Shown here one piece after another: positions 1 to 64,000 of a stretch of 64,000 bases of DNA. The position numbers were made by a program, and so were the translations under genes. This DNA is from Saprospiraceae bacterium (GTDB lineage: Bacteria > Bacteroidota > Bacteroidia > Chitinophagales > Saprospiraceae). The stretch covers positions 18,470 through 82,469 of the forward strand of contig JALHQW010000032.1 of assembly GCA_022841745.1 (NCBI GenBank), read 5' to 3'. Within the stretch, counting starts at the first letter, position 1; every line of letters starts with the position of its first letter. Below the pieces are notes generated by a model that was given only the letters and a program-made list of their open reading frames with translations, was not told the DNA's origin and did not search any database.

Positions 1-1
1 G

Positions 2-283
2 CAGGACTGCCAGCACCAGTACTCCTTCAATGTTTACCCAAACCCAGCCAGCGATGTGCTGAACCTGGAGGTGTTCTTTGACGATGGTGACAACGACCAA
101 TTGGCGCTGGCTATCAGCCATGCCCAGTTGATAAACATGATGGGCACTGTGGCCAAGGATTTCCCAAATATCGTCACAGAGCACTTGGTGATGGACTTGT
201 CGAACGTGCCCAATGGTCTTTACGTGGTGAGGGCGAAGGTGGGGGATGAATGGTTGACGAGGACGGTGCAGGTGTCAAAGTAA
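2..283 (+). CDS. T9SS type A sorting domain protein, C-terminal fragment (5' end outside window)
   Basis: The reading frame is open from the window edge; the true start lies upstream. The visible 93 residues begin with a typical type IX secretion tail: FNVYPNPASDVLNLEV, followed by a beta-rich segment and NVPNGLYVVRAKVGDEW, ending in VQVSK. In this family the tail directs an exported protein through the outer membrane, where it is cleaved and the protein is anchored or released. Nothing of the functional part is visible, so the activity of the full protein cannot be given. An in-frame GTG at 56 is internal to the tail and is not a start. Confidence 0.85.
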   Translation, partial: QDCQHQYSFNVYPNPASDVLNLEVFFDDGDNDQLALAISHAQLINMMGTVAKDFPNIVTEHLVMDLSNVPNGLYVVRAKVGDEWLTRTVQVSK

Positions 284-594
284 CAACTGGCTATGACAAA
301 ATTTCGGTCCTACAGAACGGCGATGCAGCACTTTGCCTCGCCGTTTTGCATTCTAAAAAACCCCTCTACCACATTTTTGTAGATGATTTTTTTAGATTCA
401 TTTTTTAGGCCGAAAAACTGTGCATGCCAGTGCTTTGCAGCTTTTTACAGATTAAAAAATAAAAATATAAGACCTCCCCTCACTGCCATCCTACCCAAAA
501 AAATCCCATCCATTTCCCCCAACAGGGTACAATTGGCACAATTTTTTAAATTAAAGATAACGAAACTTTGAATTCCCAACAGCTCAGAAGAAGA

Positions 595-620
595 GCTGAC
601 ATACTATGAGAAAAGTCCGG
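595..620 (+). promoter_or_regulatory. leader motif shared by HYR genes A and B (copy 1)
   Basis: The bases GCTGACATACTATGAGAAAA then GTCC occur 547 bases before the start of gene A (counted from 601). A near-copy lies at 5098-5120, 560 bases before gene B. The exact shared core is ATACTATGAGAAAA. The similar spacing before two paralogous genes suggests a promoter, transcript start or regulator site. Its role is inferred only from position. Confidence 0.4.
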
Positions 621-957
621 AAACCGAGCTTACTAAGCTTTTTTCAGTTCCCGCTTTTTTACCAGGAACCCTGGCCTTTCTCAACAAAGCTAAGTCGAAT
701 CTTTACGTGATAGTGTTTGATATTGAGTGCGGGATGCACTGCGATGGCCTGTAGGCTATTGCCCCCCAGCGTCCGGTGTATCCCCTCCATCTCAATCCTT
801 TTGGTGCTGCCAAACGAGGCGGCATGTACTTACATTTCTGTTTAGCAAAACCTTACACACACAACATGACGGTGCCCTTTTTAAAACGAATCAAGGGCAA
901 TTTTTAGCTGAGACGGCAGTAGCGGTCCTTGTGGCCGTGGCATGTCGCTTTTGGAGG

Positions 958-1012
958 ACGGAATTCATTCCGCCAACGGAGCCACCATGTCAGATTACGG
1001 AATGAATTCCGT
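958..1012. repeat. perfect 15-bp inverted repeat
   Basis: The arms 958-972 (ACGGAATTCATTCCG) and 998-1012 are exact reverse complements separated by 25 bases. They lie 136 bases before the start codon of gene A. There is no T-run after the second arm, so it does not look like an intrinsic terminator. It may be an operator, a structured RNA segment or a decayed palindromic element. Confidence 0.55.
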
Positions 1013-1147
1013 TTTCCAACACTGCCCAATGATTTGGTACTCACTATTAACTTATATAATCTCATGGTAAAAGGTTACGGTTTTGCTCCGCACAGGCTGA
1101 CATGCGAATCCCCCATTGCCCCCCGGTATTTAGGAAGGTTCAAGTTC

Positions 1148-4100
1148 ATGATTAGGACGGTACTAACAATTGCCGCACTGTTGTACCTGTGTGGGCAAAC
1201 CGCCTTTTCTCAATGTACACTCGTCTGCCACAACAGCATCGTGGTGCCCCTCGACAACATGGGGCAGACCACTATTTACCCGCCGATGCTGTTCACCTCC
1301 AGCAACGGCTGCTCCAATAATTTCAACATCACGGTTCTGGACGAAGACGGCAACCAGCACGGCCAATTGCTCGACGCCTCGCTGATTGACCAACAACTCA
1401 CGGCCACGTTGCTGCATCCCGCCAGCGGCAACTCCTGCGAAGTGACGGTCATGCTCGTGGACAACCAGCCGCCTGTCATTGATTGCAGCAACGACACCGT
1501 TTTTGTCTGGTGCAACACCCCGCTCAGCGGCATCGCCCATCCCACCGTTACCGACAATGTCAGCGCCCCGGCCAATATCGCCATGAGCCATGCCGACGTG
1601 GCCTCCGACCTTGATTGCGACGATGTGGTGAACAACACCCCCGTGACGGCCTACGTGCAGCGCACTTGGACGGCCACCGACGAGCATGGCAACACGACGA
1701 TGTGCGTGCAGCATATCTTCATGAGAAAAGCCCTGTTGGCCGATGTGGAGTTCCCGAAACACAGGGACGGTGTGCAACTGCCGGTGCTCGAATGCGGCGC
1801 ACAGGACCCGCTCAATTTCAATATCACAGGCTACCCGATGATAGACAGCGTTTGGATGGACAACGCCCTCACCTGCGACCTTGTGGCGTCCTTCAACGAC
1901 CAGCAGATACCCATTTGCGGCGGCAGCCGCAGGATACTCCGCACCTGGTCCATCTTCGACCTCTGCACCGAGGACTTCCGCATCTTCACACAGATAATCA
2001 GGGTGTTGGACACAACGCCGCCCGCCGTGACCTGCCCCGCCAACATGACCTTCACCACGTATCCCAATGTTTGCACCGCACAAGTCTATTTGCCGCAGGC
2101 TAACGCCACGGATGGCTGTTCAGGCGCCACGGTGACGGCCAATTGGCAGTATGGCACGGGCAACGGCCCGTTCAACAATGTGCCGGTGGGCACGCATACC
2201 GTTACCTATACCGCCAAGGATGGCTGCAACAATACCAGCATCTGCACCATGACCGTGACCGTGAAGGACGAGGTGAAGCCCGTTGCGCTTTGCGAAAGCA
2301 GCGTACAAGCCAACCTCTTGGCCGATGGCACAACGCTGATTTTTGCAGAAACCTTCAACAATGGCAGCTATGACAACTGCTCCATCGGTCAAATGGAGGT
2401 GAGCTATGGTGGACAACCGTTCGATACTTTCGTTTCGTTTGCTTGTGCCAATATTGGTACGCAAATACCCGTCACGCTGCGGGTGGTGGACGCCGGGGGC
2501 CTCAGCAGCACCTGTGTCAGCCAAGCCATCGTGAAGGATCTGGTGCAACCCGACATCGTCTGCCCCGGCGCATTGACCATCGGTTGCGGACAGGATTTCA
2601 ACAACACGGCCCTCACCGGCCTGCCCTTTGCCACCGACAACTGCTCCGTGGCCTCGACGACCTTCACGAATCAAATCAACCTGAACAACTGCGGCAACGG
2701 CACCGTGACCCGCACCTGGACCGCCAAAGACCAGAGCAACAATGCCACCACTTGCCAGCAGGTGATTACCATTGGCGATATTACACCGATTACCGTGACC
2801 TTTCCAGCCGACGTGCTGACCTACGAATGCGAACCCAATACCGAGGTGAGCGTGATGGGCGACGTGGTGGTGACGGGCAAGGATTGCGAACAACTACAGA
2901 TTACCCATACCGATTATTACTTCTACACGGCACAGCCCGCCTGCTACAAGCTCATCCGCAACTGGGCGGTGATTGACTGGTGCTCCTACCAGCCCAACCA
3001 CCCCAACGGCGTGGGCTTCTGGGAGTCAACGCAGGTGATAGAGGTGCGGGACAGCGTGGCCCCGGCCCTCGTCTGCCCAGAACCCTTTACCGTCGGCATT
3101 GACGGCTTCAACTGCTCCGAGCAGGTGACCGTGCCTCTGCCTACGATTGACGATTGCAGCGAGCAATTGGTGATTACCAATAACTCCCAGTTTGCGACGA
3201 GCAGCAACGGGGCAGCAACCGGTGTTTACCCGAAGGGTACCCACAATATCATCTACACCGTTTCGGATGGCTGCGGCAACACCTCCACCTGCTCGACCCG
3301 TGTGACCGTGGAAGACGCCCAGGCCCCATCGCCTATCTGCAACAACGGCGTGGCTGTTACTATCCAGCAGAATGGCATCGTGACCATCATGCCCTCGATG
3401 GTCAACAATGGCAGCAACGATAACTGCTCGCCCACCAACACGCTTATTTTGCAGGTAAGTCCCAATACTTTTGACTGCCAAAACCTCGGCACAAAAACCG
3501 TGACACTGACCGTCACCGACCAAGCCGGCAACTCGGCTTTCTGCCAGACCAATGTGGTGGTGCAGGATAATTTGAACGTATGTTCGAGCGGCAACACGGC
3601 CACCATCGCTGGCAAGCTGACGCTGGTGAACGGAACACCCGTGTCGGGCAAGCTCGTCGGCCTCAGCGGCGGCATCAGCAACGCCGTGCAGACCAACGTG
3701 GACGGCACTTTCGCATTCGCCAACCTTCCTTTGGGACAAGACTACACACTGACACCAAGCTACAACACTAAGCCGCTCAACGGTGTCACCACCTACGATA
3801 TGGTGCTCATCCGCAGGCACATACTCAATATCCAACTTTTTGATAACCCCTACAATATCATCGCTGCCGACGTGAATCGCTCTGGCTCCGTGACTACCTT
3901 TGACCTCGTAGAGCTACAGAAGCTCATCCTGACCATCACGGCGCAGTTCCCGAACAACAATCCGTCGTGGCGCTTCGTACCTTCGAGCCATGCCTTCCCC
4001 GACCCGACCAACCCATTTGCCTATACCTTCCCCGAAGTAGTTTCCTTGGATGACATCGTAGGCAATTATTGGACGGCTAATTTCGTAAGCATCAAGGTCG

Positions 4101-4870
4101 GCGACGTGAATGGTAGCGCCAACCCGACGCAGTTTGACGAAGATGACACTGAGGGGCGCAGTTTTGACAATTCGCTGATTTTCAGCACGGAAGATATTGA
4201 ATTGGTTGCTGGCCAGGTTTATGCCATCCCCTTCGTGGCGCACCCAGAACGCACCCTGGCCGGCTTCCAGTTCACACTTGATTTTGATGAAACAATGCTC
4301 GATTTCGTTGCCGTAAGCAATGAGGAGGGCAGCGTCTTGAAAAACAGCGATTTTGGCCTACCAACTTCGCTCGGCACCAGCGCCCTCACCGTAAGCTGGG
4401 TGAATGAGGCTGGGAAGGCATTACCTACGGAAGCCCCGGTTTTCACCCTGAAATTCAAGGCCAAGTTGAACGGACTGCTGTCCAAGGCTTTGGCAATCAA
4501 CGCCTTGCAAACGGTTGCCGAGGCGTATGCAGGTGATATTAGCGCCAGCGATGAAGCCTTTGAAACTTGGGGCGTTGGCCTTGAGTTTGGTTTGCCGAAG
4601 GCAACAGCGCAGCAGCCTGTTTTGCTCCGCAACTACCCGAACCCCTTCTCCGGTTCGACGACCATTGAGTTCCAACTGCCAGCACCTTCGCAAGTCAGCT
4701 TCCGCCTTCACGACCCACTCGGCAGGGTAGTGAGGGCCTGGACGGCCAACTATGATAAGGGCGATCACCTGTTCCCACTTGATTTGAGCGACCAACCGAA
4801 TGGCCTTCTCCTCCTCGAAATGCAAGCAGGTGGAGCACAACCACAGGTGATTAAAATGACGAAAATGTGA
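1148..4870 (+). CDS. HYR-dockerin-cohesin T9SS surface protein A
   Basis: This 1240-residue secreted protein starts at the ATG that gives a clear signal peptide (MIRTVLTIAALLYLCGQTAFSQ). A cysteine-containing N-terminal domain shared with its three paralogues comes first. HYR (Ig-like) domains lie near residues 290-375 and 638-722, with further Cys-rich Ig-like repeats around them. A carboxypeptidase-regulatory-like fold (about 817-872) is followed by two dockerin-type F-hands, PLNGVTTYD and DVNRSGSVTTFD (about 875-930). A cohesin-like beta domain (about 1014-1121) and a T9SS tail (NYPNPFSGSTTIEF to KMTKM, 1158-1240) complete it. The likely role is an exposed adhesive or scaffold protein. No catalytic motif is visible. 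Domain names come from pattern recognition of the translated sequence. Confidence 0.88.
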   Translation: MIRTVLTIAALLYLCGQTAFSQCTLVCHNSIVVPLDNMGQTTIYPPMLFTSSNGCSNNFNITVLDEDGNQHGQLLDASLIDQQLTATLLHPASGNSCEVTVMLVDNQPPVIDCSNDTVFVWCNTPLSGIAHPTVTDNVSAPANIAMSHADVASDLDCDDVVNNTPVTAYVQRTWTATDEHGNTTMCVQHIFMRKALLADVEFPKHRDGVQLPVLECGAQDPLNFNITGYPMIDSVWMDNALTCDLVASFNDQQIPICGGSRRILRTWSIFDLCTEDFRIFTQIIRVLDTTPPAVTCPANMTFTTYPNVCTAQVYLPQANATDGCSGATVTANWQYGTGNGPFNNVPVGTHTVTYTAKDGCNNTSICTMTVTVKDEVKPVALCESSVQANLLADGTTLIFAETFNNGSYDNCSIGQMEVSYGGQPFDTFVSFACANIGTQIPVTLRVVDAGGLSSTCVSQAIVKDLVQPDIVCPGALTIGCGQDFNNTALTGLPFATDNCSVASTTFTNQINLNNCGNGTVTRTWTAKDQSNNATTCQQVITIGDITPITVTFPADVLTYECEPNTEVSVMGDVVVTGKDCEQLQITHTDYYFYTAQPACYKLIRNWAVIDWCSYQPNHPNGVGFWESTQVIEVRDSVAPALVCPEPFTVGIDGFNCSEQVTVPLPTIDDCSEQLVITNNSQFATSSNGAATGVYPKGTHNIIYTVSDGCGNTSTCSTRVTVEDAQAPSPICNNGVAVTIQQNGIVTIMPSMVNNGSNDNCSPTNTLILQVSPNTFDCQNLGTKTVTLTVTDQAGNSAFCQTNVVVQDNLNVCSSGNTATIAGKLTLVNGTPVSGKLVGLSGGISNAVQTNVDGTFAFANLPLGQDYTLTPSYNTKPLNGVTTYDMVLIRRHILNIQLFDNPYNIIAADVNRSGSVTTFDLVELQKLILTITAQFPNNNPSWRFVPSSHAFPDPTNPFAYTFPEVVSLDDIVGNYWTANFVSIKVGDVNGSANPTQFDEDDTEGRSFDNSLIFSTEDIELVAGQVYAIPFVAHPERTLAGFQFTLDFDETMLDFVAVSNEEGSVLKNSDFGLPTSLGTSALTVSWVNEAGKALPTEAPVFTLKFKAKLNGLLSKALAINALQTVAEAYAGDISASDEAFETWGVGLEFGLPKATAQQPVLLRNYPNPFSGSTTIEFQLPAPSQVSFRLHDPLGRVVRAWTANYDKGDHLFPLDLSDQPNGLLLLEMQAGGAQPQVIKMTKM

Positions 4871-4942
4871 TTCGTGATTGGTGATTTGTGATTGGTTGCA
4901 GCGGCTGGGCCTCCATTCACGAATCACGGTTCACGAATCACC
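4867..4942. repeat. imperfect palindrome of GTGATTCGTGA-type units
   Basis: The left arm starts inside the stop codon of gene A (GTGATTCGTGATTGGTGATT). The right arm (4915-4942) reads back as GGTGATTCGTGAACC and on. A shorter run of the same kind (GTGATTAGTGATTAGTGAC) follows gene B near 9545. It probably folds at the 3' end of the transcript, but lacks a clean T-run, so calling it a terminator would be a guess. Confidence 0.45.
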
Positions 4943-5097
4943 AAAGATACCCATGCACATTCCGATAGACCCGTAAATGAATCTTCAATTCGACAACCAT
5001 TTAATTTGATTTCTTGACATCACTTTGACCAGTTTTACACATATTGTTTAGTTACACACACGGGCTGTCATTACACCCGGTATCCGTATCAAAAGGG

Positions 5098-5120
5098 CTG
5101 ATACTATGAGAAAACGTCCC
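5098..5120 (+). promoter_or_regulatory. leader motif shared by HYR genes A and B (copy 2)
   Basis: GCTGATACTATGAGAAAA then CGTCCC, 560 bases before gene B, matches the copy at 595-620 over a 14-base exact core plus flanks. The surrounding DNA is otherwise largely unlike that of the first copy, which makes the conserved core stand out. Function is inferred from position only. Confidence 0.4.
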
Positions 5121-5323
5121 ATGAACTTTTGAAAAGGTACCACCAGCCACAGGGCCTGGCGGGGGGAGCCGACTGCAATAAAAAGCAGTAGCACCCCCGC
5201 CATGGTTCGGGTTGGATTTTAATGATTTAAGATGTATGATATAGGATGTATGATTTGAGGAGGCTATCAAATTTTTAATAATAGAGAATTATTTGGTAGT
5301 AGCATATTTTAACTGGCGCAGTT

Positions 5324-5397
5324 CCTTTCGAGAGGCGGGGTTATCAAACCCCGCAGTTCCGGAACTGCGGGGTTTGATAACCCCGCCTCTCGAAAGG
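5324..5397. repeat. 74-bp perfect palindromic element (family copy 1)
   Basis: Arms 5324-5360 and 5361-5397 are exact reverse complements with no loop bases; the core is AGTTCCGGAACT. A related element with the same GGGGTTATCAAACCCC segment lies at 15014-15090, showing that this is a dispersed repeat family and not a gene-specific terminator. It resembles REP/MITE-like palindromes moved by an enzyme encoded elsewhere (inference). Confidence 0.75.
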
Positions 5398-5660
5398 GGG
5401 TTGGGGAATTTTGAAGATCTTTTCGTTTTCGTCAGTTAAAAAATGCACCTCCAATTATTTATAAATAATTCAATAAAAACAGCTTTTTTAAACAAAAATA
5501 AGCTTAAAATAAGCGCCTAAAAGCGTCAAATAAAAACGGCCAGAATCACACATATAGTCATCTCCAAAAAACCTAAGATTGAATTATGTTTATTAAACAA
5601 ACCTTGTCAAGCATTAGCATTATTTAATCAATCATTTTATTAAAAATTTTTACAAATCCC

Positions 5661-8600
5661 ATGAGAGATTTCGAGCTTACTAAACCCAACAAGCGTACCC
5701 TTGCGAGCGCCTTTTACCGGGCAGTTCTGCTTGCGGGAGTACTACTGCTTGCGGGCTGGGGTAACCGTGCTTATGCTCAATGCGCCCTTGTTTGCAATGA
5801 CGACCTGAACGTATCCTTACCCGGCCCCAGCGACAACTGCGAACTGGAACTGACCGTTGACATCCTGCTCGAAGACCCAAACGCATGCGTTGGGCCCTAC
5901 ACCGTCACGTTGATGACCCTGCAAGGCCTTCCGCTGCCTAACAGCCCGTATCTGAACGAGACGAATATCGGTCACACCTACATGTACTCCGTAGCAGAGC
6001 CTGGCGGCAACTCGTGCTGGGGCACCCTCAACGTGGAGGACAAGCTCGGGCCGGAAATCACGAACTGCGGCGACCACATTATCCCCTGCCTGCGCAACTA
6101 CAAGCCCACGATTGACGGCGGCAGCGTGCCCACTCCCTCGGTGGCCGATTGCTCCGGCGTGGCCAGCTTCAGCTATACTGATTTGATTGACCACGGCACT
6201 TGCAACTCGCCTTATGTGGCTTTCATTCTCCGTACCTGGACGGCAACCGACATAAACGGCTTCTCCAGCTCCTGCCAGCAATACATCACCGTGCAGCGGG
6301 TGACGCTGTCCAACCCGGTCTTTACGCCCGTTTGCCCTGCGAACGTGGATTTGCAGTGCAATATCGGCTCACAGAACACTAGCCCGGCGGTCACTGGTTA
6401 CCCGACCATCACTATCGGTGGCTTCGCCTACCCGGTGATTCCAGGTGCCAACAATTTCTGCGAAATCGCAGCTTCTTTCGTGGACGAGCCGTTCCCCATC
6501 TGCGGTGGCGGCAAGAAGATACTCCGTACATGGACGATTTATGATTGGTGCCTACCGACCAACGTTGGCAATGGCAACCCTTGGTCTTGCATACAGGTCA
6601 TCAAATTGAACGATACCACTCCGCCAACCATCACCTGCCCCGGCCCTATCACGCAGAACAGCGCCTCAGCTGGTTGCTTCGCATCGTTCAACCTGCCAGC
6701 AGCAACGGTGACAGATGCCTGCTCGGCGGTGACGGTGAAGGTGCTCACCCCGTTCGGCATCGTGAACGGCAACGGCGGCCCGATTTTCAACGTGCCAGTG
6801 GGAACGCACGTCATCACCTATATAGCAACGGATGCCTGCGGCAACGTGAGCCAATGCAACACGACCCTGACCGTTAGGGATGCCAGTGCGCCCGTGGCGG
6901 TTTGCATTCAATACTCGACGGTTTCCCTGACCGACGACGGCACGGCCATCATGGCGGCTACTTCCTTTGACAACGGTAGCTCCGACAACTGTGGCATTGA
7001 TAAAATGAGGGTTAGGAGGATGCCATCCGACTGTGACGCAGACGGTACCCCATTCGAAACTTTTGTGCCTTTCAACTGCTGCGACATTGGCGAAGACCTG
7101 ATGGTGACCTTGCAGGTTTCGGATGCCGCTGGCAACGTGAATACTTGTATGGTGGAAGTGGAAGTGCAGGACAAAATCAACCCGACCATCATTTGCCCAG
7201 CTGACAAGACGATTGAGTGCTCTGACCCGAACCCGATTGTCGTTGCCCCGGTCTTCAGCGACAATTGCACCGGCGCAACTTGGACGCAGGTTCAAACCGA
7301 CAACCTGTCGAACTGCAACACTGGCTTTATTTGGCGCACCTACACCGTCACCGATGCAGGTGGCAGGACTGCTTCTTGCGTACAGACGATTACTGTCAGG
7401 AATTCCACGCCATTCAATGCAAACAACATCGTCTGGCCGCTCGACTATACGACTTACCAGTGCAGCTCGACGACCCTTGAACCGGATGACCTGCCCGACA
7501 ACTACGATTATCCGACGATTATCGAAGATGCCTGCGACCTCGTTGCGGTAGCACATACCGACCAGCCCCTCTATACCAATTTCCCGGCTTGCTATAAGAT
7601 TTTGAGGAAATGGATTGTGATTGACTGGTGCCGCTACAACCCGAACATACCGAACAGCCCAGGCTATTGGGAATACACGCAGGTCATCAAGGTGATGGAC
7701 GACACGCCTCCAGCCATCGTTTGCCCCGGCAATGTGACGGTGCAGAGCCTCGATGCCAACTGCGGGACGGGCGCCGTGTCGGTGCCTGCACTCACAGCTA
7801 CCGATTGCAGTCCAAACCTGAGTTGGACCGTGAGGATTGACTTCAACTCCAACGGCTCTATAGACCAAACCGGAAGCAGCCCCAACCTCAGTGGCAACTA
7901 CCCATTTGGCACGCACAGGGTAACGGCAACGGTAGAAGACGGCTGCGGCAACATCGCTACCTGCACCTTCAACATCACCGTGGTGGACGGCAAGAAGCCG
8001 ACCCCGGTTTGCGTAAACGGCCTTGCCGTGGAACTGATGCAGGTAGCCGGCGGCGGCATGGTGCAATTGACGGCAGCCATGTTCAACTCCGGCAGCTTCG
8101 ACAACTGTACCAACCCGCAGAACCTTCAGTTGCAGATTGTGCCTTCTATTTTCGATTGCGATGACGTGGGCACTAACATCGTGACGATGTACGTGACTGA
8201 CCAAGCTGGGAACACGGATTTCTGCGAGACCTATGTCATCATTCAGGACAACATGGTGGTCTGCCCCGATCCCCTCTCAGCCGACGTGTCGGGTAATATC
8301 TCCAATGCTAACAACAGTGGTGTGAATGGCGTAACGGTAAGTATGAGCGGCAATGGCCCGCTGACCAACCCCGTGACTACTGCTGCCAACGGCAGCTTCA
8401 TCTTCTCGAACCTGGCCCTTGACCACGACTACACTTTTACGCCCGGCCTGAACCTGAACCCGTTGAACGGCGTAACGACCTACGACCTTGTGCTGATGAC
8501 CCGCCACATCCTCAACATGGAGTTGCTGGATTCGCCTTACAAAATCATTGCCGCTGACGTCAACAAGTCGGGCACGGTGACGACCTTCGACGTGGTGGAG

Positions 8601-9536
8601 ATCCGCAAATTGGTGCTCCAAATCAATACGACGTTCACGAACAATACTTCTTGGCGCTTCGTGGACAGGAGCTACTCCTTCCCGAACCCTGCCGACCCGT
8701 TCACTCCGGCCTTCCCGGAATATTTCAACGTGAACGATCTTGCTTACGACCAGAACAACGTCAACTTCGTAGCTGTGAAAATTGGCGACGTGAACGGTTC
8801 CGCTGCCACCAACCTGGATGGCGACGGTGCAGATGAGCGCAATTTCACGGGCAAATTGGATTTTGTGTTGGATGAAATGTCCCTTGAAAAAGGTAAGACC
8901 TACCGGGTGCCCTTCCGTGCCAGCAACTTCGTGAACCTGTTGGGCTATCAGTTCGCCCTACGGTTCAACCCCGAAGCGATGGAACTGGAAAACATCGAAG
9001 TGGGCGCATTGGAAGGACTGAGCGAGGCAAACTTTGGCCTCACGATGCTCGAAGAAGGTATTATCACGACAAGCTGGGACAATTCAAAAAACACACTAAA
9101 AGACAACAACACGGTACTTTTCACGCTGGTTTTCAAGTCAAACACTAACAACAAGTTGAGCAACCTCCTTCAAATCACCAACGCCGCTACCCCCGCCGAA
9201 GCCTACCGAAGCAGCGGGCAGGACATGGAATTGTTGGACGTGAACCTCAACTTCAACTCGGCCGAGACCGTGAACGTTGACTTTGAATTGTTCCAGAACA
9301 AGCCCAACCCGTTCCATGAGACGACGACCATCGGGTTCCGACTGCCAACTGCTGGCCCTGCCACGCTGACGGTCTATGACCTCTCAGGCCAAGTGCTCAA
9401 AACGGTGTCGAAGGACTTTGCAAAAGGCTACAACGAAATCATCTTGAACCACAGCGAACTTGGTGCCGCTGGCGTCCTGTTCTACCAACTGGAGACCAAC
9501 TCGCAGACTGCTACCCGCAGGATGGTGCGGCTTTGA
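5661..9536 (+). CDS. HYR-dockerin-cohesin T9SS surface protein B
   Basis: This 1291-residue protein is a paralogue of the preceding gene in the same order of domains. The N-terminus carries basic residues and a hydrophobic stretch ending in AYAQ, read as a signal peptide. The shared Cys domain (LVCNDDLNVSL to NSCWGTLNVEDK) follows. HYR domains lie at about 320-408 and 683-776, a carboxypeptidase-regulatory-like fold at 874-927, and dockerin F-hands PLNGVTTYD and DVNKSGTVTTFD at 931-993. A cohesin-like domain (about 1069-1177) and a T9SS tail (NKPNPFHETTTIGF to RRMVRL) end it. It has no enzymatic motif, and a structural or adhesive role at the cell surface is inferred. A terminator follows at 9671. 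Confidence 0.88.
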   Translation: MRDFELTKPNKRTLASAFYRAVLLAGVLLLAGWGNRAYAQCALVCNDDLNVSLPGPSDNCELELTVDILLEDPNACVGPYTVTLMTLQGLPLPNSPYLNETNIGHTYMYSVAEPGGNSCWGTLNVEDKLGPEITNCGDHIIPCLRNYKPTIDGGSVPTPSVADCSGVASFSYTDLIDHGTCNSPYVAFILRTWTATDINGFSSSCQQYITVQRVTLSNPVFTPVCPANVDLQCNIGSQNTSPAVTGYPTITIGGFAYPVIPGANNFCEIAASFVDEPFPICGGGKKILRTWTIYDWCLPTNVGNGNPWSCIQVIKLNDTTPPTITCPGPITQNSASAGCFASFNLPAATVTDACSAVTVKVLTPFGIVNGNGGPIFNVPVGTHVITYIATDACGNVSQCNTTLTVRDASAPVAVCIQYSTVSLTDDGTAIMAATSFDNGSSDNCGIDKMRVRRMPSDCDADGTPFETFVPFNCCDIGEDLMVTLQVSDAAGNVNTCMVEVEVQDKINPTIICPADKTIECSDPNPIVVAPVFSDNCTGATWTQVQTDNLSNCNTGFIWRTYTVTDAGGRTASCVQTITVRNSTPFNANNIVWPLDYTTYQCSSTTLEPDDLPDNYDYPTIIEDACDLVAVAHTDQPLYTNFPACYKILRKWIVIDWCRYNPNIPNSPGYWEYTQVIKVMDDTPPAIVCPGNVTVQSLDANCGTGAVSVPALTATDCSPNLSWTVRIDFNSNGSIDQTGSSPNLSGNYPFGTHRVTATVEDGCGNIATCTFNITVVDGKKPTPVCVNGLAVELMQVAGGGMVQLTAAMFNSGSFDNCTNPQNLQLQIVPSIFDCDDVGTNIVTMYVTDQAGNTDFCETYVIIQDNMVVCPDPLSADVSGNISNANNSGVNGVTVSMSGNGPLTNPVTTAANGSFIFSNLALDHDYTFTPGLNLNPLNGVTTYDLVLMTRHILNMELLDSPYKIIAADVNKSGTVTTFDVVEIRKLVLQINTTFTNNTSWRFVDRSYSFPNPADPFTPAFPEYFNVNDLAYDQNNVNFVAVKIGDVNGSAATNLDGDGADERNFTGKLDFVLDEMSLEKGKTYRVPFRASNFVNLLGYQFALRFNPEAMELENIEVGALEGLSEANFGLTMLEEGIITTSWDNSKNTLKDNNTVLFTLVFKSNTNNKLSNLLQITNAATPAEAYRSSGQDMELLDVNLNFNSAETVNVDFELFQNKPNPFHETTTIGFRLPTAGPATLTVYDLSGQVLKTVSKDFAKGYNEIILNHSELGAAGVLFYQLETNSQTATRRMVRL

Positions 9537-9670
9537 TGGGAAGGTGATTAGTGATTAGTGACTGGGGCGCAGGCTTCTGCTAATCATTAGTTTAGCGATT
9601 GAATGAAAAGTAGGGGCAGTTTCCAAATGGCCGCCCCAACCCACTCTGAATCTGTTTTATTTGAAAAACA

Positions 9671-9708
9671 AAACCGCTTCTGGCCTTTCGCTGGAGGCGG
9701 TTTTTTTT
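9671..9708 (+). terminator. intrinsic terminator after HYR gene B
   Basis: The arms AAACCGCTTC and GAGGCGGTTT pair with one G-T wobble, with an inner CTGG-type stem, and are followed by a run of eight T. It lies about 135 bases beyond the stop codon and abuts the first unit of the tandem array. Confidence 0.7.
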
Positions 9709-10392
9709 GTCATTGCCGAAGGCAAACTGCAATGCCGTGAGGGAAGCCTCGTTACACGCCGCTTTGTCATTGCCATAGGCAAACTGCAATGCCGTGAGGG
9801 AAGCCTCGTTACACGCCGCTTTGTCATTGCCGAAGGCAAACTGCAATGCCACGAGGGAAGCCTCGTTACACGCCGCTTTGTCATTGCCGAAGGCAAACTG
9901 CAATGCCACGAGGGAAGCCTCGTTACACGCCGCTTTGTCATTGCCATAGGCAAACTGCAATGCCGTGAGGGAAGCCTCGTTACACGCCGCTTTGTCATTG
10001 CCATAGGCAAACTGCAATGCCGTGAGGGAAGCCTCGTTACACGCCGCTTTGTCATTGCCATAGGCAAACTGCAATGCCACGAGGGAAGCCTCGTTACACG
10101 CCGCTTTGTCATTGCCGAAGGCAAACTGCAATGCCACGAGGGAAGCCTCGTTACACGCCGCTTTGTCATTGCCATAGGCAAACTGCAATGCCGTGAGGGA
10201 AGCCTCGTTACACGCCGCTTTGTCATTGCCGTAGGCAAACTGCAATGCCGTGAGGGAAGCCTCGTTAAACGCCGCTTTGTCATTGCCGAAGGCAAACTGC
10301 AATGCCGTGAGGGAAGCCTCGTTAAACGCCGCTTTGTCATTGCCGAAGGCAAACTGCAATGCCACGAGGGAAGCCTCGTTACACGCCGCTTT
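9709..10392. repeat. twelve tandem copies of a 57-bp minisatellite
   Basis: Units starting GTCATTGCC begin every 57 bases at 9709, 9766, 9823 and so on to 10336; a broken thirteenth start (GTCATTCTG) is at 10393. Variation is confined to a few sites: GAAGGC/ATAGGC/GTAGGC, CGTGAG/CACGAG and ACACGCC/AAACGCC. Because 57 is divisible by three, long ORFs appear on both strands, but none has a start region, signal or non-repeat domain, so I do not call a gene. There are no unique spacers, so it is not a CRISPR array. The unit shares TTTGTCATTGCCGAAGGCAA with the palindrome inserted at 11593-11656. Confidence 0.9.
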
Positions 10393-10569
10393 GTCATTCT
10401 GAAAGAAACCGTCCTCGTCCTGAAGGCAAACGTGACTTCCTTTACAACGTTCCCCATTGGGGCGTGGACAGTTCCCTACGGGATGACAAAAGCGGCGCAC
10501 AGCGGGACACACACCGGGATGTCGCAGATTGCCTTCCTAAAGGGATAAATTGGAATTGGCAAATTTGGC
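10393..10569. other. decayed repeat-like flank of the tandem array
   Basis: It continues from the array with GTCATTCTGAAAG, then CCCTACGGGATGACAAA, which has the look of dispersed repeat debris. No gene or promoter is recognisable. The neighbouring gene on the reverse strand ends at 10570. Confidence 0.35.
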
Positions 10570-12261
10570 TTACAACTCCTCCCATCTATTACCCTGCGCC
10601 ACAATAAACACCGCCCTCTCCTTCGGTGGCCAATGCTTCAACTCCACCCGGCAGCCGTTGCCATCCGTGCGGAAGCGGTACTGCTCCGTTTGGTAATCGC
10701 CGAGGCCCATGCCGTAGCGCCACCACCAGTTGCCCCATTGATGGAATTGAAGGTGGAAATGGCCTATGTCGTCGTCCCTGCGTGCCGTGAAGCCGTCTTC
10801 TGAGGTCGTCAGGTTGAATTGGGCGACTTGGTAGAAACTGCCCTTTGCAGGCTTGTCGGCGAGGTATTTCAGGGCGTGTTTGATGGCGAGGTTTTCCCTT
10901 GAAAAATCCTTGAAAATTGGGATGCCCTCGTAATTGTCGGGGCTGGCGAGCACGTAAACCTCCGAGGCTTCCTGCCAGCGGAAATCGCTCAAAAGCCCAG
11001 CTGTGATGCAGTTGGCCACTTGCCATCGTTCGGTCATTTTATGGGTAAAAAACACCGATGAAGCCAGCCAAAGCAGGAACAACCCATTGCGCAGCAACCG
11101 AGGAAAAAGACAGAAAACAGCCACCAAGCCGATACAGAAGAACAGCGAAGCGAAATAGCCGTAACGGTCATTTTCGCCATGCAGGATGTAGGCCACGTAG
11201 AGGTTCGCAACGGGCGCAAGGGCAAGGAAGAACAGCAGCCAAGCATGGCCGACGAGGCGCAGTTTTTGCCCTAACGCTGGCAGGGTTCCGTACCCTGCCA
11301 GCGTTAGGGCAAAAACTGCCAACCCGCTCCAGGCCACCACTGGTTTTTCAAAAAACAGCACCAGCGCCTCCTTTTCGTTGTGTGGCCATTCCCGCCACCA
11401 GAGCAGGTATTTGGAAAGATATTTCAGGCAGTTGGAGGCAATGAGCCGCAGGTCGAAGTTCAGGTGGGTAGCCTCGCCGTAGTGTCCCGCCCAGCCGCCA
11501 AGCAGGAGCTTGTTGAGGAGGAAATAGGCAATAAGTGGGATGAAATAAACCAACGGCAAAAACCATTTATGCTTTATCACCTTTTTTTTGCCTTTGTCAT
11601 CGCTGAAGGCAACTTCTGGCCCTCGTGACGCAGAGGTTGCCTTCGGCAATGACAAAAAATACATGGCGGCAAGTACAAACGGCAGCGCCACCGCCAGTTC
11701 AAAAGTGAATAGCGCCACCACGAACAGCCCAAGCGACCACAGTAGGTGGTTTCGCTGCTTTGCTTCGCAATATTTCACCCAAAGCAGCAGCGAGCCGAGC
11801 ATCGTGAGGGTGCAGAAAAGGAAATTGAAGCAAACCCGCCAAACCACGACCTCGACCTGGTAGGGCGAGAGCAGGAAGAGCAAACTGGCAATGAATGCTG
11901 GGGTTTCGGGATGCTCGTGGCCAAATTTTTCAAAGATTTTTTTTGCCAAAACAAAGCCGAGAAAAGCATTGGCTACATGAAGCGAGGTAGAAACGAAATA
12001 CCAGCCGATGCCGCCCACGCCAAACCATTTCACGAAGCAAAAAAGAAAAAAATTGGTCACTTGGTGCAGCGCCGGGAAGCCGAAGCAGTCCCAAACACCT
12101 TGGAGCGAGGCCCCATCAATGCGGTGCAGGAAACCCGTGAAATCGCTCACAAAGCCCGCTTGCCACGTGCGGGCATAGAGCAGGTGTACCAGCACGAGAA
12201 ACAACCCCGCCACTGCCCAACTATTGCCCAAAAAATTGCGATGCCAAACTGATTTCTTCAA
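10570..12261 (-). CDS. polytopic membrane protein, glycosyltransferase-39-like organisation
   Basis: A 563-residue protein with roughly ten hydrophobic segments through residue 430, then a soluble C-terminal part of about 130 residues (LASPDNYEGIPIF to RWEEL). The layout resembles bacterial membrane glycosyltransferase-like proteins, but I see no decisive catalytic motif, so the function is unknown. The start is TTG (MKKSVWHRNF); it immediately precedes the first membrane segment, and no nearby ATG would keep it. Two palindromic elements lie inside the gene in frame. The one at 11593-11656 encodes the hydrophilic stretch around PKATSASRGPEVAFSDDK, and the one at 11261-11317 encodes the stretch around TLAGYGTLPALGQK. 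Both fall in loops or near membrane edges, which may explain why the frame survives. Confidence 0.75.
   Translation of the reverse strand: MKKSVWHRNFLGNSWAVAGLFLVLVHLLYARTWQAGFVSDFTGFLHRIDGASLQGVWDCFGFPALHQVTNFFLFCFVKWFGVGGIGWYFVSTSLHVANAFLGFVLAKKIFEKFGHEHPETPAFIASLLFLLSPYQVEVVVWRVCFNFLFCTLTMLGSLLLWVKYCEAKQRNHLLWSLGLFVVALFTFELAVALPFVLAAMYFLSLPKATSASRGPEVAFSDDKGKKKVIKHKWFLPLVYFIPLIAYFLLNKLLLGGWAGHYGEATHLNFDLRLIASNCLKYLSKYLLWWREWPHNEKEALVLFFEKPVVAWSGLAVFALTLAGYGTLPALGQKLRLVGHAWLLFFLALAPVANLYVAYILHGENDRYGYFASLFFCIGLVAVFCLFPRLLRNGLFLLWLASSVFFTHKMTERWQVANCITAGLLSDFRWQEASEVYVLASPDNYEGIPIFKDFSRENLAIKHALKYLADKPAKGSFYQVAQFNLTTSEDGFTARRDDDIGHFHLQFHQWGNWWWRYGMGLGDYQTEQYRFRTDGNGCRVELKHWPPKERAVFIVAQGNRWEEL
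11261..11317. repeat. 26-bp perfect inverted repeat inside a coding sequence
   Basis: Arms 11261-11286 and 11292-11317 are exact reverse complements around a 5-base loop (TCCGT). Coding regions rarely hold so long a perfect stem by chance. It adds about 19 codons in frame to the membrane protein gene. It most resembles an inserted palindromic repeat. Confidence 0.8.
11593..11656. repeat. palindromic insertion in coding sequence, related to the 57-bp array
   Basis: Arms 11593-11613 and 11636-11656 pair at 19 of 21 positions. The right arm, read on the reverse strand, is TTTGTCATTGCCGAAGGCAA, the same string as in the tandem array 1.9 kb away. The element is in frame and encodes a charged loop between two membrane segments. 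Confidence 0.75.
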
Positions 12262-12296
12262 AATTGCTTGGAGTGCTTAATTTTGACCCTCTTTTC

Positions 12297-12378
12297 AAGG
12301 ATTGAAGGATTGAAGGAGAGAAGGATTGAAGCCGGGGGGCCACATTCAATCCTTCTCTCCTTCAATCCTTCAATCCTT
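12297..12378. repeat. 34-bp perfect inverted repeat between divergent genes
   Basis: Arms 12297-12330 and 12345-12378 are exact reverse complements around a 14-base loop. The arm is built from AAGGATTG-type short repeats. The flanking genes are transcribed away from it, so it cannot be a terminator for either. It could affect both promoters or be a mobile palindrome. Confidence 0.75.
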
Positions 12379-12429
12379 TTCCGGGGCTAACTTCGGAAAA
12401 CTTGCCCGGTATCCGGGAATTTAATAACG

Positions 12430-13371
12430 ATGCGCAGGTACCTCTTTTTGTTTTGCTTGTTTTTTGCGGTAAAAACGGCTGCACAGGTCAGTGGCAAGGC
12501 CACGGTGGACAGCACCCGCATGCTCATTGGCGACCAGATGCGCCTGCGCATTGAGGTGAGCGCCGACAAGGGCGTAGAACTGCTACCCTTGGACCGCACA
12601 GCCATCGCGGCTGACTCGGTCTTCGAGGTGCTGGACGAAAGCCGCTGGGACACGCTCGGCACTGCTGGCGACCGCCTCCGCTTGCAGAAAAACCTGCTCT
12701 TCATCGCCTGGGACTCTGGCCAGCACCGCCTGCCAGCCCTCCCCATCGCCTACAAGCTTGGCGAGCGAACGGACACGTTTTTTACGAAGGATATCCCCAT
12801 GCAGGTTGACCTGCCGCAAGTGGACACGACCTTGGCCGACATCAAGCCCATCATTGAGGAGCCCCTGAAACTACAGGATTTCATCTGGTACTTTGTTGGC
12901 GTTTTGGCATTGCTTGGTGTCATTGGTTTGGTGCTTTATTTGCGCAAGCGCAAAAAAATGGCCCCGCCGCCGCCGCCCGTCCCAGTGGTGCAATTGCTGC
13001 CGCACGAGTTGGCCTTGAAACAGTTGGAGCTATTGAAACAGCAACAAATGTGGCAGGAGGGCAACGTGAAGGGCTACCACAGCGCCCTGACCTATATAGT
13101 TCGGGAGTACCTCGAAGGCCGCTACGGTATTCAGGCGTTGGAGCAGACGACCGACGAGATTCTGGCCCAACTCAGCCAAGGTGAGTTCAATATGTCGCTG
13201 TCGCAACGCTTAGGAAATGTGCTCCAGACTGCCGACCTCGTGAAGTTTGCCAAGGCGCAGCCCACTACCGAGTTCCACGAACGGGCGATGGAGGTGGCCC
13301 GTGCATTTATCTTCGAAACCAAGCCAGCCGCAGTCATTGCGGAAGCAGTAAAACCGAAAGATGTTCAGTAA
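12430..13371 (+). CDS. membrane protein of BatA operon type, DUF4381-like C-terminal part
   Basis: A 313-residue protein with a signal peptide (MRRYLFLFCLFFAVKTAAQ), an extracytoplasmic beta-rich domain of about 130 residues, one membrane segment (FIWYFVGVLALLGVIGLVLY, about 151-172) and a cytoplasmic helical part. The latter includes a proline run (APPPPPVPVV) and a segment ending YIVREYLEGRYGIQALEQTT. This is the layout of proteins that sit beside BatA/VWA genes in Bacteroidota aerotolerance-type operons. The gene overlaps the VWA gene by 11 bases, so the two are probably translationally coupled. The exact role is unknown. Confidence 0.72.
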   Translation: MRRYLFLFCLFFAVKTAAQVSGKATVDSTRMLIGDQMRLRIEVSADKGVELLPLDRTAIAADSVFEVLDESRWDTLGTAGDRLRLQKNLLFIAWDSGQHRLPALPIAYKLGERTDTFFTKDIPMQVDLPQVDTTLADIKPIIEEPLKLQDFIWYFVGVLALLGVIGLVLYLRKRKKMAPPPPPVPVVQLLPHELALKQLELLKQQQMWQEGNVKGYHSALTYIVREYLEGRYGIQALEQTTDEILAQLSQGEFNMSLSQRLGNVLQTADLVKFAKAQPTTEFHERAMEVARAFIFETKPAAVIAEAVKPKDVQ

Positions 13372-14359
13372 TTTCAGCTTTCAACACCCGTGGTTTTTCC
13401 TGTTGTTGCTGGCCCTGCCAGCAATAGGGTGGTGGCGCCGCAAACGGGCCAGCCAGCAGGAAGTGACCGTGAAGATGCCCACCTTGGAGGTGGCCGTCGG
13501 GCTGAAATCGTGGAAGGCCGATTTTCAGAAACTGCTGCCGTGGCTGCGGGCGCTGGCCTTTGCGTCTCTGGTAGTGGCCTTGGCCCGACCGCAACTGACG
13601 CTGAAAGAAGAGAGCATCAAGGCCGAGGGGATTGATATTTTCCTCGCCATAGACCTGTCGAGCAGCATGTTGGCGCAGGACTTCAACCCTGACCGCTTGG
13701 AGGTGTGCAAGCGGGTGGCCATTGAGTTCGTGGAGAAGCGGGAGCACGACCGCATCGGGCTGGCGGTGTTCAGCGGCGAGGCGTTCACGCAATGCCCCCT
13801 CACGAGCGACCACCGAGTGCTCACGGACTTCATTTCGCAGTTGCGTTGCGGCATTTTGGAGGACGGCACTGCCATCGGCATGGGCCTGGCTACAGCTGTG
13901 AACCGCATTAAGGATAGCCCTGGCAAAAGCAAGGTCATCATCCTGCTGACAGACGGGGTGAACAACGCTGGCTACGTGAAACCGCTTACCGCTGCTGAGA
14001 TTGCGAAGGAATTTGGCATAAAGGTCTATACCATCGGGGTGGGGCAGGAAGGCACGGCCGTGTCGCCCATCAGCCGCCGCAGCGATGGCAGCTATGTGAT
14101 GGGCATGGCAAGGGTGGAGATTGACGAGGAATTGTTGCAGCAGATTTCGGGGATGACGGGCGGGAAATATTTCCGGGCTACCACAGCCCGTAGCTTGCAG
14201 AAGATTTACGATGAAATAGACCGCTTGGAAAAGACCGAGATTGAGGTGACGAGCGTGAAGCGGTACAGCGAGGAGTTTTACAGGTTCGTGTGGCTGGCCA
14301 TCTTCCTGTTGGTGCTCGAAATGCTGCTCCGCTTCACGGTGCTGCGGTCAATTCCCTAA
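13361..14359 (+). CDS. batA: BatA-type VWA domain membrane protein
   Basis: A 332-residue protein with two N-terminal membrane segments and a C-terminal one (FVWLAIFLLVLEMLLRFTVL), enclosing a von Willebrand A domain. The metal-ion-dependent adhesion motif DLSSS starts at Asp98, and later conserved residues TDGVNNAGY are present. BatA proteins work with MoxR-type ATPases in Bacteroides-like aerotolerance operons. No MoxR or DUF58 gene is in this stretch, so the operon here is only two genes long, or the rest lies elsewhere. The start overlaps the upstream gene. The 3' end overlaps the convergent lipoprotein gene by 12 bases. Confidence 0.88.
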   Translation: MFSNFSFQHPWFFLLLLALPAIGWWRRKRASQQEVTVKMPTLEVAVGLKSWKADFQKLLPWLRALAFASLVVALARPQLTLKEESIKAEGIDIFLAIDLSSSMLAQDFNPDRLEVCKRVAIEFVEKREHDRIGLAVFSGEAFTQCPLTSDHRVLTDFISQLRCGILEDGTAIGMGLATAVNRIKDSPGKSKVIILLTDGVNNAGYVKPLTAAEIAKEFGIKVYTIGVGQEGTAVSPISRRSDGSYVMGMARVEIDEELLQQISGMTGGKYFRATTARSLQKIYDEIDRLEKTEIEVTSVKRYSEEFYRFVWLAIFLLVLEMLLRFTVLRSIP

Positions 14360-14944
14360 TTTTAGCGGAGGGTGGGTGCCTTTTTTGTAGTCTTCGATTC
14401 CCTTCTTGATTACTTCCCAAAAAGGCATGAATTCGGCTATCATTTCCGTATCAGGTCGGGCAAAATCTATGGGTTCTGCCATCCTGAACATTGCCATTAT
14501 TTCACCAGGCTGCAATACTCTTGATCTTACATAGGAATAAAATAATTTGCCATTATCCAAATAGCTTAACGCCTCTTTGGCGACTCTTTGGGGAAGTTCC
14601 TTTTTCTCCCTGAACCGTACTAATTTTAAATCCCCATTTATCTGATAAAAAACCGCCCACATAATAGAGGAGTCCGTTGCTGTTCTATAGGATATACGAC
14701 GAGGCTCACCATCAAATTCTATGTATTCAATGGTGTCTATATTATTGGTAGAGAAGGCATGGTAATAACTGGAATCTGGATTCCATTTTTGGCTATACCT
14801 AACAACCATCGTATCCCATTCTGCTATTTTCACAGTGTCTTTAACGGGCGTTGAAGGGGTTTCGGCGATATTGCTTTTTTCAGGGCTATTGCAAGCAATG
14901 AGCACAAGGTAAACTGCTGACAGGATTAATAAAATGCGTTTCAT
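14348..14944 (-). CDS. lipoprotein of unknown function
   Basis: 198 residues. The N-terminus MKRILLILSAVYLVLIAC has a lipobox-like LVLIAC, so Cys18 is probably lipidated and the protein sits in the periplasm or outer membrane. The remainder is mixed and hydrophilic (DTMVVRYSQKW, EYIEFDGEPRR, IMWAVFYQINGDLKLV). I recognise no family. It converges on and slightly overlaps batA, so antisense interference at the 3' ends is possible. Confidence 0.75.
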   Translation of the reverse strand: MKRILLILSAVYLVLIACNSPEKSNIAETPSTPVKDTVKIAEWDTMVVRYSQKWNPDSSYYHAFSTNNIDTIEYIEFDGEPRRISYRTATDSSIMWAVFYQINGDLKLVRFREKKELPQRVAKEALSYLDNGKLFYSYVRSRVLQPGEIMAMFRMAEPIDFARPDTEMIAEFMPFWEVIKKGIEDYKKGTHPPLKLGN

Positions 14945-15013
14945 TTTTGAAAAAAATTAGTTCTATAGATAGTCGCAATTAAAATTGATGCTTGGGTTGT
15001 GCAATTTAGCAGA

Positions 15014-15090
15014 CCCTCTCGAGAGGAGGGGTTATCAAACCCCGGCGTTCCGGGACACCGGGGTTTGATAACCCCTCCTCTCGAAAAGGG
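15014..15090. repeat. imperfect palindromic element (family copy 2)
   Basis: It shares the GGGGTTATCAAACCCC block and the CGAGAGG/CCTCTCG outer arms with the perfect palindrome at 5324-5397, but has several mismatches (centre GCGTTCCGGGACACC). It lies in the 241-base gap between two reverse-strand genes. It could act as a 5' barrier, but the shared sequence with copy 1 argues for a dispersed repeat. Confidence 0.7.
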
Positions 15091-15185
15091 CCTGCCATCA
15101 ACTTTAAATGCGTTCATCTATAAATGCTTGAAAAAAATCTTTTACTCGTGATTTTTAGGATTAAATGCGAATAACTATAAATAAT

Positions 15186-18100
15186 TTAATTCCCATAAAC
15201 CTGAACTTTATCAAGGTTATTGGAAACGATAATTTTATATTGATTATTGGGTGCTTTCAAGATGGCCATATCCCTCACTTCTTTGGTTGCCCAAAAGCCG
15301 GATTTAATATTATCCACCCATTTAAAACCACCTTTTCCATCGCCCATTAAAAACGTGCCATTGCCAGCGTCGCAGCGGTTGGTTTCCACTTCAATGCCAT
15401 ATTTATTGCCAGCCAATAATAAATCGGCATTTCCATCATTATTGAAGTCGTGGACGATAATGCCATAAGTGGGGGAAATCTGCGATTGAATCGGCAGGGA
15501 GCGGCGCACAAACTTGCCACCTTGGTTCTCCCACCAGCAGGTTTCCAGCAGGTAAGCCTCCAACGTGAGGCCAGCTTCGAGGTCGGCCTTCGGGAAAATA
15601 TCGGAGATGGTGGCCTGGGCGTAATCATGGGCCTTGATGAACCGCTTTTTGAGGAACGGCATCTGCTTGATAATCACATCCTTTTGTACAAGTGGATAGA
15701 CATTCCCTCCCTCGTAGTAGGCCATCACAGGGTCAATGCTGCCATTTTTGTCAAAATCATTGGCAAATAGGCTAAGTGGGGCATCCTGGCTGGCCTTGAA
15801 GCGGGTGTTCAGACCGAAATTGCCCGTGACAAGGTCAAGGTCGCCGTCTTTGTCGAGGTCGGCAGCAGCGAGGCGGTTCCAGATGCCGTTTGACTGGTCA
15901 AAGCCAAGCCCCTTGGTGTCCAATTTGACGAGTTTATTGTCTATGGGCTTGAAGATGGTGACGGGCATCCATTCGCCCACTACGACAAGCTCTGGTGCGG
16001 GATCGGCGTCTATATTGGCCCAAACGAGGTCGGTCACCATGCCCACCCGCTCGAAGTCGGGGGCGAGTTCGTGGGTCACGTCCACAAAGGCGGTGCGGTC
16101 ATTGCGGAGCAAATAGCTGCGGGGAATGGTCGGGTACTTGCCGGGCGAAATCCTGCCGCCGATGAATAGGTCGAGGTCGCCGTCGTTGTCGTAGTCGTTG
16201 GCGGTCATGCGCAGAGCGATGTCTTCCATGGGGGGTAGCGCCTTACCGGCCCCAGTATTGCCGCCGATTCCTTGAAACTTGCCTTCGCCAACGTTGATGT
16301 ACAGGCGATGTGCCCAGGGGTGGGCGTTGGTGGCACTGTCCACCTGGGCTTCGGCGCCGCCGCTGATAACATAAAGGTCAAGGTCGCCGTCCATGTCCAC
16401 GTCAAGGAAGGTGGCGCCGTGGTCCTCGTATTGCTTGTCTTGGTCCCAGGTAGCTTGCGAGGTTCTGGTGAACTTCCCGTTTTGGCCTTGCAGGAACAGC
16501 CCGCCAGCATGCTCAAAGGAATTACCGACATAAAAATCGGTCAGTCCGTCGCCGTTTACGTCAGCGGTGGCCATCAAGGGGCCGAGTTCGCTGATTTTCC
16601 AGGGGTACATGAAGAAGTTTTCAAAATCTATATAGTCGTTTTCTTCATGCTTGAAATCAATGGCTGCACTGGCGGTTTGGTCTTTGAAAAGCGTGTTGGA
16701 TGCTGCCCTTGGGTCGGCAGGGAGCGTTTCATTGGCTGCTGCGTAATTCAGCGTAAGCCGTTGATTGACAGGTATATTTTCCAAGGTTTGGCCCTTGCCA
16801 TCTGGCCAGCGGACTTGCAGGCGGTCTATTTTTTGAACTTCGCCCAAGCCGAAATGGAGCAGGTGCTCCACCGCTGAAAAGATGCCACGGTTGGGTGAAA
16901 GGCAGGCATACTGCTGCTGGTCCCCATAGAAAATTCGTACAGTTGCTCCGATGCCAGATGGGTTGGCGCTGCTGCCTTCGAGCTTGCATTGGAGGTAGCT
17001 GCCCTTGGTCTTGCTGCGCGCCTGGTTTTCAAAGACAAAGGCGGGGTCGTCAAGGTTGTTCACCACGTAGTCGAGGTCACCATCGTTGTCGAGGTCGGCG
17101 TAGGCAGCCCCGTTCGACCAGGAGGCTTTGGTGGTGAGCCATTTCCCAGTCACGTCCTCAAACTCCCAGTTTCCTTTGTTTCTATAGTAGTAATTGCGAA
17201 GCTTATAAGTGGGGATGAGTTTAAGAAATTCGTCTATGGTCTTGAATTGCTGGTTCAGCGGCTTGTTTTTTCCCTTTATGTCTGAAAATACGAAGTTGTG
17301 GAAATCGGTGTTGGTGACCTCCCTTCGGTAGCCGTTGGTAATGAAGAGGTCACGTAGGCCATCGTTGTCCATATCGGCAAAAAGGCTGCTCCAGCTCCAG
17401 TCGGTGCTGAACACATTGGCAAGGCAGGCGATGTCGCTGAAACTGCCGTTGCCATTGTTGCGCTGCAAAACATTGCGAACGACTGGCTCAGGGAACCCAC
17501 TCCTTATAATAGAGGTGTAAGCAGCCTGTGGGTTGGCGTTCTGGAGAGTTTTGCTCCGGTAGTTGGTCTTGCTCAGCATGTCCACCGCAAAAAGGTCAAA
17601 AAGGCCATCATTGTCAAAATCGGCCAAGTCGGTGCCCATCGTATGTTGCGAGATGTGGCGGAAATAGTCGGTAAGGCGGTTGGTGAACGTGCCGTTCCCA
17701 TTGTTGATGTAGAGGAAATCGGGCTGAATAAAGTCATTGCTCACATAGATGTCCATCCAGCCATCGCTGTTGAAATCTTCAATGGACACGGCGAGGCCAT
17801 AAGCGAAGTTCCAGATGCCCGCTTCCTTGGATACGTCCTTGAAGCCCCCTTTGCCATTCGCCAGGGGGCCTTCGTTTCGGTAGAGGCGGTCTGAGTCATA
17901 GGGCAGTATTGGTGAAAATACAGGTTCACGCCCCTTGCCATCAGCGGTCGGCTTGGAATTGAGTTTTCGGGTGTGGCTGAAGTCGGTTGGGTAGTTCAGG
18001 AGATAGAGGTCGAGATCGCCGTCGTTGTCGTAGTCGAAGAAGTTGGCGCCCGTGCTGGCCGAAATATCGTCAATGCCGTATTCCTTGGCCCTTTCGGTGA

Positions 18101-18656
18101 AGGTCAAGTCCTTGTTGTTGACGAAGAGCTTGTTGCGGCGCTCGTCGTTCTCGATGGGGCCTGCCCTGCACACGTAGAAGTCGAGGTAGCCGTCGGCGTT
18201 AATATCCACGGTGGAAACGGTAATTTCAAACCCATTTTCGGAACCAACACCCGCAGCGTCCGTAATGTCCTTGAACTTCATGCCGCCTTGGTTCAGGTAA
18301 AGTTTATTTTTGCCCGTGCTGGAGACGAAATACACATCTGGCAGGGAGTCGTTGTTGATGTCGGCGATGGCCACGCCGCCCCCGTTTGAAATATTGATGT
18401 TCGTTGTGATATTGTTCTCGAATGTTTCCGTGATGATGTTTTGGAAGTCAATCCCCGTTTCGGAGGGGTCGAGCAGTTTGAGCAACGGGTCGGAGGCGGT
18501 GAGGGTGGGTTCCCCTTCACCAGTTTGCAGTTCCCCTGTACCTGTCCGCTGGTCCTTGCTGCACGAAAGCAGGTGCATCAAGCCTACGGCAAACAGGATG
18601 GCCAAGGCTTTGGGAGGAAAAAATGACGGCTTGCCTTTCACTTGCTGGATTTTCAT
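15186..18656 (-). CDS. FG-GAP/VCBS repeat and ASPIC/UnbV domain lipoprotein
   Basis: A 1156-residue protein beginning MKIQQVKGK. I chose this start because the lipobox LMHLLSC follows; an ATG 16 codons upstream is also in frame. It contains at least a dozen calcium-binding-type repeats such as DINNDSLPDVYF, DYDNDGDLDLYLL, DFDNDGLFDLF and DVDMDGDLDLYVI, expected to form beta-propeller blades. An ASPIC/UnbV domain (about 545-630, GIGATVRIFYGDQQQ) is in the middle. The family occurs in exported proteins, including CRTAC1-type proteins, and its substrates are mostly unknown. The gene is divergent from the HTTM gene with a 122-base gap, so they may share control. Confidence 0.88.
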   Translation of the reverse strand: MKIQQVKGKPSFFPPKALAILFAVGLMHLLSCSKDQRTGTGELQTGEGEPTLTASDPLLKLLDPSETGIDFQNIITETFENNITTNINISNGGGVAIADINNDSLPDVYFVSSTGKNKLYLNQGGMKFKDITDAAGVGSENGFEITVSTVDINADGYLDFYVCRAGPIENDERRNKLFVNNKDLTFTERAKEYGIDDISASTGANFFDYDNDGDLDLYLLNYPTDFSHTRKLNSKPTADGKGREPVFSPILPYDSDRLYRNEGPLANGKGGFKDVSKEAGIWNFAYGLAVSIEDFNSDGWMDIYVSNDFIQPDFLYINNGNGTFTNRLTDYFRHISQHTMGTDLADFDNDGLFDLFAVDMLSKTNYRSKTLQNANPQAAYTSIIRSGFPEPVVRNVLQRNNGNGSFSDIACLANVFSTDWSWSSLFADMDNDGLRDLFITNGYRREVTNTDFHNFVFSDIKGKNKPLNQQFKTIDEFLKLIPTYKLRNYYYRNKGNWEFEDVTGKWLTTKASWSNGAAYADLDNDGDLDYVVNNLDDPAFVFENQARSKTKGSYLQCKLEGSSANPSGIGATVRIFYGDQQQYACLSPNRGIFSAVEHLLHFGLGEVQKIDRLQVRWPDGKGQTLENIPVNQRLTLNYAAANETLPADPRAASNTLFKDQTASAAIDFKHEENDYIDFENFFMYPWKISELGPLMATADVNGDGLTDFYVGNSFEHAGGLFLQGQNGKFTRTSQATWDQDKQYEDHGATFLDVDMDGDLDLYVISGGAEAQVDSATNAHPWAHRLYINVGEGKFQGIGGNTGAGKALPPMEDIALRMTANDYDNDGDLDLFIGGRISPGKYPTIPRSYLLRNDRTAFVDVTHELAPDFERVGMVTDLVWANIDADPAPELVVVGEWMPVTIFKPIDNKLVKLDTKGLGFDQSNGIWNRLAAADLDKDGDLDLVTGNFGLNTRFKASQDAPLSLFANDFDKNGSIDPVMAYYEGGNVYPLVQKDVIIKQMPFLKKRFIKAHDYAQATISDIFPKADLEAGLTLEAYLLETCWWENQGGKFVRRSLPIQSQISPTYGIIVHDFNNDGNADLLLAGNKYGIEVETNRCDAGNGTFLMGDGKGGFKWVDNIKSGFWATKEVRDMAILKAPNNQYKIIVSNNLDKVQVYGN

Positions 18657-18778
18657 GCAGGTACTGGTTTGAAATTTTCGCAAAATTAGATGTTCGATAC
18701 GCAATTAACCTCTAATTGTTTGGACAACCATACCCTGCGTTGATGCATTGATTCACAATACCAACAAGTTTTTCTTCT

Positions 18779-20116
18779 ATGAACTGGAGTTCAAAATTGC
18801 GTACCTACCTTTCAGAATCGATCCCCGGCCACGTCCTTGGGCTGTTCCGCATCATCTTCGGCTGTTTCATGGCCTATGAAATGGTGGACTATATCCAGAT
18901 AGACCTTGTGACGAATGCCTTCGTGCTTCCCAAGATCCAGCTTGAGTATTTTGAGTTTATCAAACCGTTGCCAGCCGGCGTGCTTCAGGCAATGCTTTAC
19001 ACCATGCTGGCCTGTACGGTGCTGATAGTCCTTGGCGTGCTGTTTCGGCCTGCCTGCTTTGTCTTTGCCAGCCTTTACCTTTACTTCTTTCTGCTCGACA
19101 AGGGCATCTTCAACAACCACCTATACCTATTTATACTATTGGCCTTTGTGCTGGGCTTCACCCATGCCAACCGCTTTCTTTCCCTTCCCAATCTTTGGCG
19201 CAAACCAGTGACAGCCGATTTGATGGTACATCGCTGGGAGATATTCATCCTTCAGTTGCACTTCGCAATCGTTTATTTCTACGGTGGCCTTGCCAAGATT
19301 AACCCGGAATGGCTGTTGCACTTTCAGCCAGTGAAGCACATGATAGAAGTATATCCCGACAACGGCCCCTTGGCAGGGTGGCTTAAACTGGGGTTCCAGC
19401 CTGCTTTGGCTGTCTATGGCGGGTTGGTATTTGACCTGGCCGTTCCTTTTCTGCTTTGGTGGAAGCGTACCCGGTTGTGGACCTTGCTTCCCCTGTTATA
19501 CTTCCACATATCCAACTCGCTCACCTTCAACGACATTGGCATCTTCCCGTTCATCATGATGGCGACCACGGCAATTTTCTTCGAAGTAAACGAGTTGCCA
19601 GTGCTGCGCAACTTGGCCAAGCGAAAGCACAAGAACATCGAACTGCTCGAATCACCGGCTTCGGCCAAACGAATATTGGTGGTTTATATCACCTTCCAAC
19701 TGTTGTTCCCGTTCAGGGGCCTGTTCTTGCCCAACCCCGTCAACTGGACCATGATTGCCAATCGGTTCTCCTGGCGGATGAAATCGCAGTCGAGGGAGAT
19801 AACCGAAATGGTATTCACCATACAAGATGGGCCAACCGGCCAAAAAATGCCAGTGGACATAAATACCTTCATCAACACCATGCAAATCAATGTGGTTGGG
19901 AACGATGTGGCTGCGGTAGTCTCGGTTGCCAAGGGGCTTGCCCGATTAGGGAGGGAGCAGGGCATGGCCGACCCCTTGGTACATGCAAGTATAAAGGTAA
20001 GCTGGAATGGCCGGCCTGCGGCCAACACGGTTGACCCTGCGGTTGAACTTTCAAAAATTGTGGTGAATCCCTTTGAAAAATTGGATTGGGTGATGCCAGT
20101 GCCCGCCGTTAAATGA
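18779..20116 (+). CDS. HTTM domain (vitamin K-dependent gamma-carboxylase-like) membrane protein
   Basis: A 445-residue protein with several membrane segments in the first 290 residues. The pattern RIIFGCFMAYEMVDYIQ, then repeated hydrophobic helices and HFAIVYFYGGLAKINPEWL, matches the HTTM family, related to vertebrate gamma-glutamyl carboxylase. The C-terminal 150 residues are soluble. Bacterial members have not all been shown to carboxylate glutamate, so the reaction is not assigned. The head-to-head neighbour is the FG-GAP/ASPIC protein, a pairing that suggests the two may act on the same extracytoplasmic substrate (inference). Confidence 0.85.
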   Translation: MNWSSKLRTYLSESIPGHVLGLFRIIFGCFMAYEMVDYIQIDLVTNAFVLPKIQLEYFEFIKPLPAGVLQAMLYTMLACTVLIVLGVLFRPACFVFASLYLYFFLLDKGIFNNHLYLFILLAFVLGFTHANRFLSLPNLWRKPVTADLMVHRWEIFILQLHFAIVYFYGGLAKINPEWLLHFQPVKHMIEVYPDNGPLAGWLKLGFQPALAVYGGLVFDLAVPFLLWWKRTRLWTLLPLLYFHISNSLTFNDIGIFPFIMMATTAIFFEVNELPVLRNLAKRKHKNIELLESPASAKRILVVYITFQLLFPFRGLFLPNPVNWTMIANRFSWRMKSQSREITEMVFTIQDGPTGQKMPVDINTFINTMQINVVGNDVAAVVSVAKGLARLGREQGMADPLVHASIKVSWNGRPAANTVDPAVELSKIVVNPFEKLDWVMPVPAVK

Positions 20117-20311
20117 ACTAAAGCAGGGTTTTTGAACCCTTGTAGAAAGCTTTTGAAGAAAAATTTCCACGAATGCTTTGAATTTACGCCAACCGTGCAG
20201 TATCTTCGCGACTGCATTTAGAAGCACAATGCCTTCGATACAATAGGCGATAAAAAATCGTCAGATGTTAAATACCGAACTTTGGGTATGAACTTGAAGG
20301 CAACATGGAGT

Positions 20312-20319
20312 TAAATTTG
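20312..20319 (+). promoter_or_regulatory. candidate -7 box TAAATTTG, unit 1
   Basis: It matches the Bacteroidota -7 consensus TAnnTTTG and is conserved in unit 2 at 29264-29271, followed in both by TATTCT. It lies 576 bases before the small secreted gene. I do not see a well-spaced TTG -33 element, so the call is tentative. Confidence 0.4.
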
Positions 20320-20400
20320 TATTCTCTTTTTTAGAATATAAAAACCGAAAGGTTTCGACAGCAGAACATCAGAATTATAATCCAAATCCGCGAACATTTT

Positions 20401-20529
20401 ATGATCCAAGTTTACTTCTTTCCTACAACCGATTTCACACCAGTTCACTTTGATTCCATTCAAAGAATCCCGTTAAGGGTATCATCACCATTCTACTCCG
20501 CCAAGTTCCGGCGGCCCGTTTCCGGCTAA
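20401..20529 (+). CDS. conserved 42-codon leader ORF, unit 1
   Basis: ATG to TAA encodes a peptide beginning MIQVYFFPTTDFTPVHFDS. Unit 2 has a counterpart MVQLYFFPQTDFIPYELDS. The first 22 codons align with no gap; most differences fall at codon positions one and three, and few at position two, as expected for protein-coding sequence. The C-terminal halves differ. It may be a leader peptide controlling the downstream genes, or a remnant of a gene. No ribosome-binding site is recognisable and I know no family. The coding call is an inference. Confidence 0.4.
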   Translation: MIQVYFFPTTDFTPVHFDSIQRIPLRVSSPFYSAKFRRPVSG

Positions 20530-20714
20530 TTGATTTTTTTTCTGATTGTTTGCTCTGAAAAATAAAATTTGGAGTTGTTTTAACCATTTTACACAAAAGA
20601 ATTGGGCTTTGCCCGTTTTGCAAGATTTGCTATTAGCAAATTATAATCCATGGCAAATTATAATCTCATTTGGAAAACGAATCTTACACAATATGCCTTC
20701 ATGCGTAAGGCAAT

Positions 20715-20756
20715 GGCATTAGTCGGCCTCGGTGGCAGGGCTAATGCCTTTTTTTT
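20715..20756 (+). terminator. intrinsic-terminator-like hairpin in the leader, unit 1
   Basis: GGCATTAG pairs with CTAATGCC around an 18-base loop and is followed directly by eight T. It lies 173 bases before the small gene start. Unit 2 has an unrelated hairpin at 171 bases. It could terminate a leader RNA of about 400 nt or act as an attenuator for the genes that follow. Confidence 0.6.
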
Positions 20757-20887
20757 GGGTTCAACGGATGTTCTGATAAAGGCTTAAAGAGAAAAGCAAG
20801 GGATTGACATTCAACAAGTTGCGTCAGTTTCTTTTCTTGTTCGTGTTTGTTTTTTTTCAAATATTTTTAACTAAAATCTTTAATCTT

Positions 20888-21337
20888 ATGAAAAAAGTGA
20901 ATTTCAAAGTTGTCCTTACGGCACTTTCGTTCGCGTTTGCCTTCTTCTTGGGGGTTAGCACGGCTGAAGCGCAGGTAGGTGCATCCTTGACTGCTGGCGG
21001 TGCAGGAGTGCCCGTCGACAAGGCCTCATCGGGGATTTACTCGCTTCCACAGGGGAACTTCCAAAGCCCCCAGGTTGCGATGAATACGCTGATGAACGAG
21101 ATGAACAGCATCAAGAATATGCTGATTCAGATACAAAATGAGTCGGATCCGACTTTCATTGCAATGGTTCGGTTGCTTACCTACTACCAAGGCATCCACC
21201 AGGCACTTCTTGCTGGCCAATCTGTGCCACAGGCAATCGTGACTGGACTTGGCGCTGTTAGTAGCAATGAGTTTAGCACCAAAATTCCTGCAAGCTACCT
21301 CACCTTGAGGAACCAGGCAATTGCGTTGCTCGACTAA
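20888..21337 (+). CDS. small secreted protein paired with giant protein C
   Basis: 149 residues, starting at the ATG that yields the signal peptide MKKVNFKVVLTALSFAFAFF...AEAQ; an in-frame ATG 28 codons upstream gives a poorer N-terminus. The mature part of about 120 residues is likely mostly helical and contains PQGNF, LLAGQSVP and a terminal ALLD, all conserved in the unit 2 counterpart. It has no T9SS tail, lipobox or cysteine cluster. It is 87 bases before giant gene C on the same strand, so probably co-transcribed. No family is recognised. A periplasmic or outer-membrane helper for the giant protein is a guess based on the repeated pairing. Confidence 0.75.
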   Translation: MKKVNFKVVLTALSFAFAFFLGVSTAEAQVGASLTAGGAGVPVDKASSGIYSLPQGNFQSPQVAMNTLMNEMNSIKNMLIQIQNESDPTFIAMVRLLTYYQGIHQALLAGQSVPQAIVTGLGAVSSNEFSTKIPASYLTLRNQAIALLD

Positions 21338-21424
21338 AAAACCGGGAGCAAGCTATTGGCTCGGCTAATGCTTTCTTCCAAACAATTTTTGTTTTAATTC
21401 TTTAACTTAAATTTTCATAATCTC

Positions 21425-24400
21425 ATGAAAAAAAGAACATTGACGTACCTCGGTATGGTTCTTTTGAACGTCTTGTTTGCGGCTCAACTTTTCGCCCAGA
21501 CTAACGTCAATATGCCGTACAATACAGGTCCGACAACTTTTACAATTGCACCACCAGCTACCTGTTTCTTCAACTTTTTTGACAACGGTGGTCCTGGTGG
21601 TAACTACTCCAACAACTCTGGAGTAAACTCAATTGCTACTTTCGCACCATCCAACCCTGCTACGCACCGCATACAGGCAAACTTCAGCAGCTTGTCTGCA
21701 GAGGTGGGTTGGGATGCACTTTTCATCCACAATGGCAACTCTGTAGCTTCTCCACTAATTCCTGGTACAGCTACCACGTTTAACTTCGGTGGCGGTGGCT
21801 GGAACTCTAGCCCAGGCGTCGTTACATCTACTGATGCCTCTGGTGCCCTTACCTTCCGTTTCCGTTCGGATGCGTCTGTAACGGCTACTGGTTGGGTTGC
21901 TACTGTAGCTCAAGTGCCCGTCAGTGCTTGTGCAATGACGGCTCCTGCCAACATCACTACTGGCAACTCGCCTGCTTCGGCTTGCTCAGCCAACGTGACC
22001 ACGGCGGCTCCATCCTTCGCTCCTGCTGGCTGCAACACGGCTTTCTCGCTGCAGTACAGGGTGAACGGCGGTACGCCAGTTGTGATTGGTGCTGTAGTTC
22101 CTGCTACAGTTACAATTCTTGGGCTTCCAGTTGGTGCCAACACCATCACTTGGCAGTTGGTTGACCCATGTGGTAACGTAGTAGTTGCTACTGCTACGCA
22201 AACCATTACGGTTAACGACACGACGCCTCCGGTAATCACTTGCCCGGCTGACATCGTTATCAACCTTGACGCTGGCGAGTGCTGTGCATTCGTTAACTAC
22301 AACGTAACTGCTTCTGACAACTGCCCGGTATTCGTACCTGCTCTGTTCACGCAGAATCCTCCAACGAATAGCCCTACTCAGGCGATTTCCCCAGGTCTAT
22401 CCTTGAACTGCGGTTTTGCGCAGACGAGGTTTGGCCGTGTGTTCCTTGCTACTTCGGCAATCAGGATCACGGGCTTGCAAGTTGGCATACGTGCTCCCGG
22501 TGCTGGTGCTTATACTTACAACATCTACCGTTTGACTTCAGGTACTGCTCCTGCAGCTGGCAACGCCAACATGCAGTTGCTGTTTGGCCCTTTCAACGTG
22601 AACATGCCTAACGTCACCACTACTTACGTTCCTGTTAACTTCCCAACTGCGACCAACATCGCAGCTGGCGACAGGTACTTCATCGAAATCATTGACCAAG
22701 ATGGTAACTTCACGATGGGTAACATCGAGATTCCTGATAACCCAGGTACACCATCTTACATTGCTGCCAATGCTTGCGGCTTGCCAAGCTTCGGTACTTT
22801 CGCTTCCGTAGGTTTCCCTAACCTCTCCTTGGCCTTCAACGTAGTGGCTCAAGTAGAGGCTCCGCTTGTTCCAGTACAGACTTCAGGCACGCCTTCTGGC
22901 AGCTTGTACTGCGTTGGCACAACCCAGAACTGCTTCACGGCTACCGACGGTGTAGGTCTTACTTCTACTTGCTGCTTCAACGTAATCATCCGTGAGTACG
23001 CCAACCCATCGCAGCAGATGGCCTGCAACGACAACGTTCAGATCAGCCTCGACCAGCAGTGCGTGGCAGTGATCGGTGCCGACGACATCCTTGAGGGCGG
23101 CCTCTACGGCTGCTACGACACCCGCTACAAGACGGAGATCGTGACGCCGATGGGCCAGATCATCACCGGCCCGAACGGTGAGGCCATCGTTGACGCCAGC
23201 TACATCCCCGGCCCGCACACGGTCAGGGTGACCGACCTGGTCACCGGCCAGAGCTGCTGGGGCTCCATCATGGTGAAGGACAAGCTCCCGCCGGTGATCG
23301 AGTGCCGCGACATCACGATCCCCTGCACGGTTGACCCTGCCACGCTCAACGAGCCGGCACCAGCCATCCAGGGCCCACAGGCCCTGATCCTCACCGGCCT
23401 CAACGACATCATCGAGAACGGTGCGAACTCGCCACGCAACTACAATTTCGACTTCAGCTACCTACCTCCAAATACACCAGTATTGGACGCTAACGTACGC
23501 TTGAAGCTGACGGGCCACACCTGGCTCCCAGACCTCACCGTTACGCTGATCGCACCAGATGCCACGCAGCGCAACGTGATGACCATCGGCGGTTGCATCC
23601 TCCAGGAGTGGCCGATCGACGCCGTGTTCTCCGACGAGGGCTCCGCCATCACCCTCTGCGTACAGCTGAACGCCGGCGGCGCCGAGCTGCAGGCCCTTAC
23701 GGGCGGCGTTTCGCAGCCCACGCTGATGCAGTTCTTCGACGGCAAGGACGCCAGCGGCACCTGGACCGTGCGCATTACCGACAACTTCCCCGCCGACGAC
23801 GGCGTGATTGAAGAGGTGGGCGTAATCCTCGACGTTAACTTGCCAGCAGTCATCCCATCCGACAACTGCGGCGGTGTCAACGTGACTTATTTTGACAGCT
23901 ATGTTGATGCTGGTACTTGTGACGCTGGTCAAATTACCAGGACTTGGACGGCCACCGACGATTGGCAGAACTCTGCCAGCTGCGTACAGATCATCACCAT
24001 CGAGCGCCCGACGCTCGACGACGTGGTACCGCCAGCTGACGTGATGTGGACCTGCGAGCAGTACGATGCGTTCCCGAACATCACGGGCGCCACTGCGCTG
24101 CACCCGTTCATCACGGACGCCGACCCTGCAACTGCGGTGATCGAGGTGAACCTCGACCCGAACTGCGACGACCTCGACCTGAACCTGGGCACGCCCGTGA
24201 CGCAGGACAACCCGGGCATCAACGCCACGAACGTTGCCAACGGCGGCCTCGGCTGCCCAGGCTCGAACCCGTTCTTCGGCAACAACGGCCTTGACGACGC
24301 GGACGTTCTCGCACTGACCGGCTCCGGCCTGCCTACCATCGACGGCCTGCCGTTGACTGCTGCCTGCGAGATCACCTGGGACTACGACGACCTGCTCATC

Positions 24401-27400
24401 AACGAGTGCGCCGGCACGTTCAAGATCCTCCGTTCCTGGACGCTCATCGACTGGTGCGTGAACCCGTACCGTATCGTGAAGTTCGACCAGATCATCAAGG
24501 TGGTTGACAACAAGGCACCGGTTCTCGAGCTGTTCGCAGTAGCTGGCGAGACGACGAGCAACTACGGCACGCACGACATCCCCGCCCTCGGCAACGGCTC
24601 TAACGGCAGCGGCCCGGGCGTCATCAACGGCAACCAGGGCGGCGGCTGCAACCAGGAGCCACAGCTCAGCGGCGGCACTTCTTTCCGTGCCCTCGTGCAA
24701 CTGCCACAGAGCCTCACGCCTGAGCAGTTCACGAACGTCCGCCTTGAGAAGCTCTGGTTGGAAGTTGACCACGAGCGCCTCAGCGACCTCGACATCTTCC
24801 TCCGCTCGCCGGACAACCGGATCCTCCAGATCACGGCCAACAACGGCGGCAACGGCACGTCCATCGACGCCGACTTCTACGACGCCGCCCCTGGCAACGT
24901 CAACGAGGCGCAGTTCAACGTGATCGGCGACTTCAAGCCGGAGGGCCACAACCAGGTGCAGTACAGCTACGCCAATGCGTTCGGCCAGGGCTTCAGCCCG
25001 AACTACACGGTGGTGTGGAACGTGACGTTCAACGGCATGCCGATGATGTTCAACTTCAACCTGACGCAGGCCAATGCGATGACGCAGCTTGCGCAGCTGA
25101 TGAACCTCAACGACCCGGCCGGCGGCATCGCACCTTACGTGCCGAACTGGACGAACAACGGCGCGGCCGGCAACACGAACACGAACCTGTTCTTCATCAG
25201 CGGCGGCTACTCCGGCAACGGGGTGCAGTACGGCCAGATGGTGATCACGCACACGCAGACGGGCACGGTTACGATCGTCAACCCGACGTCGCACGGCGCA
25301 AGCTGCGGCGGCTTCGCGGGCAACATCACGAGCTTCCTGCAGTTCGACAACCCGGCCCTCGGGTTCCAGGGCGACATGCTCGGCACCTGGGAACTGATCG
25401 TGTTCGACGAGGTGAGCGGTGCCACGGGCAAGGTGGTCAACTGGAAGCTGTTCTTCTCGACCGGCCCATTGACGATAGACGTCTACAACGCCAGCACGCC
25501 GCAGAACCAGGGCCCGCACGCAGTGTGCCAGGGCTCGGTGGTGGTCCCGCCCGTTGACGGCTACGACAACTGCAGCGGCATCGCCAGCTACAGGTCTGAG
25601 CTGTGGACGATCGTCCCGGGCAGCAACCCGGCAGTTCCGATGACGCAAGTAGGATTCGTCAACGGCAACGGTGGCGTGTTCAACAACGTGCCGCTGTTCC
25701 AGAACGGCGCCAACGCACGCTACATCGTGCGCCACTACGCCAAGGACGGCTGCAACAACACGGCGTTCATCGACCGCGTGATCCAGCTGCGCGACAAGGT
25801 TCCGCCGACCCCTATCTGCGTCGAGTTCACCGAGATCAGCATCACGAACAACTCGAACCAGACCGGCGGCTCCTGCTCAAGGCTGTACGCCGAGGACCTG
25901 GACCGCGCCAGCTACGACAACTGCAAGCCGGTGTACTTCCTGATCGCTAAGATGAACGACGCGACCAGCCCGAACATCTTCAACCGCTGCTACTACCCGT
26001 ACCGTGACTTCTGCTGCGACGAGCTCGGCGACCAGCAGGTGATCCTGTTGGTGCTGGACACGGACCCAACGCCGCTGTTCTCCACGCAGAACAACGCCAG
26101 CCTCGGCTGCGACGGCACGCCCGGCCTGTTCCTGAGCTCGAACTTCCAGTTCAACACGAGCGGCCTGAACTTCTCGACCTGCATGGTGAACGTACAGGTG
26201 ACGGACAAGATCCACCCGGTTCTCGTCAGCTGCCCGCCGAACCAGCGCATCAGCTGCGACTGGTACGCGGACAACATCGAGACGCAGCTCGCCGCCCTGA
26301 CGACGCCGGCCCAGCGCTCTGCGCTGCTGACGAGCCTCGGCTTCGGCGTTCCGACGTACTACGACAACTGCGCCATCGACCTGCAGGTGACGTTCTCCAC
26401 GAGCCTCGACCAGTGCCTCGAGGGCACGATCACCCGCTCCTGGAACAACACCCGCGACGGTGCCGGCAACGTGGCCCTGCAGCCCTGCACGCAGACGATC
26501 AACGTCGACCACGTCTCGGATTTCGCCGTTGAGTTCCCAGCTGACGTAACGATCAACTGTGGCGCCAACGTCCCGAACTTCGGCGAGCCGGAGATCTTCT
26601 ACGAGACCTGCGAACTTGTTGCCGTTACTAGCGACGACGAGGTTTACAACGTGGTTGCCGATGCCTGCTACAAGATCGTCCGCACGTGGACGGTGATCAA
26701 CTGGTGCGTGGTCGGCTCGGAGATCGACCAGGAAGTGGTCGAGCAGCCAGAGAACCAGTTGGGCCTTGCGTTCCCGGCTTGCGACATAGACAACGACGGC
26801 GACTGCGACGCCCGCACCTTCCGCGATTCCTGGAGGGGCAGCGTACCGGTTCCGAACCCGTTTGCGCCAGCGGCCTACCGCCTGCGCCCATTCGTGAACG
26901 ATGCGCACACGCCGAACACGAACCCGGTACTGAACTTCCGCAACCCTGACACGGACATCGACACCGACCCATGGGACGGCTACATCACGTACCAGCAGGT
27001 GATCAAGGTACAGGACAACGTGGACCCAGTGTTCACGAACGGCTGCGTCATCCCCGACGTTTGCATCGAGGACAACGGCTGCACGGCGACGATCCTGTTG
27101 CCAGAGCCGGAGATCACGGAGTGCAGCGACAACTACACGGTGACCGGCCACGTGCTCATCGGCGGCGTATGGATCAACGGCTTCAGCCCGATCCTCGGCG
27201 TTGCCCCCGGCACCTACCAGGTCCGCTACGTTGCGAACGACAACTGCAACAACCAGACGCAGTGCCTGAGCACCGTTACGGTGAAGGACTGCAAGAAGCC
27301 AACGCCGTACTGCAAGAACGGCGTGATCATCGAGATCATGCAGACCGGCATGGTAGAGGTATGGGCGAGCGACCTCGACGCGGGCAGCTTCGACAACTGC

Positions 27401-28816
27401 CCTCCGACGCAGTCACCGAAGCTCAGCTTCTCGGCCAACGTCAACAACATCAGCATCACCTTCACCTGCGACGACCTCGGCACGCAGGAAGTTGAGCTGT
27501 GGGTTACCGACGCAGCCGGCAACCAGGACTTCTGCACAACTTTCGTGGTTATCCAGGACAACATGGGCGCTTGCGACGACGACGACCCGCTCGTGGCAGG
27601 CACGATCGCCAACGAGGACGACCTCGCTGTTGAGGGCGTCAGCGTCAACGTGAACAGCCCGCAGGGCTTCACCGGCAACGTGGCGACGAACGTGGCAGGC
27701 CAGTACGGCGTGAACGTACCGGTGAACAGCGACGTGACCATCACGCCTGCGCTGGACGAGAACCCGCTGAACGGCGTGTCCACGTTCGACCTGGTGCTGA
27801 TCAGCAAGCACATCCTCGGCGTGACGCCGCTTGGCAGCCCGTACAAGATCATCGCAGCCGACGCCAACCGCTCGAACAGCGTGACGACGTTCGACCTCGT
27901 GGAGATCCGCAAGCTCATCCTGTTCATCAACAGCGACTTCCCGAACAACACTTCGTGGAGGTTCGTTGACGCAGCTCACAGCTTTGCGAACCCGGCGAAC
28001 CCGTTTGCCGCTTCGTTCCCAGAGGTGATCAACCTGAACGATGTTACGGTTGACCAGTTGAACAACAACTTCGTTGCCGTGAAGGTGGGCGACGTGAACG
28101 GTTCAGCCGCAGTCAACCTCCTCGGCGCTGCCGACGAGCGCAACAAGGTGGGCGACCTGGTGCTGAACGCCGACGACATGGAACTGGTCGCAGGCCAGGA
28201 GTACACGGTCGAGTTCAAGGCCACTGACTTCAACGTCAGCGGCTACCAGTTCAGCATGAACTTCGACGCCAAGGCGCTGGAGTTCGTGGGCATCGCCTCC
28301 GGCCTTGCCGACGCAAGCAACTTCGGCACCACGATGGTGAAGGAGGGCGTGCTGACCGCAAGCTGGAACAGCGACGAGGCGAAGGCACTTGCCAGCGGCG
28401 AGGTGGTGTTCGGCCTGACGTTCAAGGCGCTGCAGAGCGGCCGCATGAGCGAGCAGGTTGGCATCAGCAGCAGCCACACGGCAGCCGAGGCGTACAACAG
28501 CTCGAACGGGCTGATGAACGTTGCGCTTTCGTTCAACAACAACCTGGTGACCGGTGCGTTCGACCTGTACCAGAACACACCGAACCCGTTTGCCAGCGTC
28601 ACGACGATTGGCTTCTATCTGCCCGAAGCAACTTCTGCGACGCTGACGATCAGCGATGTCCAAGGTAAAGTGGTACGAGTAATCGAAGGCGACTACAGCA
28701 AGGGCCACAACACGGTCAACCTGAAGCGCGACGACTTCGGTGCCGCAGGCGTACTGTACTACCGCTTGGATGCGGGCAGCGACAGCGCTACCCGGAAGAT
28801 GATCCTGGTGGATTAA
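21425..28816 (+). CDS. giant T9SS surface protein C (CUB, HYR, P-like, dockerin, cohesin domains)
   Basis: 2463 residues. Signal peptide (to LFAQ), then a CUB-like domain (about 26-160: DNGGPGGNYSNN, WDALFIHNG, FRFRSD). An HYR domain starts at PPVITCPADIVINLD (269) and resumes at NCFTATDG (about 503); a foreign module of about 175 residues sits between. The shared Cys domain (CNDNVQISLD to SCWGSIMVKDK) and two proprotein-convertase P-like beta domains (about 655-811 and 1092-1352) follow. More HYR/Ig-like repeats lead to a carboxypeptidase-regulatory-like fold (2055-2110), dockerin F-hands DENPLNGVSTFD and DANRSNSVTTFD, a cohesin-like domain (2251-2358) and a T9SS tail (NTPNPFASVTTIGF to KMILVD). 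From residue 576 on it is identical to protein D. Likely an exposed adhesin or scaffold. Confidence 0.88.
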   Translation: MKKRTLTYLGMVLLNVLFAAQLFAQTNVNMPYNTGPTTFTIAPPATCFFNFFDNGGPGGNYSNNSGVNSIATFAPSNPATHRIQANFSSLSAEVGWDALFIHNGNSVASPLIPGTATTFNFGGGGWNSSPGVVTSTDASGALTFRFRSDASVTATGWVATVAQVPVSACAMTAPANITTGNSPASACSANVTTAAPSFAPAGCNTAFSLQYRVNGGTPVVIGAVVPATVTILGLPVGANTITWQLVDPCGNVVVATATQTITVNDTTPPVITCPADIVINLDAGECCAFVNYNVTASDNCPVFVPALFTQNPPTNSPTQAISPGLSLNCGFAQTRFGRVFLATSAIRITGLQVGIRAPGAGAYTYNIYRLTSGTAPAAGNANMQLLFGPFNVNMPNVTTTYVPVNFPTATNIAAGDRYFIEIIDQDGNFTMGNIEIPDNPGTPSYIAANACGLPSFGTFASVGFPNLSLAFNVVAQVEAPLVPVQTSGTPSGSLYCVGTTQNCFTATDGVGLTSTCCFNVIIREYANPSQQMACNDNVQISLDQQCVAVIGADDILEGGLYGCYDTRYKTEIVTPMGQIITGPNGEAIVDASYIPGPHTVRVTDLVTGQSCWGSIMVKDKLPPVIECRDITIPCTVDPATLNEPAPAIQGPQALILTGLNDIIENGANSPRNYNFDFSYLPPNTPVLDANVRLKLTGHTWLPDLTVTLIAPDATQRNVMTIGGCILQEWPIDAVFSDEGSAITLCVQLNAGGAELQALTGGVSQPTLMQFFDGKDASGTWTVRITDNFPADDGVIEEVGVILDVNLPAVIPSDNCGGVNVTYFDSYVDAGTCDAGQITRTWTATDDWQNSASCVQIITIERPTLDDVVPPADVMWTCEQYDAFPNITGATALHPFITDADPATAVIEVNLDPNCDDLDLNLGTPVTQDNPGINATNVANGGLGCPGSNPFFGNNGLDDADVLALTGSGLPTIDGLPLTAACEITWDYDDLLINECAGTFKILRSWTLIDWCVNPYRIVKFDQIIKVVDNKAPVLELFAVAGETTSNYGTHDIPALGNGSNGSGPGVINGNQGGGCNQEPQLSGGTSFRALVQLPQSLTPEQFTNVRLEKLWLEVDHERLSDLDIFLRSPDNRILQITANNGGNGTSIDADFYDAAPGNVNEAQFNVIGDFKPEGHNQVQYSYANAFGQGFSPNYTVVWNVTFNGMPMMFNFNLTQANAMTQLAQLMNLNDPAGGIAPYVPNWTNNGAAGNTNTNLFFISGGYSGNGVQYGQMVITHTQTGTVTIVNPTSHGASCGGFAGNITSFLQFDNPALGFQGDMLGTWELIVFDEVSGATGKVVNWKLFFSTGPLTIDVYNASTPQNQGPHAVCQGSVVVPPVDGYDNCSGIASYRSELWTIVPGSNPAVPMTQVGFVNGNGGVFNNVPLFQNGANARYIVRHYAKDGCNNTAFIDRVIQLRDKVPPTPICVEFTEISITNNSNQTGGSCSRLYAEDLDRASYDNCKPVYFLIAKMNDATSPNIFNRCYYPYRDFCCDELGDQQVILLVLDTDPTPLFSTQNNASLGCDGTPGLFLSSNFQFNTSGLNFSTCMVNVQVTDKIHPVLVSCPPNQRISCDWYADNIETQLAALTTPAQRSALLTSLGFGVPTYYDNCAIDLQVTFSTSLDQCLEGTITRSWNNTRDGAGNVALQPCTQTINVDHVSDFAVEFPADVTINCGANVPNFGEPEIFYETCELVAVTSDDEVYNVVADACYKIVRTWTVINWCVVGSEIDQEVVEQPENQLGLAFPACDIDNDGDCDARTFRDSWRGSVPVPNPFAPAAYRLRPFVNDAHTPNTNPVLNFRNPDTDIDTDPWDGYITYQQVIKVQDNVDPVFTNGCVIPDVCIEDNGCTATILLPEPEITECSDNYTVTGHVLIGGVWINGFSPILGVAPGTYQVRYVANDNCNNQTQCLSTVTVKDCKKPTPYCKNGVIIEIMQTGMVEVWASDLDAGSFDNCPPTQSPKLSFSANVNNISITFTCDDLGTQEVELWVTDAAGNQDFCTTFVVIQDNMGACDDDDPLVAGTIANEDDLAVEGVSVNVNSPQGFTGNVATNVAGQYGVNVPVNSDVTITPALDENPLNGVSTFDLVLISKHILGVTPLGSPYKIIAADANRSNSVTTFDLVEIRKLILFINSDFPNNTSWRFVDAAHSFANPANPFAASFPEVINLNDVTVDQLNNNFVAVKVGDVNGSAAVNLLGAADERNKVGDLVLNADDMELVAGQEYTVEFKATDFNVSGYQFSMNFDAKALEFVGIASGLADASNFGTTMVKEGVLTASWNSDEAKALASGEVVFGLTFKALQSGRMSEQVGISSSHTAAEAYNSSNGLMNVALSFNNNLVTGAFDLYQNTPNPFASVTTIGFYLPEATSATLTISDVQGKVVRVIEGDYSKGHNTVNLKRDDFGAAGVLYYRLDAGSDSATRKMILVD

Positions 28817-29029
28817 CGACATAGCACGGCAGGCGTGCGGGCGGCCCTTGTTGGCCGCCCGCCCCGCCCCGTGGGTTTGTCCGTTGCTAGCAGACGAATA
28901 TGAAGAAATACGTCCAATGACCGTTTTACGGCGGCGCTCCGGCCCTGCTGTGGCAAGACTTAAATCGGTTTTTGGGATGGCCTCTCTCCACTCGCGTGGA
29001 GGGGGGCTTTTTTGTTTGACGTAAATAGC
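23150..29029 (+). repeat. long direct repeat, copy 1 (5.88 kb)
   Basis: No base difference was seen against 32172-38051 at an offset of 9022; all six-frame translations I could compare across it are identical. The last difference upstream is at 23149 (G versus C). Five further differences, four of them synonymous, lie within 165 bases before it. Downstream, identity ends just after GTAAATAGC, beyond the terminator. This is a recent duplication or gene conversion tract. Confidence 0.92.
28980..29014 (+). terminator. intrinsic terminator after giant gene C
   Basis: GCCTCTCTCCAC pairs with GTGGAGGGGGGC (two G-T wobbles) around TCGC, followed by seven T. It is inside the long repeat and is duplicated at 38002-38036. 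Confidence 0.8.
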
Positions 29030-29263
29030 CGTTACTTACCAGCTTTTTGCACGAACCAATTTGTCAGATTTGGCTTAAGAACCTACTTATCCAATACCAT
29101 TGAAAAAATTGATAATTGTCACTGAAAAAAAATTTGGAAAAATTTCAGGAACAGCTATCTTTGTAGCTGTTTTAAAGAAAATCCTACTTTGGCAACAAAA
29201 TGAATAATTTTTGCCATGTGTTATTTGAGGACTTTAGGTAGTCGAAAAAGTAGGATATGGTGC

Positions 29264-29271
29264 TAAATTTG
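29264..29271 (+). promoter_or_regulatory. candidate -7 box TAAATTTG, unit 2
   Basis: Same octamer and following TATTCT as at 20312, 557 bases before the small gene of unit 2. The DNA just upstream differs between the units, which fits a conserved box. No clear -33 element is seen. Confidence 0.4.
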
Positions 29272-29350
29272 TATTCTTATTTTTGGGATGCAAATTCAAG
29301 AATTTTAGACAGCAAGATCTCAGAATTATAATCCAAATCCGTGAACATTT

Positions 29351-29494
29351 ATGGTTCAACTTTACTTCTTTCCACAGACCGATTTCATACCTTACGAACT
29401 GGACTCCGTTCAGTACCATTCAATTGATTCCGTTTCACTATTCTCAACTTCGACTGCTGGAGTAAGCAATGCCCGGAGGGTTTCCTATTTCTGA
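29351..29494 (+). CDS. conserved 47-codon leader ORF, unit 2
   Basis: Encodes MVQLYFFPQTDFIPYELDS and on to VSYF. The N-terminal YFFP, TDF and DS residues match the unit 1 ORF at 20401 without gaps, although the DNA differs at many wobble positions. The downstream half is unrelated or shifted. Same caveats as for the first copy: no known family, no visible ribosome-binding site, coding status inferred from the substitution pattern. Confidence 0.4.
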   Translation: MVQLYFFPQTDFIPYELDSVQYHSIDSVSLFSTSTAGVSNARRVSYF

Positions 29495-29649
29495 TTTTTG
29501 CGTTTAGTTAGTATTGTTTTTTCTTTAACCATATACACACATCAATAGTATATCGTACTGATTTTCAGGGGATTGCTGTTGATTTTGGCAACTAATGGCA
29601 AATTGTAATCCAATCTGTAAGACGAGTCTTACGCATATTGATACCCATC

Positions 29650-29698
29650 AGGAAAGGGGCAGTGCTTTGCCGTGGAGGCAAACCACTGCCCCTTTCCT
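29650..29698 (+). promoter_or_regulatory. strong two-part hairpin in the leader, unit 2
   Basis: AGGAAAGGGGCAGTG (29650-29664) pairs perfectly with 29684-29698, and TTTGCC pairs with GGCAAA inside it. It lies 171 bases before the small gene, the same place as the hairpin of unit 1, though the stem sequences are unrelated. Only GTTT follows, so termination here would be weaker than in unit 1. An attenuator, RNA-stability element or terminator of a leader RNA are all possible. Confidence 0.6.
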
Positions 29699-29820
29699 GT
29701 TTGGGGGTATCGGGCATCAGATAGGATTCTAAAAAAGCAAGGTGATTTTGAGTGCAGGCCACCTACGCCTCGCTACAAATTGCTCTTTAATCAATATTTT
29801 TTAACTTAAATTTTTAATTC

Positions 29821-30267
29821 ATGGAAAAAGTGAAATTCAAAGTTGTCTTGGGGGCACTTTCGTTCGCGTTCTTCCTCCTTTTGGGGATGAACCGGGTGGA
29901 AGCTCAGTCTTCTTCGACAACTGTTGGCACAGGCGTTCCAAACGCTAAGCCAGGGTCACCGGCCGCAGTTGCGAACGTCCCACAGGGGAACTTCGAGAAT
30001 GCAGATGACGCTAGGGTGATTTTGGCCAACGAAATGGCCGCCTTGAAAGATCAGTTGGCAGTGCTTACGCCTGGCAATCCGATCTACACTTCCGTCGAGT
30101 TGCACTATGTATATTATGGTGAAATCGACAGTGCATTGTTGGCCGGTGTATCCGTTCCTAACAGCATCGTGCAAGGGCTTGGTATCTTTATGAGCGATGC
30201 TTACAACGTGAGCACGGCTACCTTGAACCAACTCCGCCAGGCTGCCATCAATTTGCTGGACAACTAA
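29821..30267 (+). CDS. small secreted protein paired with giant protein D
   Basis: 148 residues with signal peptide MEKVKFKVVLGALSFAFFLLL...VEAQ. It is clearly homologous to the unit 1 small protein: shared signal peptide pattern, GVP, PQGNF, LLAGxSVP, GLG and terminal LLD. The rest has diverged far more than the giant protein bodies. It ends 59 bases before giant gene D on the same strand. No family, lipobox or sorting tail is seen. That the pair diverges along with the giant N-termini suggests a role matched to the variable part (inference). Confidence 0.75.
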   Translation: MEKVKFKVVLGALSFAFFLLLGMNRVEAQSSSTTVGTGVPNAKPGSPAAVANVPQGNFENADDARVILANEMAALKDQLAVLTPGNPIYTSVELHYVYYGEIDSALLAGVSVPNSIVQGLGIFMSDAYNVSTATLNQLRQAAINLLDN

Positions 30268-30326
30268 TGGCCAAGTTGTTTTTTTGTTGTTTTTGAAATC
30301 ATTTCTTATTAACAAATCTTAATCTC

Positions 30327-33300
30327 ATGCGAAAAGTAAATTATACATGGCAAAACCTCAAAACGTGGCTTGCCTTGGTATTGCTTGGGGTCGGCGCTAT
30401 CGGCTACTCCCAAGCTACGTTCACAGGGGCTAACTTCAACATTCCGTTGGCTGGTGGTACATCTGGTCCAGCCTCCGGTACTGTTGGTGTTGCCTGCGTT
30501 GGCCCAATCGCCAACGGCGCCAACATCACGTTGAGCGTGAACTTTGCCCACACCTTCGTGGGTGACCTCAATATGTGGCTGACTGCACCAAGTGGTCAGG
30601 TATTGGAGTTGAGCACCCGCAATGGCGGTGGCAACAACAACATGAATGTTGTTTTCTCCGATGCCGGTGCCAACAATATTGCTTCAATTGTTTCCACAGC
30701 TTCGGCTGGTATTGGCTGCCCAACGACAACCAATGCCTATAGCGGTACACTCCGCCCAGAAGGCCGGAACAACGTGATTACTGCTTTCAACGTTGCTCCT
30801 TCCAACGTCCCTGCTGTTGGTACTTTTACCTTTGCCAACACCTTCTCGGGTGTGAACGCAAATGGTAACTGGACACTGACCATTGACGACGGTGTGGGTG
30901 GCGATTCAGGTAATACTTGTGCTTGGTCCATCAGCTTCGCTGGTGTTGCAGTACCTACTTGTACTTTCGTAGGTGGTCCAGTGCTTCCTACCCTTAACCT
31001 TTCTACAGCTACCAACAACTGCGTAGGCGTACCCGTTGCAGTTCCTGCAACGCAGGGTGATTGCACTGGCGCCGTAGTTGAAGCTAGCGTAAATGGTGGT
31101 GCCTTTGCCGTAGTTGCTGGCCCAACAATTCCTGGCTTGCCTGTAGGCGTCAACACGATTGTTTGGAGGGTAACGAATGCTTGCCTTCAGGTGAGCACTG
31201 CTACACAAACAGTGAACGTAGCTGACCTTGTACCGCCGGTAATCACTTGCCCGGCTAACATCGTCATCAACCTTGACGCTGGCGAGTGCTGTGCTTTCGT
31301 TAACTACAACGTAACGGCTACCGACAACTGTCCGTCATTTGGCCCTGTCCAAAGCGCACAGTTCCCAACTACGATACTGCCACACGGTGGTGGTGCCATC
31401 ACGGTGGCTGGCAACAATCTTCCGGGCGGTTTCTTCTTCAACCTGACCAACACTTCGGGTGGCCCAATCCAGGTCACAGGTTACCAAGTACGCTTTGGTG
31501 CATCGCAGTTTGGTGTGGTTCCATCGCCACGTACGGTTAACACCTATTATACTACTGCTGCAACGACGTTTGTTGGCAACACTGGCAACGCTGGTGCTTG
31601 GACATCTTCTGGTGTTGCTTCCGTAACGGTTGCAGGCCCGAACTCTGAGTTCTCTCAGGTTAACCTGAGCGCACCGTTCACACTTGCCGCTGGCGCAACC
31701 AAAGGTATCTACCTCTTTGGCACACAGTCAAGCCTTGTTTACAACAATGCTGGCAACTATATTCCTACTGTTACACAAGGCATCCTTACTGCCAACTTCG
31801 GTTCTTCCAGCACGGGTCTCTTCGGTGGTACGATTGCCAACCGCACTGGTAACGTGGTTGTTCAGTACAGGGCTACCCTGGCTGGACCGCCTGTTGTCCA
31901 GACTCAAGGCTCGCCTTCTGGCAGCGAGTTCTGCGTTGGTACCACAACGAATTGCTTCACGGCTACCGATAACGTAGGCCTTACAGCTTCTTGTTGCTTT
32001 GACGTGGTCATCCGTGAGTACGCCAACCCATCGCAGCAGATGGCCTGCAACGACAACGTGCAGATCAGCCTCGACCAGCAGTGCGTGGCAGTGATCGGCG
32101 CCGACGACATCCTGGAGGGCGGCCTCTACGGCTGCTACGACACCCGCTACAAGACGGAGATCGTGACGCCCATGGGCCAGATCATCACCGGCCCGAACGG
32201 TGAGGCCATCGTTGACGCCAGCTACATCCCCGGCCCGCACACGGTCAGGGTGACCGACCTGGTCACCGGCCAGAGCTGCTGGGGCTCCATCATGGTGAAG
32301 GACAAGCTCCCGCCGGTGATCGAGTGCCGCGACATCACGATCCCCTGCACGGTTGACCCTGCCACGCTCAACGAGCCGGCACCAGCCATCCAGGGCCCAC
32401 AGGCCCTGATCCTCACCGGCCTCAACGACATCATCGAGAACGGTGCGAACTCGCCACGCAACTACAATTTCGACTTCAGCTACCTACCTCCAAATACACC
32501 AGTATTGGACGCTAACGTACGCTTGAAGCTGACGGGCCACACCTGGCTCCCAGACCTCACCGTTACGCTGATCGCACCAGATGCCACGCAGCGCAACGTG
32601 ATGACCATCGGCGGTTGCATCCTCCAGGAGTGGCCGATCGACGCCGTGTTCTCCGACGAGGGCTCCGCCATCACCCTCTGCGTACAGCTGAACGCCGGCG
32701 GCGCCGAGCTGCAGGCCCTTACGGGCGGCGTTTCGCAGCCCACGCTGATGCAGTTCTTCGACGGCAAGGACGCCAGCGGCACCTGGACCGTGCGCATTAC
32801 CGACAACTTCCCCGCCGACGACGGCGTGATTGAAGAGGTGGGCGTAATCCTCGACGTTAACTTGCCAGCAGTCATCCCATCCGACAACTGCGGCGGTGTC
32901 AACGTGACTTATTTTGACAGCTATGTTGATGCTGGTACTTGTGACGCTGGTCAAATTACCAGGACTTGGACGGCCACCGACGATTGGCAGAACTCTGCCA
33001 GCTGCGTACAGATCATCACCATCGAGCGCCCGACGCTCGACGACGTGGTACCGCCAGCTGACGTGATGTGGACCTGCGAGCAGTACGATGCGTTCCCGAA
33101 CATCACGGGCGCCACTGCGCTGCACCCGTTCATCACGGACGCCGACCCTGCAACTGCGGTGATCGAGGTGAACCTCGACCCGAACTGCGACGACCTCGAC
33201 CTGAACCTGGGCACGCCCGTGACGCAGGACAACCCGGGCATCAACGCCACGAACGTTGCCAACGGCGGCCTCGGCTGCCCAGGCTCGAACCCGTTCTTCG

Positions 33301-36300
33301 GCAACAACGGCCTTGACGACGCGGACGTTCTCGCACTGACCGGCTCCGGCCTGCCTACCATCGACGGCCTGCCGTTGACTGCTGCCTGCGAGATCACCTG
33401 GGACTACGACGACCTGCTCATCAACGAGTGCGCCGGCACGTTCAAGATCCTCCGTTCCTGGACGCTCATCGACTGGTGCGTGAACCCGTACCGTATCGTG
33501 AAGTTCGACCAGATCATCAAGGTGGTTGACAACAAGGCACCGGTTCTCGAGCTGTTCGCAGTAGCTGGCGAGACGACGAGCAACTACGGCACGCACGACA
33601 TCCCCGCCCTCGGCAACGGCTCTAACGGCAGCGGCCCGGGCGTCATCAACGGCAACCAGGGCGGCGGCTGCAACCAGGAGCCACAGCTCAGCGGCGGCAC
33701 TTCTTTCCGTGCCCTCGTGCAACTGCCACAGAGCCTCACGCCTGAGCAGTTCACGAACGTCCGCCTTGAGAAGCTCTGGTTGGAAGTTGACCACGAGCGC
33801 CTCAGCGACCTCGACATCTTCCTCCGCTCGCCGGACAACCGGATCCTCCAGATCACGGCCAACAACGGCGGCAACGGCACGTCCATCGACGCCGACTTCT
33901 ACGACGCCGCCCCTGGCAACGTCAACGAGGCGCAGTTCAACGTGATCGGCGACTTCAAGCCGGAGGGCCACAACCAGGTGCAGTACAGCTACGCCAATGC
34001 GTTCGGCCAGGGCTTCAGCCCGAACTACACGGTGGTGTGGAACGTGACGTTCAACGGCATGCCGATGATGTTCAACTTCAACCTGACGCAGGCCAATGCG
34101 ATGACGCAGCTTGCGCAGCTGATGAACCTCAACGACCCGGCCGGCGGCATCGCACCTTACGTGCCGAACTGGACGAACAACGGCGCGGCCGGCAACACGA
34201 ACACGAACCTGTTCTTCATCAGCGGCGGCTACTCCGGCAACGGGGTGCAGTACGGCCAGATGGTGATCACGCACACGCAGACGGGCACGGTTACGATCGT
34301 CAACCCGACGTCGCACGGCGCAAGCTGCGGCGGCTTCGCGGGCAACATCACGAGCTTCCTGCAGTTCGACAACCCGGCCCTCGGGTTCCAGGGCGACATG
34401 CTCGGCACCTGGGAACTGATCGTGTTCGACGAGGTGAGCGGTGCCACGGGCAAGGTGGTCAACTGGAAGCTGTTCTTCTCGACCGGCCCATTGACGATAG
34501 ACGTCTACAACGCCAGCACGCCGCAGAACCAGGGCCCGCACGCAGTGTGCCAGGGCTCGGTGGTGGTCCCGCCCGTTGACGGCTACGACAACTGCAGCGG
34601 CATCGCCAGCTACAGGTCTGAGCTGTGGACGATCGTCCCGGGCAGCAACCCGGCAGTTCCGATGACGCAAGTAGGATTCGTCAACGGCAACGGTGGCGTG
34701 TTCAACAACGTGCCGCTGTTCCAGAACGGCGCCAACGCACGCTACATCGTGCGCCACTACGCCAAGGACGGCTGCAACAACACGGCGTTCATCGACCGCG
34801 TGATCCAGCTGCGCGACAAGGTTCCGCCGACCCCTATCTGCGTCGAGTTCACCGAGATCAGCATCACGAACAACTCGAACCAGACCGGCGGCTCCTGCTC
34901 AAGGCTGTACGCCGAGGACCTGGACCGCGCCAGCTACGACAACTGCAAGCCGGTGTACTTCCTGATCGCTAAGATGAACGACGCGACCAGCCCGAACATC
35001 TTCAACCGCTGCTACTACCCGTACCGTGACTTCTGCTGCGACGAGCTCGGCGACCAGCAGGTGATCCTGTTGGTGCTGGACACGGACCCAACGCCGCTGT
35101 TCTCCACGCAGAACAACGCCAGCCTCGGCTGCGACGGCACGCCCGGCCTGTTCCTGAGCTCGAACTTCCAGTTCAACACGAGCGGCCTGAACTTCTCGAC
35201 CTGCATGGTGAACGTACAGGTGACGGACAAGATCCACCCGGTTCTCGTCAGCTGCCCGCCGAACCAGCGCATCAGCTGCGACTGGTACGCGGACAACATC
35301 GAGACGCAGCTCGCCGCCCTGACGACGCCGGCCCAGCGCTCTGCGCTGCTGACGAGCCTCGGCTTCGGCGTTCCGACGTACTACGACAACTGCGCCATCG
35401 ACCTGCAGGTGACGTTCTCCACGAGCCTCGACCAGTGCCTCGAGGGCACGATCACCCGCTCCTGGAACAACACCCGCGACGGTGCCGGCAACGTGGCCCT
35501 GCAGCCCTGCACGCAGACGATCAACGTCGACCACGTCTCGGATTTCGCCGTTGAGTTCCCAGCTGACGTAACGATCAACTGTGGCGCCAACGTCCCGAAC
35601 TTCGGCGAGCCGGAGATCTTCTACGAGACCTGCGAACTTGTTGCCGTTACTAGCGACGACGAGGTTTACAACGTGGTTGCCGATGCCTGCTACAAGATCG
35701 TCCGCACGTGGACGGTGATCAACTGGTGCGTGGTCGGCTCGGAGATCGACCAGGAAGTGGTCGAGCAGCCAGAGAACCAGTTGGGCCTTGCGTTCCCGGC
35801 TTGCGACATAGACAACGACGGCGACTGCGACGCCCGCACCTTCCGCGATTCCTGGAGGGGCAGCGTACCGGTTCCGAACCCGTTTGCGCCAGCGGCCTAC
35901 CGCCTGCGCCCATTCGTGAACGATGCGCACACGCCGAACACGAACCCGGTACTGAACTTCCGCAACCCTGACACGGACATCGACACCGACCCATGGGACG
36001 GCTACATCACGTACCAGCAGGTGATCAAGGTACAGGACAACGTGGACCCAGTGTTCACGAACGGCTGCGTCATCCCCGACGTTTGCATCGAGGACAACGG
36101 CTGCACGGCGACGATCCTGTTGCCAGAGCCGGAGATCACGGAGTGCAGCGACAACTACACGGTGACCGGCCACGTGCTCATCGGCGGCGTATGGATCAAC
36201 GGCTTCAGCCCGATCCTCGGCGTTGCCCCCGGCACCTACCAGGTCCGCTACGTTGCGAACGACAACTGCAACAACCAGACGCAGTGCCTGAGCACCGTTA

Positions 36301-37838
36301 CGGTGAAGGACTGCAAGAAGCCAACGCCGTACTGCAAGAACGGCGTGATCATCGAGATCATGCAGACCGGCATGGTAGAGGTATGGGCGAGCGACCTCGA
36401 CGCGGGCAGCTTCGACAACTGCCCTCCGACGCAGTCACCGAAGCTCAGCTTCTCGGCCAACGTCAACAACATCAGCATCACCTTCACCTGCGACGACCTC
36501 GGCACGCAGGAAGTTGAGCTGTGGGTTACCGACGCAGCCGGCAACCAGGACTTCTGCACAACTTTCGTGGTTATCCAGGACAACATGGGCGCTTGCGACG
36601 ACGACGACCCGCTCGTGGCAGGCACGATCGCCAACGAGGACGACCTCGCTGTTGAGGGCGTCAGCGTCAACGTGAACAGCCCGCAGGGCTTCACCGGCAA
36701 CGTGGCGACGAACGTGGCAGGCCAGTACGGCGTGAACGTACCGGTGAACAGCGACGTGACCATCACGCCTGCGCTGGACGAGAACCCGCTGAACGGCGTG
36801 TCCACGTTCGACCTGGTGCTGATCAGCAAGCACATCCTCGGCGTGACGCCGCTTGGCAGCCCGTACAAGATCATCGCAGCCGACGCCAACCGCTCGAACA
36901 GCGTGACGACGTTCGACCTCGTGGAGATCCGCAAGCTCATCCTGTTCATCAACAGCGACTTCCCGAACAACACTTCGTGGAGGTTCGTTGACGCAGCTCA
37001 CAGCTTTGCGAACCCGGCGAACCCGTTTGCCGCTTCGTTCCCAGAGGTGATCAACCTGAACGATGTTACGGTTGACCAGTTGAACAACAACTTCGTTGCC
37101 GTGAAGGTGGGCGACGTGAACGGTTCAGCCGCAGTCAACCTCCTCGGCGCTGCCGACGAGCGCAACAAGGTGGGCGACCTGGTGCTGAACGCCGACGACA
37201 TGGAACTGGTCGCAGGCCAGGAGTACACGGTCGAGTTCAAGGCCACTGACTTCAACGTCAGCGGCTACCAGTTCAGCATGAACTTCGACGCCAAGGCGCT
37301 GGAGTTCGTGGGCATCGCCTCCGGCCTTGCCGACGCAAGCAACTTCGGCACCACGATGGTGAAGGAGGGCGTGCTGACCGCAAGCTGGAACAGCGACGAG
37401 GCGAAGGCACTTGCCAGCGGCGAGGTGGTGTTCGGCCTGACGTTCAAGGCGCTGCAGAGCGGCCGCATGAGCGAGCAGGTTGGCATCAGCAGCAGCCACA
37501 CGGCAGCCGAGGCGTACAACAGCTCGAACGGGCTGATGAACGTTGCGCTTTCGTTCAACAACAACCTGGTGACCGGTGCGTTCGACCTGTACCAGAACAC
37601 ACCGAACCCGTTTGCCAGCGTCACGACGATTGGCTTCTATCTGCCCGAAGCAACTTCTGCGACGCTGACGATCAGCGATGTCCAAGGTAAAGTGGTACGA
37701 GTAATCGAAGGCGACTACAGCAAGGGCCACAACACGGTCAACCTGAAGCGCGACGACTTCGGTGCCGCAGGCGTACTGTACTACCGCTTGGATGCGGGCA
37801 GCGACAGCGCTACCCGGAAGATGATCCTGGTGGATTAA
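30327..37838 (+). CDS. giant T9SS surface protein D (P-like, HYR, dockerin, cohesin domains)
   Basis: 2503 residues. After the signal peptide (to GYSQ) the first domain is proprotein-convertase P-like (about 28-210: HTFVGDLNMWLTAPSG, NWTLTIDDG), where protein C has a CUB-like domain. The HYR domain beginning PPVITCPANIVINLD (303) is interrupted by a module of about 185 residues unrelated to that of protein C and resumes near NCFTATDN. From there the order is as in protein C: Cys domain, two more P-like domains, HYR repeats, carboxypeptidase-regulatory-like fold, two dockerin F-hands, cohesin-like domain and T9SS tail. The last ~1890 residues are identical to C. Likely an exposed adhesin or scaffold with a changed outer end. 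Confidence 0.88.
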   Translation: MRKVNYTWQNLKTWLALVLLGVGAIGYSQATFTGANFNIPLAGGTSGPASGTVGVACVGPIANGANITLSVNFAHTFVGDLNMWLTAPSGQVLELSTRNGGGNNNMNVVFSDAGANNIASIVSTASAGIGCPTTTNAYSGTLRPEGRNNVITAFNVAPSNVPAVGTFTFANTFSGVNANGNWTLTIDDGVGGDSGNTCAWSISFAGVAVPTCTFVGGPVLPTLNLSTATNNCVGVPVAVPATQGDCTGAVVEASVNGGAFAVVAGPTIPGLPVGVNTIVWRVTNACLQVSTATQTVNVADLVPPVITCPANIVINLDAGECCAFVNYNVTATDNCPSFGPVQSAQFPTTILPHGGGAITVAGNNLPGGFFFNLTNTSGGPIQVTGYQVRFGASQFGVVPSPRTVNTYYTTAATTFVGNTGNAGAWTSSGVASVTVAGPNSEFSQVNLSAPFTLAAGATKGIYLFGTQSSLVYNNAGNYIPTVTQGILTANFGSSSTGLFGGTIANRTGNVVVQYRATLAGPPVVQTQGSPSGSEFCVGTTTNCFTATDNVGLTASCCFDVVIREYANPSQQMACNDNVQISLDQQCVAVIGADDILEGGLYGCYDTRYKTEIVTPMGQIITGPNGEAIVDASYIPGPHTVRVTDLVTGQSCWGSIMVKDKLPPVIECRDITIPCTVDPATLNEPAPAIQGPQALILTGLNDIIENGANSPRNYNFDFSYLPPNTPVLDANVRLKLTGHTWLPDLTVTLIAPDATQRNVMTIGGCILQEWPIDAVFSDEGSAITLCVQLNAGGAELQALTGGVSQPTLMQFFDGKDASGTWTVRITDNFPADDGVIEEVGVILDVNLPAVIPSDNCGGVNVTYFDSYVDAGTCDAGQITRTWTATDDWQNSASCVQIITIERPTLDDVVPPADVMWTCEQYDAFPNITGATALHPFITDADPATAVIEVNLDPNCDDLDLNLGTPVTQDNPGINATNVANGGLGCPGSNPFFGNNGLDDADVLALTGSGLPTIDGLPLTAACEITWDYDDLLINECAGTFKILRSWTLIDWCVNPYRIVKFDQIIKVVDNKAPVLELFAVAGETTSNYGTHDIPALGNGSNGSGPGVINGNQGGGCNQEPQLSGGTSFRALVQLPQSLTPEQFTNVRLEKLWLEVDHERLSDLDIFLRSPDNRILQITANNGGNGTSIDADFYDAAPGNVNEAQFNVIGDFKPEGHNQVQYSYANAFGQGFSPNYTVVWNVTFNGMPMMFNFNLTQANAMTQLAQLMNLNDPAGGIAPYVPNWTNNGAAGNTNTNLFFISGGYSGNGVQYGQMVITHTQTGTVTIVNPTSHGASCGGFAGNITSFLQFDNPALGFQGDMLGTWELIVFDEVSGATGKVVNWKLFFSTGPLTIDVYNASTPQNQGPHAVCQGSVVVPPVDGYDNCSGIASYRSELWTIVPGSNPAVPMTQVGFVNGNGGVFNNVPLFQNGANARYIVRHYAKDGCNNTAFIDRVIQLRDKVPPTPICVEFTEISITNNSNQTGGSCSRLYAEDLDRASYDNCKPVYFLIAKMNDATSPNIFNRCYYPYRDFCCDELGDQQVILLVLDTDPTPLFSTQNNASLGCDGTPGLFLSSNFQFNTSGLNFSTCMVNVQVTDKIHPVLVSCPPNQRISCDWYADNIETQLAALTTPAQRSALLTSLGFGVPTYYDNCAIDLQVTFSTSLDQCLEGTITRSWNNTRDGAGNVALQPCTQTINVDHVSDFAVEFPADVTINCGANVPNFGEPEIFYETCELVAVTSDDEVYNVVADACYKIVRTWTVINWCVVGSEIDQEVVEQPENQLGLAFPACDIDNDGDCDARTFRDSWRGSVPVPNPFAPAAYRLRPFVNDAHTPNTNPVLNFRNPDTDIDTDPWDGYITYQQVIKVQDNVDPVFTNGCVIPDVCIEDNGCTATILLPEPEITECSDNYTVTGHVLIGGVWINGFSPILGVAPGTYQVRYVANDNCNNQTQCLSTVTVKDCKKPTPYCKNGVIIEIMQTGMVEVWASDLDAGSFDNCPPTQSPKLSFSANVNNISITFTCDDLGTQEVELWVTDAAGNQDFCTTFVVIQDNMGACDDDDPLVAGTIANEDDLAVEGVSVNVNSPQGFTGNVATNVAGQYGVNVPVNSDVTITPALDENPLNGVSTFDLVLISKHILGVTPLGSPYKIIAADANRSNSVTTFDLVEIRKLILFINSDFPNNTSWRFVDAAHSFANPANPFAASFPEVINLNDVTVDQLNNNFVAVKVGDVNGSAAVNLLGAADERNKVGDLVLNADDMELVAGQEYTVEFKATDFNVSGYQFSMNFDAKALEFVGIASGLADASNFGTTMVKEGVLTASWNSDEAKALASGEVVFGLTFKALQSGRMSEQVGISSSHTAAEAYNSSNGLMNVALSFNNNLVTGAFDLYQNTPNPFASVTTIGFYLPEATSATLTISDVQGKVVRVIEGDYSKGHNTVNLKRDDFGAAGVLYYRLDAGSDSATRKMILVD

Positions 37839-38051
37839 CGACATAGCACGGCAGGCGTGCGGGCGGCCCTTGTTGGCCGCCCGCCCCGCCCCGTGGGTTT
37901 GTCCGTTGCTAGCAGACGAATATGAAGAAATACGTCCAATGACCGTTTTACGGCGGCGCTCCGGCCCTGCTGTGGCAAGACTTAAATCGGTTTTTGGGAT
38001 GGCCTCTCTCCACTCGCGTGGAGGGGGGCTTTTTTGTTTGACGTAAATAGC
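32172..38051 (+). repeat. long direct repeat, copy 2 (5.88 kb)
   Basis: Counterpart of 23150-29029, covering most of giant gene D, its 3' untranslated region and terminator. The flanks differ on both sides (30327-32000 versus 21425-22980 upstream; after 38051 versus 29029 downstream). That speaks for two real loci, although a tract of this length should be checked with long reads. Confidence 0.92.
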
Positions 38052-38311
38052 TTAATTAGAAGCTCGGCTGCAATACACAGGATGGGGTTGTCATAATTTT
38101 CTTGGCATGCAACTAAGGTGGGAGCGGGGGTAAAGCGGAAAAATGAGTTATTGCTAATTCTAAAGTTTGTTAGTTTTCAGGTTTCAAGTTTCAGGGAAGT
38201 GCCAGCTGAAATCATTCTTTATTTGGTTGTAAGCCCAAATCAATCATTCAAAAAATGGGGTTCTTTTACAGTGTAGCGCAAGAAACTTCCTGGAGCCTTT
38301 AAGAATCAATG
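37839..38311. other. intergenic region after giant gene D
   Basis: The first 213 bases repeat the 3' region of gene C, including the GC hairpin (37859-37884) and the terminator (38002-38036). The rest, 38052-38311, is AT-rich, between two converging genes, and shows no feature I can name. Confidence 0.6.
38002..38036 (+). terminator. intrinsic terminator after giant gene D
   Basis: Exact copy of the terminator at 28980-29014: a 12-bp stem around TCGC and a run of T. Confidence 0.8.
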
Positions 38312-39712
38312 TTATTTACCTTCTCCTCTAATCAATACCAATAAGGTGTAAAACATGATCTTGAAATCCAAGGCGAGCGACATGTTCTCGATATAGAGTA
38401 TGTCAAAACGGAGGCGCTGCAGCATTTCGTTTAAATTGGAAGCGTAGCCATATTTGACCTGACCCCAAGAGGTGATACCAGGTCTTACCTTTAATAAATG
38501 GCGGTAATGAGGGGCTTTTTCTATTATTTGATTGATAAAAAATTGCCGCTCTGGTCGTGGGCCCACCAATGACATATCACCCACCAGAACATTGATAAAA
38601 TTGGGCAGTTCGTCCAATCGGTATTTTCGCATGATGGCCCCCCAAGCGGTTATGCGGGTGTCATTGCCTTGCGAGAGCTGCGGCCCGTCTTTTTCGGCAT
38701 CTGTATGCATGGAACGGAACTTAATGAGTTCAAATGTTTTGCCATTCAAGCCAATTCTTTCCTGTCGGTAAAAGATAGGGCCTGGGGAACTTAGGCGCAC
38801 ACGAATCATGACGTACAAGTAGAGCCAGCTAAGTCCTAAAAGCACTGATATTGAAACAGTCATGTCTATCAGTCGTTTGGCGACCCGCTCCCATTTTGGA
38901 AGCAATTCATGCCTGATGTGCAATAATGCAGCGCCATAGACCTCGCTCATCCTTACATTTCCAAGTAGGTTGTCATATAGGTCGGGAATGATCTTGATGT
39001 GAAGCGATTCCCCAAAATCGAACAGGTTATCGAGGATATTGGTCAGGTGATGGTGGTCGGTAGGTTCGAGGGCAATCAGCACATCTTCAATTTTATTTGC
39101 TTTGATGATATTGCCCAAGGTTTGCAAGTTTCCAAGGTGGTTCAGCTCTGAATTAAGTGTTTGCTGTTTTTCTCCGACTTCCACAAAGCCGATGAAGCGG
39201 TAGCCTGTTCTTTTCTTCAATGATGTTAAATCCTGCAATAATATTTGAGCCCTTTCCCCATTTCCGATTAGTAAGGTGGGGAAGGTAACAATGCCTTGTT
39301 GAATCTTTTGGTGCGCACGGGTTAGTATCAGCATCCTGAAACTGGCCGTAAGAATGAAATGTAGGCCAAACAGCACTGCAAATGACTTGTAATAAGTGGT
39401 ATAGTCCTTTACGAAGTCATCAAGCAGGAGCGTGAAAAACAAGAAAACAACTCCCAGTAGGGAAAGAATGAATGTGCGAGACAAAGTGGCCAGCCTCGAC
39501 ATTCGATAGACAGTACCATAATCGTCAAAGAGGGCGTAGAATAAATGCCAACCGATGGGGATGATGAAGACGCCGTAAAAAAAATTGAGGTCATTGAAGG
39601 CAGTGAGTCCCGGAGGTACGCCTTCCAGCCATTTCCTGTAAAGGAAGAAGAGCGCCCAAGCCAGCAGCGCGGCCAAAAAGTCGAAAACCTGATAAGTGCG
39701 GGTAGCATTCAT
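38312..39712 (-). CDS. polyprenyl-phosphate sugar-1-phosphate transferase (WcaJ/PssY type)
   Basis: 466 residues. Four to five N-terminal membrane segments are followed by a nucleotide-binding-like segment (FPTLLIGNGERAQILLQDL). A further membrane helix and a C-terminal bacterial sugar transferase domain (about 275-466) carry the family signatures PGPIFYRQERIGLNG, KFRSMH, RYRLDELPNF-like KYRLDELPNF and SLVGPRPER. Such enzymes move a sugar phosphate from a nucleotide sugar to undecaprenyl phosphate, the first step of exopolysaccharide or O-unit assembly. The sugar cannot be read from sequence. No other polysaccharide gene is adjacent; it faces the terminator of giant gene D. Confidence 0.92.
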   Translation of the reverse strand: MNATRTYQVFDFLAALLAWALFFLYRKWLEGVPPGLTAFNDLNFFYGVFIIPIGWHLFYALFDDYGTVYRMSRLATLSRTFILSLLGVVFLFFTLLLDDFVKDYTTYYKSFAVLFGLHFILTASFRMLILTRAHQKIQQGIVTFPTLLIGNGERAQILLQDLTSLKKRTGYRFIGFVEVGEKQQTLNSELNHLGNLQTLGNIIKANKIEDVLIALEPTDHHHLTNILDNLFDFGESLHIKIIPDLYDNLLGNVRMSEVYGAALLHIRHELLPKWERVAKRLIDMTVSISVLLGLSWLYLYVMIRVRLSSPGPIFYRQERIGLNGKTFELIKFRSMHTDAEKDGPQLSQGNDTRITAWGAIMRKYRLDELPNFINVLVGDMSLVGPRPERQFFINQIIEKAPHYRHLLKVRPGITSWGQVKYGYASNLNEMLQRLRFDILYIENMSLALDFKIMFYTLLVLIRGEGK

Positions 39713-39860
39713 AGTTAGCGCCGTAACTATTTAGGAGGGGTGGGAGTGGGCTTTTGGAGGAACCCAAAAATTTGCCCCAATGAACAGCCCCGGGTAAGTA
39801 GCTATTTGGCGTGGCAAAGATAGGCGGCACTACCAGCTTTTGGAAAGGTCGGCAGGTTCT

Positions 39861-40784
39861 TTAAAAATGAACCAACTTAAAATTGTCGAACATGATATTA
39901 GCTTCGAGAAGTGTAAACTTTCCGTCCTCAAATGGAATCGTGCTGGTAAAGGCAATTGCAAAGCGGTTGAAATTGGTAGAGCTTATGGCGTCGGTCAGGT
40001 TGAAATAAATCTTGTTCCATTCGCCCCTGGCCACTACGAACCACTCCCAGATTGGCTCACCCTCCTGACCATTGTCCGAGACGGGGATGATACCAAAGGT
40101 AAGGGGCACATCTGTTTTGTAATTCAATTCGATGAAAATCTTGCCGGAGGTGGCAATGGATAGGTCAAAGAGGTCTTCCGTTTGGGCTACTATGCCAGCG
40201 TTGGCGGTATCCAATTTTACCAGCCCCACATATTGCCCCTCAAAGACATCTTCTGTTGAGCGCACAACGGTGGTATTGGTGTTGCCGTCCCTTTCTACGG
40301 AGAAAATGAAATTGTCATTTTCAAAATCCTCAATTACCTCAAAAACGGCGTCCTCGTGGTACTTGGTGGTTGGTTTGACAACCTGCGGCACATCGGTCTT
40401 GAGGTTAATGTTTTTGGAAAAACGGGTATAAAACGGGTACGCCTGCAAGGACAGTGAACTGCCATTTGCCTTGATGACAGGATCAATGTTCAGGCTAAAA
40501 CTTCCTTTGTTAATGACGGGAATCGTTGCGGGCAATTCGAATACGCCCAAAGAAATGCTCTCGTTGCCAGTGCTGTCAAACATGAAAATGTCGGCATGGG
40601 TGATTTTTTGGGAAATGCTTCCGTGCCAACCCAAGTCTGTTTCTTGCAATTCGAAGGGTTCGATGGTCAGGTAGGAAGGGATAGGCTCGTCTTCCCGGTC
40701 GCAGCCCATGAAGCCGAGGGCAAACAACAAGGCCAGTATTGCGAAGCGAAGGCCAAGCCCCAAATCGTAAGCGTATTTCTTCAT
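39861..40784 (-). CDS. lipoprotein with C-terminal beta-sandwich-like domain
   Basis: 307 residues from the ATG at 40784 (MKKYAYDLGLGLRF). I chose it over the upstream in-frame start at 40946 because the hydrophobic stretch and lipobox LGFMGC follow at once. The C-terminal half (EGQYVGLVKLDTANAG, IFIELNYKTDVPLTFG, FAIAFTSTIPFEDGKFTLL) looks like a jelly-roll carbohydrate-binding-type fold. I cannot name the family. It lies 148 bases upstream of the sugar transferase on the same strand, so co-transcription is possible. Confidence 0.72.
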   Translation of the reverse strand: MKKYAYDLGLGLRFAILALLFALGFMGCDREDEPIPSYLTIEPFELQETDLGWHGSISQKITHADIFMFDSTGNESISLGVFELPATIPVINKGSFSLNIDPVIKANGSSLSLQAYPFYTRFSKNINLKTDVPQVVKPTTKYHEDAVFEVIEDFENDNFIFSVERDGNTNTTVVRSTEDVFEGQYVGLVKLDTANAGIVAQTEDLFDLSIATSGKIFIELNYKTDVPLTFGIIPVSDNGQEGEPIWEWFVVARGEWNKIYFNLTDAISSTNFNRFAIAFTSTIPFEDGKFTLLEANIMFDNFKLVHF

Positions 40785-41036
40785 TGAATAAAAGTTGAAA
40801 ATCATTAGCTTAGTTAGCTTTAAAGTGTACGGTTCAAATTCAAAAGTGCAAGCATTTGGTTTTTGGGTTGTGTTCAATCTGCTTTCTTCACCAAAACGTC
40901 TTCCCCACGACCTCCGTTGCCAGCATAGCGCCAAATACTGGTACAAATCTACGCCCTAAAAAATAAAACCGCAGCTTAACGTCCTTTTGAAGAAATTTGC
41001 CGCTCTGCCAAATAGGCCAACCACCAACCCATTTTC

Positions 41037-42278
41037 ATGGCTCAACAACAAAAGGACTCCTTCCTCGCCTTCCGCTATCCGGAATTTCGCTACTACATGG
41101 CCGCCAATTTCTTGTTCACGGTGGGCTTCCTCATCCAAGAGGTCATCATCGGCTATGAGCTGTACCGCCTAACGGGCGACCCCAAGGCCATCGCCTTCGT
41201 GGGGCTGTCCTATGCGCTGCCATTCATAGGTCTATCGTTGGTGGGCGGGCACTATGCCGATAAACTGAGCAAGAAGAGAATCCTTTTGGCAAGTATCGTA
41301 GGCATTGCCGCCTGTTCTCTCACGCTGTTTTTTGTGTCAAAAATGCTGACCGACGAACAGGCTGCCCACGACCTAAAATACGTGATTTACGGTGTAATAG
41401 CGGCCACGGGCGGCTTTTACGCTTTTTTTTCGCCAACAGCGTCTTCCTTGAAACCCTTGTTGGTAGAGCGCCATGCTTACGAGAACGCCGCCACGTGGGG
41501 CAGTGCTGGTTGGCAAGCGGGCACCATCGTCGGGCCTGGCGTCAGTGGGTTCATTTATAATTGGTGCGGATTCACGAACACCATATTGGTAGTATTGGTG
41601 CTGTTCGCAATGGTCGCTTTTTTCATTCTGCTCATCCGTGACCGACGGGTAGAGAACCCCGAAGCGGGCAATATCATCCAGAAAGTAAAGGAGGGCATCG
41701 CCTTCGTCGGAAAAACAAGGATGCTCCTTTATTCCATCTCGCTCGACCTCTTCGCCGTGCTGTTCGGGGGCGTGGTGGCCATCCTGCCCGTCTTTGCGGA
41801 AGACATCCTGAAAGTCGGCCCCGGCTGGCTTGGGGTGCTACGGGCTGCCCCGTCCGTTGGGGCGGTGCTCACGCTGCTGCTGCTCACCCGCACCTCGGTC
41901 ATGGACAAGGCTTGGCGCAACATGCTCTTGGCAGTGGCCGGTTTTGGCGTAGCCACCATTGTATTTGCGCTATCGAAAAATGTGTGGCTGTCCATCGTGG
42001 CGCTGTTCTTCACCGGGGCTTTCGATGCGGTGAGCGTGGTCATACGGCACACCATTTTGCAGTTGGTCGTACCAGATGAAATGCGGGGCAGGGTAGGGGC
42101 GGTGAACGGTATTTTCCTTAGTGCAAGCAATGAATTGGGGGCTTTCGAGTCGGGTATGGCGGCCAGTTGGCTGGGTACGGTGCGCTCGGTGGTGGCGGGT
42201 GGAGCGCTTTCCTTGGCCATTGTCGTCGGGGTTTGGATGAAATCGAGGGATTTGTTTGGGGTGGATTTGAGGAAGTAG
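41037..42278 (+). CDS. MFS transporter
   Basis: 413 residues with about twelve membrane segments. The motif between helices 2 and 3, GGHYADKLSKKRIL, is the family signature. The overall pattern resembles the EntS/MFS_3 branch of drug or siderophore exporters. Substrate not assigned. The neighbouring gene upstream is divergent (252-base gap). Confidence 0.88.
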   Translation: MAQQQKDSFLAFRYPEFRYYMAANFLFTVGFLIQEVIIGYELYRLTGDPKAIAFVGLSYALPFIGLSLVGGHYADKLSKKRILLASIVGIAACSLTLFFVSKMLTDEQAAHDLKYVIYGVIAATGGFYAFFSPTASSLKPLLVERHAYENAATWGSAGWQAGTIVGPGVSGFIYNWCGFTNTILVVLVLFAMVAFFILLIRDRRVENPEAGNIIQKVKEGIAFVGKTRMLLYSISLDLFAVLFGGVVAILPVFAEDILKVGPGWLGVLRAAPSVGAVLTLLLLTRTSVMDKAWRNMLLAVAGFGVATIVFALSKNVWLSIVALFFTGAFDAVSVVIRHTILQLVVPDEMRGRVGAVNGIFLSASNELGAFESGMAASWLGTVRSVVAGGALSLAIVVGVWMKSRDLFGVDLRK

Positions 42279-42317
42279 TTTTGGATAAAAAAGTTATTTT
42301 TGTAAAAAACTTAAGAA

Positions 42318-42887
42318 ATGAGTTTAATCGCAATAAAAGAACCTTCACCTAAAAGCACCTTGAGGAAATTAACTTGGGAGGAATTTGAGCGTCGTTACTC
42401 AAAGAAAGAAGATAGGTATAAGTATGAATGGGTGAATGGTGAGGTTATCAAAACATTACGCACTATGAACCAACTGCAATTATTTATCCTTGACAATTTG
42501 GTAAACTTGCTGGATGGACTAAAAACTGCCAACTCCAACCTTGGAAAACTCTATTCCGAAATAAATGCATGGTTCGGAGATGCTTATCGAAGACCTGACA
42601 TTGCCTACTTTACGAGCCAGCAGGTGAAATCATCAAGAGATGCTAATCAAGTTCCACAGTTCGTCATTGAAGTCATTTCCAACAATGACCAATTAAACAA
42701 GGCCAATCAAAAATTGATTGACTACCGCAATGCCAAAGTACCCATCGTGTGGTTCGTTTACCCTAAGACCAAAGAAGTGCACGTTTATCGTGGCAAGCAG
42801 ATGACTATTTGCGTAGGTGATGATATTTGCTCTGCGGAGCCTGTTATTCCTGGTTTTTTGATACCAGCCAACCAGGTATTCGAGTAG
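42318..42887 (+). CDS. Uma2 family (DUF820) putative restriction-like nuclease
   Basis: 189 residues. The fold is PD-(D/E)XK-like: YEWVNGEV near the start, then RPDIAYF (Asp94), FVIEVIS (Glu118) and QKLIDYR (Lys132), in the order and spacing expected for the family. These proteins are common in several phyla, often in many copies, and few have a proven function. It starts 40 bases after the MFS gene on the same strand. Confidence 0.85.
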   Translation: MSLIAIKEPSPKSTLRKLTWEEFERRYSKKEDRYKYEWVNGEVIKTLRTMNQLQLFILDNLVNLLDGLKTANSNLGKLYSEINAWFGDAYRRPDIAYFTSQQVKSSRDANQVPQFVIEVISNNDQLNKANQKLIDYRNAKVPIVWFVYPKTKEVHVYRGKQMTICVGDDICSAEPVIPGFLIPANQVFE

Positions 42888-42968
42888 TTGATTTTTGGCA
42901 CTTCGCACGCTGACATAACTCATTCCCCACTATGTCAATCATGGCAAACTTTGACAAAAATTTCTACC

Positions 42969-45794
<2,826 letters not shown>

Positions 45795-45811
45795 GTTTGG
45801 TGAAAAAAGCG

Positions 45812-45847
45812 AGGGGTTGCGGCGCATCGCCGCAACCCCTTTTTTGT
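45812..45847 (+). terminator. intrinsic terminator after ppdK
   Basis: AGGGGTTGCGGCG pairs perfectly with 45828-45840 around CAT, followed by seven T. Confidence 0.92.
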
Positions 45848-45909
45848 TCCTAGCCGTCCTCAAGTACATCCAAGTTCGGCAGCTGTTAAAAAATTCACCT
45901 TATCATTCT

Positions 45910-46164
45910 TTATTTCAGATTTCGCTCTTTCAGCAATTTATCAATTGCTTCCTTTTGCTTCGCTTTGGGGTCATTCACCAGTTTGTGAACTAGGTACAAC
46001 GGTATCAGCATCAAAAATCCAAAAGTGCTTTTGATAAGGCTGTAAACGACAATCCCAAACAAAAATCCAATCAAGAAAGCATTGGTAATTGAAAAGGAAT
46101 TCAACTTTTTCGCTTCTTCAAGTAGTTCATCGTCTGTTAATGCTGAGAGTTCTTTTTGATTCAT
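45910..46164 (-). CDS. small membrane protein, unknown function
   Basis: 84 residues from the ATG at 46164 (MNQKELSALTDDELLEEAKK), preferred over the open upstream frame because a hydrophilic helix then leads into two membrane segments (FLIGFLFGIVVYSLI, FGFLMLIPLYLVHKLV). A charged C-terminus (KAKQKEAIDKLLKERNLK) follows. Small proteins of this plan are frequent in Bacteroidota; function unknown. Confidence 0.65.
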   Translation of the reverse strand: MNQKELSALTDDELLEEAKKLNSFSITNAFLIGFLFGIVVYSLIKSTFGFLMLIPLYLVHKLVNDPKAKQKEAIDKLLKERNLK

Positions 46165-46508
46165 TTTTTTGATTTTTTTTGTTAGAAAGATTGTTTTGGT
46201 AATGGCTGGTATCGTTTTGCCGCTTGTCCCTGTTGTTTCAAGTTTGCCTATACGATACTGTCCTGCGCCATCTTGCAGTTTCTGCAAGTTTGCAACTAGC
46301 AGAGCTTGGAACTTGCAAAAAAACAGACGTCAATTCTACCCGTTTCTGCTTTGACGGGAAGAAACGCCAGCGAACTCGCTCAGACGTGGCTTGCGAAGTT
46401 GCAAACTTCGCAGAACTCCTTTTTTAAGCCTGCTGATGATAAACTTGAAATAATTGAGCGTCTATTTGGGGCAAACGGCTGTTGGCGGTACGTAGTTTAT
46501 CCATGTTG
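46165..46508. other. intergenic region with palindromic debris
   Basis: About 340 bases. It holds TGCGAAGTTGCAAACTTCGCA-like inverted repeats and GCAAGTTTGCAACT with its partial complement, then one of a pair of inverted repeats (46472-46490) that bound the next two genes. The short ORFs here show no coding signs. Confidence 0.45.
46472..46490. repeat. imperfect terminal inverted repeat, left end
   Basis: CAAACGGCTGTTGGCGGTA; its counterpart at 47672-47692 reads, on the other strand, CAAATCGGAGAGTTGGCGGTA. Ten bases (GTTGGCGGTA) are exact. The two bound a 1.2-kb AT-rich stretch with two genes. Whether this is a mobile cassette or chance is open. Confidence 0.4.
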
Positions 46509-47138
46509 TCAAAGTAAAAATGCAATTATTATGTAAGAGAATGCATTTCCAAAGCCATGGGCAATCCATCCAGGAATAATACTTCCATTTGTATACTTTT
46601 CCTTGATGTAGCCAAGAACCCATCCAGCAACGGTAGAAAAAATGAAAATAAAGACCAAAGGGAATATAGTGGATTTTGTTAAATACCGAAATAAAAATAA
46701 ATGTATAGCACCAAATATTAGTGCTTGTAATATATTTCCAAGATTGAAATTAAATTTTTTGATTAGTTGTTTGGCAACAAATCCACGAAATAAAACTTCT
46801 TCTGCAAATGAAGTTTTAAATAATGCAATCATGAATAAAATTATCAATGAATTTGCGTTCAATCCCATTTGTCTTAATTTACCAGTTATGGAGGGTGGTT
46901 CCATAACAACTTGTTTAATACCGCTATCAATAAATGTCATACCAATTCCAATAATAACAAATAGAAATGAAACTAGTAAAACATAAAGTATTGATTTTTT
47001 TGTCGGTTTATTAAGCCCAATATATTGCTTAAATGTAGTTTCTTTGTTCTTCCGAAATAGAAAAAAAAGATAAGGGATTAATGTGAAGAGTCCTATTTGT
47101 AAAGTTGTAGATAAAAGTTCGTTGATTATTTCCGTCAT
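46509..47138 (-). CDS. CPBP family intramembrane metalloprotease
   Basis: 209 residues with about six membrane segments. The family motifs are present: EEVLFRGF (Glu113, Glu114, Arg118), His146 in FGAIH, and HGFGN (His194, Asn198). Family members cleave proteins within the membrane, for example in CAAX prenyl-protein processing in eukaryotes and bacteriocin immunity in some bacteria. The substrate here is unknown. Base composition is visibly more AT-rich than in the neighbouring genes, which fits horizontal acquisition. Confidence 0.87.
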   Translation of the reverse strand: MTEIINELLSTTLQIGLFTLIPYLFFLFRKNKETTFKQYIGLNKPTKKSILYVLLVSFLFVIIGIGMTFIDSGIKQVVMEPPSITGKLRQMGLNANSLIILFMIALFKTSFAEEVLFRGFVAKQLIKKFNFNLGNILQALIFGAIHLFLFRYLTKSTIFPLVFIFIFSTVAGWVLGYIKEKYTNGSIIPGWIAHGFGNAFSYIIIAFLL

Positions 47139-47230
47139 GGTTAAGAAAATTATTTTTCTGTTTTTGTGACACCTGAATAGAGTTCGGTGTTATTATTGCC
47201 ATTTATTTAGTATAGTTGATTGCCGTGATT

Positions 47231-47602
47231 TCATTTGTGAACTTGGCAAGCTTCTAATACATTATCGTCCAAGTCGTAAAATGTAAAATATGTCACAGCA
47301 TGATCGGTTGTTAAGTCCCCAGTTTTAACGCCACTATTCTTCAAATGTCTATGAACAGCGTCAGCATTGATAGTTTTAAATATTGGGTAGCTTGTTGTGT
47401 TTTGGTTGTTCTGAATTTTATCTTCTGTTTCCCAAATTGTCAAACTTGTTGGACTGAATGTGTCAAGTACAACAAGTTTTAAATTCACGTCTTCATGGAT
47501 ACTTTTAAACCCAAGTTTTTCCATGTACCACGTTTTTGATTTATCAATGTCTGATACTCTTATGATTACAGTATCAATTCCCTGAAGAAAATTTTTGTCC
47601 AT
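47231..47602 (-). CDS. VOC (glyoxalase/bleomycin resistance) family protein
   Basis: 123 residues. The two beta-alpha-beta-beta-beta modules are recognisable: GIDTVIIRVSDIDKSKTWYM at the start and HAVTYFTFYDLDDNVLEAC at the end. This family includes glyoxalase I, dioxygenases and antibiotic-binding proteins, so no substrate is assigned. It lies with the CPBP gene inside a low-GC segment bounded by inverted repeats. Confidence 0.82.
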   Translation of the reverse strand: MDKNFLQGIDTVIIRVSDIDKSKTWYMEKLGFKSIHEDVNLKLVVLDTFSPTSLTIWETEDKIQNNQNTTSYPIFKTINADAVHRHLKNSGVKTGDLTTDHAVTYFTFYDLDDNVLEACQVHK

Positions 47603-47944
47603 ATATAGAGTCTTTATTTTTGTTGTTTAAACTGTTGTCAGAATTAGAGATAACCGCATTTTTGTTGCCATTACCGCCAACTCTCCGATTTGCGCACCCC
47701 ACAGAATGAAAATATCATAAAAACCAGCAACTTTTCATTCCGTTATTTTTGATGTCAAACCCGCCATTCCATGCCAATCAAGCGGTGTATTTTTCAAGGC
47801 AATCCGCGCAGTACGGATGCGAATTCGCTGCTAAGTAATGGCATTTTTTCTAAATGTCAAAGCCCTGCCTAAGATTTTTGAAACCCACAAGATTTCGAAA
47901 ATCTGGTATACCATCACCGAATCCTCGCCGCTGCAAGCATCGCC
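47603..47944. other. intergenic region between accessory genes and protease
   Basis: About 340 bases. The right inverted repeat (47672-47692, TACCGCCAACTCTCCGATTTG) is near the left end. The remainder shows no gene, hairpin or repeat that I can support. Confidence 0.5.
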
Positions 47945-49996
47945 TCAAATCCACACCCTCACCCCCTCCACCGTCGCCCCCTTCTTCGCATCCCCGCTGC
48001 CCGCCCAAGCGCCATTTTCGGCCTCGTCCCAATCGGACTGCCCCTTCAGTTTCACAGCGTATTTCACCTTAAACTTAGCGGCCAACGGCCCTTCCAGCGA
48101 GATGGCAACACCGACTACGGAGCGGCGCTTATCCACTGTTTTTACCAAAGTGCCGTCGCTGGCTGTCTCGGTTTCCCCCATACTTTTTACCATCATTTTA
48201 TAGGAAACATGCAGGTCAGGGTGGAATGGCTCCAGGCTCACTTGCAGCCCAAGCAGGCGCTCCGGCTTGGCAAAATCGCCCACAGGGTTGCTGTTGGTGA
48301 ATGGTACATTCATGGTTTTGTTGAAATGCGCAAGCCCGTTGACCTTAAACTCCGGGGCATCGGATTTCGGTTGCCCTGCGGCAATTGCGTTCTGCACGGC
48401 CTTCAAGGCATTCAGCCGACCGTAGCCATAGAACGGGCTGTGGCCGTTGGCATCGTAAGCGCCCATTGCATCGTCTATGCGGTCGCAGGAGTTGCGCAGG
48501 ATGGTCTTCACCTGCTCCCAAGTGAGGGCAGGATTGGCGGCGAGCATGAGTGCCGCTGTACCCGCCACACCGGGGCAAGCGCTCGACGTGCCGCCGAAAG
48601 TGGCCGTGTACTGCCCGTCCATGTCACCAACGAGGTGCTCGGCGTTGATGCCACCGCCGTTGTAGCCGTTCTTGCCCGTGCGGTCGGTGGTCCAGATGCC
48701 GGGCGTTTTTGGGCGGTTGGGGTTCAGTTTTGGCTCGTAAAAATCGTTGCTGGGGAAGCAGCACCAGACCGCCTCGCCGAAGTCGGAATAGACGCAGCGG
48801 CGGCCATTGTCGTTGCAGGCCGCTACCGCAATGACCTTCGGGTAGCTGGCGTATTCGTCGTATTTCACGTCCTCGTTGCCATTGCCAGCAGCCCAGGTGA
48901 TGACGCAGCCCTTGCCACCCCGTCCTTTTTCCACGGCATAGTCAATAGCAGCCTTGGCGCTGTCCGGCAGGCGGGCCTGACGGGTGTGCAGCGGGTCTTT
49001 GAGGTTCCACCAGGCGCCGTCCTCCGGCCCCCAGCTGCACGATATGATGTCGGCCCCGTTGTCGGCGGCCCATTTGAACGCCTTGGCCTCGCTGATGCTG
49101 CCGATGCTGCCTAGCCGTATGGGCATCAGCTTCGCCTCAGGTGCAACGCCGCTTGCCTTGCCATTGCCACTGGCACAGGCTACCCCGGCGCAAGCCGTTC
49201 CGTGGTGCTCGCTTGCGTGCTTGGGTTTGGCGTCGTCCACATTGGTGACAGTATCTCGTGGGAAGACGACCTTTCCGCTGAATTCCGGGTGCGAGGTGTC
49301 CACCCCATCGTCGAGGATGGCGATGGTGGTGCCCATGCCCGTGCTGAGTTCCCAAGCGGCTTCCACGTTGGCGTGTTGGCTGATGGTCAGGCCGTTTATC
49401 TGCGTTTCTTTCAGGTGCCACTGCATCGGATGTACGAACTTGAACTTGCGCTCCCGCACCAGTTCTGGGTGGCAGGCCTCCACTTCCGGCAATGCGAGCA
49501 GGTTTTGCGCCAGCTCAAAAACCCCCAGCCCCGTGCCTTCCGGCGCAGCCAGAAAATAGGAATTGGGTGTGATGCCGAGGTCTTCCTTTAGCTTCAGGTT
49601 GTATTCCTTGATGATGGCTTCGCAACGCTTTTTGGGCAAATCGGCCTTGAACTGCAAATACAGGTTTTCGGTGTAAACGACGATGCCGCCCGTGGTGGGG
49701 TCTTTGAGCACCCGGCCAGCGAATCGCACGCCCTCCTCCTTCGACAGGCTTTTTCTTGCTGCGTTCCGCAATGCCGTGGCCGATTTCTCGGCGGTCGGTA
49801 TCGCCCGATAGACGGTCACGTTGGCCTCCGGAAAGGCAGCAATGGGCTGCAGCGATGGCACAATGTTGCGGCTTTGGGTGCTGAGGGAAAGTTCATCGAG
49901 CGGGGCATCGTCCACGGTGCGGACGACGATGAGGTCTTTGGCTTCAGCGAGTTGGAAGGTTTCGCCGGTTTTGCCGCCGTAGGTGAAGCTGTACAT
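47945..49996 (-). CDS. S8 family (subtilisin-like) serine peptidase
   Basis: 683 residues. The catalytic triad regions are clear: ILDDGVD (Asp near 228), HHGTACAG (His near 264) and GGTSSACPGVAG (Ser near 470). About 200 residues precede the catalytic domain and resemble a propeptide or inhibitor-like segment. About 130 residues follow it with a beta-rich pattern. The start at 49996 (MYSFTYGGKTGETF) lacks a signal peptide, and I see no T9SS tail. Either the protein works in the cytoplasm, is exported by another route, or the true start is missing. Neighbours do not suggest a partner. Confidence 0.9.
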   Translation of the reverse strand: MYSFTYGGKTGETFQLAEAKDLIVVRTVDDAPLDELSLSTQSRNIVPSLQPIAAFPEANVTVYRAIPTAEKSATALRNAARKSLSKEEGVRFAGRVLKDPTTGGIVVYTENLYLQFKADLPKKRCEAIIKEYNLKLKEDLGITPNSYFLAAPEGTGLGVFELAQNLLALPEVEACHPELVRERKFKFVHPMQWHLKETQINGLTISQHANVEAAWELSTGMGTTIAILDDGVDTSHPEFSGKVVFPRDTVTNVDDAKPKHASEHHGTACAGVACASGNGKASGVAPEAKLMPIRLGSIGSISEAKAFKWAADNGADIISCSWGPEDGAWWNLKDPLHTRQARLPDSAKAAIDYAVEKGRGGKGCVITWAAGNGNEDVKYDEYASYPKVIAVAACNDNGRRCVYSDFGEAVWCCFPSNDFYEPKLNPNRPKTPGIWTTDRTGKNGYNGGGINAEHLVGDMDGQYTATFGGTSSACPGVAGTAALMLAANPALTWEQVKTILRNSCDRIDDAMGAYDANGHSPFYGYGRLNALKAVQNAIAAGQPKSDAPEFKVNGLAHFNKTMNVPFTNSNPVGDFAKPERLLGLQVSLEPFHPDLHVSYKMMVKSMGETETASDGTLVKTVDKRRSVVGVAISLEGPLAAKFKVKYAVKLKGQSDWDEAENGAWAGSGDAKKGATVEGVRVWI

Positions 49997-50224
49997 GGTA
50001 ATTGTTTTTTCGGTGATTGGTTGGCCCTTTTTAATTTGGGCTTGAGCAGGCCAAAGTTAGGGGAAAAGGAAGGAAAGAAAGGACATTTTGTTTGGAGAGT
50101 GGAGAGTTTTGATTTTAATTGATTTCAACTCTGCCTTTGGGTTTCGTTCTAACAAAAAGTGGTATGGAGAAAAGCAAAAATTCGACGGCAGCCAACCACC
50201 ATTTTATGTTGGGGCGGCCAAAAC

Positions 50225-50275
50225 AATAAAATGCACAAGGCCCCGGTTCTCTATGAGATAGGTGCCTTGTGCGGG
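50225..50275 (-). terminator. probable terminator of the M43 protease gene
   Basis: On the reverse strand GCACAAGGC and GCCTTGTGC pair around a 22-base loop just after the stop codon and are followed by ATTTTATTGTTTT. The T-run is broken, so the call is moderate. Confidence 0.6.
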
Positions 50276-50280
50276 TTTTG

Positions 50281-51792
50281 TCAATGGTGAAGTTTTACTA
50301 CTTTTTGCACTTGGCGGTCTTGGCCTGCATTGATTTCGAGGAAGTACAAGCCATTTGACAGCCCTTCCGTGCCGATGTTGAACGAATAGGTGCCTGCTTC
50401 TTTGTCTTCGCCTGCGAGGATGATCCGGCAGGGCTTGCCAAGGGCGTCGAGGAGGCGAAGGGAAATGGTGTCGGGGTGGAGAAGGGTAAAGGTGATTAGA
50501 AAATTCCGGGAAAAAGGATTAGGACTCACTGACATTTCCAGTTCTTCAACATGTCCATTTTTAACATTTTGACTTCTTGTGAAATTTCTTTCTATTGGGG
50601 TACCAGCAAATTCGTCATCGATGCAATTGGCAAGCCGGGCTATGAAAATTGAATTCGCCGTAGCCCGAAAACCTATATTCAGGTCTATGTAAGTTTCTGC
50701 CTGGTAAGTCACTGCGTAATCATTAGGATATACTTCTGCGCTGGACTCGATGAAACTGTTCGACCGATAGGTTCGGTTGGAAAGATGCTCGCCTGATAGG
50801 ATGAGCCCGTTTTCGCAGTCGGAATTGCAATCTAAATAGCTACGGCCATTTGTTAGCACAAAATACATCCGGCTACGTTGTTCCGGCGAAAAAAACTTGG
50901 CTTCGGCAGAGCAGGCTGAATTGGAATAAGACATGAGGTTCAGACCGTCGGGTTGAAGCAGGACGCCACAAGCGTCGAATGCGATGTCAGGTACGCAACC
51001 ACTGTTCCACCCAAGGCTGTCATTATTGTGGTAGTCGGCTGGCGTGTCGCAAAACAAATCGCCTTCTTCTTCGCAATTGTAGCAACTGTTGTTGGGGTTA
51101 CGAGTGACGTTTTCATCATCTTCGCCCGGTTCATTTGCAAAAATGCCGCTAAAAGTATGGGGCAGATTAAAGTAATGCCCTAACTCGTGCGCCAGCAACC
51201 ATCGATTGTCGATGTGCCCCTGATGAAAAATAACCCAGTCCATGCAACGCTCAGTAATAGCCGATGTTCCGGCTGACCAACTCCAACCGTTTGTATTTAC
51301 GCAGTAAATGTTGATTACATCATCTACGTGAAATCCCTGGTCCAACTGGTATTCGAGTGTCGGCGCTCCGCAGGTATTTTCCCACTCGAGCAGGAAGGTA
51401 GTATTGAACCATTCATCGTTTACAATAATGTCCGGTGGTTGACACTGGAAAAAATGAATATCAGCAGGTGCGTATTTCTCATTCACCCAAGTAAGCGCCT
51501 GGTTTACTTGCTCGATGGTCACACCTTCACCGCTCAAGTTTCGCAAAATGTGAAATACAACCGGAATTTCAATAAGCGGCAGGCTTATCTGCTCTACGAC
51601 AGCAAGATGCGCCCGATGAGCTTTCGCTAATTCCTTGTAAGCTTTCCAATCCTGCTTGCTCATTTCTGAGCCACAAAAGCCAGTGCCTTTCTGCTCGTCC
51701 ATAGACTTTTGTTGAGCCGAAACGGGTTGGTGAAGAAGGAACATCAATAATAGCAGAAGGCTGTATTTTTGAAGAAAGAATTTGCAAATCAT
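50281..51792 (-). CDS. M43 family (cytophagalysin-like) zinc metalloprotease with T9SS tail
   Basis: 503 residues. Signal peptide (to PVSAQQ). The metzincin motif HELGHYFNLPH gives zinc ligands His202, His206 and His212 with Glu203 as the base. A Met-turn (LNLMSYSN) follows at the expected distance. A run of cysteines between them fits the pappalysin/cytophagalysin family, which cleaves protein substrates outside the cell. The C-terminus (MSVSPNPFSRNFLITF to VQKVVKLHH) is a T9SS type A sorting tail. The gene is probably transcribed alone. Confidence 0.93.
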   Translation of the reverse strand: MICKFFLQKYSLLLLLMFLLHQPVSAQQKSMDEQKGTGFCGSEMSKQDWKAYKELAKAHRAHLAVVEQISLPLIEIPVVFHILRNLSGEGVTIEQVNQALTWVNEKYAPADIHFFQCQPPDIIVNDEWFNTTFLLEWENTCGAPTLEYQLDQGFHVDDVINIYCVNTNGWSWSAGTSAITERCMDWVIFHQGHIDNRWLLAHELGHYFNLPHTFSGIFANEPGEDDENVTRNPNNSCYNCEEEGDLFCDTPADYHNNDSLGWNSGCVPDIAFDACGVLLQPDGLNLMSYSNSACSAEAKFFSPEQRSRMYFVLTNGRSYLDCNSDCENGLILSGEHLSNRTYRSNSFIESSAEVYPNDYAVTYQAETYIDLNIGFRATANSIFIARLANCIDDEFAGTPIERNFTRSQNVKNGHVEELEMSVSPNPFSRNFLITFTLLHPDTISLRLLDALGKPCRIILAGEDKEAGTYSFNIGTEGLSNGLYFLEINAGQDRQVQKVVKLHH

Positions 51793-51863
51793 GGTAAAGT
51801 AAGATTTTGAAGTGAAAAATGAAATACCCTGTTAAACCTATCAATAGGCGTTTTCGCTTGTTT

Positions 51864-53462
51864 TTAATTACTTTTCTTTTGCTCCAAAATCTTTACTTTC
51901 TTCTCCAATTCGATAATGTAAAGGGTCAATTCCTCAACTTTTTGCAACAGCAAACGCTGTGTTTCGCTAATATCGATACCCTCGGCTTTTACCTGTTCTG
52001 CTCCGGGCATACCTGGCAGTCGCTTGTTTTGGGCGATGCTTTTTTCCAATTCTGCCAGAGGCATCAATTGGTAGTCGCTTTCGAAAACATAGTCGGGCCA
52101 ATCATTAGAGCTTTGCACCCGTACACCTTCGCTGATAACCCATCCATCTACCGACAACCTGTAACCAGCAGGCACATTAGCAGCGCCAATAGCAATGTCG
52201 CCATCCTGATTGACACGTAAACGATAGGATCCCTGTGTTGAAACATAAAAACCAGTACTGTTGTCATCCTGAACACCGATACTGGCAGTTCTGCCATTGG
52301 CAGCATTCATAGTGATGATAGAATTGTCTCCGGCATTGCCGACCGTCAGGAGACCTCTTACGTCGAGCGCAGAAACAGGTGCGGAAGTGCCAATACCCAC
52401 CCGGTTATTTTCATCAGTAATAGTGAGGACAGAAGTGTTATTGTCCCCGATGAATTTAAGATCCCCATCGTCGCCGGTGGTTATTCGAAAACTGTTGTTG
52501 TTGGGGCTTTGAAGCCTTAATTCACCTTTCACATGTAGCTTGGAAGGCGACGAATCAGGTGAAACAAAGACATCTCCTATATGTACGTTTCCACCTCCTC
52601 GTGCGAGACTCACATTTTCACTTGAGTTGTTGTTCAGGTAAAGCCCGCCGGTTAATGCATCAATCTCATTGCCATCCAATAGCAGGTTCTGAGCCGTTGC
52701 ACCTGAGCCCGATGTAATGCGTACTGCGCTCTGTGTACCATCGTTGTCAGCACCGCTGACGTGCAGGGCAGCCAGTGGGGCAGTTAGCCCGATGCCGAGC
52801 CGGTAACCAATATACACTTTTCCGTTGTTGAAGTAACCCGAATAGTTGGTTGCCCCGGTTGCCCCACTTGCCAGTGTGGAGTAGATGCCATAGTTGTTGC
52901 CAGTGGAGGAGGGGGTTAGGGAGGAGTAAAGACCATAGTTTGTAGAACTTGCTGTGCCCGTTCCTACTACAGTACTCCGAACGCCATAGTTTGTGGCACC
53001 GTTTCTAGCATCAGCATCCAGCCCAAGGTTTGTGCCTGCAGTCCCTTGGGCTCTAAAAAACCCTGCTGCTTCGGAGCCGGTACCTGTATTTGTTGTTTCG
53101 GAATATAACCCGAACGTACTGCTGTTTGAAACAAAAGTATTGGAAAGATAGCCGCTCCTAGAATTGTTTGAGTTTAGCAGATGCAAACGGTAAGAAGGGC
53201 TGTTGCTGCCAATCCCAACGTTGCCATTGCTTAGTATAGTTAACCTTTCATTGGCAGCAGCAATGCCGCCGGTAAACATCCGGATAGGTTGATTGGCATT
53301 TTGTGTGCCCATCCGCAGTGGTTGGGCATTCAGGGTGCCGAGAAAACTCGTGGCGGTGGCGTTGTTGTTGCCTTCCAACACCCAAGGAGTCTGCCCCGCC
53401 AAAAAGCAAGGTATCGCCAACGCCAGCAGCGCTGGCAGCAAAAATTGATGCACTGATTTCAT
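51864..53462 (-). CDS. fibre-like secreted surface protein with C-terminal coiled coil
   Basis: 532 residues. Signal peptide (to FLAGQ). The body is low-complexity beta-rich sequence with repeated Gly, Asn, Thr and Ser: NYGVRSTVVGTG, NYGLYSSLTPSS, NYGIYSTLASGA. It contains blocks typical of Bacteroidota tail-fibre-like proteins (NGNVGIGSNSPSYRLHL, NRVGIGTSAPVSALDVRG). It ends in a leucine-rich coiled coil (LLLQKVEELTLYIIELEKKV), consistent with trimerisation. No peptidase chaperone domain and no T9SS tail are visible. Function unknown; probably a surface fibre. Confidence 0.75.
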   Translation of the reverse strand: MKSVHQFLLPALLALAIPCFLAGQTPWVLEGNNNATATSFLGTLNAQPLRMGTQNANQPIRMFTGGIAAANERLTILSNGNVGIGSNSPSYRLHLLNSNNSRSGYLSNTFVSNSSTFGLYSETTNTGTGSEAAGFFRAQGTAGTNLGLDADARNGATNYGVRSTVVGTGTASSTNYGLYSSLTPSSTGNNYGIYSTLASGATGATNYSGYFNNGKVYIGYRLGIGLTAPLAALHVSGADNDGTQSAVRITSGSGATAQNLLLDGNEIDALTGGLYLNNNSSENVSLARGGGNVHIGDVFVSPDSSPSKLHVKGELRLQSPNNNSFRITTGDDGDLKFIGDNNTSVLTITDENNRVGIGTSAPVSALDVRGLLTVGNAGDNSIITMNAANGRTASIGVQDDNSTGFYVSTQGSYRLRVNQDGDIAIGAANVPAGYRLSVDGWVISEGVRVQSSNDWPDYVFESDYQLMPLAELEKSIAQNKRLPGMPGAEQVKAEGIDISETQRLLLQKVEELTLYIIELEKKVKILEQKKSN

Positions 53463-53573
53463 TGTTAACTTGGATTTTGCGACTAAAAGGATAGCTATCG
53501 CTTCTCTGTCAGATGATAATACAAAAATATATGGTAATCGAGGGGGAAGTTTTCACACATGTTCCAACCCTTC

Positions 53574-53921
53574 TCACTTATGTTCCAAATCCCCCCGCCA
53601 CGCCCCTGGGCACCTTCCGAACACCTCCTTGAACCGCCTCGTGAAATAGCTCTGGTTGTCGAAACCCACCTCCAAGGCCACTTGGTAAATGCTCCAATCC
53701 GGCTGCTCCTTCAGCAATTCGGCGGCTTTTTCGAGGCGTTTTCTCCGGATATAGGCCGTGGTGGACATGCCCACCGAGCCTCCCAATTTGCGGTGGAGGT
53801 CGGTGCGGCTCATGCCGATAATGCGCAATAGGCGTTTCACGGTGAGGGTGCTGTCGGTGAGATGCGGCTCAATTTCAGCGTCAATTTGCTCCAAAAAGCA
53901 GGCAGGGGGCATCGTTTTCAT
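53574..53921 (-). CDS. AraC-type DNA-binding domain protein, short
   Basis: 115 residues from the ATG at 53921 (MKTMPPACFLEQID); another ATG in frame at 53960 is possible. Nearly all of it is an AraC/XylS double helix-turn-helix domain: MSRTDLHRKLGGSVGMST, then WSIYQVALEVGFDNQSYFTRRFKEVFG. No ligand-binding domain is present. Such short forms occur next to, or fused to, propeller sensor kinases in Bacteroidota, and here the kinase and its regulator are adjacent on the same strand. It may be a stand-alone regulator or a detached output domain. Confidence 0.8.
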   Translation of the reverse strand: MKTMPPACFLEQIDAEIEPHLTDSTLTVKRLLRIIGMSRTDLHRKLGGSVGMSTTAYIRRKRLEKAAELLKEQPDWSIYQVALEVGFDNQSYFTRRFKEVFGRCPGAWRGDLEHK

Positions 53922-54078
53922 TTCGTTGGAATAAGGGTGAAACAAGCTGGGTGAATGCATTTGGGCAAATCCTTTTTGTATCGGATTGCAAGGCAAAACT
54001 GGCCCTTTGTGCAAGCAAAAACAATCACGAGATTCTGTGAAAAATGCTTGGAGATTACCCCCAACAGCTAACAGCCCC

Positions 54079-54705
54079 CTACACCAACCGCTCCCTAATA
54101 GCCTTCGCCACGGCCTCGGTGCCGCAGTTGACGTGCAGTTTTTCGTAGATATGGCGGAGGTGGGTGCTCACGGTGTCCATCGAGATATGGCACTCGCTGG
54201 AAATGGCCTTGTAGGTATAGCCTTCGGTGAGCAGTTGCAGGATTTCCTTTTCCCGTTTGGTGAGGCCGTATTTTTCGGAGGCGGGTTTCAGTTCATGGAA
54301 GGTTTCGAGTACTCGGCGGGCGATGCCGGGCGACATGGGCGCACCGCCCGTGTAGATATCCAGTAGGGCGTCGAGGAGCTTGGCGGGTGGTGTTTTTTTC
54401 AGGAGGTAACCTTGCGCACCCGCTTTTAGGCAGGCGAACAGCTTTTCGTTGTCATCAAAAACGGTGTGCATCAAGATTTTGACTTCGGGGTACTTGGCCT
54501 TGATGCGTTCCACTCCTTCGATGCCGTTCACTTCCGGCATGTCAATGTCCATCAGCACGATGTCGGGGTGCAGGCCGCCTACCTCGGCTTCCACGTTGCG
54601 GCAATTGGGGTAGTCGCCTACTACGGTGAAGCCCTCTGTGCCGTCAATCAGCAGCTTGAGCGATTGGCGCAGCTTGTCGTCGTCTTCGTAGATGATGATT
54701 TTCAT
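54079..54705 (-). CDS. LuxR/NarL-type response regulator
   Basis: 208 residues. The N-terminal receiver has the acidic pocket (YEDDD), the phosphoacceptor Asp53 (LMDIDMP) and the conserved lysine (LLKK, near 104). The C-terminal LuxR helix-turn-helix spans about 145-205 (LTKREKEILQLLTEG, HISMDTVSTHLRHIYEKL). Phosphorylation by the neighbouring histidine kinase is expected to switch its DNA binding. It lies 92 bases downstream of the kinase gene on the same strand. Confidence 0.95.
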   Translation of the reverse strand: MKIIIYEDDDKLRQSLKLLIDGTEGFTVVGDYPNCRNVEAEVGGLHPDIVLMDIDMPEVNGIEGVERIKAKYPEVKILMHTVFDDNEKLFACLKAGAQGYLLKKTPPAKLLDALLDIYTGGAPMSPGIARRVLETFHELKPASEKYGLTKREKEILQLLTEGYTYKAISSECHISMDTVSTHLRHIYEKLHVNCGTEAVAKAIRERLV

Positions 54706-54797
54706 TTCAATGGGGATGATAAATGAAGGATGATGAATTTCGCACCGTTCTTTACGCTTCTATTTGGCTGCAAAGTTTGGCCAAGGATAGCCCGTTT

Positions 54798-57700
54798 TCA
54801 ATCACGGTTTTCTGTGACAGGGAAGCGGATGCCGACCGTCGTGCCCTGTCCAGGTGCCGATTTCAGGCTGAACTCGCCTCGCAGGCTTTTGGCTCGTTGG
54901 CGCATGGTCATTAACCCGTTGCCGCCTTCCTTCGCCGTGTTGGGGTCAAAGCCGACGCCATCATCCGAGACGCTGACCGTGAGCTGCCCTTTTTGATAAA
55001 CGACTGAAACAATGGCATTTCGGCAGTTGGAATACTTCGTTAGGTTGTTGATGGCCTCTTTGAAAAACAGGTAAAAATGCCGCCGCTTCTCCATGGTGAG
55101 CCGCAGGCGCTTGGCCTCTGGCGGGAATTGCAGCGTGCCCTCGATGCCCTTAGCCTCGAACACTTCCGTTGCGAAGCGCCTCATGCGGGCGAGCACCCGG
55201 TCGAGCGGGTCGTTCTTAGGGTTGATGCTCCAGATGATGTCGTCGAGGGACTCGGCACTGGCCTGCACCTCTTCCTCGATGCGGTCGAGCAGGGGCAGTG
55301 CTTCGCTGTCGGTGGGCAATTTTTGGCGGATGAGCGTGGTGAGGATGTTGACGTTGCTGAGGGTGGCCCCGATGTCGTCGTGGAGGTCAATGGAGATTTG
55401 GTTGCGGAGGCGCTCGACGCCCAGTAGTTGTCCGATGCGCCAGCGGTAGATGCCATAGCCAGATGTCCCAGCAGCCGAAAGAGCCAACAACAAGAACCAC
55501 CATTGGAGCCAGAACGGCCGCTTTATCACGATTTCAAGCTGTTTTTCAGCAGACCATATTCCATCGGAATTGGCGGCTATTACTTTAAGGAAATAACGTC
55601 CCGGTGGCAGGTTGGCGTAGCGGGCGAAACCTTGCATGGTGACTGGCGACCAATCTGACTCATAGTTCTCTAATTTGTAACGGAATTGGTTTTTGGAGGG
55701 ATTGCTGAATTCGAGTGCCGCAAACTCAAAGTTCAGGGTGTTTTCATTGTGGTTAAAAACGAGTTTTTTGACCTCGGAAATATTCGTTGCGCCAGTTGCT
55801 CGGCAAATGGGGTGAGGTACTTCCATGTTGTTCACCAACAGGCGGGTCAGCTGTACCTTCGGCAATATTGGGAGCATTTTGATGGAATCTGGATGGAAAA
55901 AATTGATGCCGTTCTGACCTGCAAACCAAAACTCGCCATTGCGGCGGCGCAAGTAACCAAATGAGTTGAACTCCAGCCCTTGCAGGCCGTCCGGCACATC
56001 GAAAGCATGGAACCGTCGCTCATCGGGATCGGGGCAGAATCGAACCAAGCCACGGTTGGTCGTCATCCACAATGTGCCTGCGGCGTCGCCAGCTACCGTG
56101 TAAATGTGCTGGTCGGGCAGGCCGTCGGCTTCGGTTAAGGTTTCCCAATGGCAGGTGTTCAAGTCAAATTTTACCAACCCGTTAGAAGTTCCAATCCAGT
56201 AGATACTACTATTGGGCATTTCATAAAACCAACGCACATCGCCTTTTATCGGTAGTTTTTCGATTATGCTAAAAACTTGTTCAGGGTTCCTGATTTCAAT
56301 CAGGTTCAGGTCACGGCAGGCAAAAAGCAAACCTTTACGGTCTTGGAAAAGGTGGGTATATGCACCCGTCGAGTCAACCTGCGGCAAGCGTTCAAGGCGC
56401 ATGTCTTTGCCGTTTTCCTCTAATTTGAAAATGCCTCCCTTCAGTGCAGAAAACAAGACACCCCTGCCGTTTTTCAACTCAATGCCATTCAAAAATCCGC
56501 CATTTGCTGGCAGTGTCTTAAAGTCAGATTGCCCCGGTTCGAGTACCCCAAGCCCTTGTAGGGTGGGTGCCCAAAGCCGTTTTTTGTCATCGAAAAATAA
56601 CTGACGAATTTCGTTGGTGGGAAGCCCCTTTCCTGCTGTTTCTCCTTTGGTAAAATGTGCCAATGGCTGCCGATTTGACGAGAGCTTGAAAACGCCGTTG
56701 TTGCTGGCGCAATAGATGTTGCCGTCCCATCCTTCTGCCATTCCAAAGACGCCTAATAGGCGGTCGGTGATGCCCCATAGTCTGCCAATGTCGAACAAGC
56801 CAAACTTTACCTTGTTAGGCTGCGAAAAATCCACACCGCTACCTAACACGCCTACCCAGATAACCCCATTCCGGTCGGCCCGGATGCCGAAGGTGGAGTT
56901 GGAGGCAAGGCTCCAGGGGTTGTTGGGGTCATACTGAAAGCTGGTGCCACCCAGGAGGCTGTCTTTTGGGCTGCGCCGCCACCCAGCATTTGTAGAAAGC
57001 AGCAGTTCCTTGTTCGAGTAATTATTGAGGTCGTTTGGATGCCAGTCGGTTGTTGGCAGGAACTGCCAGTCTTGCAGGTTTTGCAGGTTAATGGCCAAAA
57101 AACCCTCCCTTGCCGACACCCGCAGCAGGGAATCGCCTTCGGCCAAAAAGTCGGTTGGACGAATGGAAGGCTCTCCGTTTTTCCCAGTAAACCGAGTTTC
57201 AATAGGCAGTCCAGTGGCTGTATTATAAGGCAGGAAATGGATGCCTGGGCTGTCGTAATTGAATGTGAAGAGGCCAGTAATTTCATCCTTTTTATTACGG
57301 AGCGGCATGACCCGGTGAGTACCTTTCGGTAAGTCGTGTTCGAAGCAGTATTGCTTTGTTGCTGTATCGAATAAATACCATTTATTTCCTTCCACCACCA
57401 CACCCAAAACCTGCTTATCTTGCTGAAATGCCAAGAAGTAGCCAATCATTGGCTTGCCTTTCTCATTGTGAAAGGGATATCGTTCGAAATGGTCATGCTT
57501 TCGCACATACTGCACCAGCGCCTCATAGGTGGTAAACCATAGGTCGCCTATATCATCCTCAAAAAAGCAGCTTTGGATATAGTTGTCGGGCAGCGAATGG
57601 GTGTCATCCTGTTGGTACTTGTACACCTTCACCCGATGGCCATCGTATCTGTTCAGCCCATTGGAGGAGCCAATCCACACGAAGCCACGGGAGTCGGTAT

Positions 57701-57830
57701 AGACGACGTTGTTGGTGGTTTGGGAGAGGCCGTCGGTCTGCGTCAGGTGGTTGAAGAATAGGTGGTCTTGTGATTGAATATAAGTCCAATCAAAGAGCAT
57801 TAAACCAATAAAAATAACAGTTTTTGTCAT
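54798..57830 (-). CDS. propeller-type sensor histidine kinase
   Basis: 1010 residues from the ATG at 57830 (MTKTVIFIGLML); the frame is open a further five codons to a TTG. After the signal peptide come two-component-regulator propeller repeats (for example GFVWIGSSNGLNRYDG and LWMTTNRGLVRF) to about 680, then a Y_Y_Y domain (about 690-763). One membrane segment (about 770-790) leads to a HisKA_3 dimerisation domain with LHDDIGATLSNVN (His near 813) and an ATPase domain (DDGVGFDPN, GNGLMTMRQRAKSL). The periplasmic part likely senses an external ligand, which cannot be named. The partner is the adjacent LuxR-type regulator. Confidence 0.93.
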   Translation of the reverse strand: MTKTVIFIGLMLFDWTYIQSQDHLFFNHLTQTDGLSQTTNNVVYTDSRGFVWIGSSNGLNRYDGHRVKVYKYQQDDTHSLPDNYIQSCFFEDDIGDLWFTTYEALVQYVRKHDHFERYPFHNEKGKPMIGYFLAFQQDKQVLGVVVEGNKWYLFDTATKQYCFEHDLPKGTHRVMPLRNKKDEITGLFTFNYDSPGIHFLPYNTATGLPIETRFTGKNGEPSIRPTDFLAEGDSLLRVSAREGFLAINLQNLQDWQFLPTTDWHPNDLNNYSNKELLLSTNAGWRRSPKDSLLGGTSFQYDPNNPWSLASNSTFGIRADRNGVIWVGVLGSGVDFSQPNKVKFGLFDIGRLWGITDRLLGVFGMAEGWDGNIYCASNNGVFKLSSNRQPLAHFTKGETAGKGLPTNEIRQLFFDDKKRLWAPTLQGLGVLEPGQSDFKTLPANGGFLNGIELKNGRGVLFSALKGGIFKLEENGKDMRLERLPQVDSTGAYTHLFQDRKGLLFACRDLNLIEIRNPEQVFSIIEKLPIKGDVRWFYEMPNSSIYWIGTSNGLVKFDLNTCHWETLTEADGLPDQHIYTVAGDAAGTLWMTTNRGLVRFCPDPDERRFHAFDVPDGLQGLEFNSFGYLRRRNGEFWFAGQNGINFFHPDSIKMLPILPKVQLTRLLVNNMEVPHPICRATGATNISEVKKLVFNHNENTLNFEFAALEFSNPSKNQFRYKLENYESDWSPVTMQGFARYANLPPGRYFLKVIAANSDGIWSAEKQLEIVIKRPFWLQWWFLLLALSAAGTSGYGIYRWRIGQLLGVERLRNQISIDLHDDIGATLSNVNILTTLIRQKLPTDSEALPLLDRIEEEVQASAESLDDIIWSINPKNDPLDRVLARMRRFATEVFEAKGIEGTLQFPPEAKRLRLTMEKRRHFYLFFKEAINNLTKYSNCRNAIVSVVYQKGQLTVSVSDDGVGFDPNTAKEGGNGLMTMRQRAKSLRGEFSLKSAPGQGTTVGIRFPVTENRD

Positions 57831-57853
57831 TCCCTTAAAGGTCAAAGAAGTAT

Positions 57854-58198
57854 TTAAGGGAACATTGTCAAGGCTTCAGCAAAACTTATTTTGGTGGTAT
57901 CAGATGAATCGTCCTGTAAGACATTGTAAGCAGTACCACCACCTTTTCCGCAGTAAGGCGGGCACGGCAGTATGGCATAATCATTTTCAAAAATCATTTG
58001 AAGGTTTGCAGCGTTTTTCCCAATAATGGCCCATACATTGAATGGGTGTCCAATATGCCTTACTCTAATCTGTTCGATGGTAGAGGGGTTTTGTTCGCTT
58101 TTTAATGACACTACATCAACACTGAAATAATTGGGGTCATCTATGGTAGGGAGCGACGGGTCGTAAGACCCTAATTCCGAAAAAAGGATTCTGTTCAT
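57854..58198 (-). CDS. small protein of unknown function, upstream of the sensor kinase
   Basis: 114 residues from the ATG at 58198 (MNRILFSELGSYDPS); an ATG two codons upstream is equally possible. It has no signal peptide or membrane segment. Near the C-terminus lies a Gly/Cys/Pro-rich patch (LPCPPYCGKGGGTAYN). It is 23 bases before the kinase gene on the same strand, so the two are probably one transcript. The Cys-Gly patch might suggest a secreted peptide precursor, but no processing or transport genes are nearby. I recognise no family. Confidence 0.6.
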   Translation of the reverse strand: MNRILFSELGSYDPSLPTIDDPNYFSVDVVSLKSEQNPSTIEQIRVRHIGHPFNVWAIIGKNAANLQMIFENDYAILPCPPYCGKGGGTAYNVLQDDSSDTTKISFAEALTMFP

Positions 58199-58606
58199 AA
58201 TCATCTGTTTTAAAGGTTATAAAATAAGGTTTCAATTTCAGCAAAGCTACCTGTCCCATCTTCTCGTCACAATCACCAATTTCTGTGATTAAAGCAGCCT
58301 TTATTCTGAGGACAAACAAGTTTTGGGCTTGAATGGATTACGTATTGGTTTTGTGAAAACACAAATAGAAGGCAAAAAATTCTATTAGTAACGGCCTTCT
58401 GAGAACTAATTTTCAAATTTTTCTACTTTTGGAACATTTGTGCAAATCGGGTTCATTTCCCAGCCTGATATTGGCCGTGTAAGCCTGCTCTGCTAACCCA
58501 ATTCTGTGATAGCCATCACCACCTTCCTTACCGCTTTTGCCCCGCCAACAATCGAAACATATTATTCGCTGGACTGCTTGCCTTTTCACCCTTTAATCTT
58601 TTTGTC
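58199..58606. other. divergent promoter region
   Basis: About 400 bases between a reverse-strand and a forward-strand gene, so both promoters should lie here. The part nearer 58400 is AT-rich, but I find no clear TAnnTTTG/TTG pair. No repeat or hairpin of note is seen. Confidence 0.4.
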
Positions 58607-61600
58607 ATGAAAACAAGATTTTTACCCTTCACAATTCTCATTTTTTTTACCCTTCCTTTTTCCCTGAAAGCCCAATGGGAGCTGCTTGCTCCTAACCAAT
58701 TCCCCACCAATCACCGGGTATGGGATATCCAATATACAGGGCCAAGCACTGTTTGGGCCTTTTCCAGCTACGATGGATTTCCCCCGCCTGCTGCCCAACT
58801 GCCCATCGTCCACCGTTCAACGGACGGCGGCAGCACTTGGCAGAGCTTCCCGATACCCGGAATGGGCGGGGTGGCCGCACGGGATTTAAGCGCGGTGGAT
58901 GCCATGATTGCCTACATCACGCTGCCCCCGAACGGCCTTTTCCGAACCCTGAACGGCGGGGCCGACTGGGAACCTGTCACCGTTTCGGCATCCTTGCCAG
59001 CGCCTTTATTCGTTCATTTCTACAATGACAATGAGGGGTGGGTTTTTGGCAGAAAGTCCAACAACCACCCCGTTTCGGCCACTACTGCCGATGGCGGGGC
59101 CACTTGGACGGTGATAGACGAAGCCAATGCACCTCCATATATTTCCAATGAATATTACGCAGCAAGCTATGCCACCAACAGTGGCTATGATGTGGCTGGG
59201 GATGCCGTAGTTATTTCAACGTCGCTTGGCTATTATTGGCAGAGCAACGACAAGGCCCAAACGTGGGAGCGGGTGTCGAACCCCATGTCGGACCAAGGGC
59301 TTTGGATGACCTGCATTGCCCTGAAAGACGAATCAACCATCATGCTGGCAGCCGACGGCAATGCTTCCAGCACCTTACCTGCCGTCGCATACACCACCAC
59401 GGACGGCGGGGAAACTTGGACGGAAAGTTCCCCCGGCGTTACGCCCGGTGCCATTCATTACCTCCCTGGCTCAGGGGGCACATTCATCCTGTCGGGGCAC
59501 AACAATTTTATCCCATCCAATGAGTACGGCACAGCCATCACTTTCGACAGCGGACTTACTTGGGAAAAAATTGATGACACCCGTTTGATTTCAGTGGACT
59601 TTCTGGACGAATACACGGGGATAGCCGCATTGGGCAAGATTGTGCCGTGGGGCACGCAAGGTGAGGTGTTCAAATGGACGGCGGAGGTAATCGGCAACCG
59701 TCTCTTCGTCAACGACGACGCCACCGGCGCCAACGATGGCTCCTCTTGGGCCGACGCCTTCACCGACCTGCAATCAGCCCTCGCCATTGCTGATGAAGGC
59801 GACCAGATATGGGTGGCGGAAGGCACCTACAAGCCCGCTGCCACAGGTGGCCCGCAAACAGCTACCTTCCTGATTGACAAGGACTTGCAGCTTTACGGCG
59901 GCTTTGTCGGTACAGAAACCAGCCTGTCGCAGCGGGGCGACCCAGCCGAGCATCCCAGCGTGCTGACGGGGGATTTGAATGGGGATGATGTGCCGGATGA
60001 TTTTGTTCAGAACAAGCAAGACAATGTGCTGCATGTTGTTCGGGTCAACAACAACGTGACGAATCAGGCAATAGTTGATGGATTTACCATCAGCAATGGT
60101 TACGCAGATGGCAATGAAAATAATGATAAACGTGGTGGCGGCATGTTTTGCCTTGGCAAGCCAATCATTCAACAGTGTTTGATAGAGCAGAATTATTCGT
60201 TGGAAAGTGGTGGAGGGTTCTCCATGGGCTTCGCATCAAGTGGTTTTGTCATCAGGGCGTGTACGGTAAGGCACAACTCGGCAAATTCGGGGGGAGGGCT
60301 TGCAACCTTCGCCACAGATTTCCTCATCGAGGACTGCTCATTTATTGGGAATTCGACCCGTGCTGGCATGTTTCAACCACACGGCGGCGGTATCTACTTC
60401 ACGGATGTCAATGGCGTAGTCCGCAACTGCTATTTTTCTGAAAACACTGCCAACTTTTCAGGAGGAGGGTTATTTGCCTGGACTACTTCGACATCGAGCG
60501 GCGCCTCGTTCACACTTGAAGGATGTCTTTTTGAAAACAACAGCGCCAACAGTGGAGGTGGAATCAGCCTTGTACCGTGGGGCAACAATAGTCAGTATTC
60601 CATTAGCGACTGCGAATTCCAGCAAAACAGCACTTCGGCGAATGGCGGGGGAATGTACGTGGAAGTCAATTCGGATGCAAATGGCACAATCCTAAAGTTC
60701 AACAGTTGTGAGTTTTCTGGAAACACTGTGACCAGCAATGGTAGCGGGCTTTATGTCGCTAATAGTGGAAAAGCAACAAACGTGGAGTTGCTCAGATGTC
60801 ATTTCACGGAAAACACGGCCACCAACGCTTCCGCCGCCGCCGACTTTTGGGGCACCAATGGCGGCACGGGCACTGTCACCGTGGACAGTTGCCTTTTTGA
60901 AAACAATGAGTCCAGGTACAGCGGCGCATTGGAAATGGGCAACGGCTACAACGGTGGGTCAAGTGTGAACTATACGCTGAAAAACAGCATCTTCCTTAAC
61001 AACACGGCCTCGGAAGCTGGTGCGGTTTCCCTTTGGACCGACCAGTTTTCGAGCAGCGATTTTTTGGTGGATAACTGCGTGATAGATGGCAACGAGGGCA
61101 CGGTCAGGGGCGGCGGCCTCATGTTCAACCCAAGCAGCTCCAACTACCACGCCACGGTCAGGAACACCAAAATCATCAACAACGAAAGCCCCAGCGGTGG
61201 CGGGGTGGACGCTTTCAACTTCATACAAGGGCTACCGTTTCCCAAGGGGGCCAGCGTTGCAATGGAAAACTGCCTGATTACGGGCAATGCCTCCGACAAC
61301 GCTGCTATCACGATAAGCCTCTTACCCGACCTGACCCTGCTCAACTGCACCGTCGCCGACAACGCCAGCAATGGCATCCGACTCGCCGACCAAAGCACCC
61401 TCACCCTCCAAAACACCCTCCTCTACAACCCAGGCTTCATGGATTTTATTGCCGCTTCTCCCAACATCTCCTTCACCTCCCTCGGCGGCAACCTCGTCGC
61501 CGACAACAGCCTAGCAGGGCAGCTCCTCACTGGTAGCGACAAACAGGAACTCAACCCGCTCTTCGTGGGTGGCGGCGACTACCACCTGACCGCCAACAGC

Positions 61601-61963
61601 CCCTGCGTGAATGCAGGCAACAACGACGGCGTGACCGCCACCGAAGACCTCGGCGGTGCCCCACGGGTGCAGGGAGGCCGGGTGGACATGGGCGCTTACG
61701 AAAGCCCGTTTGTTTCATTTACAAAGGAAAAACTGGCTGGCGAAGTGGCAGTTTCGCCCAACCCGGCGGGCAGTTTTTTGAACATTCAACTACCGGAAAC
61801 GGGCATCGGGCCGCTCGACGTGCAGGTGTTCGACGCACAGGGCAGGATGGTGCTGCTAGCCACCGGGCAACGACTTGACGTTCATGGACTTGCAGCGGGT
61901 ATGTACTCGCTGCGGGTGGTCGTGGGTGAGCGGGTGTATGTGGGGAAATTTGTGAAACTATAA
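58607..61963 (+). CDS. T9SS protein with BNR/YCF48-like and parallel beta-helix domains
   Basis: 1118 residues. Signal peptide MKTRFLPFTILIFFTLPF...LKAQ. The first 350 residues carry BNR/photosystem-stability-like repeats (STDGGSTWQSF, TADGGATWTVI, TTDGGETWTES), expected to form a propeller. From about 370 (FVNDDATGANDGSSWADAF) a right-handed beta-helix starts. It has many GG-rich turns such as NSANSGGGL, NTANFSGGGLF and NSANSGGGISL, reminiscent of polymorphic outer membrane protein repeats. The C-terminus (VSPNPAGSFLNIQLPE to VGKFVKL) is a T9SS tail. It is probably a surface or released protein with carbohydrate- or surface-binding function; no catalytic residues can be named. Confidence 0.87.
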   Translation: MKTRFLPFTILIFFTLPFSLKAQWELLAPNQFPTNHRVWDIQYTGPSTVWAFSSYDGFPPPAAQLPIVHRSTDGGSTWQSFPIPGMGGVAARDLSAVDAMIAYITLPPNGLFRTLNGGADWEPVTVSASLPAPLFVHFYNDNEGWVFGRKSNNHPVSATTADGGATWTVIDEANAPPYISNEYYAASYATNSGYDVAGDAVVISTSLGYYWQSNDKAQTWERVSNPMSDQGLWMTCIALKDESTIMLAADGNASSTLPAVAYTTTDGGETWTESSPGVTPGAIHYLPGSGGTFILSGHNNFIPSNEYGTAITFDSGLTWEKIDDTRLISVDFLDEYTGIAALGKIVPWGTQGEVFKWTAEVIGNRLFVNDDATGANDGSSWADAFTDLQSALAIADEGDQIWVAEGTYKPAATGGPQTATFLIDKDLQLYGGFVGTETSLSQRGDPAEHPSVLTGDLNGDDVPDDFVQNKQDNVLHVVRVNNNVTNQAIVDGFTISNGYADGNENNDKRGGGMFCLGKPIIQQCLIEQNYSLESGGGFSMGFASSGFVIRACTVRHNSANSGGGLATFATDFLIEDCSFIGNSTRAGMFQPHGGGIYFTDVNGVVRNCYFSENTANFSGGGLFAWTTSTSSGASFTLEGCLFENNSANSGGGISLVPWGNNSQYSISDCEFQQNSTSANGGGMYVEVNSDANGTILKFNSCEFSGNTVTSNGSGLYVANSGKATNVELLRCHFTENTATNASAAADFWGTNGGTGTVTVDSCLFENNESRYSGALEMGNGYNGGSSVNYTLKNSIFLNNTASEAGAVSLWTDQFSSSDFLVDNCVIDGNEGTVRGGGLMFNPSSSNYHATVRNTKIINNESPSGGGVDAFNFIQGLPFPKGASVAMENCLITGNASDNAAITISLLPDLTLLNCTVADNASNGIRLADQSTLTLQNTLLYNPGFMDFIAASPNISFTSLGGNLVADNSLAGQLLTGSDKQELNPLFVGGGDYHLTANSPCVNAGNNDGVTATEDLGGAPRVQGGRVDMGAYESPFVSFTKEKLAGEVAVSPNPAGSFLNIQLPETGIGPLDVQVFDAQGRMVLLATGQRLDVHGLAAGMYSLRVVVGERVYVGKFVKL

Positions 61964-62252
61964 GTCTCATAAATAATCAGGCGGAGGACAGTTTTGCCCT
62001 TCGCCCGATTACCAAGTATTGTATGAGGCTTCGCCTCAATACTTCACAAATTTCCCCCACCCAACCCGCTCACCGGACACGACCTGCAAGAAGTAAGCCC
62101 CATCCGCAAACTTGTCTAAATGCACCTATTTTCGCCTCCCATGCAACAAAAGCCCGATTTTTGCTGTCTATCTGGCAGTTTGGAAAGTATAAAGGATAAA
62201 GTCAAAACTGGGGGCTTTCGCACTTACTTGGCTTTTCCTTAAAATTTGGACA
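61964..62252. other. intergenic region with hairpin and an orphan T9SS tail
   Basis: A stem made of AAGTATT/AATACTT and GAGGC/GCCTC (62014-62044) follows the beta-helix gene and may stop transcription. It is followed by the reverse-strand remnant at 62036-62125. The rest leads into the start of the M28 peptidase gene without a clear promoter box. Confidence 0.5.
62036..62125 (-). pseudogene. orphan remnant of a T9SS sorting tail
   Basis: Reverse-strand codons read LDKFADGAYFLQVVSGERV followed by GWGKFVKY and a stop. This is the end of a typical T9SS tail (GLYxLxVxxGxxxxxGKFVKx). The frame is closed by a stop at 62126-62128, and no longer ORF precedes it. It resembles the tail of the gene that ends at 61963 (AGMYSLRVVVGERVYVGKFV), but in the opposite orientation. 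It is too short to be a gene on its own, so it is read as a relic. Confidence 0.7.
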
Positions 62253-63884
62253 ATGAAAAAATTCCTGCTTGCTTCGGCCTTTGCGGCCATTTCATCGGGT
62301 CTGTTAGCGCAAATGTCGCCAGAACTCGCCACCACACCACCTGACCATCCATATCTGACCTCGACGGCCACTGCGGCTCCGTTTGCAGCAACCATCACCG
62401 CCGACGATATGCGGAGCCACCTCAGCGTACTGGCTTCCGATGAGTACGAGGGCCGGGAGACCGGGGAAGAAGGCCAACGAAAGGCTGCCGATTTCATTGC
62501 CGCTCATTTTGAGAAGCTAGGCTTGCCCAAAATTGGCAACGACGGCACCTATTTCCAGAAAATCGCCTTCACCGCTGAAAGCTGGGACAATGGCCAAATC
62601 GAACTGACCATCAACGGCGAAAGCTATCGCCACCTCAGCGACTTCGTTTCCTTCCCAAGCGCCAACTCCAACCGGGAGCGCTTCGCCACAGAGGAGGTCG
62701 TCTTTCTCGGCTACGGCATTGACGACCCCAAGTACAGCGATTACGATGGCCGCAACGTGAAGGACAAGACAATCCTCATCTACATGGACGAACCCGTGGA
62801 CAACAACGGCAACTCATGGCTAACCGGAACCCCTGAGCTTTCTGCATGGAGCACCGACTGGCGCAGGAAACTGGAAGTGGCCCACCAGTATGGCGTGGCC
62901 ACCGTGCTGCTCATTGATGCCGACATTAAAAAAACGGTAGGCGAGGCCCGAAAAACCCTCCTCAGCAGCGAGATGCGCATGGGCGAGGGCGGTAACCCAG
63001 AAGGGCGCTATGCCAACAACATGTTCATTTCCAGCACCCTGGCAAAGGAGATAGTGGGCAAAAAAATGAAGAAGTTCGTCAAACTAAGGGACGGCATCAA
63101 GAAGTCCGGCAAGCCCGCTCACATGGACCTTCCCTGTCGCCTGAGCATGGTGCATAAGAAGCACAAGCGCCAACTGCTCGGCTCCAATGTGCTCGGCTAT
63201 TTAGAGGGCAGCGACCCGCTCTACAAGCACGAGGTCGTGGTCGTATCGGCGCATTACGACCACTTGGGCAAAAAAGGCCCGGCCATCTATCACGGTGCCG
63301 ACGACAACGGCTCTGGCAGCAGCACGGTCATGGACATTGCGCAAGCCTTTGTGGAGGCAAAAAAAGCGGGCAACGGCCCTCGCAGGAGCATTCTTTTTCT
63401 CTTGGTGAGTGGTGAGGAGAAGGGCTTGCTCGGTTCGGAATATTACTCGGAACACCCGCTGTTCCCCTTGGAAAACACCGTGGCCAACGTGAACGTGGAC
63501 ATGGTAGGCCGCACCGACCCCAAGCACGATGGCAAGCCGAATTATATTTACGTCATTGGCTCGAACCGCCTCAGCACCGAGCTTCATGACATCAACGAGG
63601 CCGCCAATGAGGCTTACGCCCAACTCGACCTCGACTATACCTACAATGCCAAGAACGACCCCAACCGCTTCTACTACCGCAGCGACCACTACAATTTTGC
63701 GAAGAAGGGGATACCGTCCATCTTCTATTTCTCCGGTACCCACAAGGACTACCACCAGCCGAGCGACACGGTGGACAAAATCATGTTCGATAAGATGGAG
63801 AAGATTGGACGGTTGATTTTCTACACCACTTGGGAATTGGCGAACCGGGAGAAACGAATAAAGGTGAACGTAAAGGAAGATTAA
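62253..63884 (+). CDS. M28 family zinc peptidase
   Basis: 543 residues. Signal peptide MKKFLLASAFAAISSGLLAQ. The middle part (about 150-310) fits a protease-associated-type insert. The catalytic domain has the zinc ligands and base of the M28 family: SAHYDHLG (His334), GADDNGSG (Asp350), VSGEEKGLLGSEYY (Glu388 and Glu389), NVDMVGR (Asp416) and HKDYHQPSD (His497). It probably acts as an aminopeptidase or carboxypeptidase in the periplasm or outside the cell. No T9SS tail or lipobox is seen. It is transcribed alone in this window. Confidence 0.93.
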   Translation: MKKFLLASAFAAISSGLLAQMSPELATTPPDHPYLTSTATAAPFAATITADDMRSHLSVLASDEYEGRETGEEGQRKAADFIAAHFEKLGLPKIGNDGTYFQKIAFTAESWDNGQIELTINGESYRHLSDFVSFPSANSNRERFATEEVVFLGYGIDDPKYSDYDGRNVKDKTILIYMDEPVDNNGNSWLTGTPELSAWSTDWRRKLEVAHQYGVATVLLIDADIKKTVGEARKTLLSSEMRMGEGGNPEGRYANNMFISSTLAKEIVGKKMKKFVKLRDGIKKSGKPAHMDLPCRLSMVHKKHKRQLLGSNVLGYLEGSDPLYKHEVVVVSAHYDHLGKKGPAIYHGADDNGSGSSTVMDIAQAFVEAKKAGNGPRRSILFLLVSGEEKGLLGSEYYSEHPLFPLENTVANVNVDMVGRTDPKHDGKPNYIYVIGSNRLSTELHDINEAANEAYAQLDLDYTYNAKNDPNRFYYRSDHYNFAKKGIPSIFYFSGTHKDYHQPSDTVDKIMFDKMEKIGRLIFYTTWELANREKRIKVNVKED

Positions 63885-64000
63885 AAAGTTGGTTTGTCAG
63901 GATTTTGGTGTGTATCAAATTTATATAAAAAACATGAATCATCCCGAATTTTGAGCGAAGGGTTGATTCAAAAAAAATGGGTTTTCGGTGGTTTTGCGGA

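What the first reader, a model, noticed from the sequence alone, without database searches (positions are those of the whole stretch)
20290..38051. Tandem duplication of a whole surface-protein cassette with a homogenised body
Two units of about 8.8 kb (leader, short ORF, small secreted protein, giant T9SS protein, terminator) lie head to tail. The last 5.88 kb appear identical, while the leaders, small proteins and giant N-termini have diverged strongly. A simple recent duplication would leave all parts equally similar. The pattern needs either gene conversion of the body or replacement of the outer ends. This could be a reservoir for changing an exposed surface protein by recombination.
Basis: partly seen in the sequence, partly recalled or inferred. 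Interest (0 to 1): 0.8.

Follow-up and report, generated by a model that had tools for sequence, protein, structure and literature searches.

The report
Different heads on one shared body
A bacterium, likely of the Saprospiraceae, carries two neighbouring genes for predicted giant surface proteins whose last three quarters are identical in the assembly while their front ends differ and have separate relatives elsewhere, a pattern that recurs in relatives and is likely kept by recombination that overwrites the shared body.

Summary
Two cassettes lie head to tail at a 9.02-kb period; 5,880 bp (23150-29029 = 32172-38051) are identical, while leader, small protein and giant N-terminus (residues 1 to ~523) differ. 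Searches found only these two units in the genome, both complete genes. Relatives explain the pattern: body copies group by genome, but head 1 is 65% identical to a head of another species (G011) and 26-42% to head 2 next door outside shared HYR parts, and head 2 has its own relative (80-94% over residues 1-300). So the heads predate the body identity: most likely concerted evolution by gene conversion or unequal crossing-over. Same-contig pairs on contigs of 156 kb to 1.14 Mb show the contrast too (4 of 6 groups). An inserted head module combines freely with different first domains. Leaders carry a covarying hairpin, usually with a T run. Fourfold-site GC jumps from 0.32 to 0.80 at the junction here, a hint of GC-biased conversion, but whole-gene change points in relatives do not fall there. 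Caveat: the assembly looks short-read, so exact identity may be inflated. It is a T9SS counterpart of H. pylori babA/babB concerted evolution.

The parts
20312..20319 (+). TAAATTTG box, unit 1: candidate Bacteroidota -7 element (TAnnTTTG)
   Evidence: kept 61-63 nt before a TTATAATCC box in 5 of 8 unit leaders read and at 27 nt in G005; absent in G007 unit 2 and G002_C347; motif name recalled
20401..20529 (+). short ORF (42 aa) in leader 1
   Evidence: similar start in unit 2, not shown to be translated
20715..20756 (+). leader 1 hairpin plus T run (attenuator-like)
20888..21337 (+). small protein 1 (149 aa), signal-peptide-like start by reading, predicted helical
21425..28816 (+). giant protein 1 (2,463 aa) with T9SS sorting tail
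21425..22990 (+). head 1: possibly CUB-like first domain, HYR split by an inserted module
   Evidence: CUB assignment weak
23150..29029 (+). exact repeat, copy 1: body and 213 bp of 3' tail
28979..29008 (+). terminator-like hairpin, copy 1
29264..29271 (+). TAAATTTG box, unit 2
29351..29494 (+). short ORF (47 aa) in leader 2
29650..29698 (+). leader 2 hairpin, longer, without T run
29821..30267 (+). small protein 2 (148 aa)
30327..37838 (+). giant protein 2 (2,503 aa)
30327..32012 (+). head 2: P-domain first domain, HYR split by another inserted module
32172..38051 (+). exact repeat, copy 2
38001..38030 (+). terminator-like hairpin, copy 2

Best explanation
Two tandem genes for predicted T9SS giant proteins carry different heads on a body that is identical in the assembly, and the body is likely kept identical by repeated gene conversion or unequal crossing-over between the copies. 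Conversion would stop where the heads have diverged too far to pair, at the end of the HYR domain (residue ~523), so heads persist side by side while body and anchor evolve as one. Head modules would be exchanged between cassettes of relatives at shared flanks such as the HYR halves. Each unit would be transcribed on its own from a TAnnTTTG promoter through an attenuator-like hairpin, giving a cell two surface proteins with different tips and one stalk. Shown: identity in the assembly, head/body contrast, recurrence in relatives, body tree by genome, mosaic heads, hairpin covariation. Inferred: conversion as the mechanism, surface display, attenuation, and any benefit.
For: Bodies group by genome in 3 of 3 genomes with two copies in the tree (window pair identical; G007 and G002 pairs 100/100), while head 1 is 65% identical to G011 over 541 columns and 62-85% to P0007, against 26-42% to head 2 outside HYR parts. 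Its first 170 residues are 51-54% identical to G004, G008 and G007 unit 1. Head 2 has its own relative, P0009: 94, 80, 84% over residues 1-300. G007 tandem pair: heads 23-30% in three bins, bodies 82-96% beyond residue 800 and 66% at 575-800. Of 6 groups of listed hits with equal contig length, 4 show unlike heads on alike bodies: P0021/P0023 (1.14-Mb contig; 0.28 before, 0.99 after residue 506, identical run 844 aa), P0029/P0076, P0048/P0060/P0071, and weaker P0044/P0053. Taking the first domain as CUB-like or not, both inserted-module types X and Z occur with each. Three of 7 contig ends inside the locus in relatives fall at residues 522 to ~597, as repeats starting there would give.
Against: The assembly looks short-read, so exact identity and copy number are not proved here; no reads were seen. 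Two of the 6 same-contig groups do not show the pattern (P0046/P0088, P0051/P0095), and same-contig grouping rests on equal contig length, not names. G004 and G008 show one unit each in the stretches read. Whole heads of G004, G008 and G007 unit 1 are only 37-38% like head 1, no closer than parts of head 2. The mosaic of the body is weaker than it first looks: residues 900-1499 are even between P0007-like and P0009-like (43:50); only 1500-1899 (32:10) against 1900-2463 (19:59) differ, with limits chosen after seeing the data. A body duplicated recently and given a foreign leader-to-head segment would look much the same in this genome alone.
Confidence: 0.75

Rival explanations
1. Recent tandem duplication of one whole unit, after which the second unit's leader, small protein and head were replaced in one step by a foreign cassette.
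For: Zero differences over 5,880 bp fits one recent event; module replacement between relatives is seen; the body's mosaic is only partial.
Against: Other taxa show pairs at graded body identity (80% to 99% after the best change point), more like repeated homogenisation than one event; residues 1500-1899 and 1900-2463 of the body lean to different relatives (32:10 and 19:59).
Confidence: 0.19
2. Assembly artefact: one collapsed body contig was placed twice, or small differences were popped as bubbles, so the copies are only similar or come from different strains.
For: No 16S and no DDE_Tnp_1 found; the only 4 differences lie within 160 bp of the unlike flank, as bubble collapse would give. Identical repeats of hagA, rgpA and kgp could not be resolved by automated assembly (PMC5266723, passages and section 20).
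Against: G007 has two assembled, non-identical tandem units with the same contrast; a 1.14-Mb contig elsewhere has it with 844 identical residues in a row. So it more likely inflates the identity than creates the pattern.
Confidence: 0.12
3. Protein-level purifying selection alone keeps the bodies alike.
For: Bodies are conserved between species (51-83% in most bins, 32-56% at residues 575-800).
Against: Synonymous sites and 213 bp of non-coding tail are also identical.
Confidence: 0.01

Closest known systems
Helicobacter pylori babA/babB and homA/homB
   Same: 5' and middle parts resemble other strains' orthologues, 3' parts resemble the other copy in the same strain: concerted evolution of one end (PMC3960876, passages read)
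   Different: H. pylori babA and babB usually sit at separate loci A and B (same passages); here tandem T9SS giants, each with its own leader and small secreted-looking protein, and modules swapped inside the heads
Porphyromonas gingivalis rgpA, kgp, hagA
   Same: surface proteins with a T9SS-type C-terminal domain, different N-terminal parts and identical repeat sequences in the adhesin regions, combinatorial modules (PMC5266723, passages and section 20)
   Different: rgpA and kgp have catalytic N-terminal parts and hagA none; tandem cassettes with a partner gene are not described in the parts I read
Silent-cassette antigenic variation (for example Borrelia vlsE, Neisseria pilS; recalled)
   Same: recombination between related copies of a surface gene
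   Different: both copies here look like complete genes; no further fragments found by the searches made

Membership tests
Concerted evolution of paralogous surface genes (babA/babB type) | one end more alike within a genome than between genomes | tested here: met
   body 100% within; between genomes 51-83% in most bins, 32-56% at 575-800; tree by genome
Concerted evolution of paralogous surface genes (babA/babB type) | other end more alike between genomes than between copies | tested here: met
   head 1 to G011 65%, to head 2 26-42% outside HYR parts; head 2 to P0009 80-94% over residues 1-300
Concerted evolution of paralogous surface genes (babA/babB type) | conversion events observed directly | not testable with these tools
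   no strain series or reads
T9SS type A cargo | C-terminal sorting domain above curated cut-off | tested here: met
   TIGR04183 30.9 vs 23 bits; Pfam PF18962 was below its cut-off (21.1 vs 27)
T9SS type A cargo | signal peptide and export through T9SS | not tested
   signal-peptide-like starts by reading only
Silent-cassette antigenic variation | one expressed locus and several truncated donors | tested here: not met
   two full units and no further copies found in the draft; expression itself not tested
GC-biased gene conversion | GC rises with recombination, independent of codon selection | tested here: inconclusive
   step in this genome at the junction; ribosomal-region genes GC3 0.42-0.62; short-bin rises after the junction in G008, G005, G004 and G011, but no whole-gene change point there in 7 relatives' genes

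The most novel reading that the evidence does not exclude
The junction records GC-biased gene conversion in a bacterium within single reading frames: fourfold-site GC is 0.32 and 0.39 in the two non-converting heads and 0.80 in the converting body, with the best change point 5 codons from the identity junction in both genes, so the locus holds its own internal control for a disputed process.
Probability: 0.3. Interest if true: 0.82.

Novelty: new variant of a known kind. Interest (0 to 1): 0.6.

Why it matters
It suggests how environmental Bacteroidota can keep several tips on one T9SS stalk: the body is recombined into sameness while heads stay apart and modules reshuffle. If the composition step is due to conversion, one gene offers an internal test of GC-biased gene conversion in bacteria, which PMC4450053 (abstract) argues for and PMC8153448 (abstract) says has not been observed. 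It also warns that draft assemblies of relatives can break at this junction (3 of 7 contig ends examined).

Tried and rejected
Simple recent duplication: rejected, heads have separate relatives in other taxa. Silent cassettes: none found by the searches made. General GC step at the junction: change-point test on 10 proteins; strong at the junction in the two window genes only. G008 and G005 have weaker steps about 280-310 codons inside the body; G004 and G007 unit 1 only towards the C-terminus; G010, G002_C347, G007 unit 2 and own paralogue G000_C46 none above shuffles (G002_C205 and G000_C80 were skipped for too few head sites). In short bins right after the junction GC3 does rise in G008, G005, G004 and G011. 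Selection for codons of highly expressed genes: 23 ORFs of the ribosomal region (named by my reading, EF-G among them) have GC3 0.42-0.62, so unlikely; but other own-genome genes reach 0.78-0.81 (L115; one 135-aa reverse-strand ORF 0.90, probably spurious), so a GC-rich donor of the body is not excluded. Leader box as a private RNA element: of 17 pattern hits, 5 (L082, L084-L086, L090) are start regions of other giants, so it may descend from one; L074 (G028) was not examined further and was left out of the hairpin set; no Rfam family reached its gathering score in the window. Small protein fold: mean pLDDT 73, helices, no PDB match with E <= 0.001. Head 1 fold: mean pLDDT 65, 29 PDB matches at E <= 0.001; top ones include proteins I recall as containing CUB domains (neuropilin-2, enteropeptidase, cubilin, PCPE-1) at TM <= 0.35, mixed with cadherins and carbohydrate-binding proteins, so CUB-like is only a lead; Pfam found no CUB. 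G031 and G027 paralogues: 6 proteins of G031 share a C-terminal part at 70-87%, the neighbouring G027 pair 61%; no near-identity. Literature: no held paper has 'type IX secretion', 'tandem' and 'HYR domain' together; two hold 'Saprospiraceae' and 'gene conversion', off topic by their listing.

Full report
What is there. The window lies on an 82.5-kb contig (C32) of an 8.43-Mb, 178-contig draft. A same-genus member, G002, has a 9,622-base contig of the same length as a record titled Saprospiraceae bacterium FW602_bin.25, so the family is inferred. Two units run head to tail: leader (about 0.57 kb), small protein (149 and 148 aa, 44% identical), giant protein (2,463 and 2,503 aa), terminator-like hairpin. 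5,880 bp are identical. Near-identity starts at about 22,990, with 4 synonymous differences before 23150.

What the proteins are. The body carries P-domain and cohesin matches above cut-off, a dockerin-like match below it, and a T9SS tail. Heads share HYR halves split by an inserted module; head 2 begins with a P-domain. Head 1 begins with a domain that a low-confidence model likens, among others, to CUB-containing proteins.

The heads predate the body identity. Head 1 is 65% identical to the G011 head, about as far as the neighbouring HTTM protein (60%) and the small protein (62%), while head 2 next door is 26-42% outside HYR parts. P0007 is 62-85% like head 1 and P0009 is 80-94% like head 2 over residues 1-300. 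Against: heads of G004, G008 and G007 unit 1 share the first domain with head 1 (51-54%) but are only 37-38% alike over the whole head.

The body is homogenised. In a tree of residues 1350-2463 (11 rows: 9 unit bodies and 2 own-genome outgroups) the copies of this genome are identical and the G007 and G002 pairs each group at 100/100. In G007, units lie in tandem with heads 23-30% in three bins and bodies 82-96% beyond residue 800. The best is a pair labelled Lewinellaceae on a 1.14-Mb contig: 0.28 identity before and 0.99 after residue 506, 844 residues identical in a row, with the junction 8 residues before the CND motif (12 in the window pair). Others switch 49-53 residues before it (G007, P0060/P0071, P0048/P0071), 337 after it (P0029/P0076), or much earlier (P0044/P0053, P0048/P0060).

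Both parents may have contributed. Where P0007 (head 1 type) and P0009 (head 2 type) differ, the window's body follows P0009 at residues 500-599 (1:19) and P0007 at 600-899 (86:24), but there P0009 carries another module. It is even at 900-1499 (43:50), leans to P0007 at 1500-1899 (32:10) and to P0009 at 1900-2463 (19:59). The limits were chosen after seeing the data.

Modules reassort. X and Z are my labels for the inserted module: window unit 1 and G011 (CUB-like, X), G007 unit 1 (CUB-like, Z), G010 (P-domain, Z), G002_C347 (neither, X). P0009 keeps head 2's first domain but has a different inserted module (34% in the window at residue 420) and a different module in the start of the body, around residues 700-880 of giant 2.

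Relatives break here. I looked at 7 contig ends inside the locus, in G001, G002 (C205), G003, G005, G010, G011 and G012; three (G002, G011, G012) fall at residues 522 to about 597 of giant 1, two in the small protein, one just upstream of the giant and one inside the body. Repeats with unlike flanks would do this to short-read assemblies. The count was made after seeing the data.

Leaders. A box pattern gave 17 hits in 60 genomes. Leaving out 5 starts of other giants and L074, and adding G002_C347 by a looser pattern, 12 of 12 unit leaders fold a hairpin before the small-protein gene; in 8 stem pairs picked by hand, 95 of 96 cells pair and at least three pairs change on both sides. Ten of 12 are followed at once or within two bases by four or more T; window unit 2 is not, and G007 unit 2 has only a short run. 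A TAnnTTTG box lies upstream in 6 of 8 unit leaders read. Attenuation is inferred. The small protein was found twice in this genome and in 17 of 199 family genomes, this one included, at E <= 0.001, mostly weakly; carriers G004, G007 and G008 were evidently not in that draw.

Composition. Fourfold-site GC is 0.32 in head 1, 0.39 in head 2 and 0.80-0.81 in the body; the best change points are codons 528 and 568, 5 codons after the junctions used in the test, with log-likelihood gains 121 and 102 against at most 8.9 in shuffles. The ribosomal region does not share it. In 7 genes of relatives the best change point is not at the junction, though short bins after the junction rise in G008, G005, G004 and G011. 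So GC-biased conversion stays a hypothesis; a GC-rich donor is the main alternative.

Doubt. The assembly looks short-read: no 16S by two searches, no DDE_Tnp_1, though both family searches rang in only 9 of 14 controls. The four differences sit only near the unlike flank, as bubble collapse would leave them. I therefore read 'identical' as 'nearly or fully identical'.

Noticed in passing
9706-10398: Tandem array with a 57-bp period, copies 93-98% alike, just after a HYR/T9SS gene.
   Followed up: no
5318-5399, 15009-15095, 12297-12378, 11259-11319: Self-complementary stretches of 61-88 bp (88-100%) between genes, two of them alike (5318 and 15009, 87%); possibly bidirectional terminators or a mobile palindrome family.
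   Followed up: no
18779-20116: HTTM / vitamin K-dependent gamma-carboxylase-like gene directly upstream; also upstream of the unit in G004, G011 and G012.
   Followed up: partly
L082, L084, L085, L086, L090: The box CAARTTRTAATCY..ARTCTTAC found in the unit leaders also matches start regions of other giant genes, as if the leader kept the start of a lost giant.
   Followed up: partly
15186-18704: FG-GAP/UnbV_ASPIC protein near the unit, with relatives beside the locus in G001, G003, G005, G011 and G012.
   Followed up: partly
L117-L122 (G031): Six giants of another genus share a C-terminal part at 70-87% behind otherwise different N-terminal lengths, two of them cut by contig ends.
   Followed up: partly
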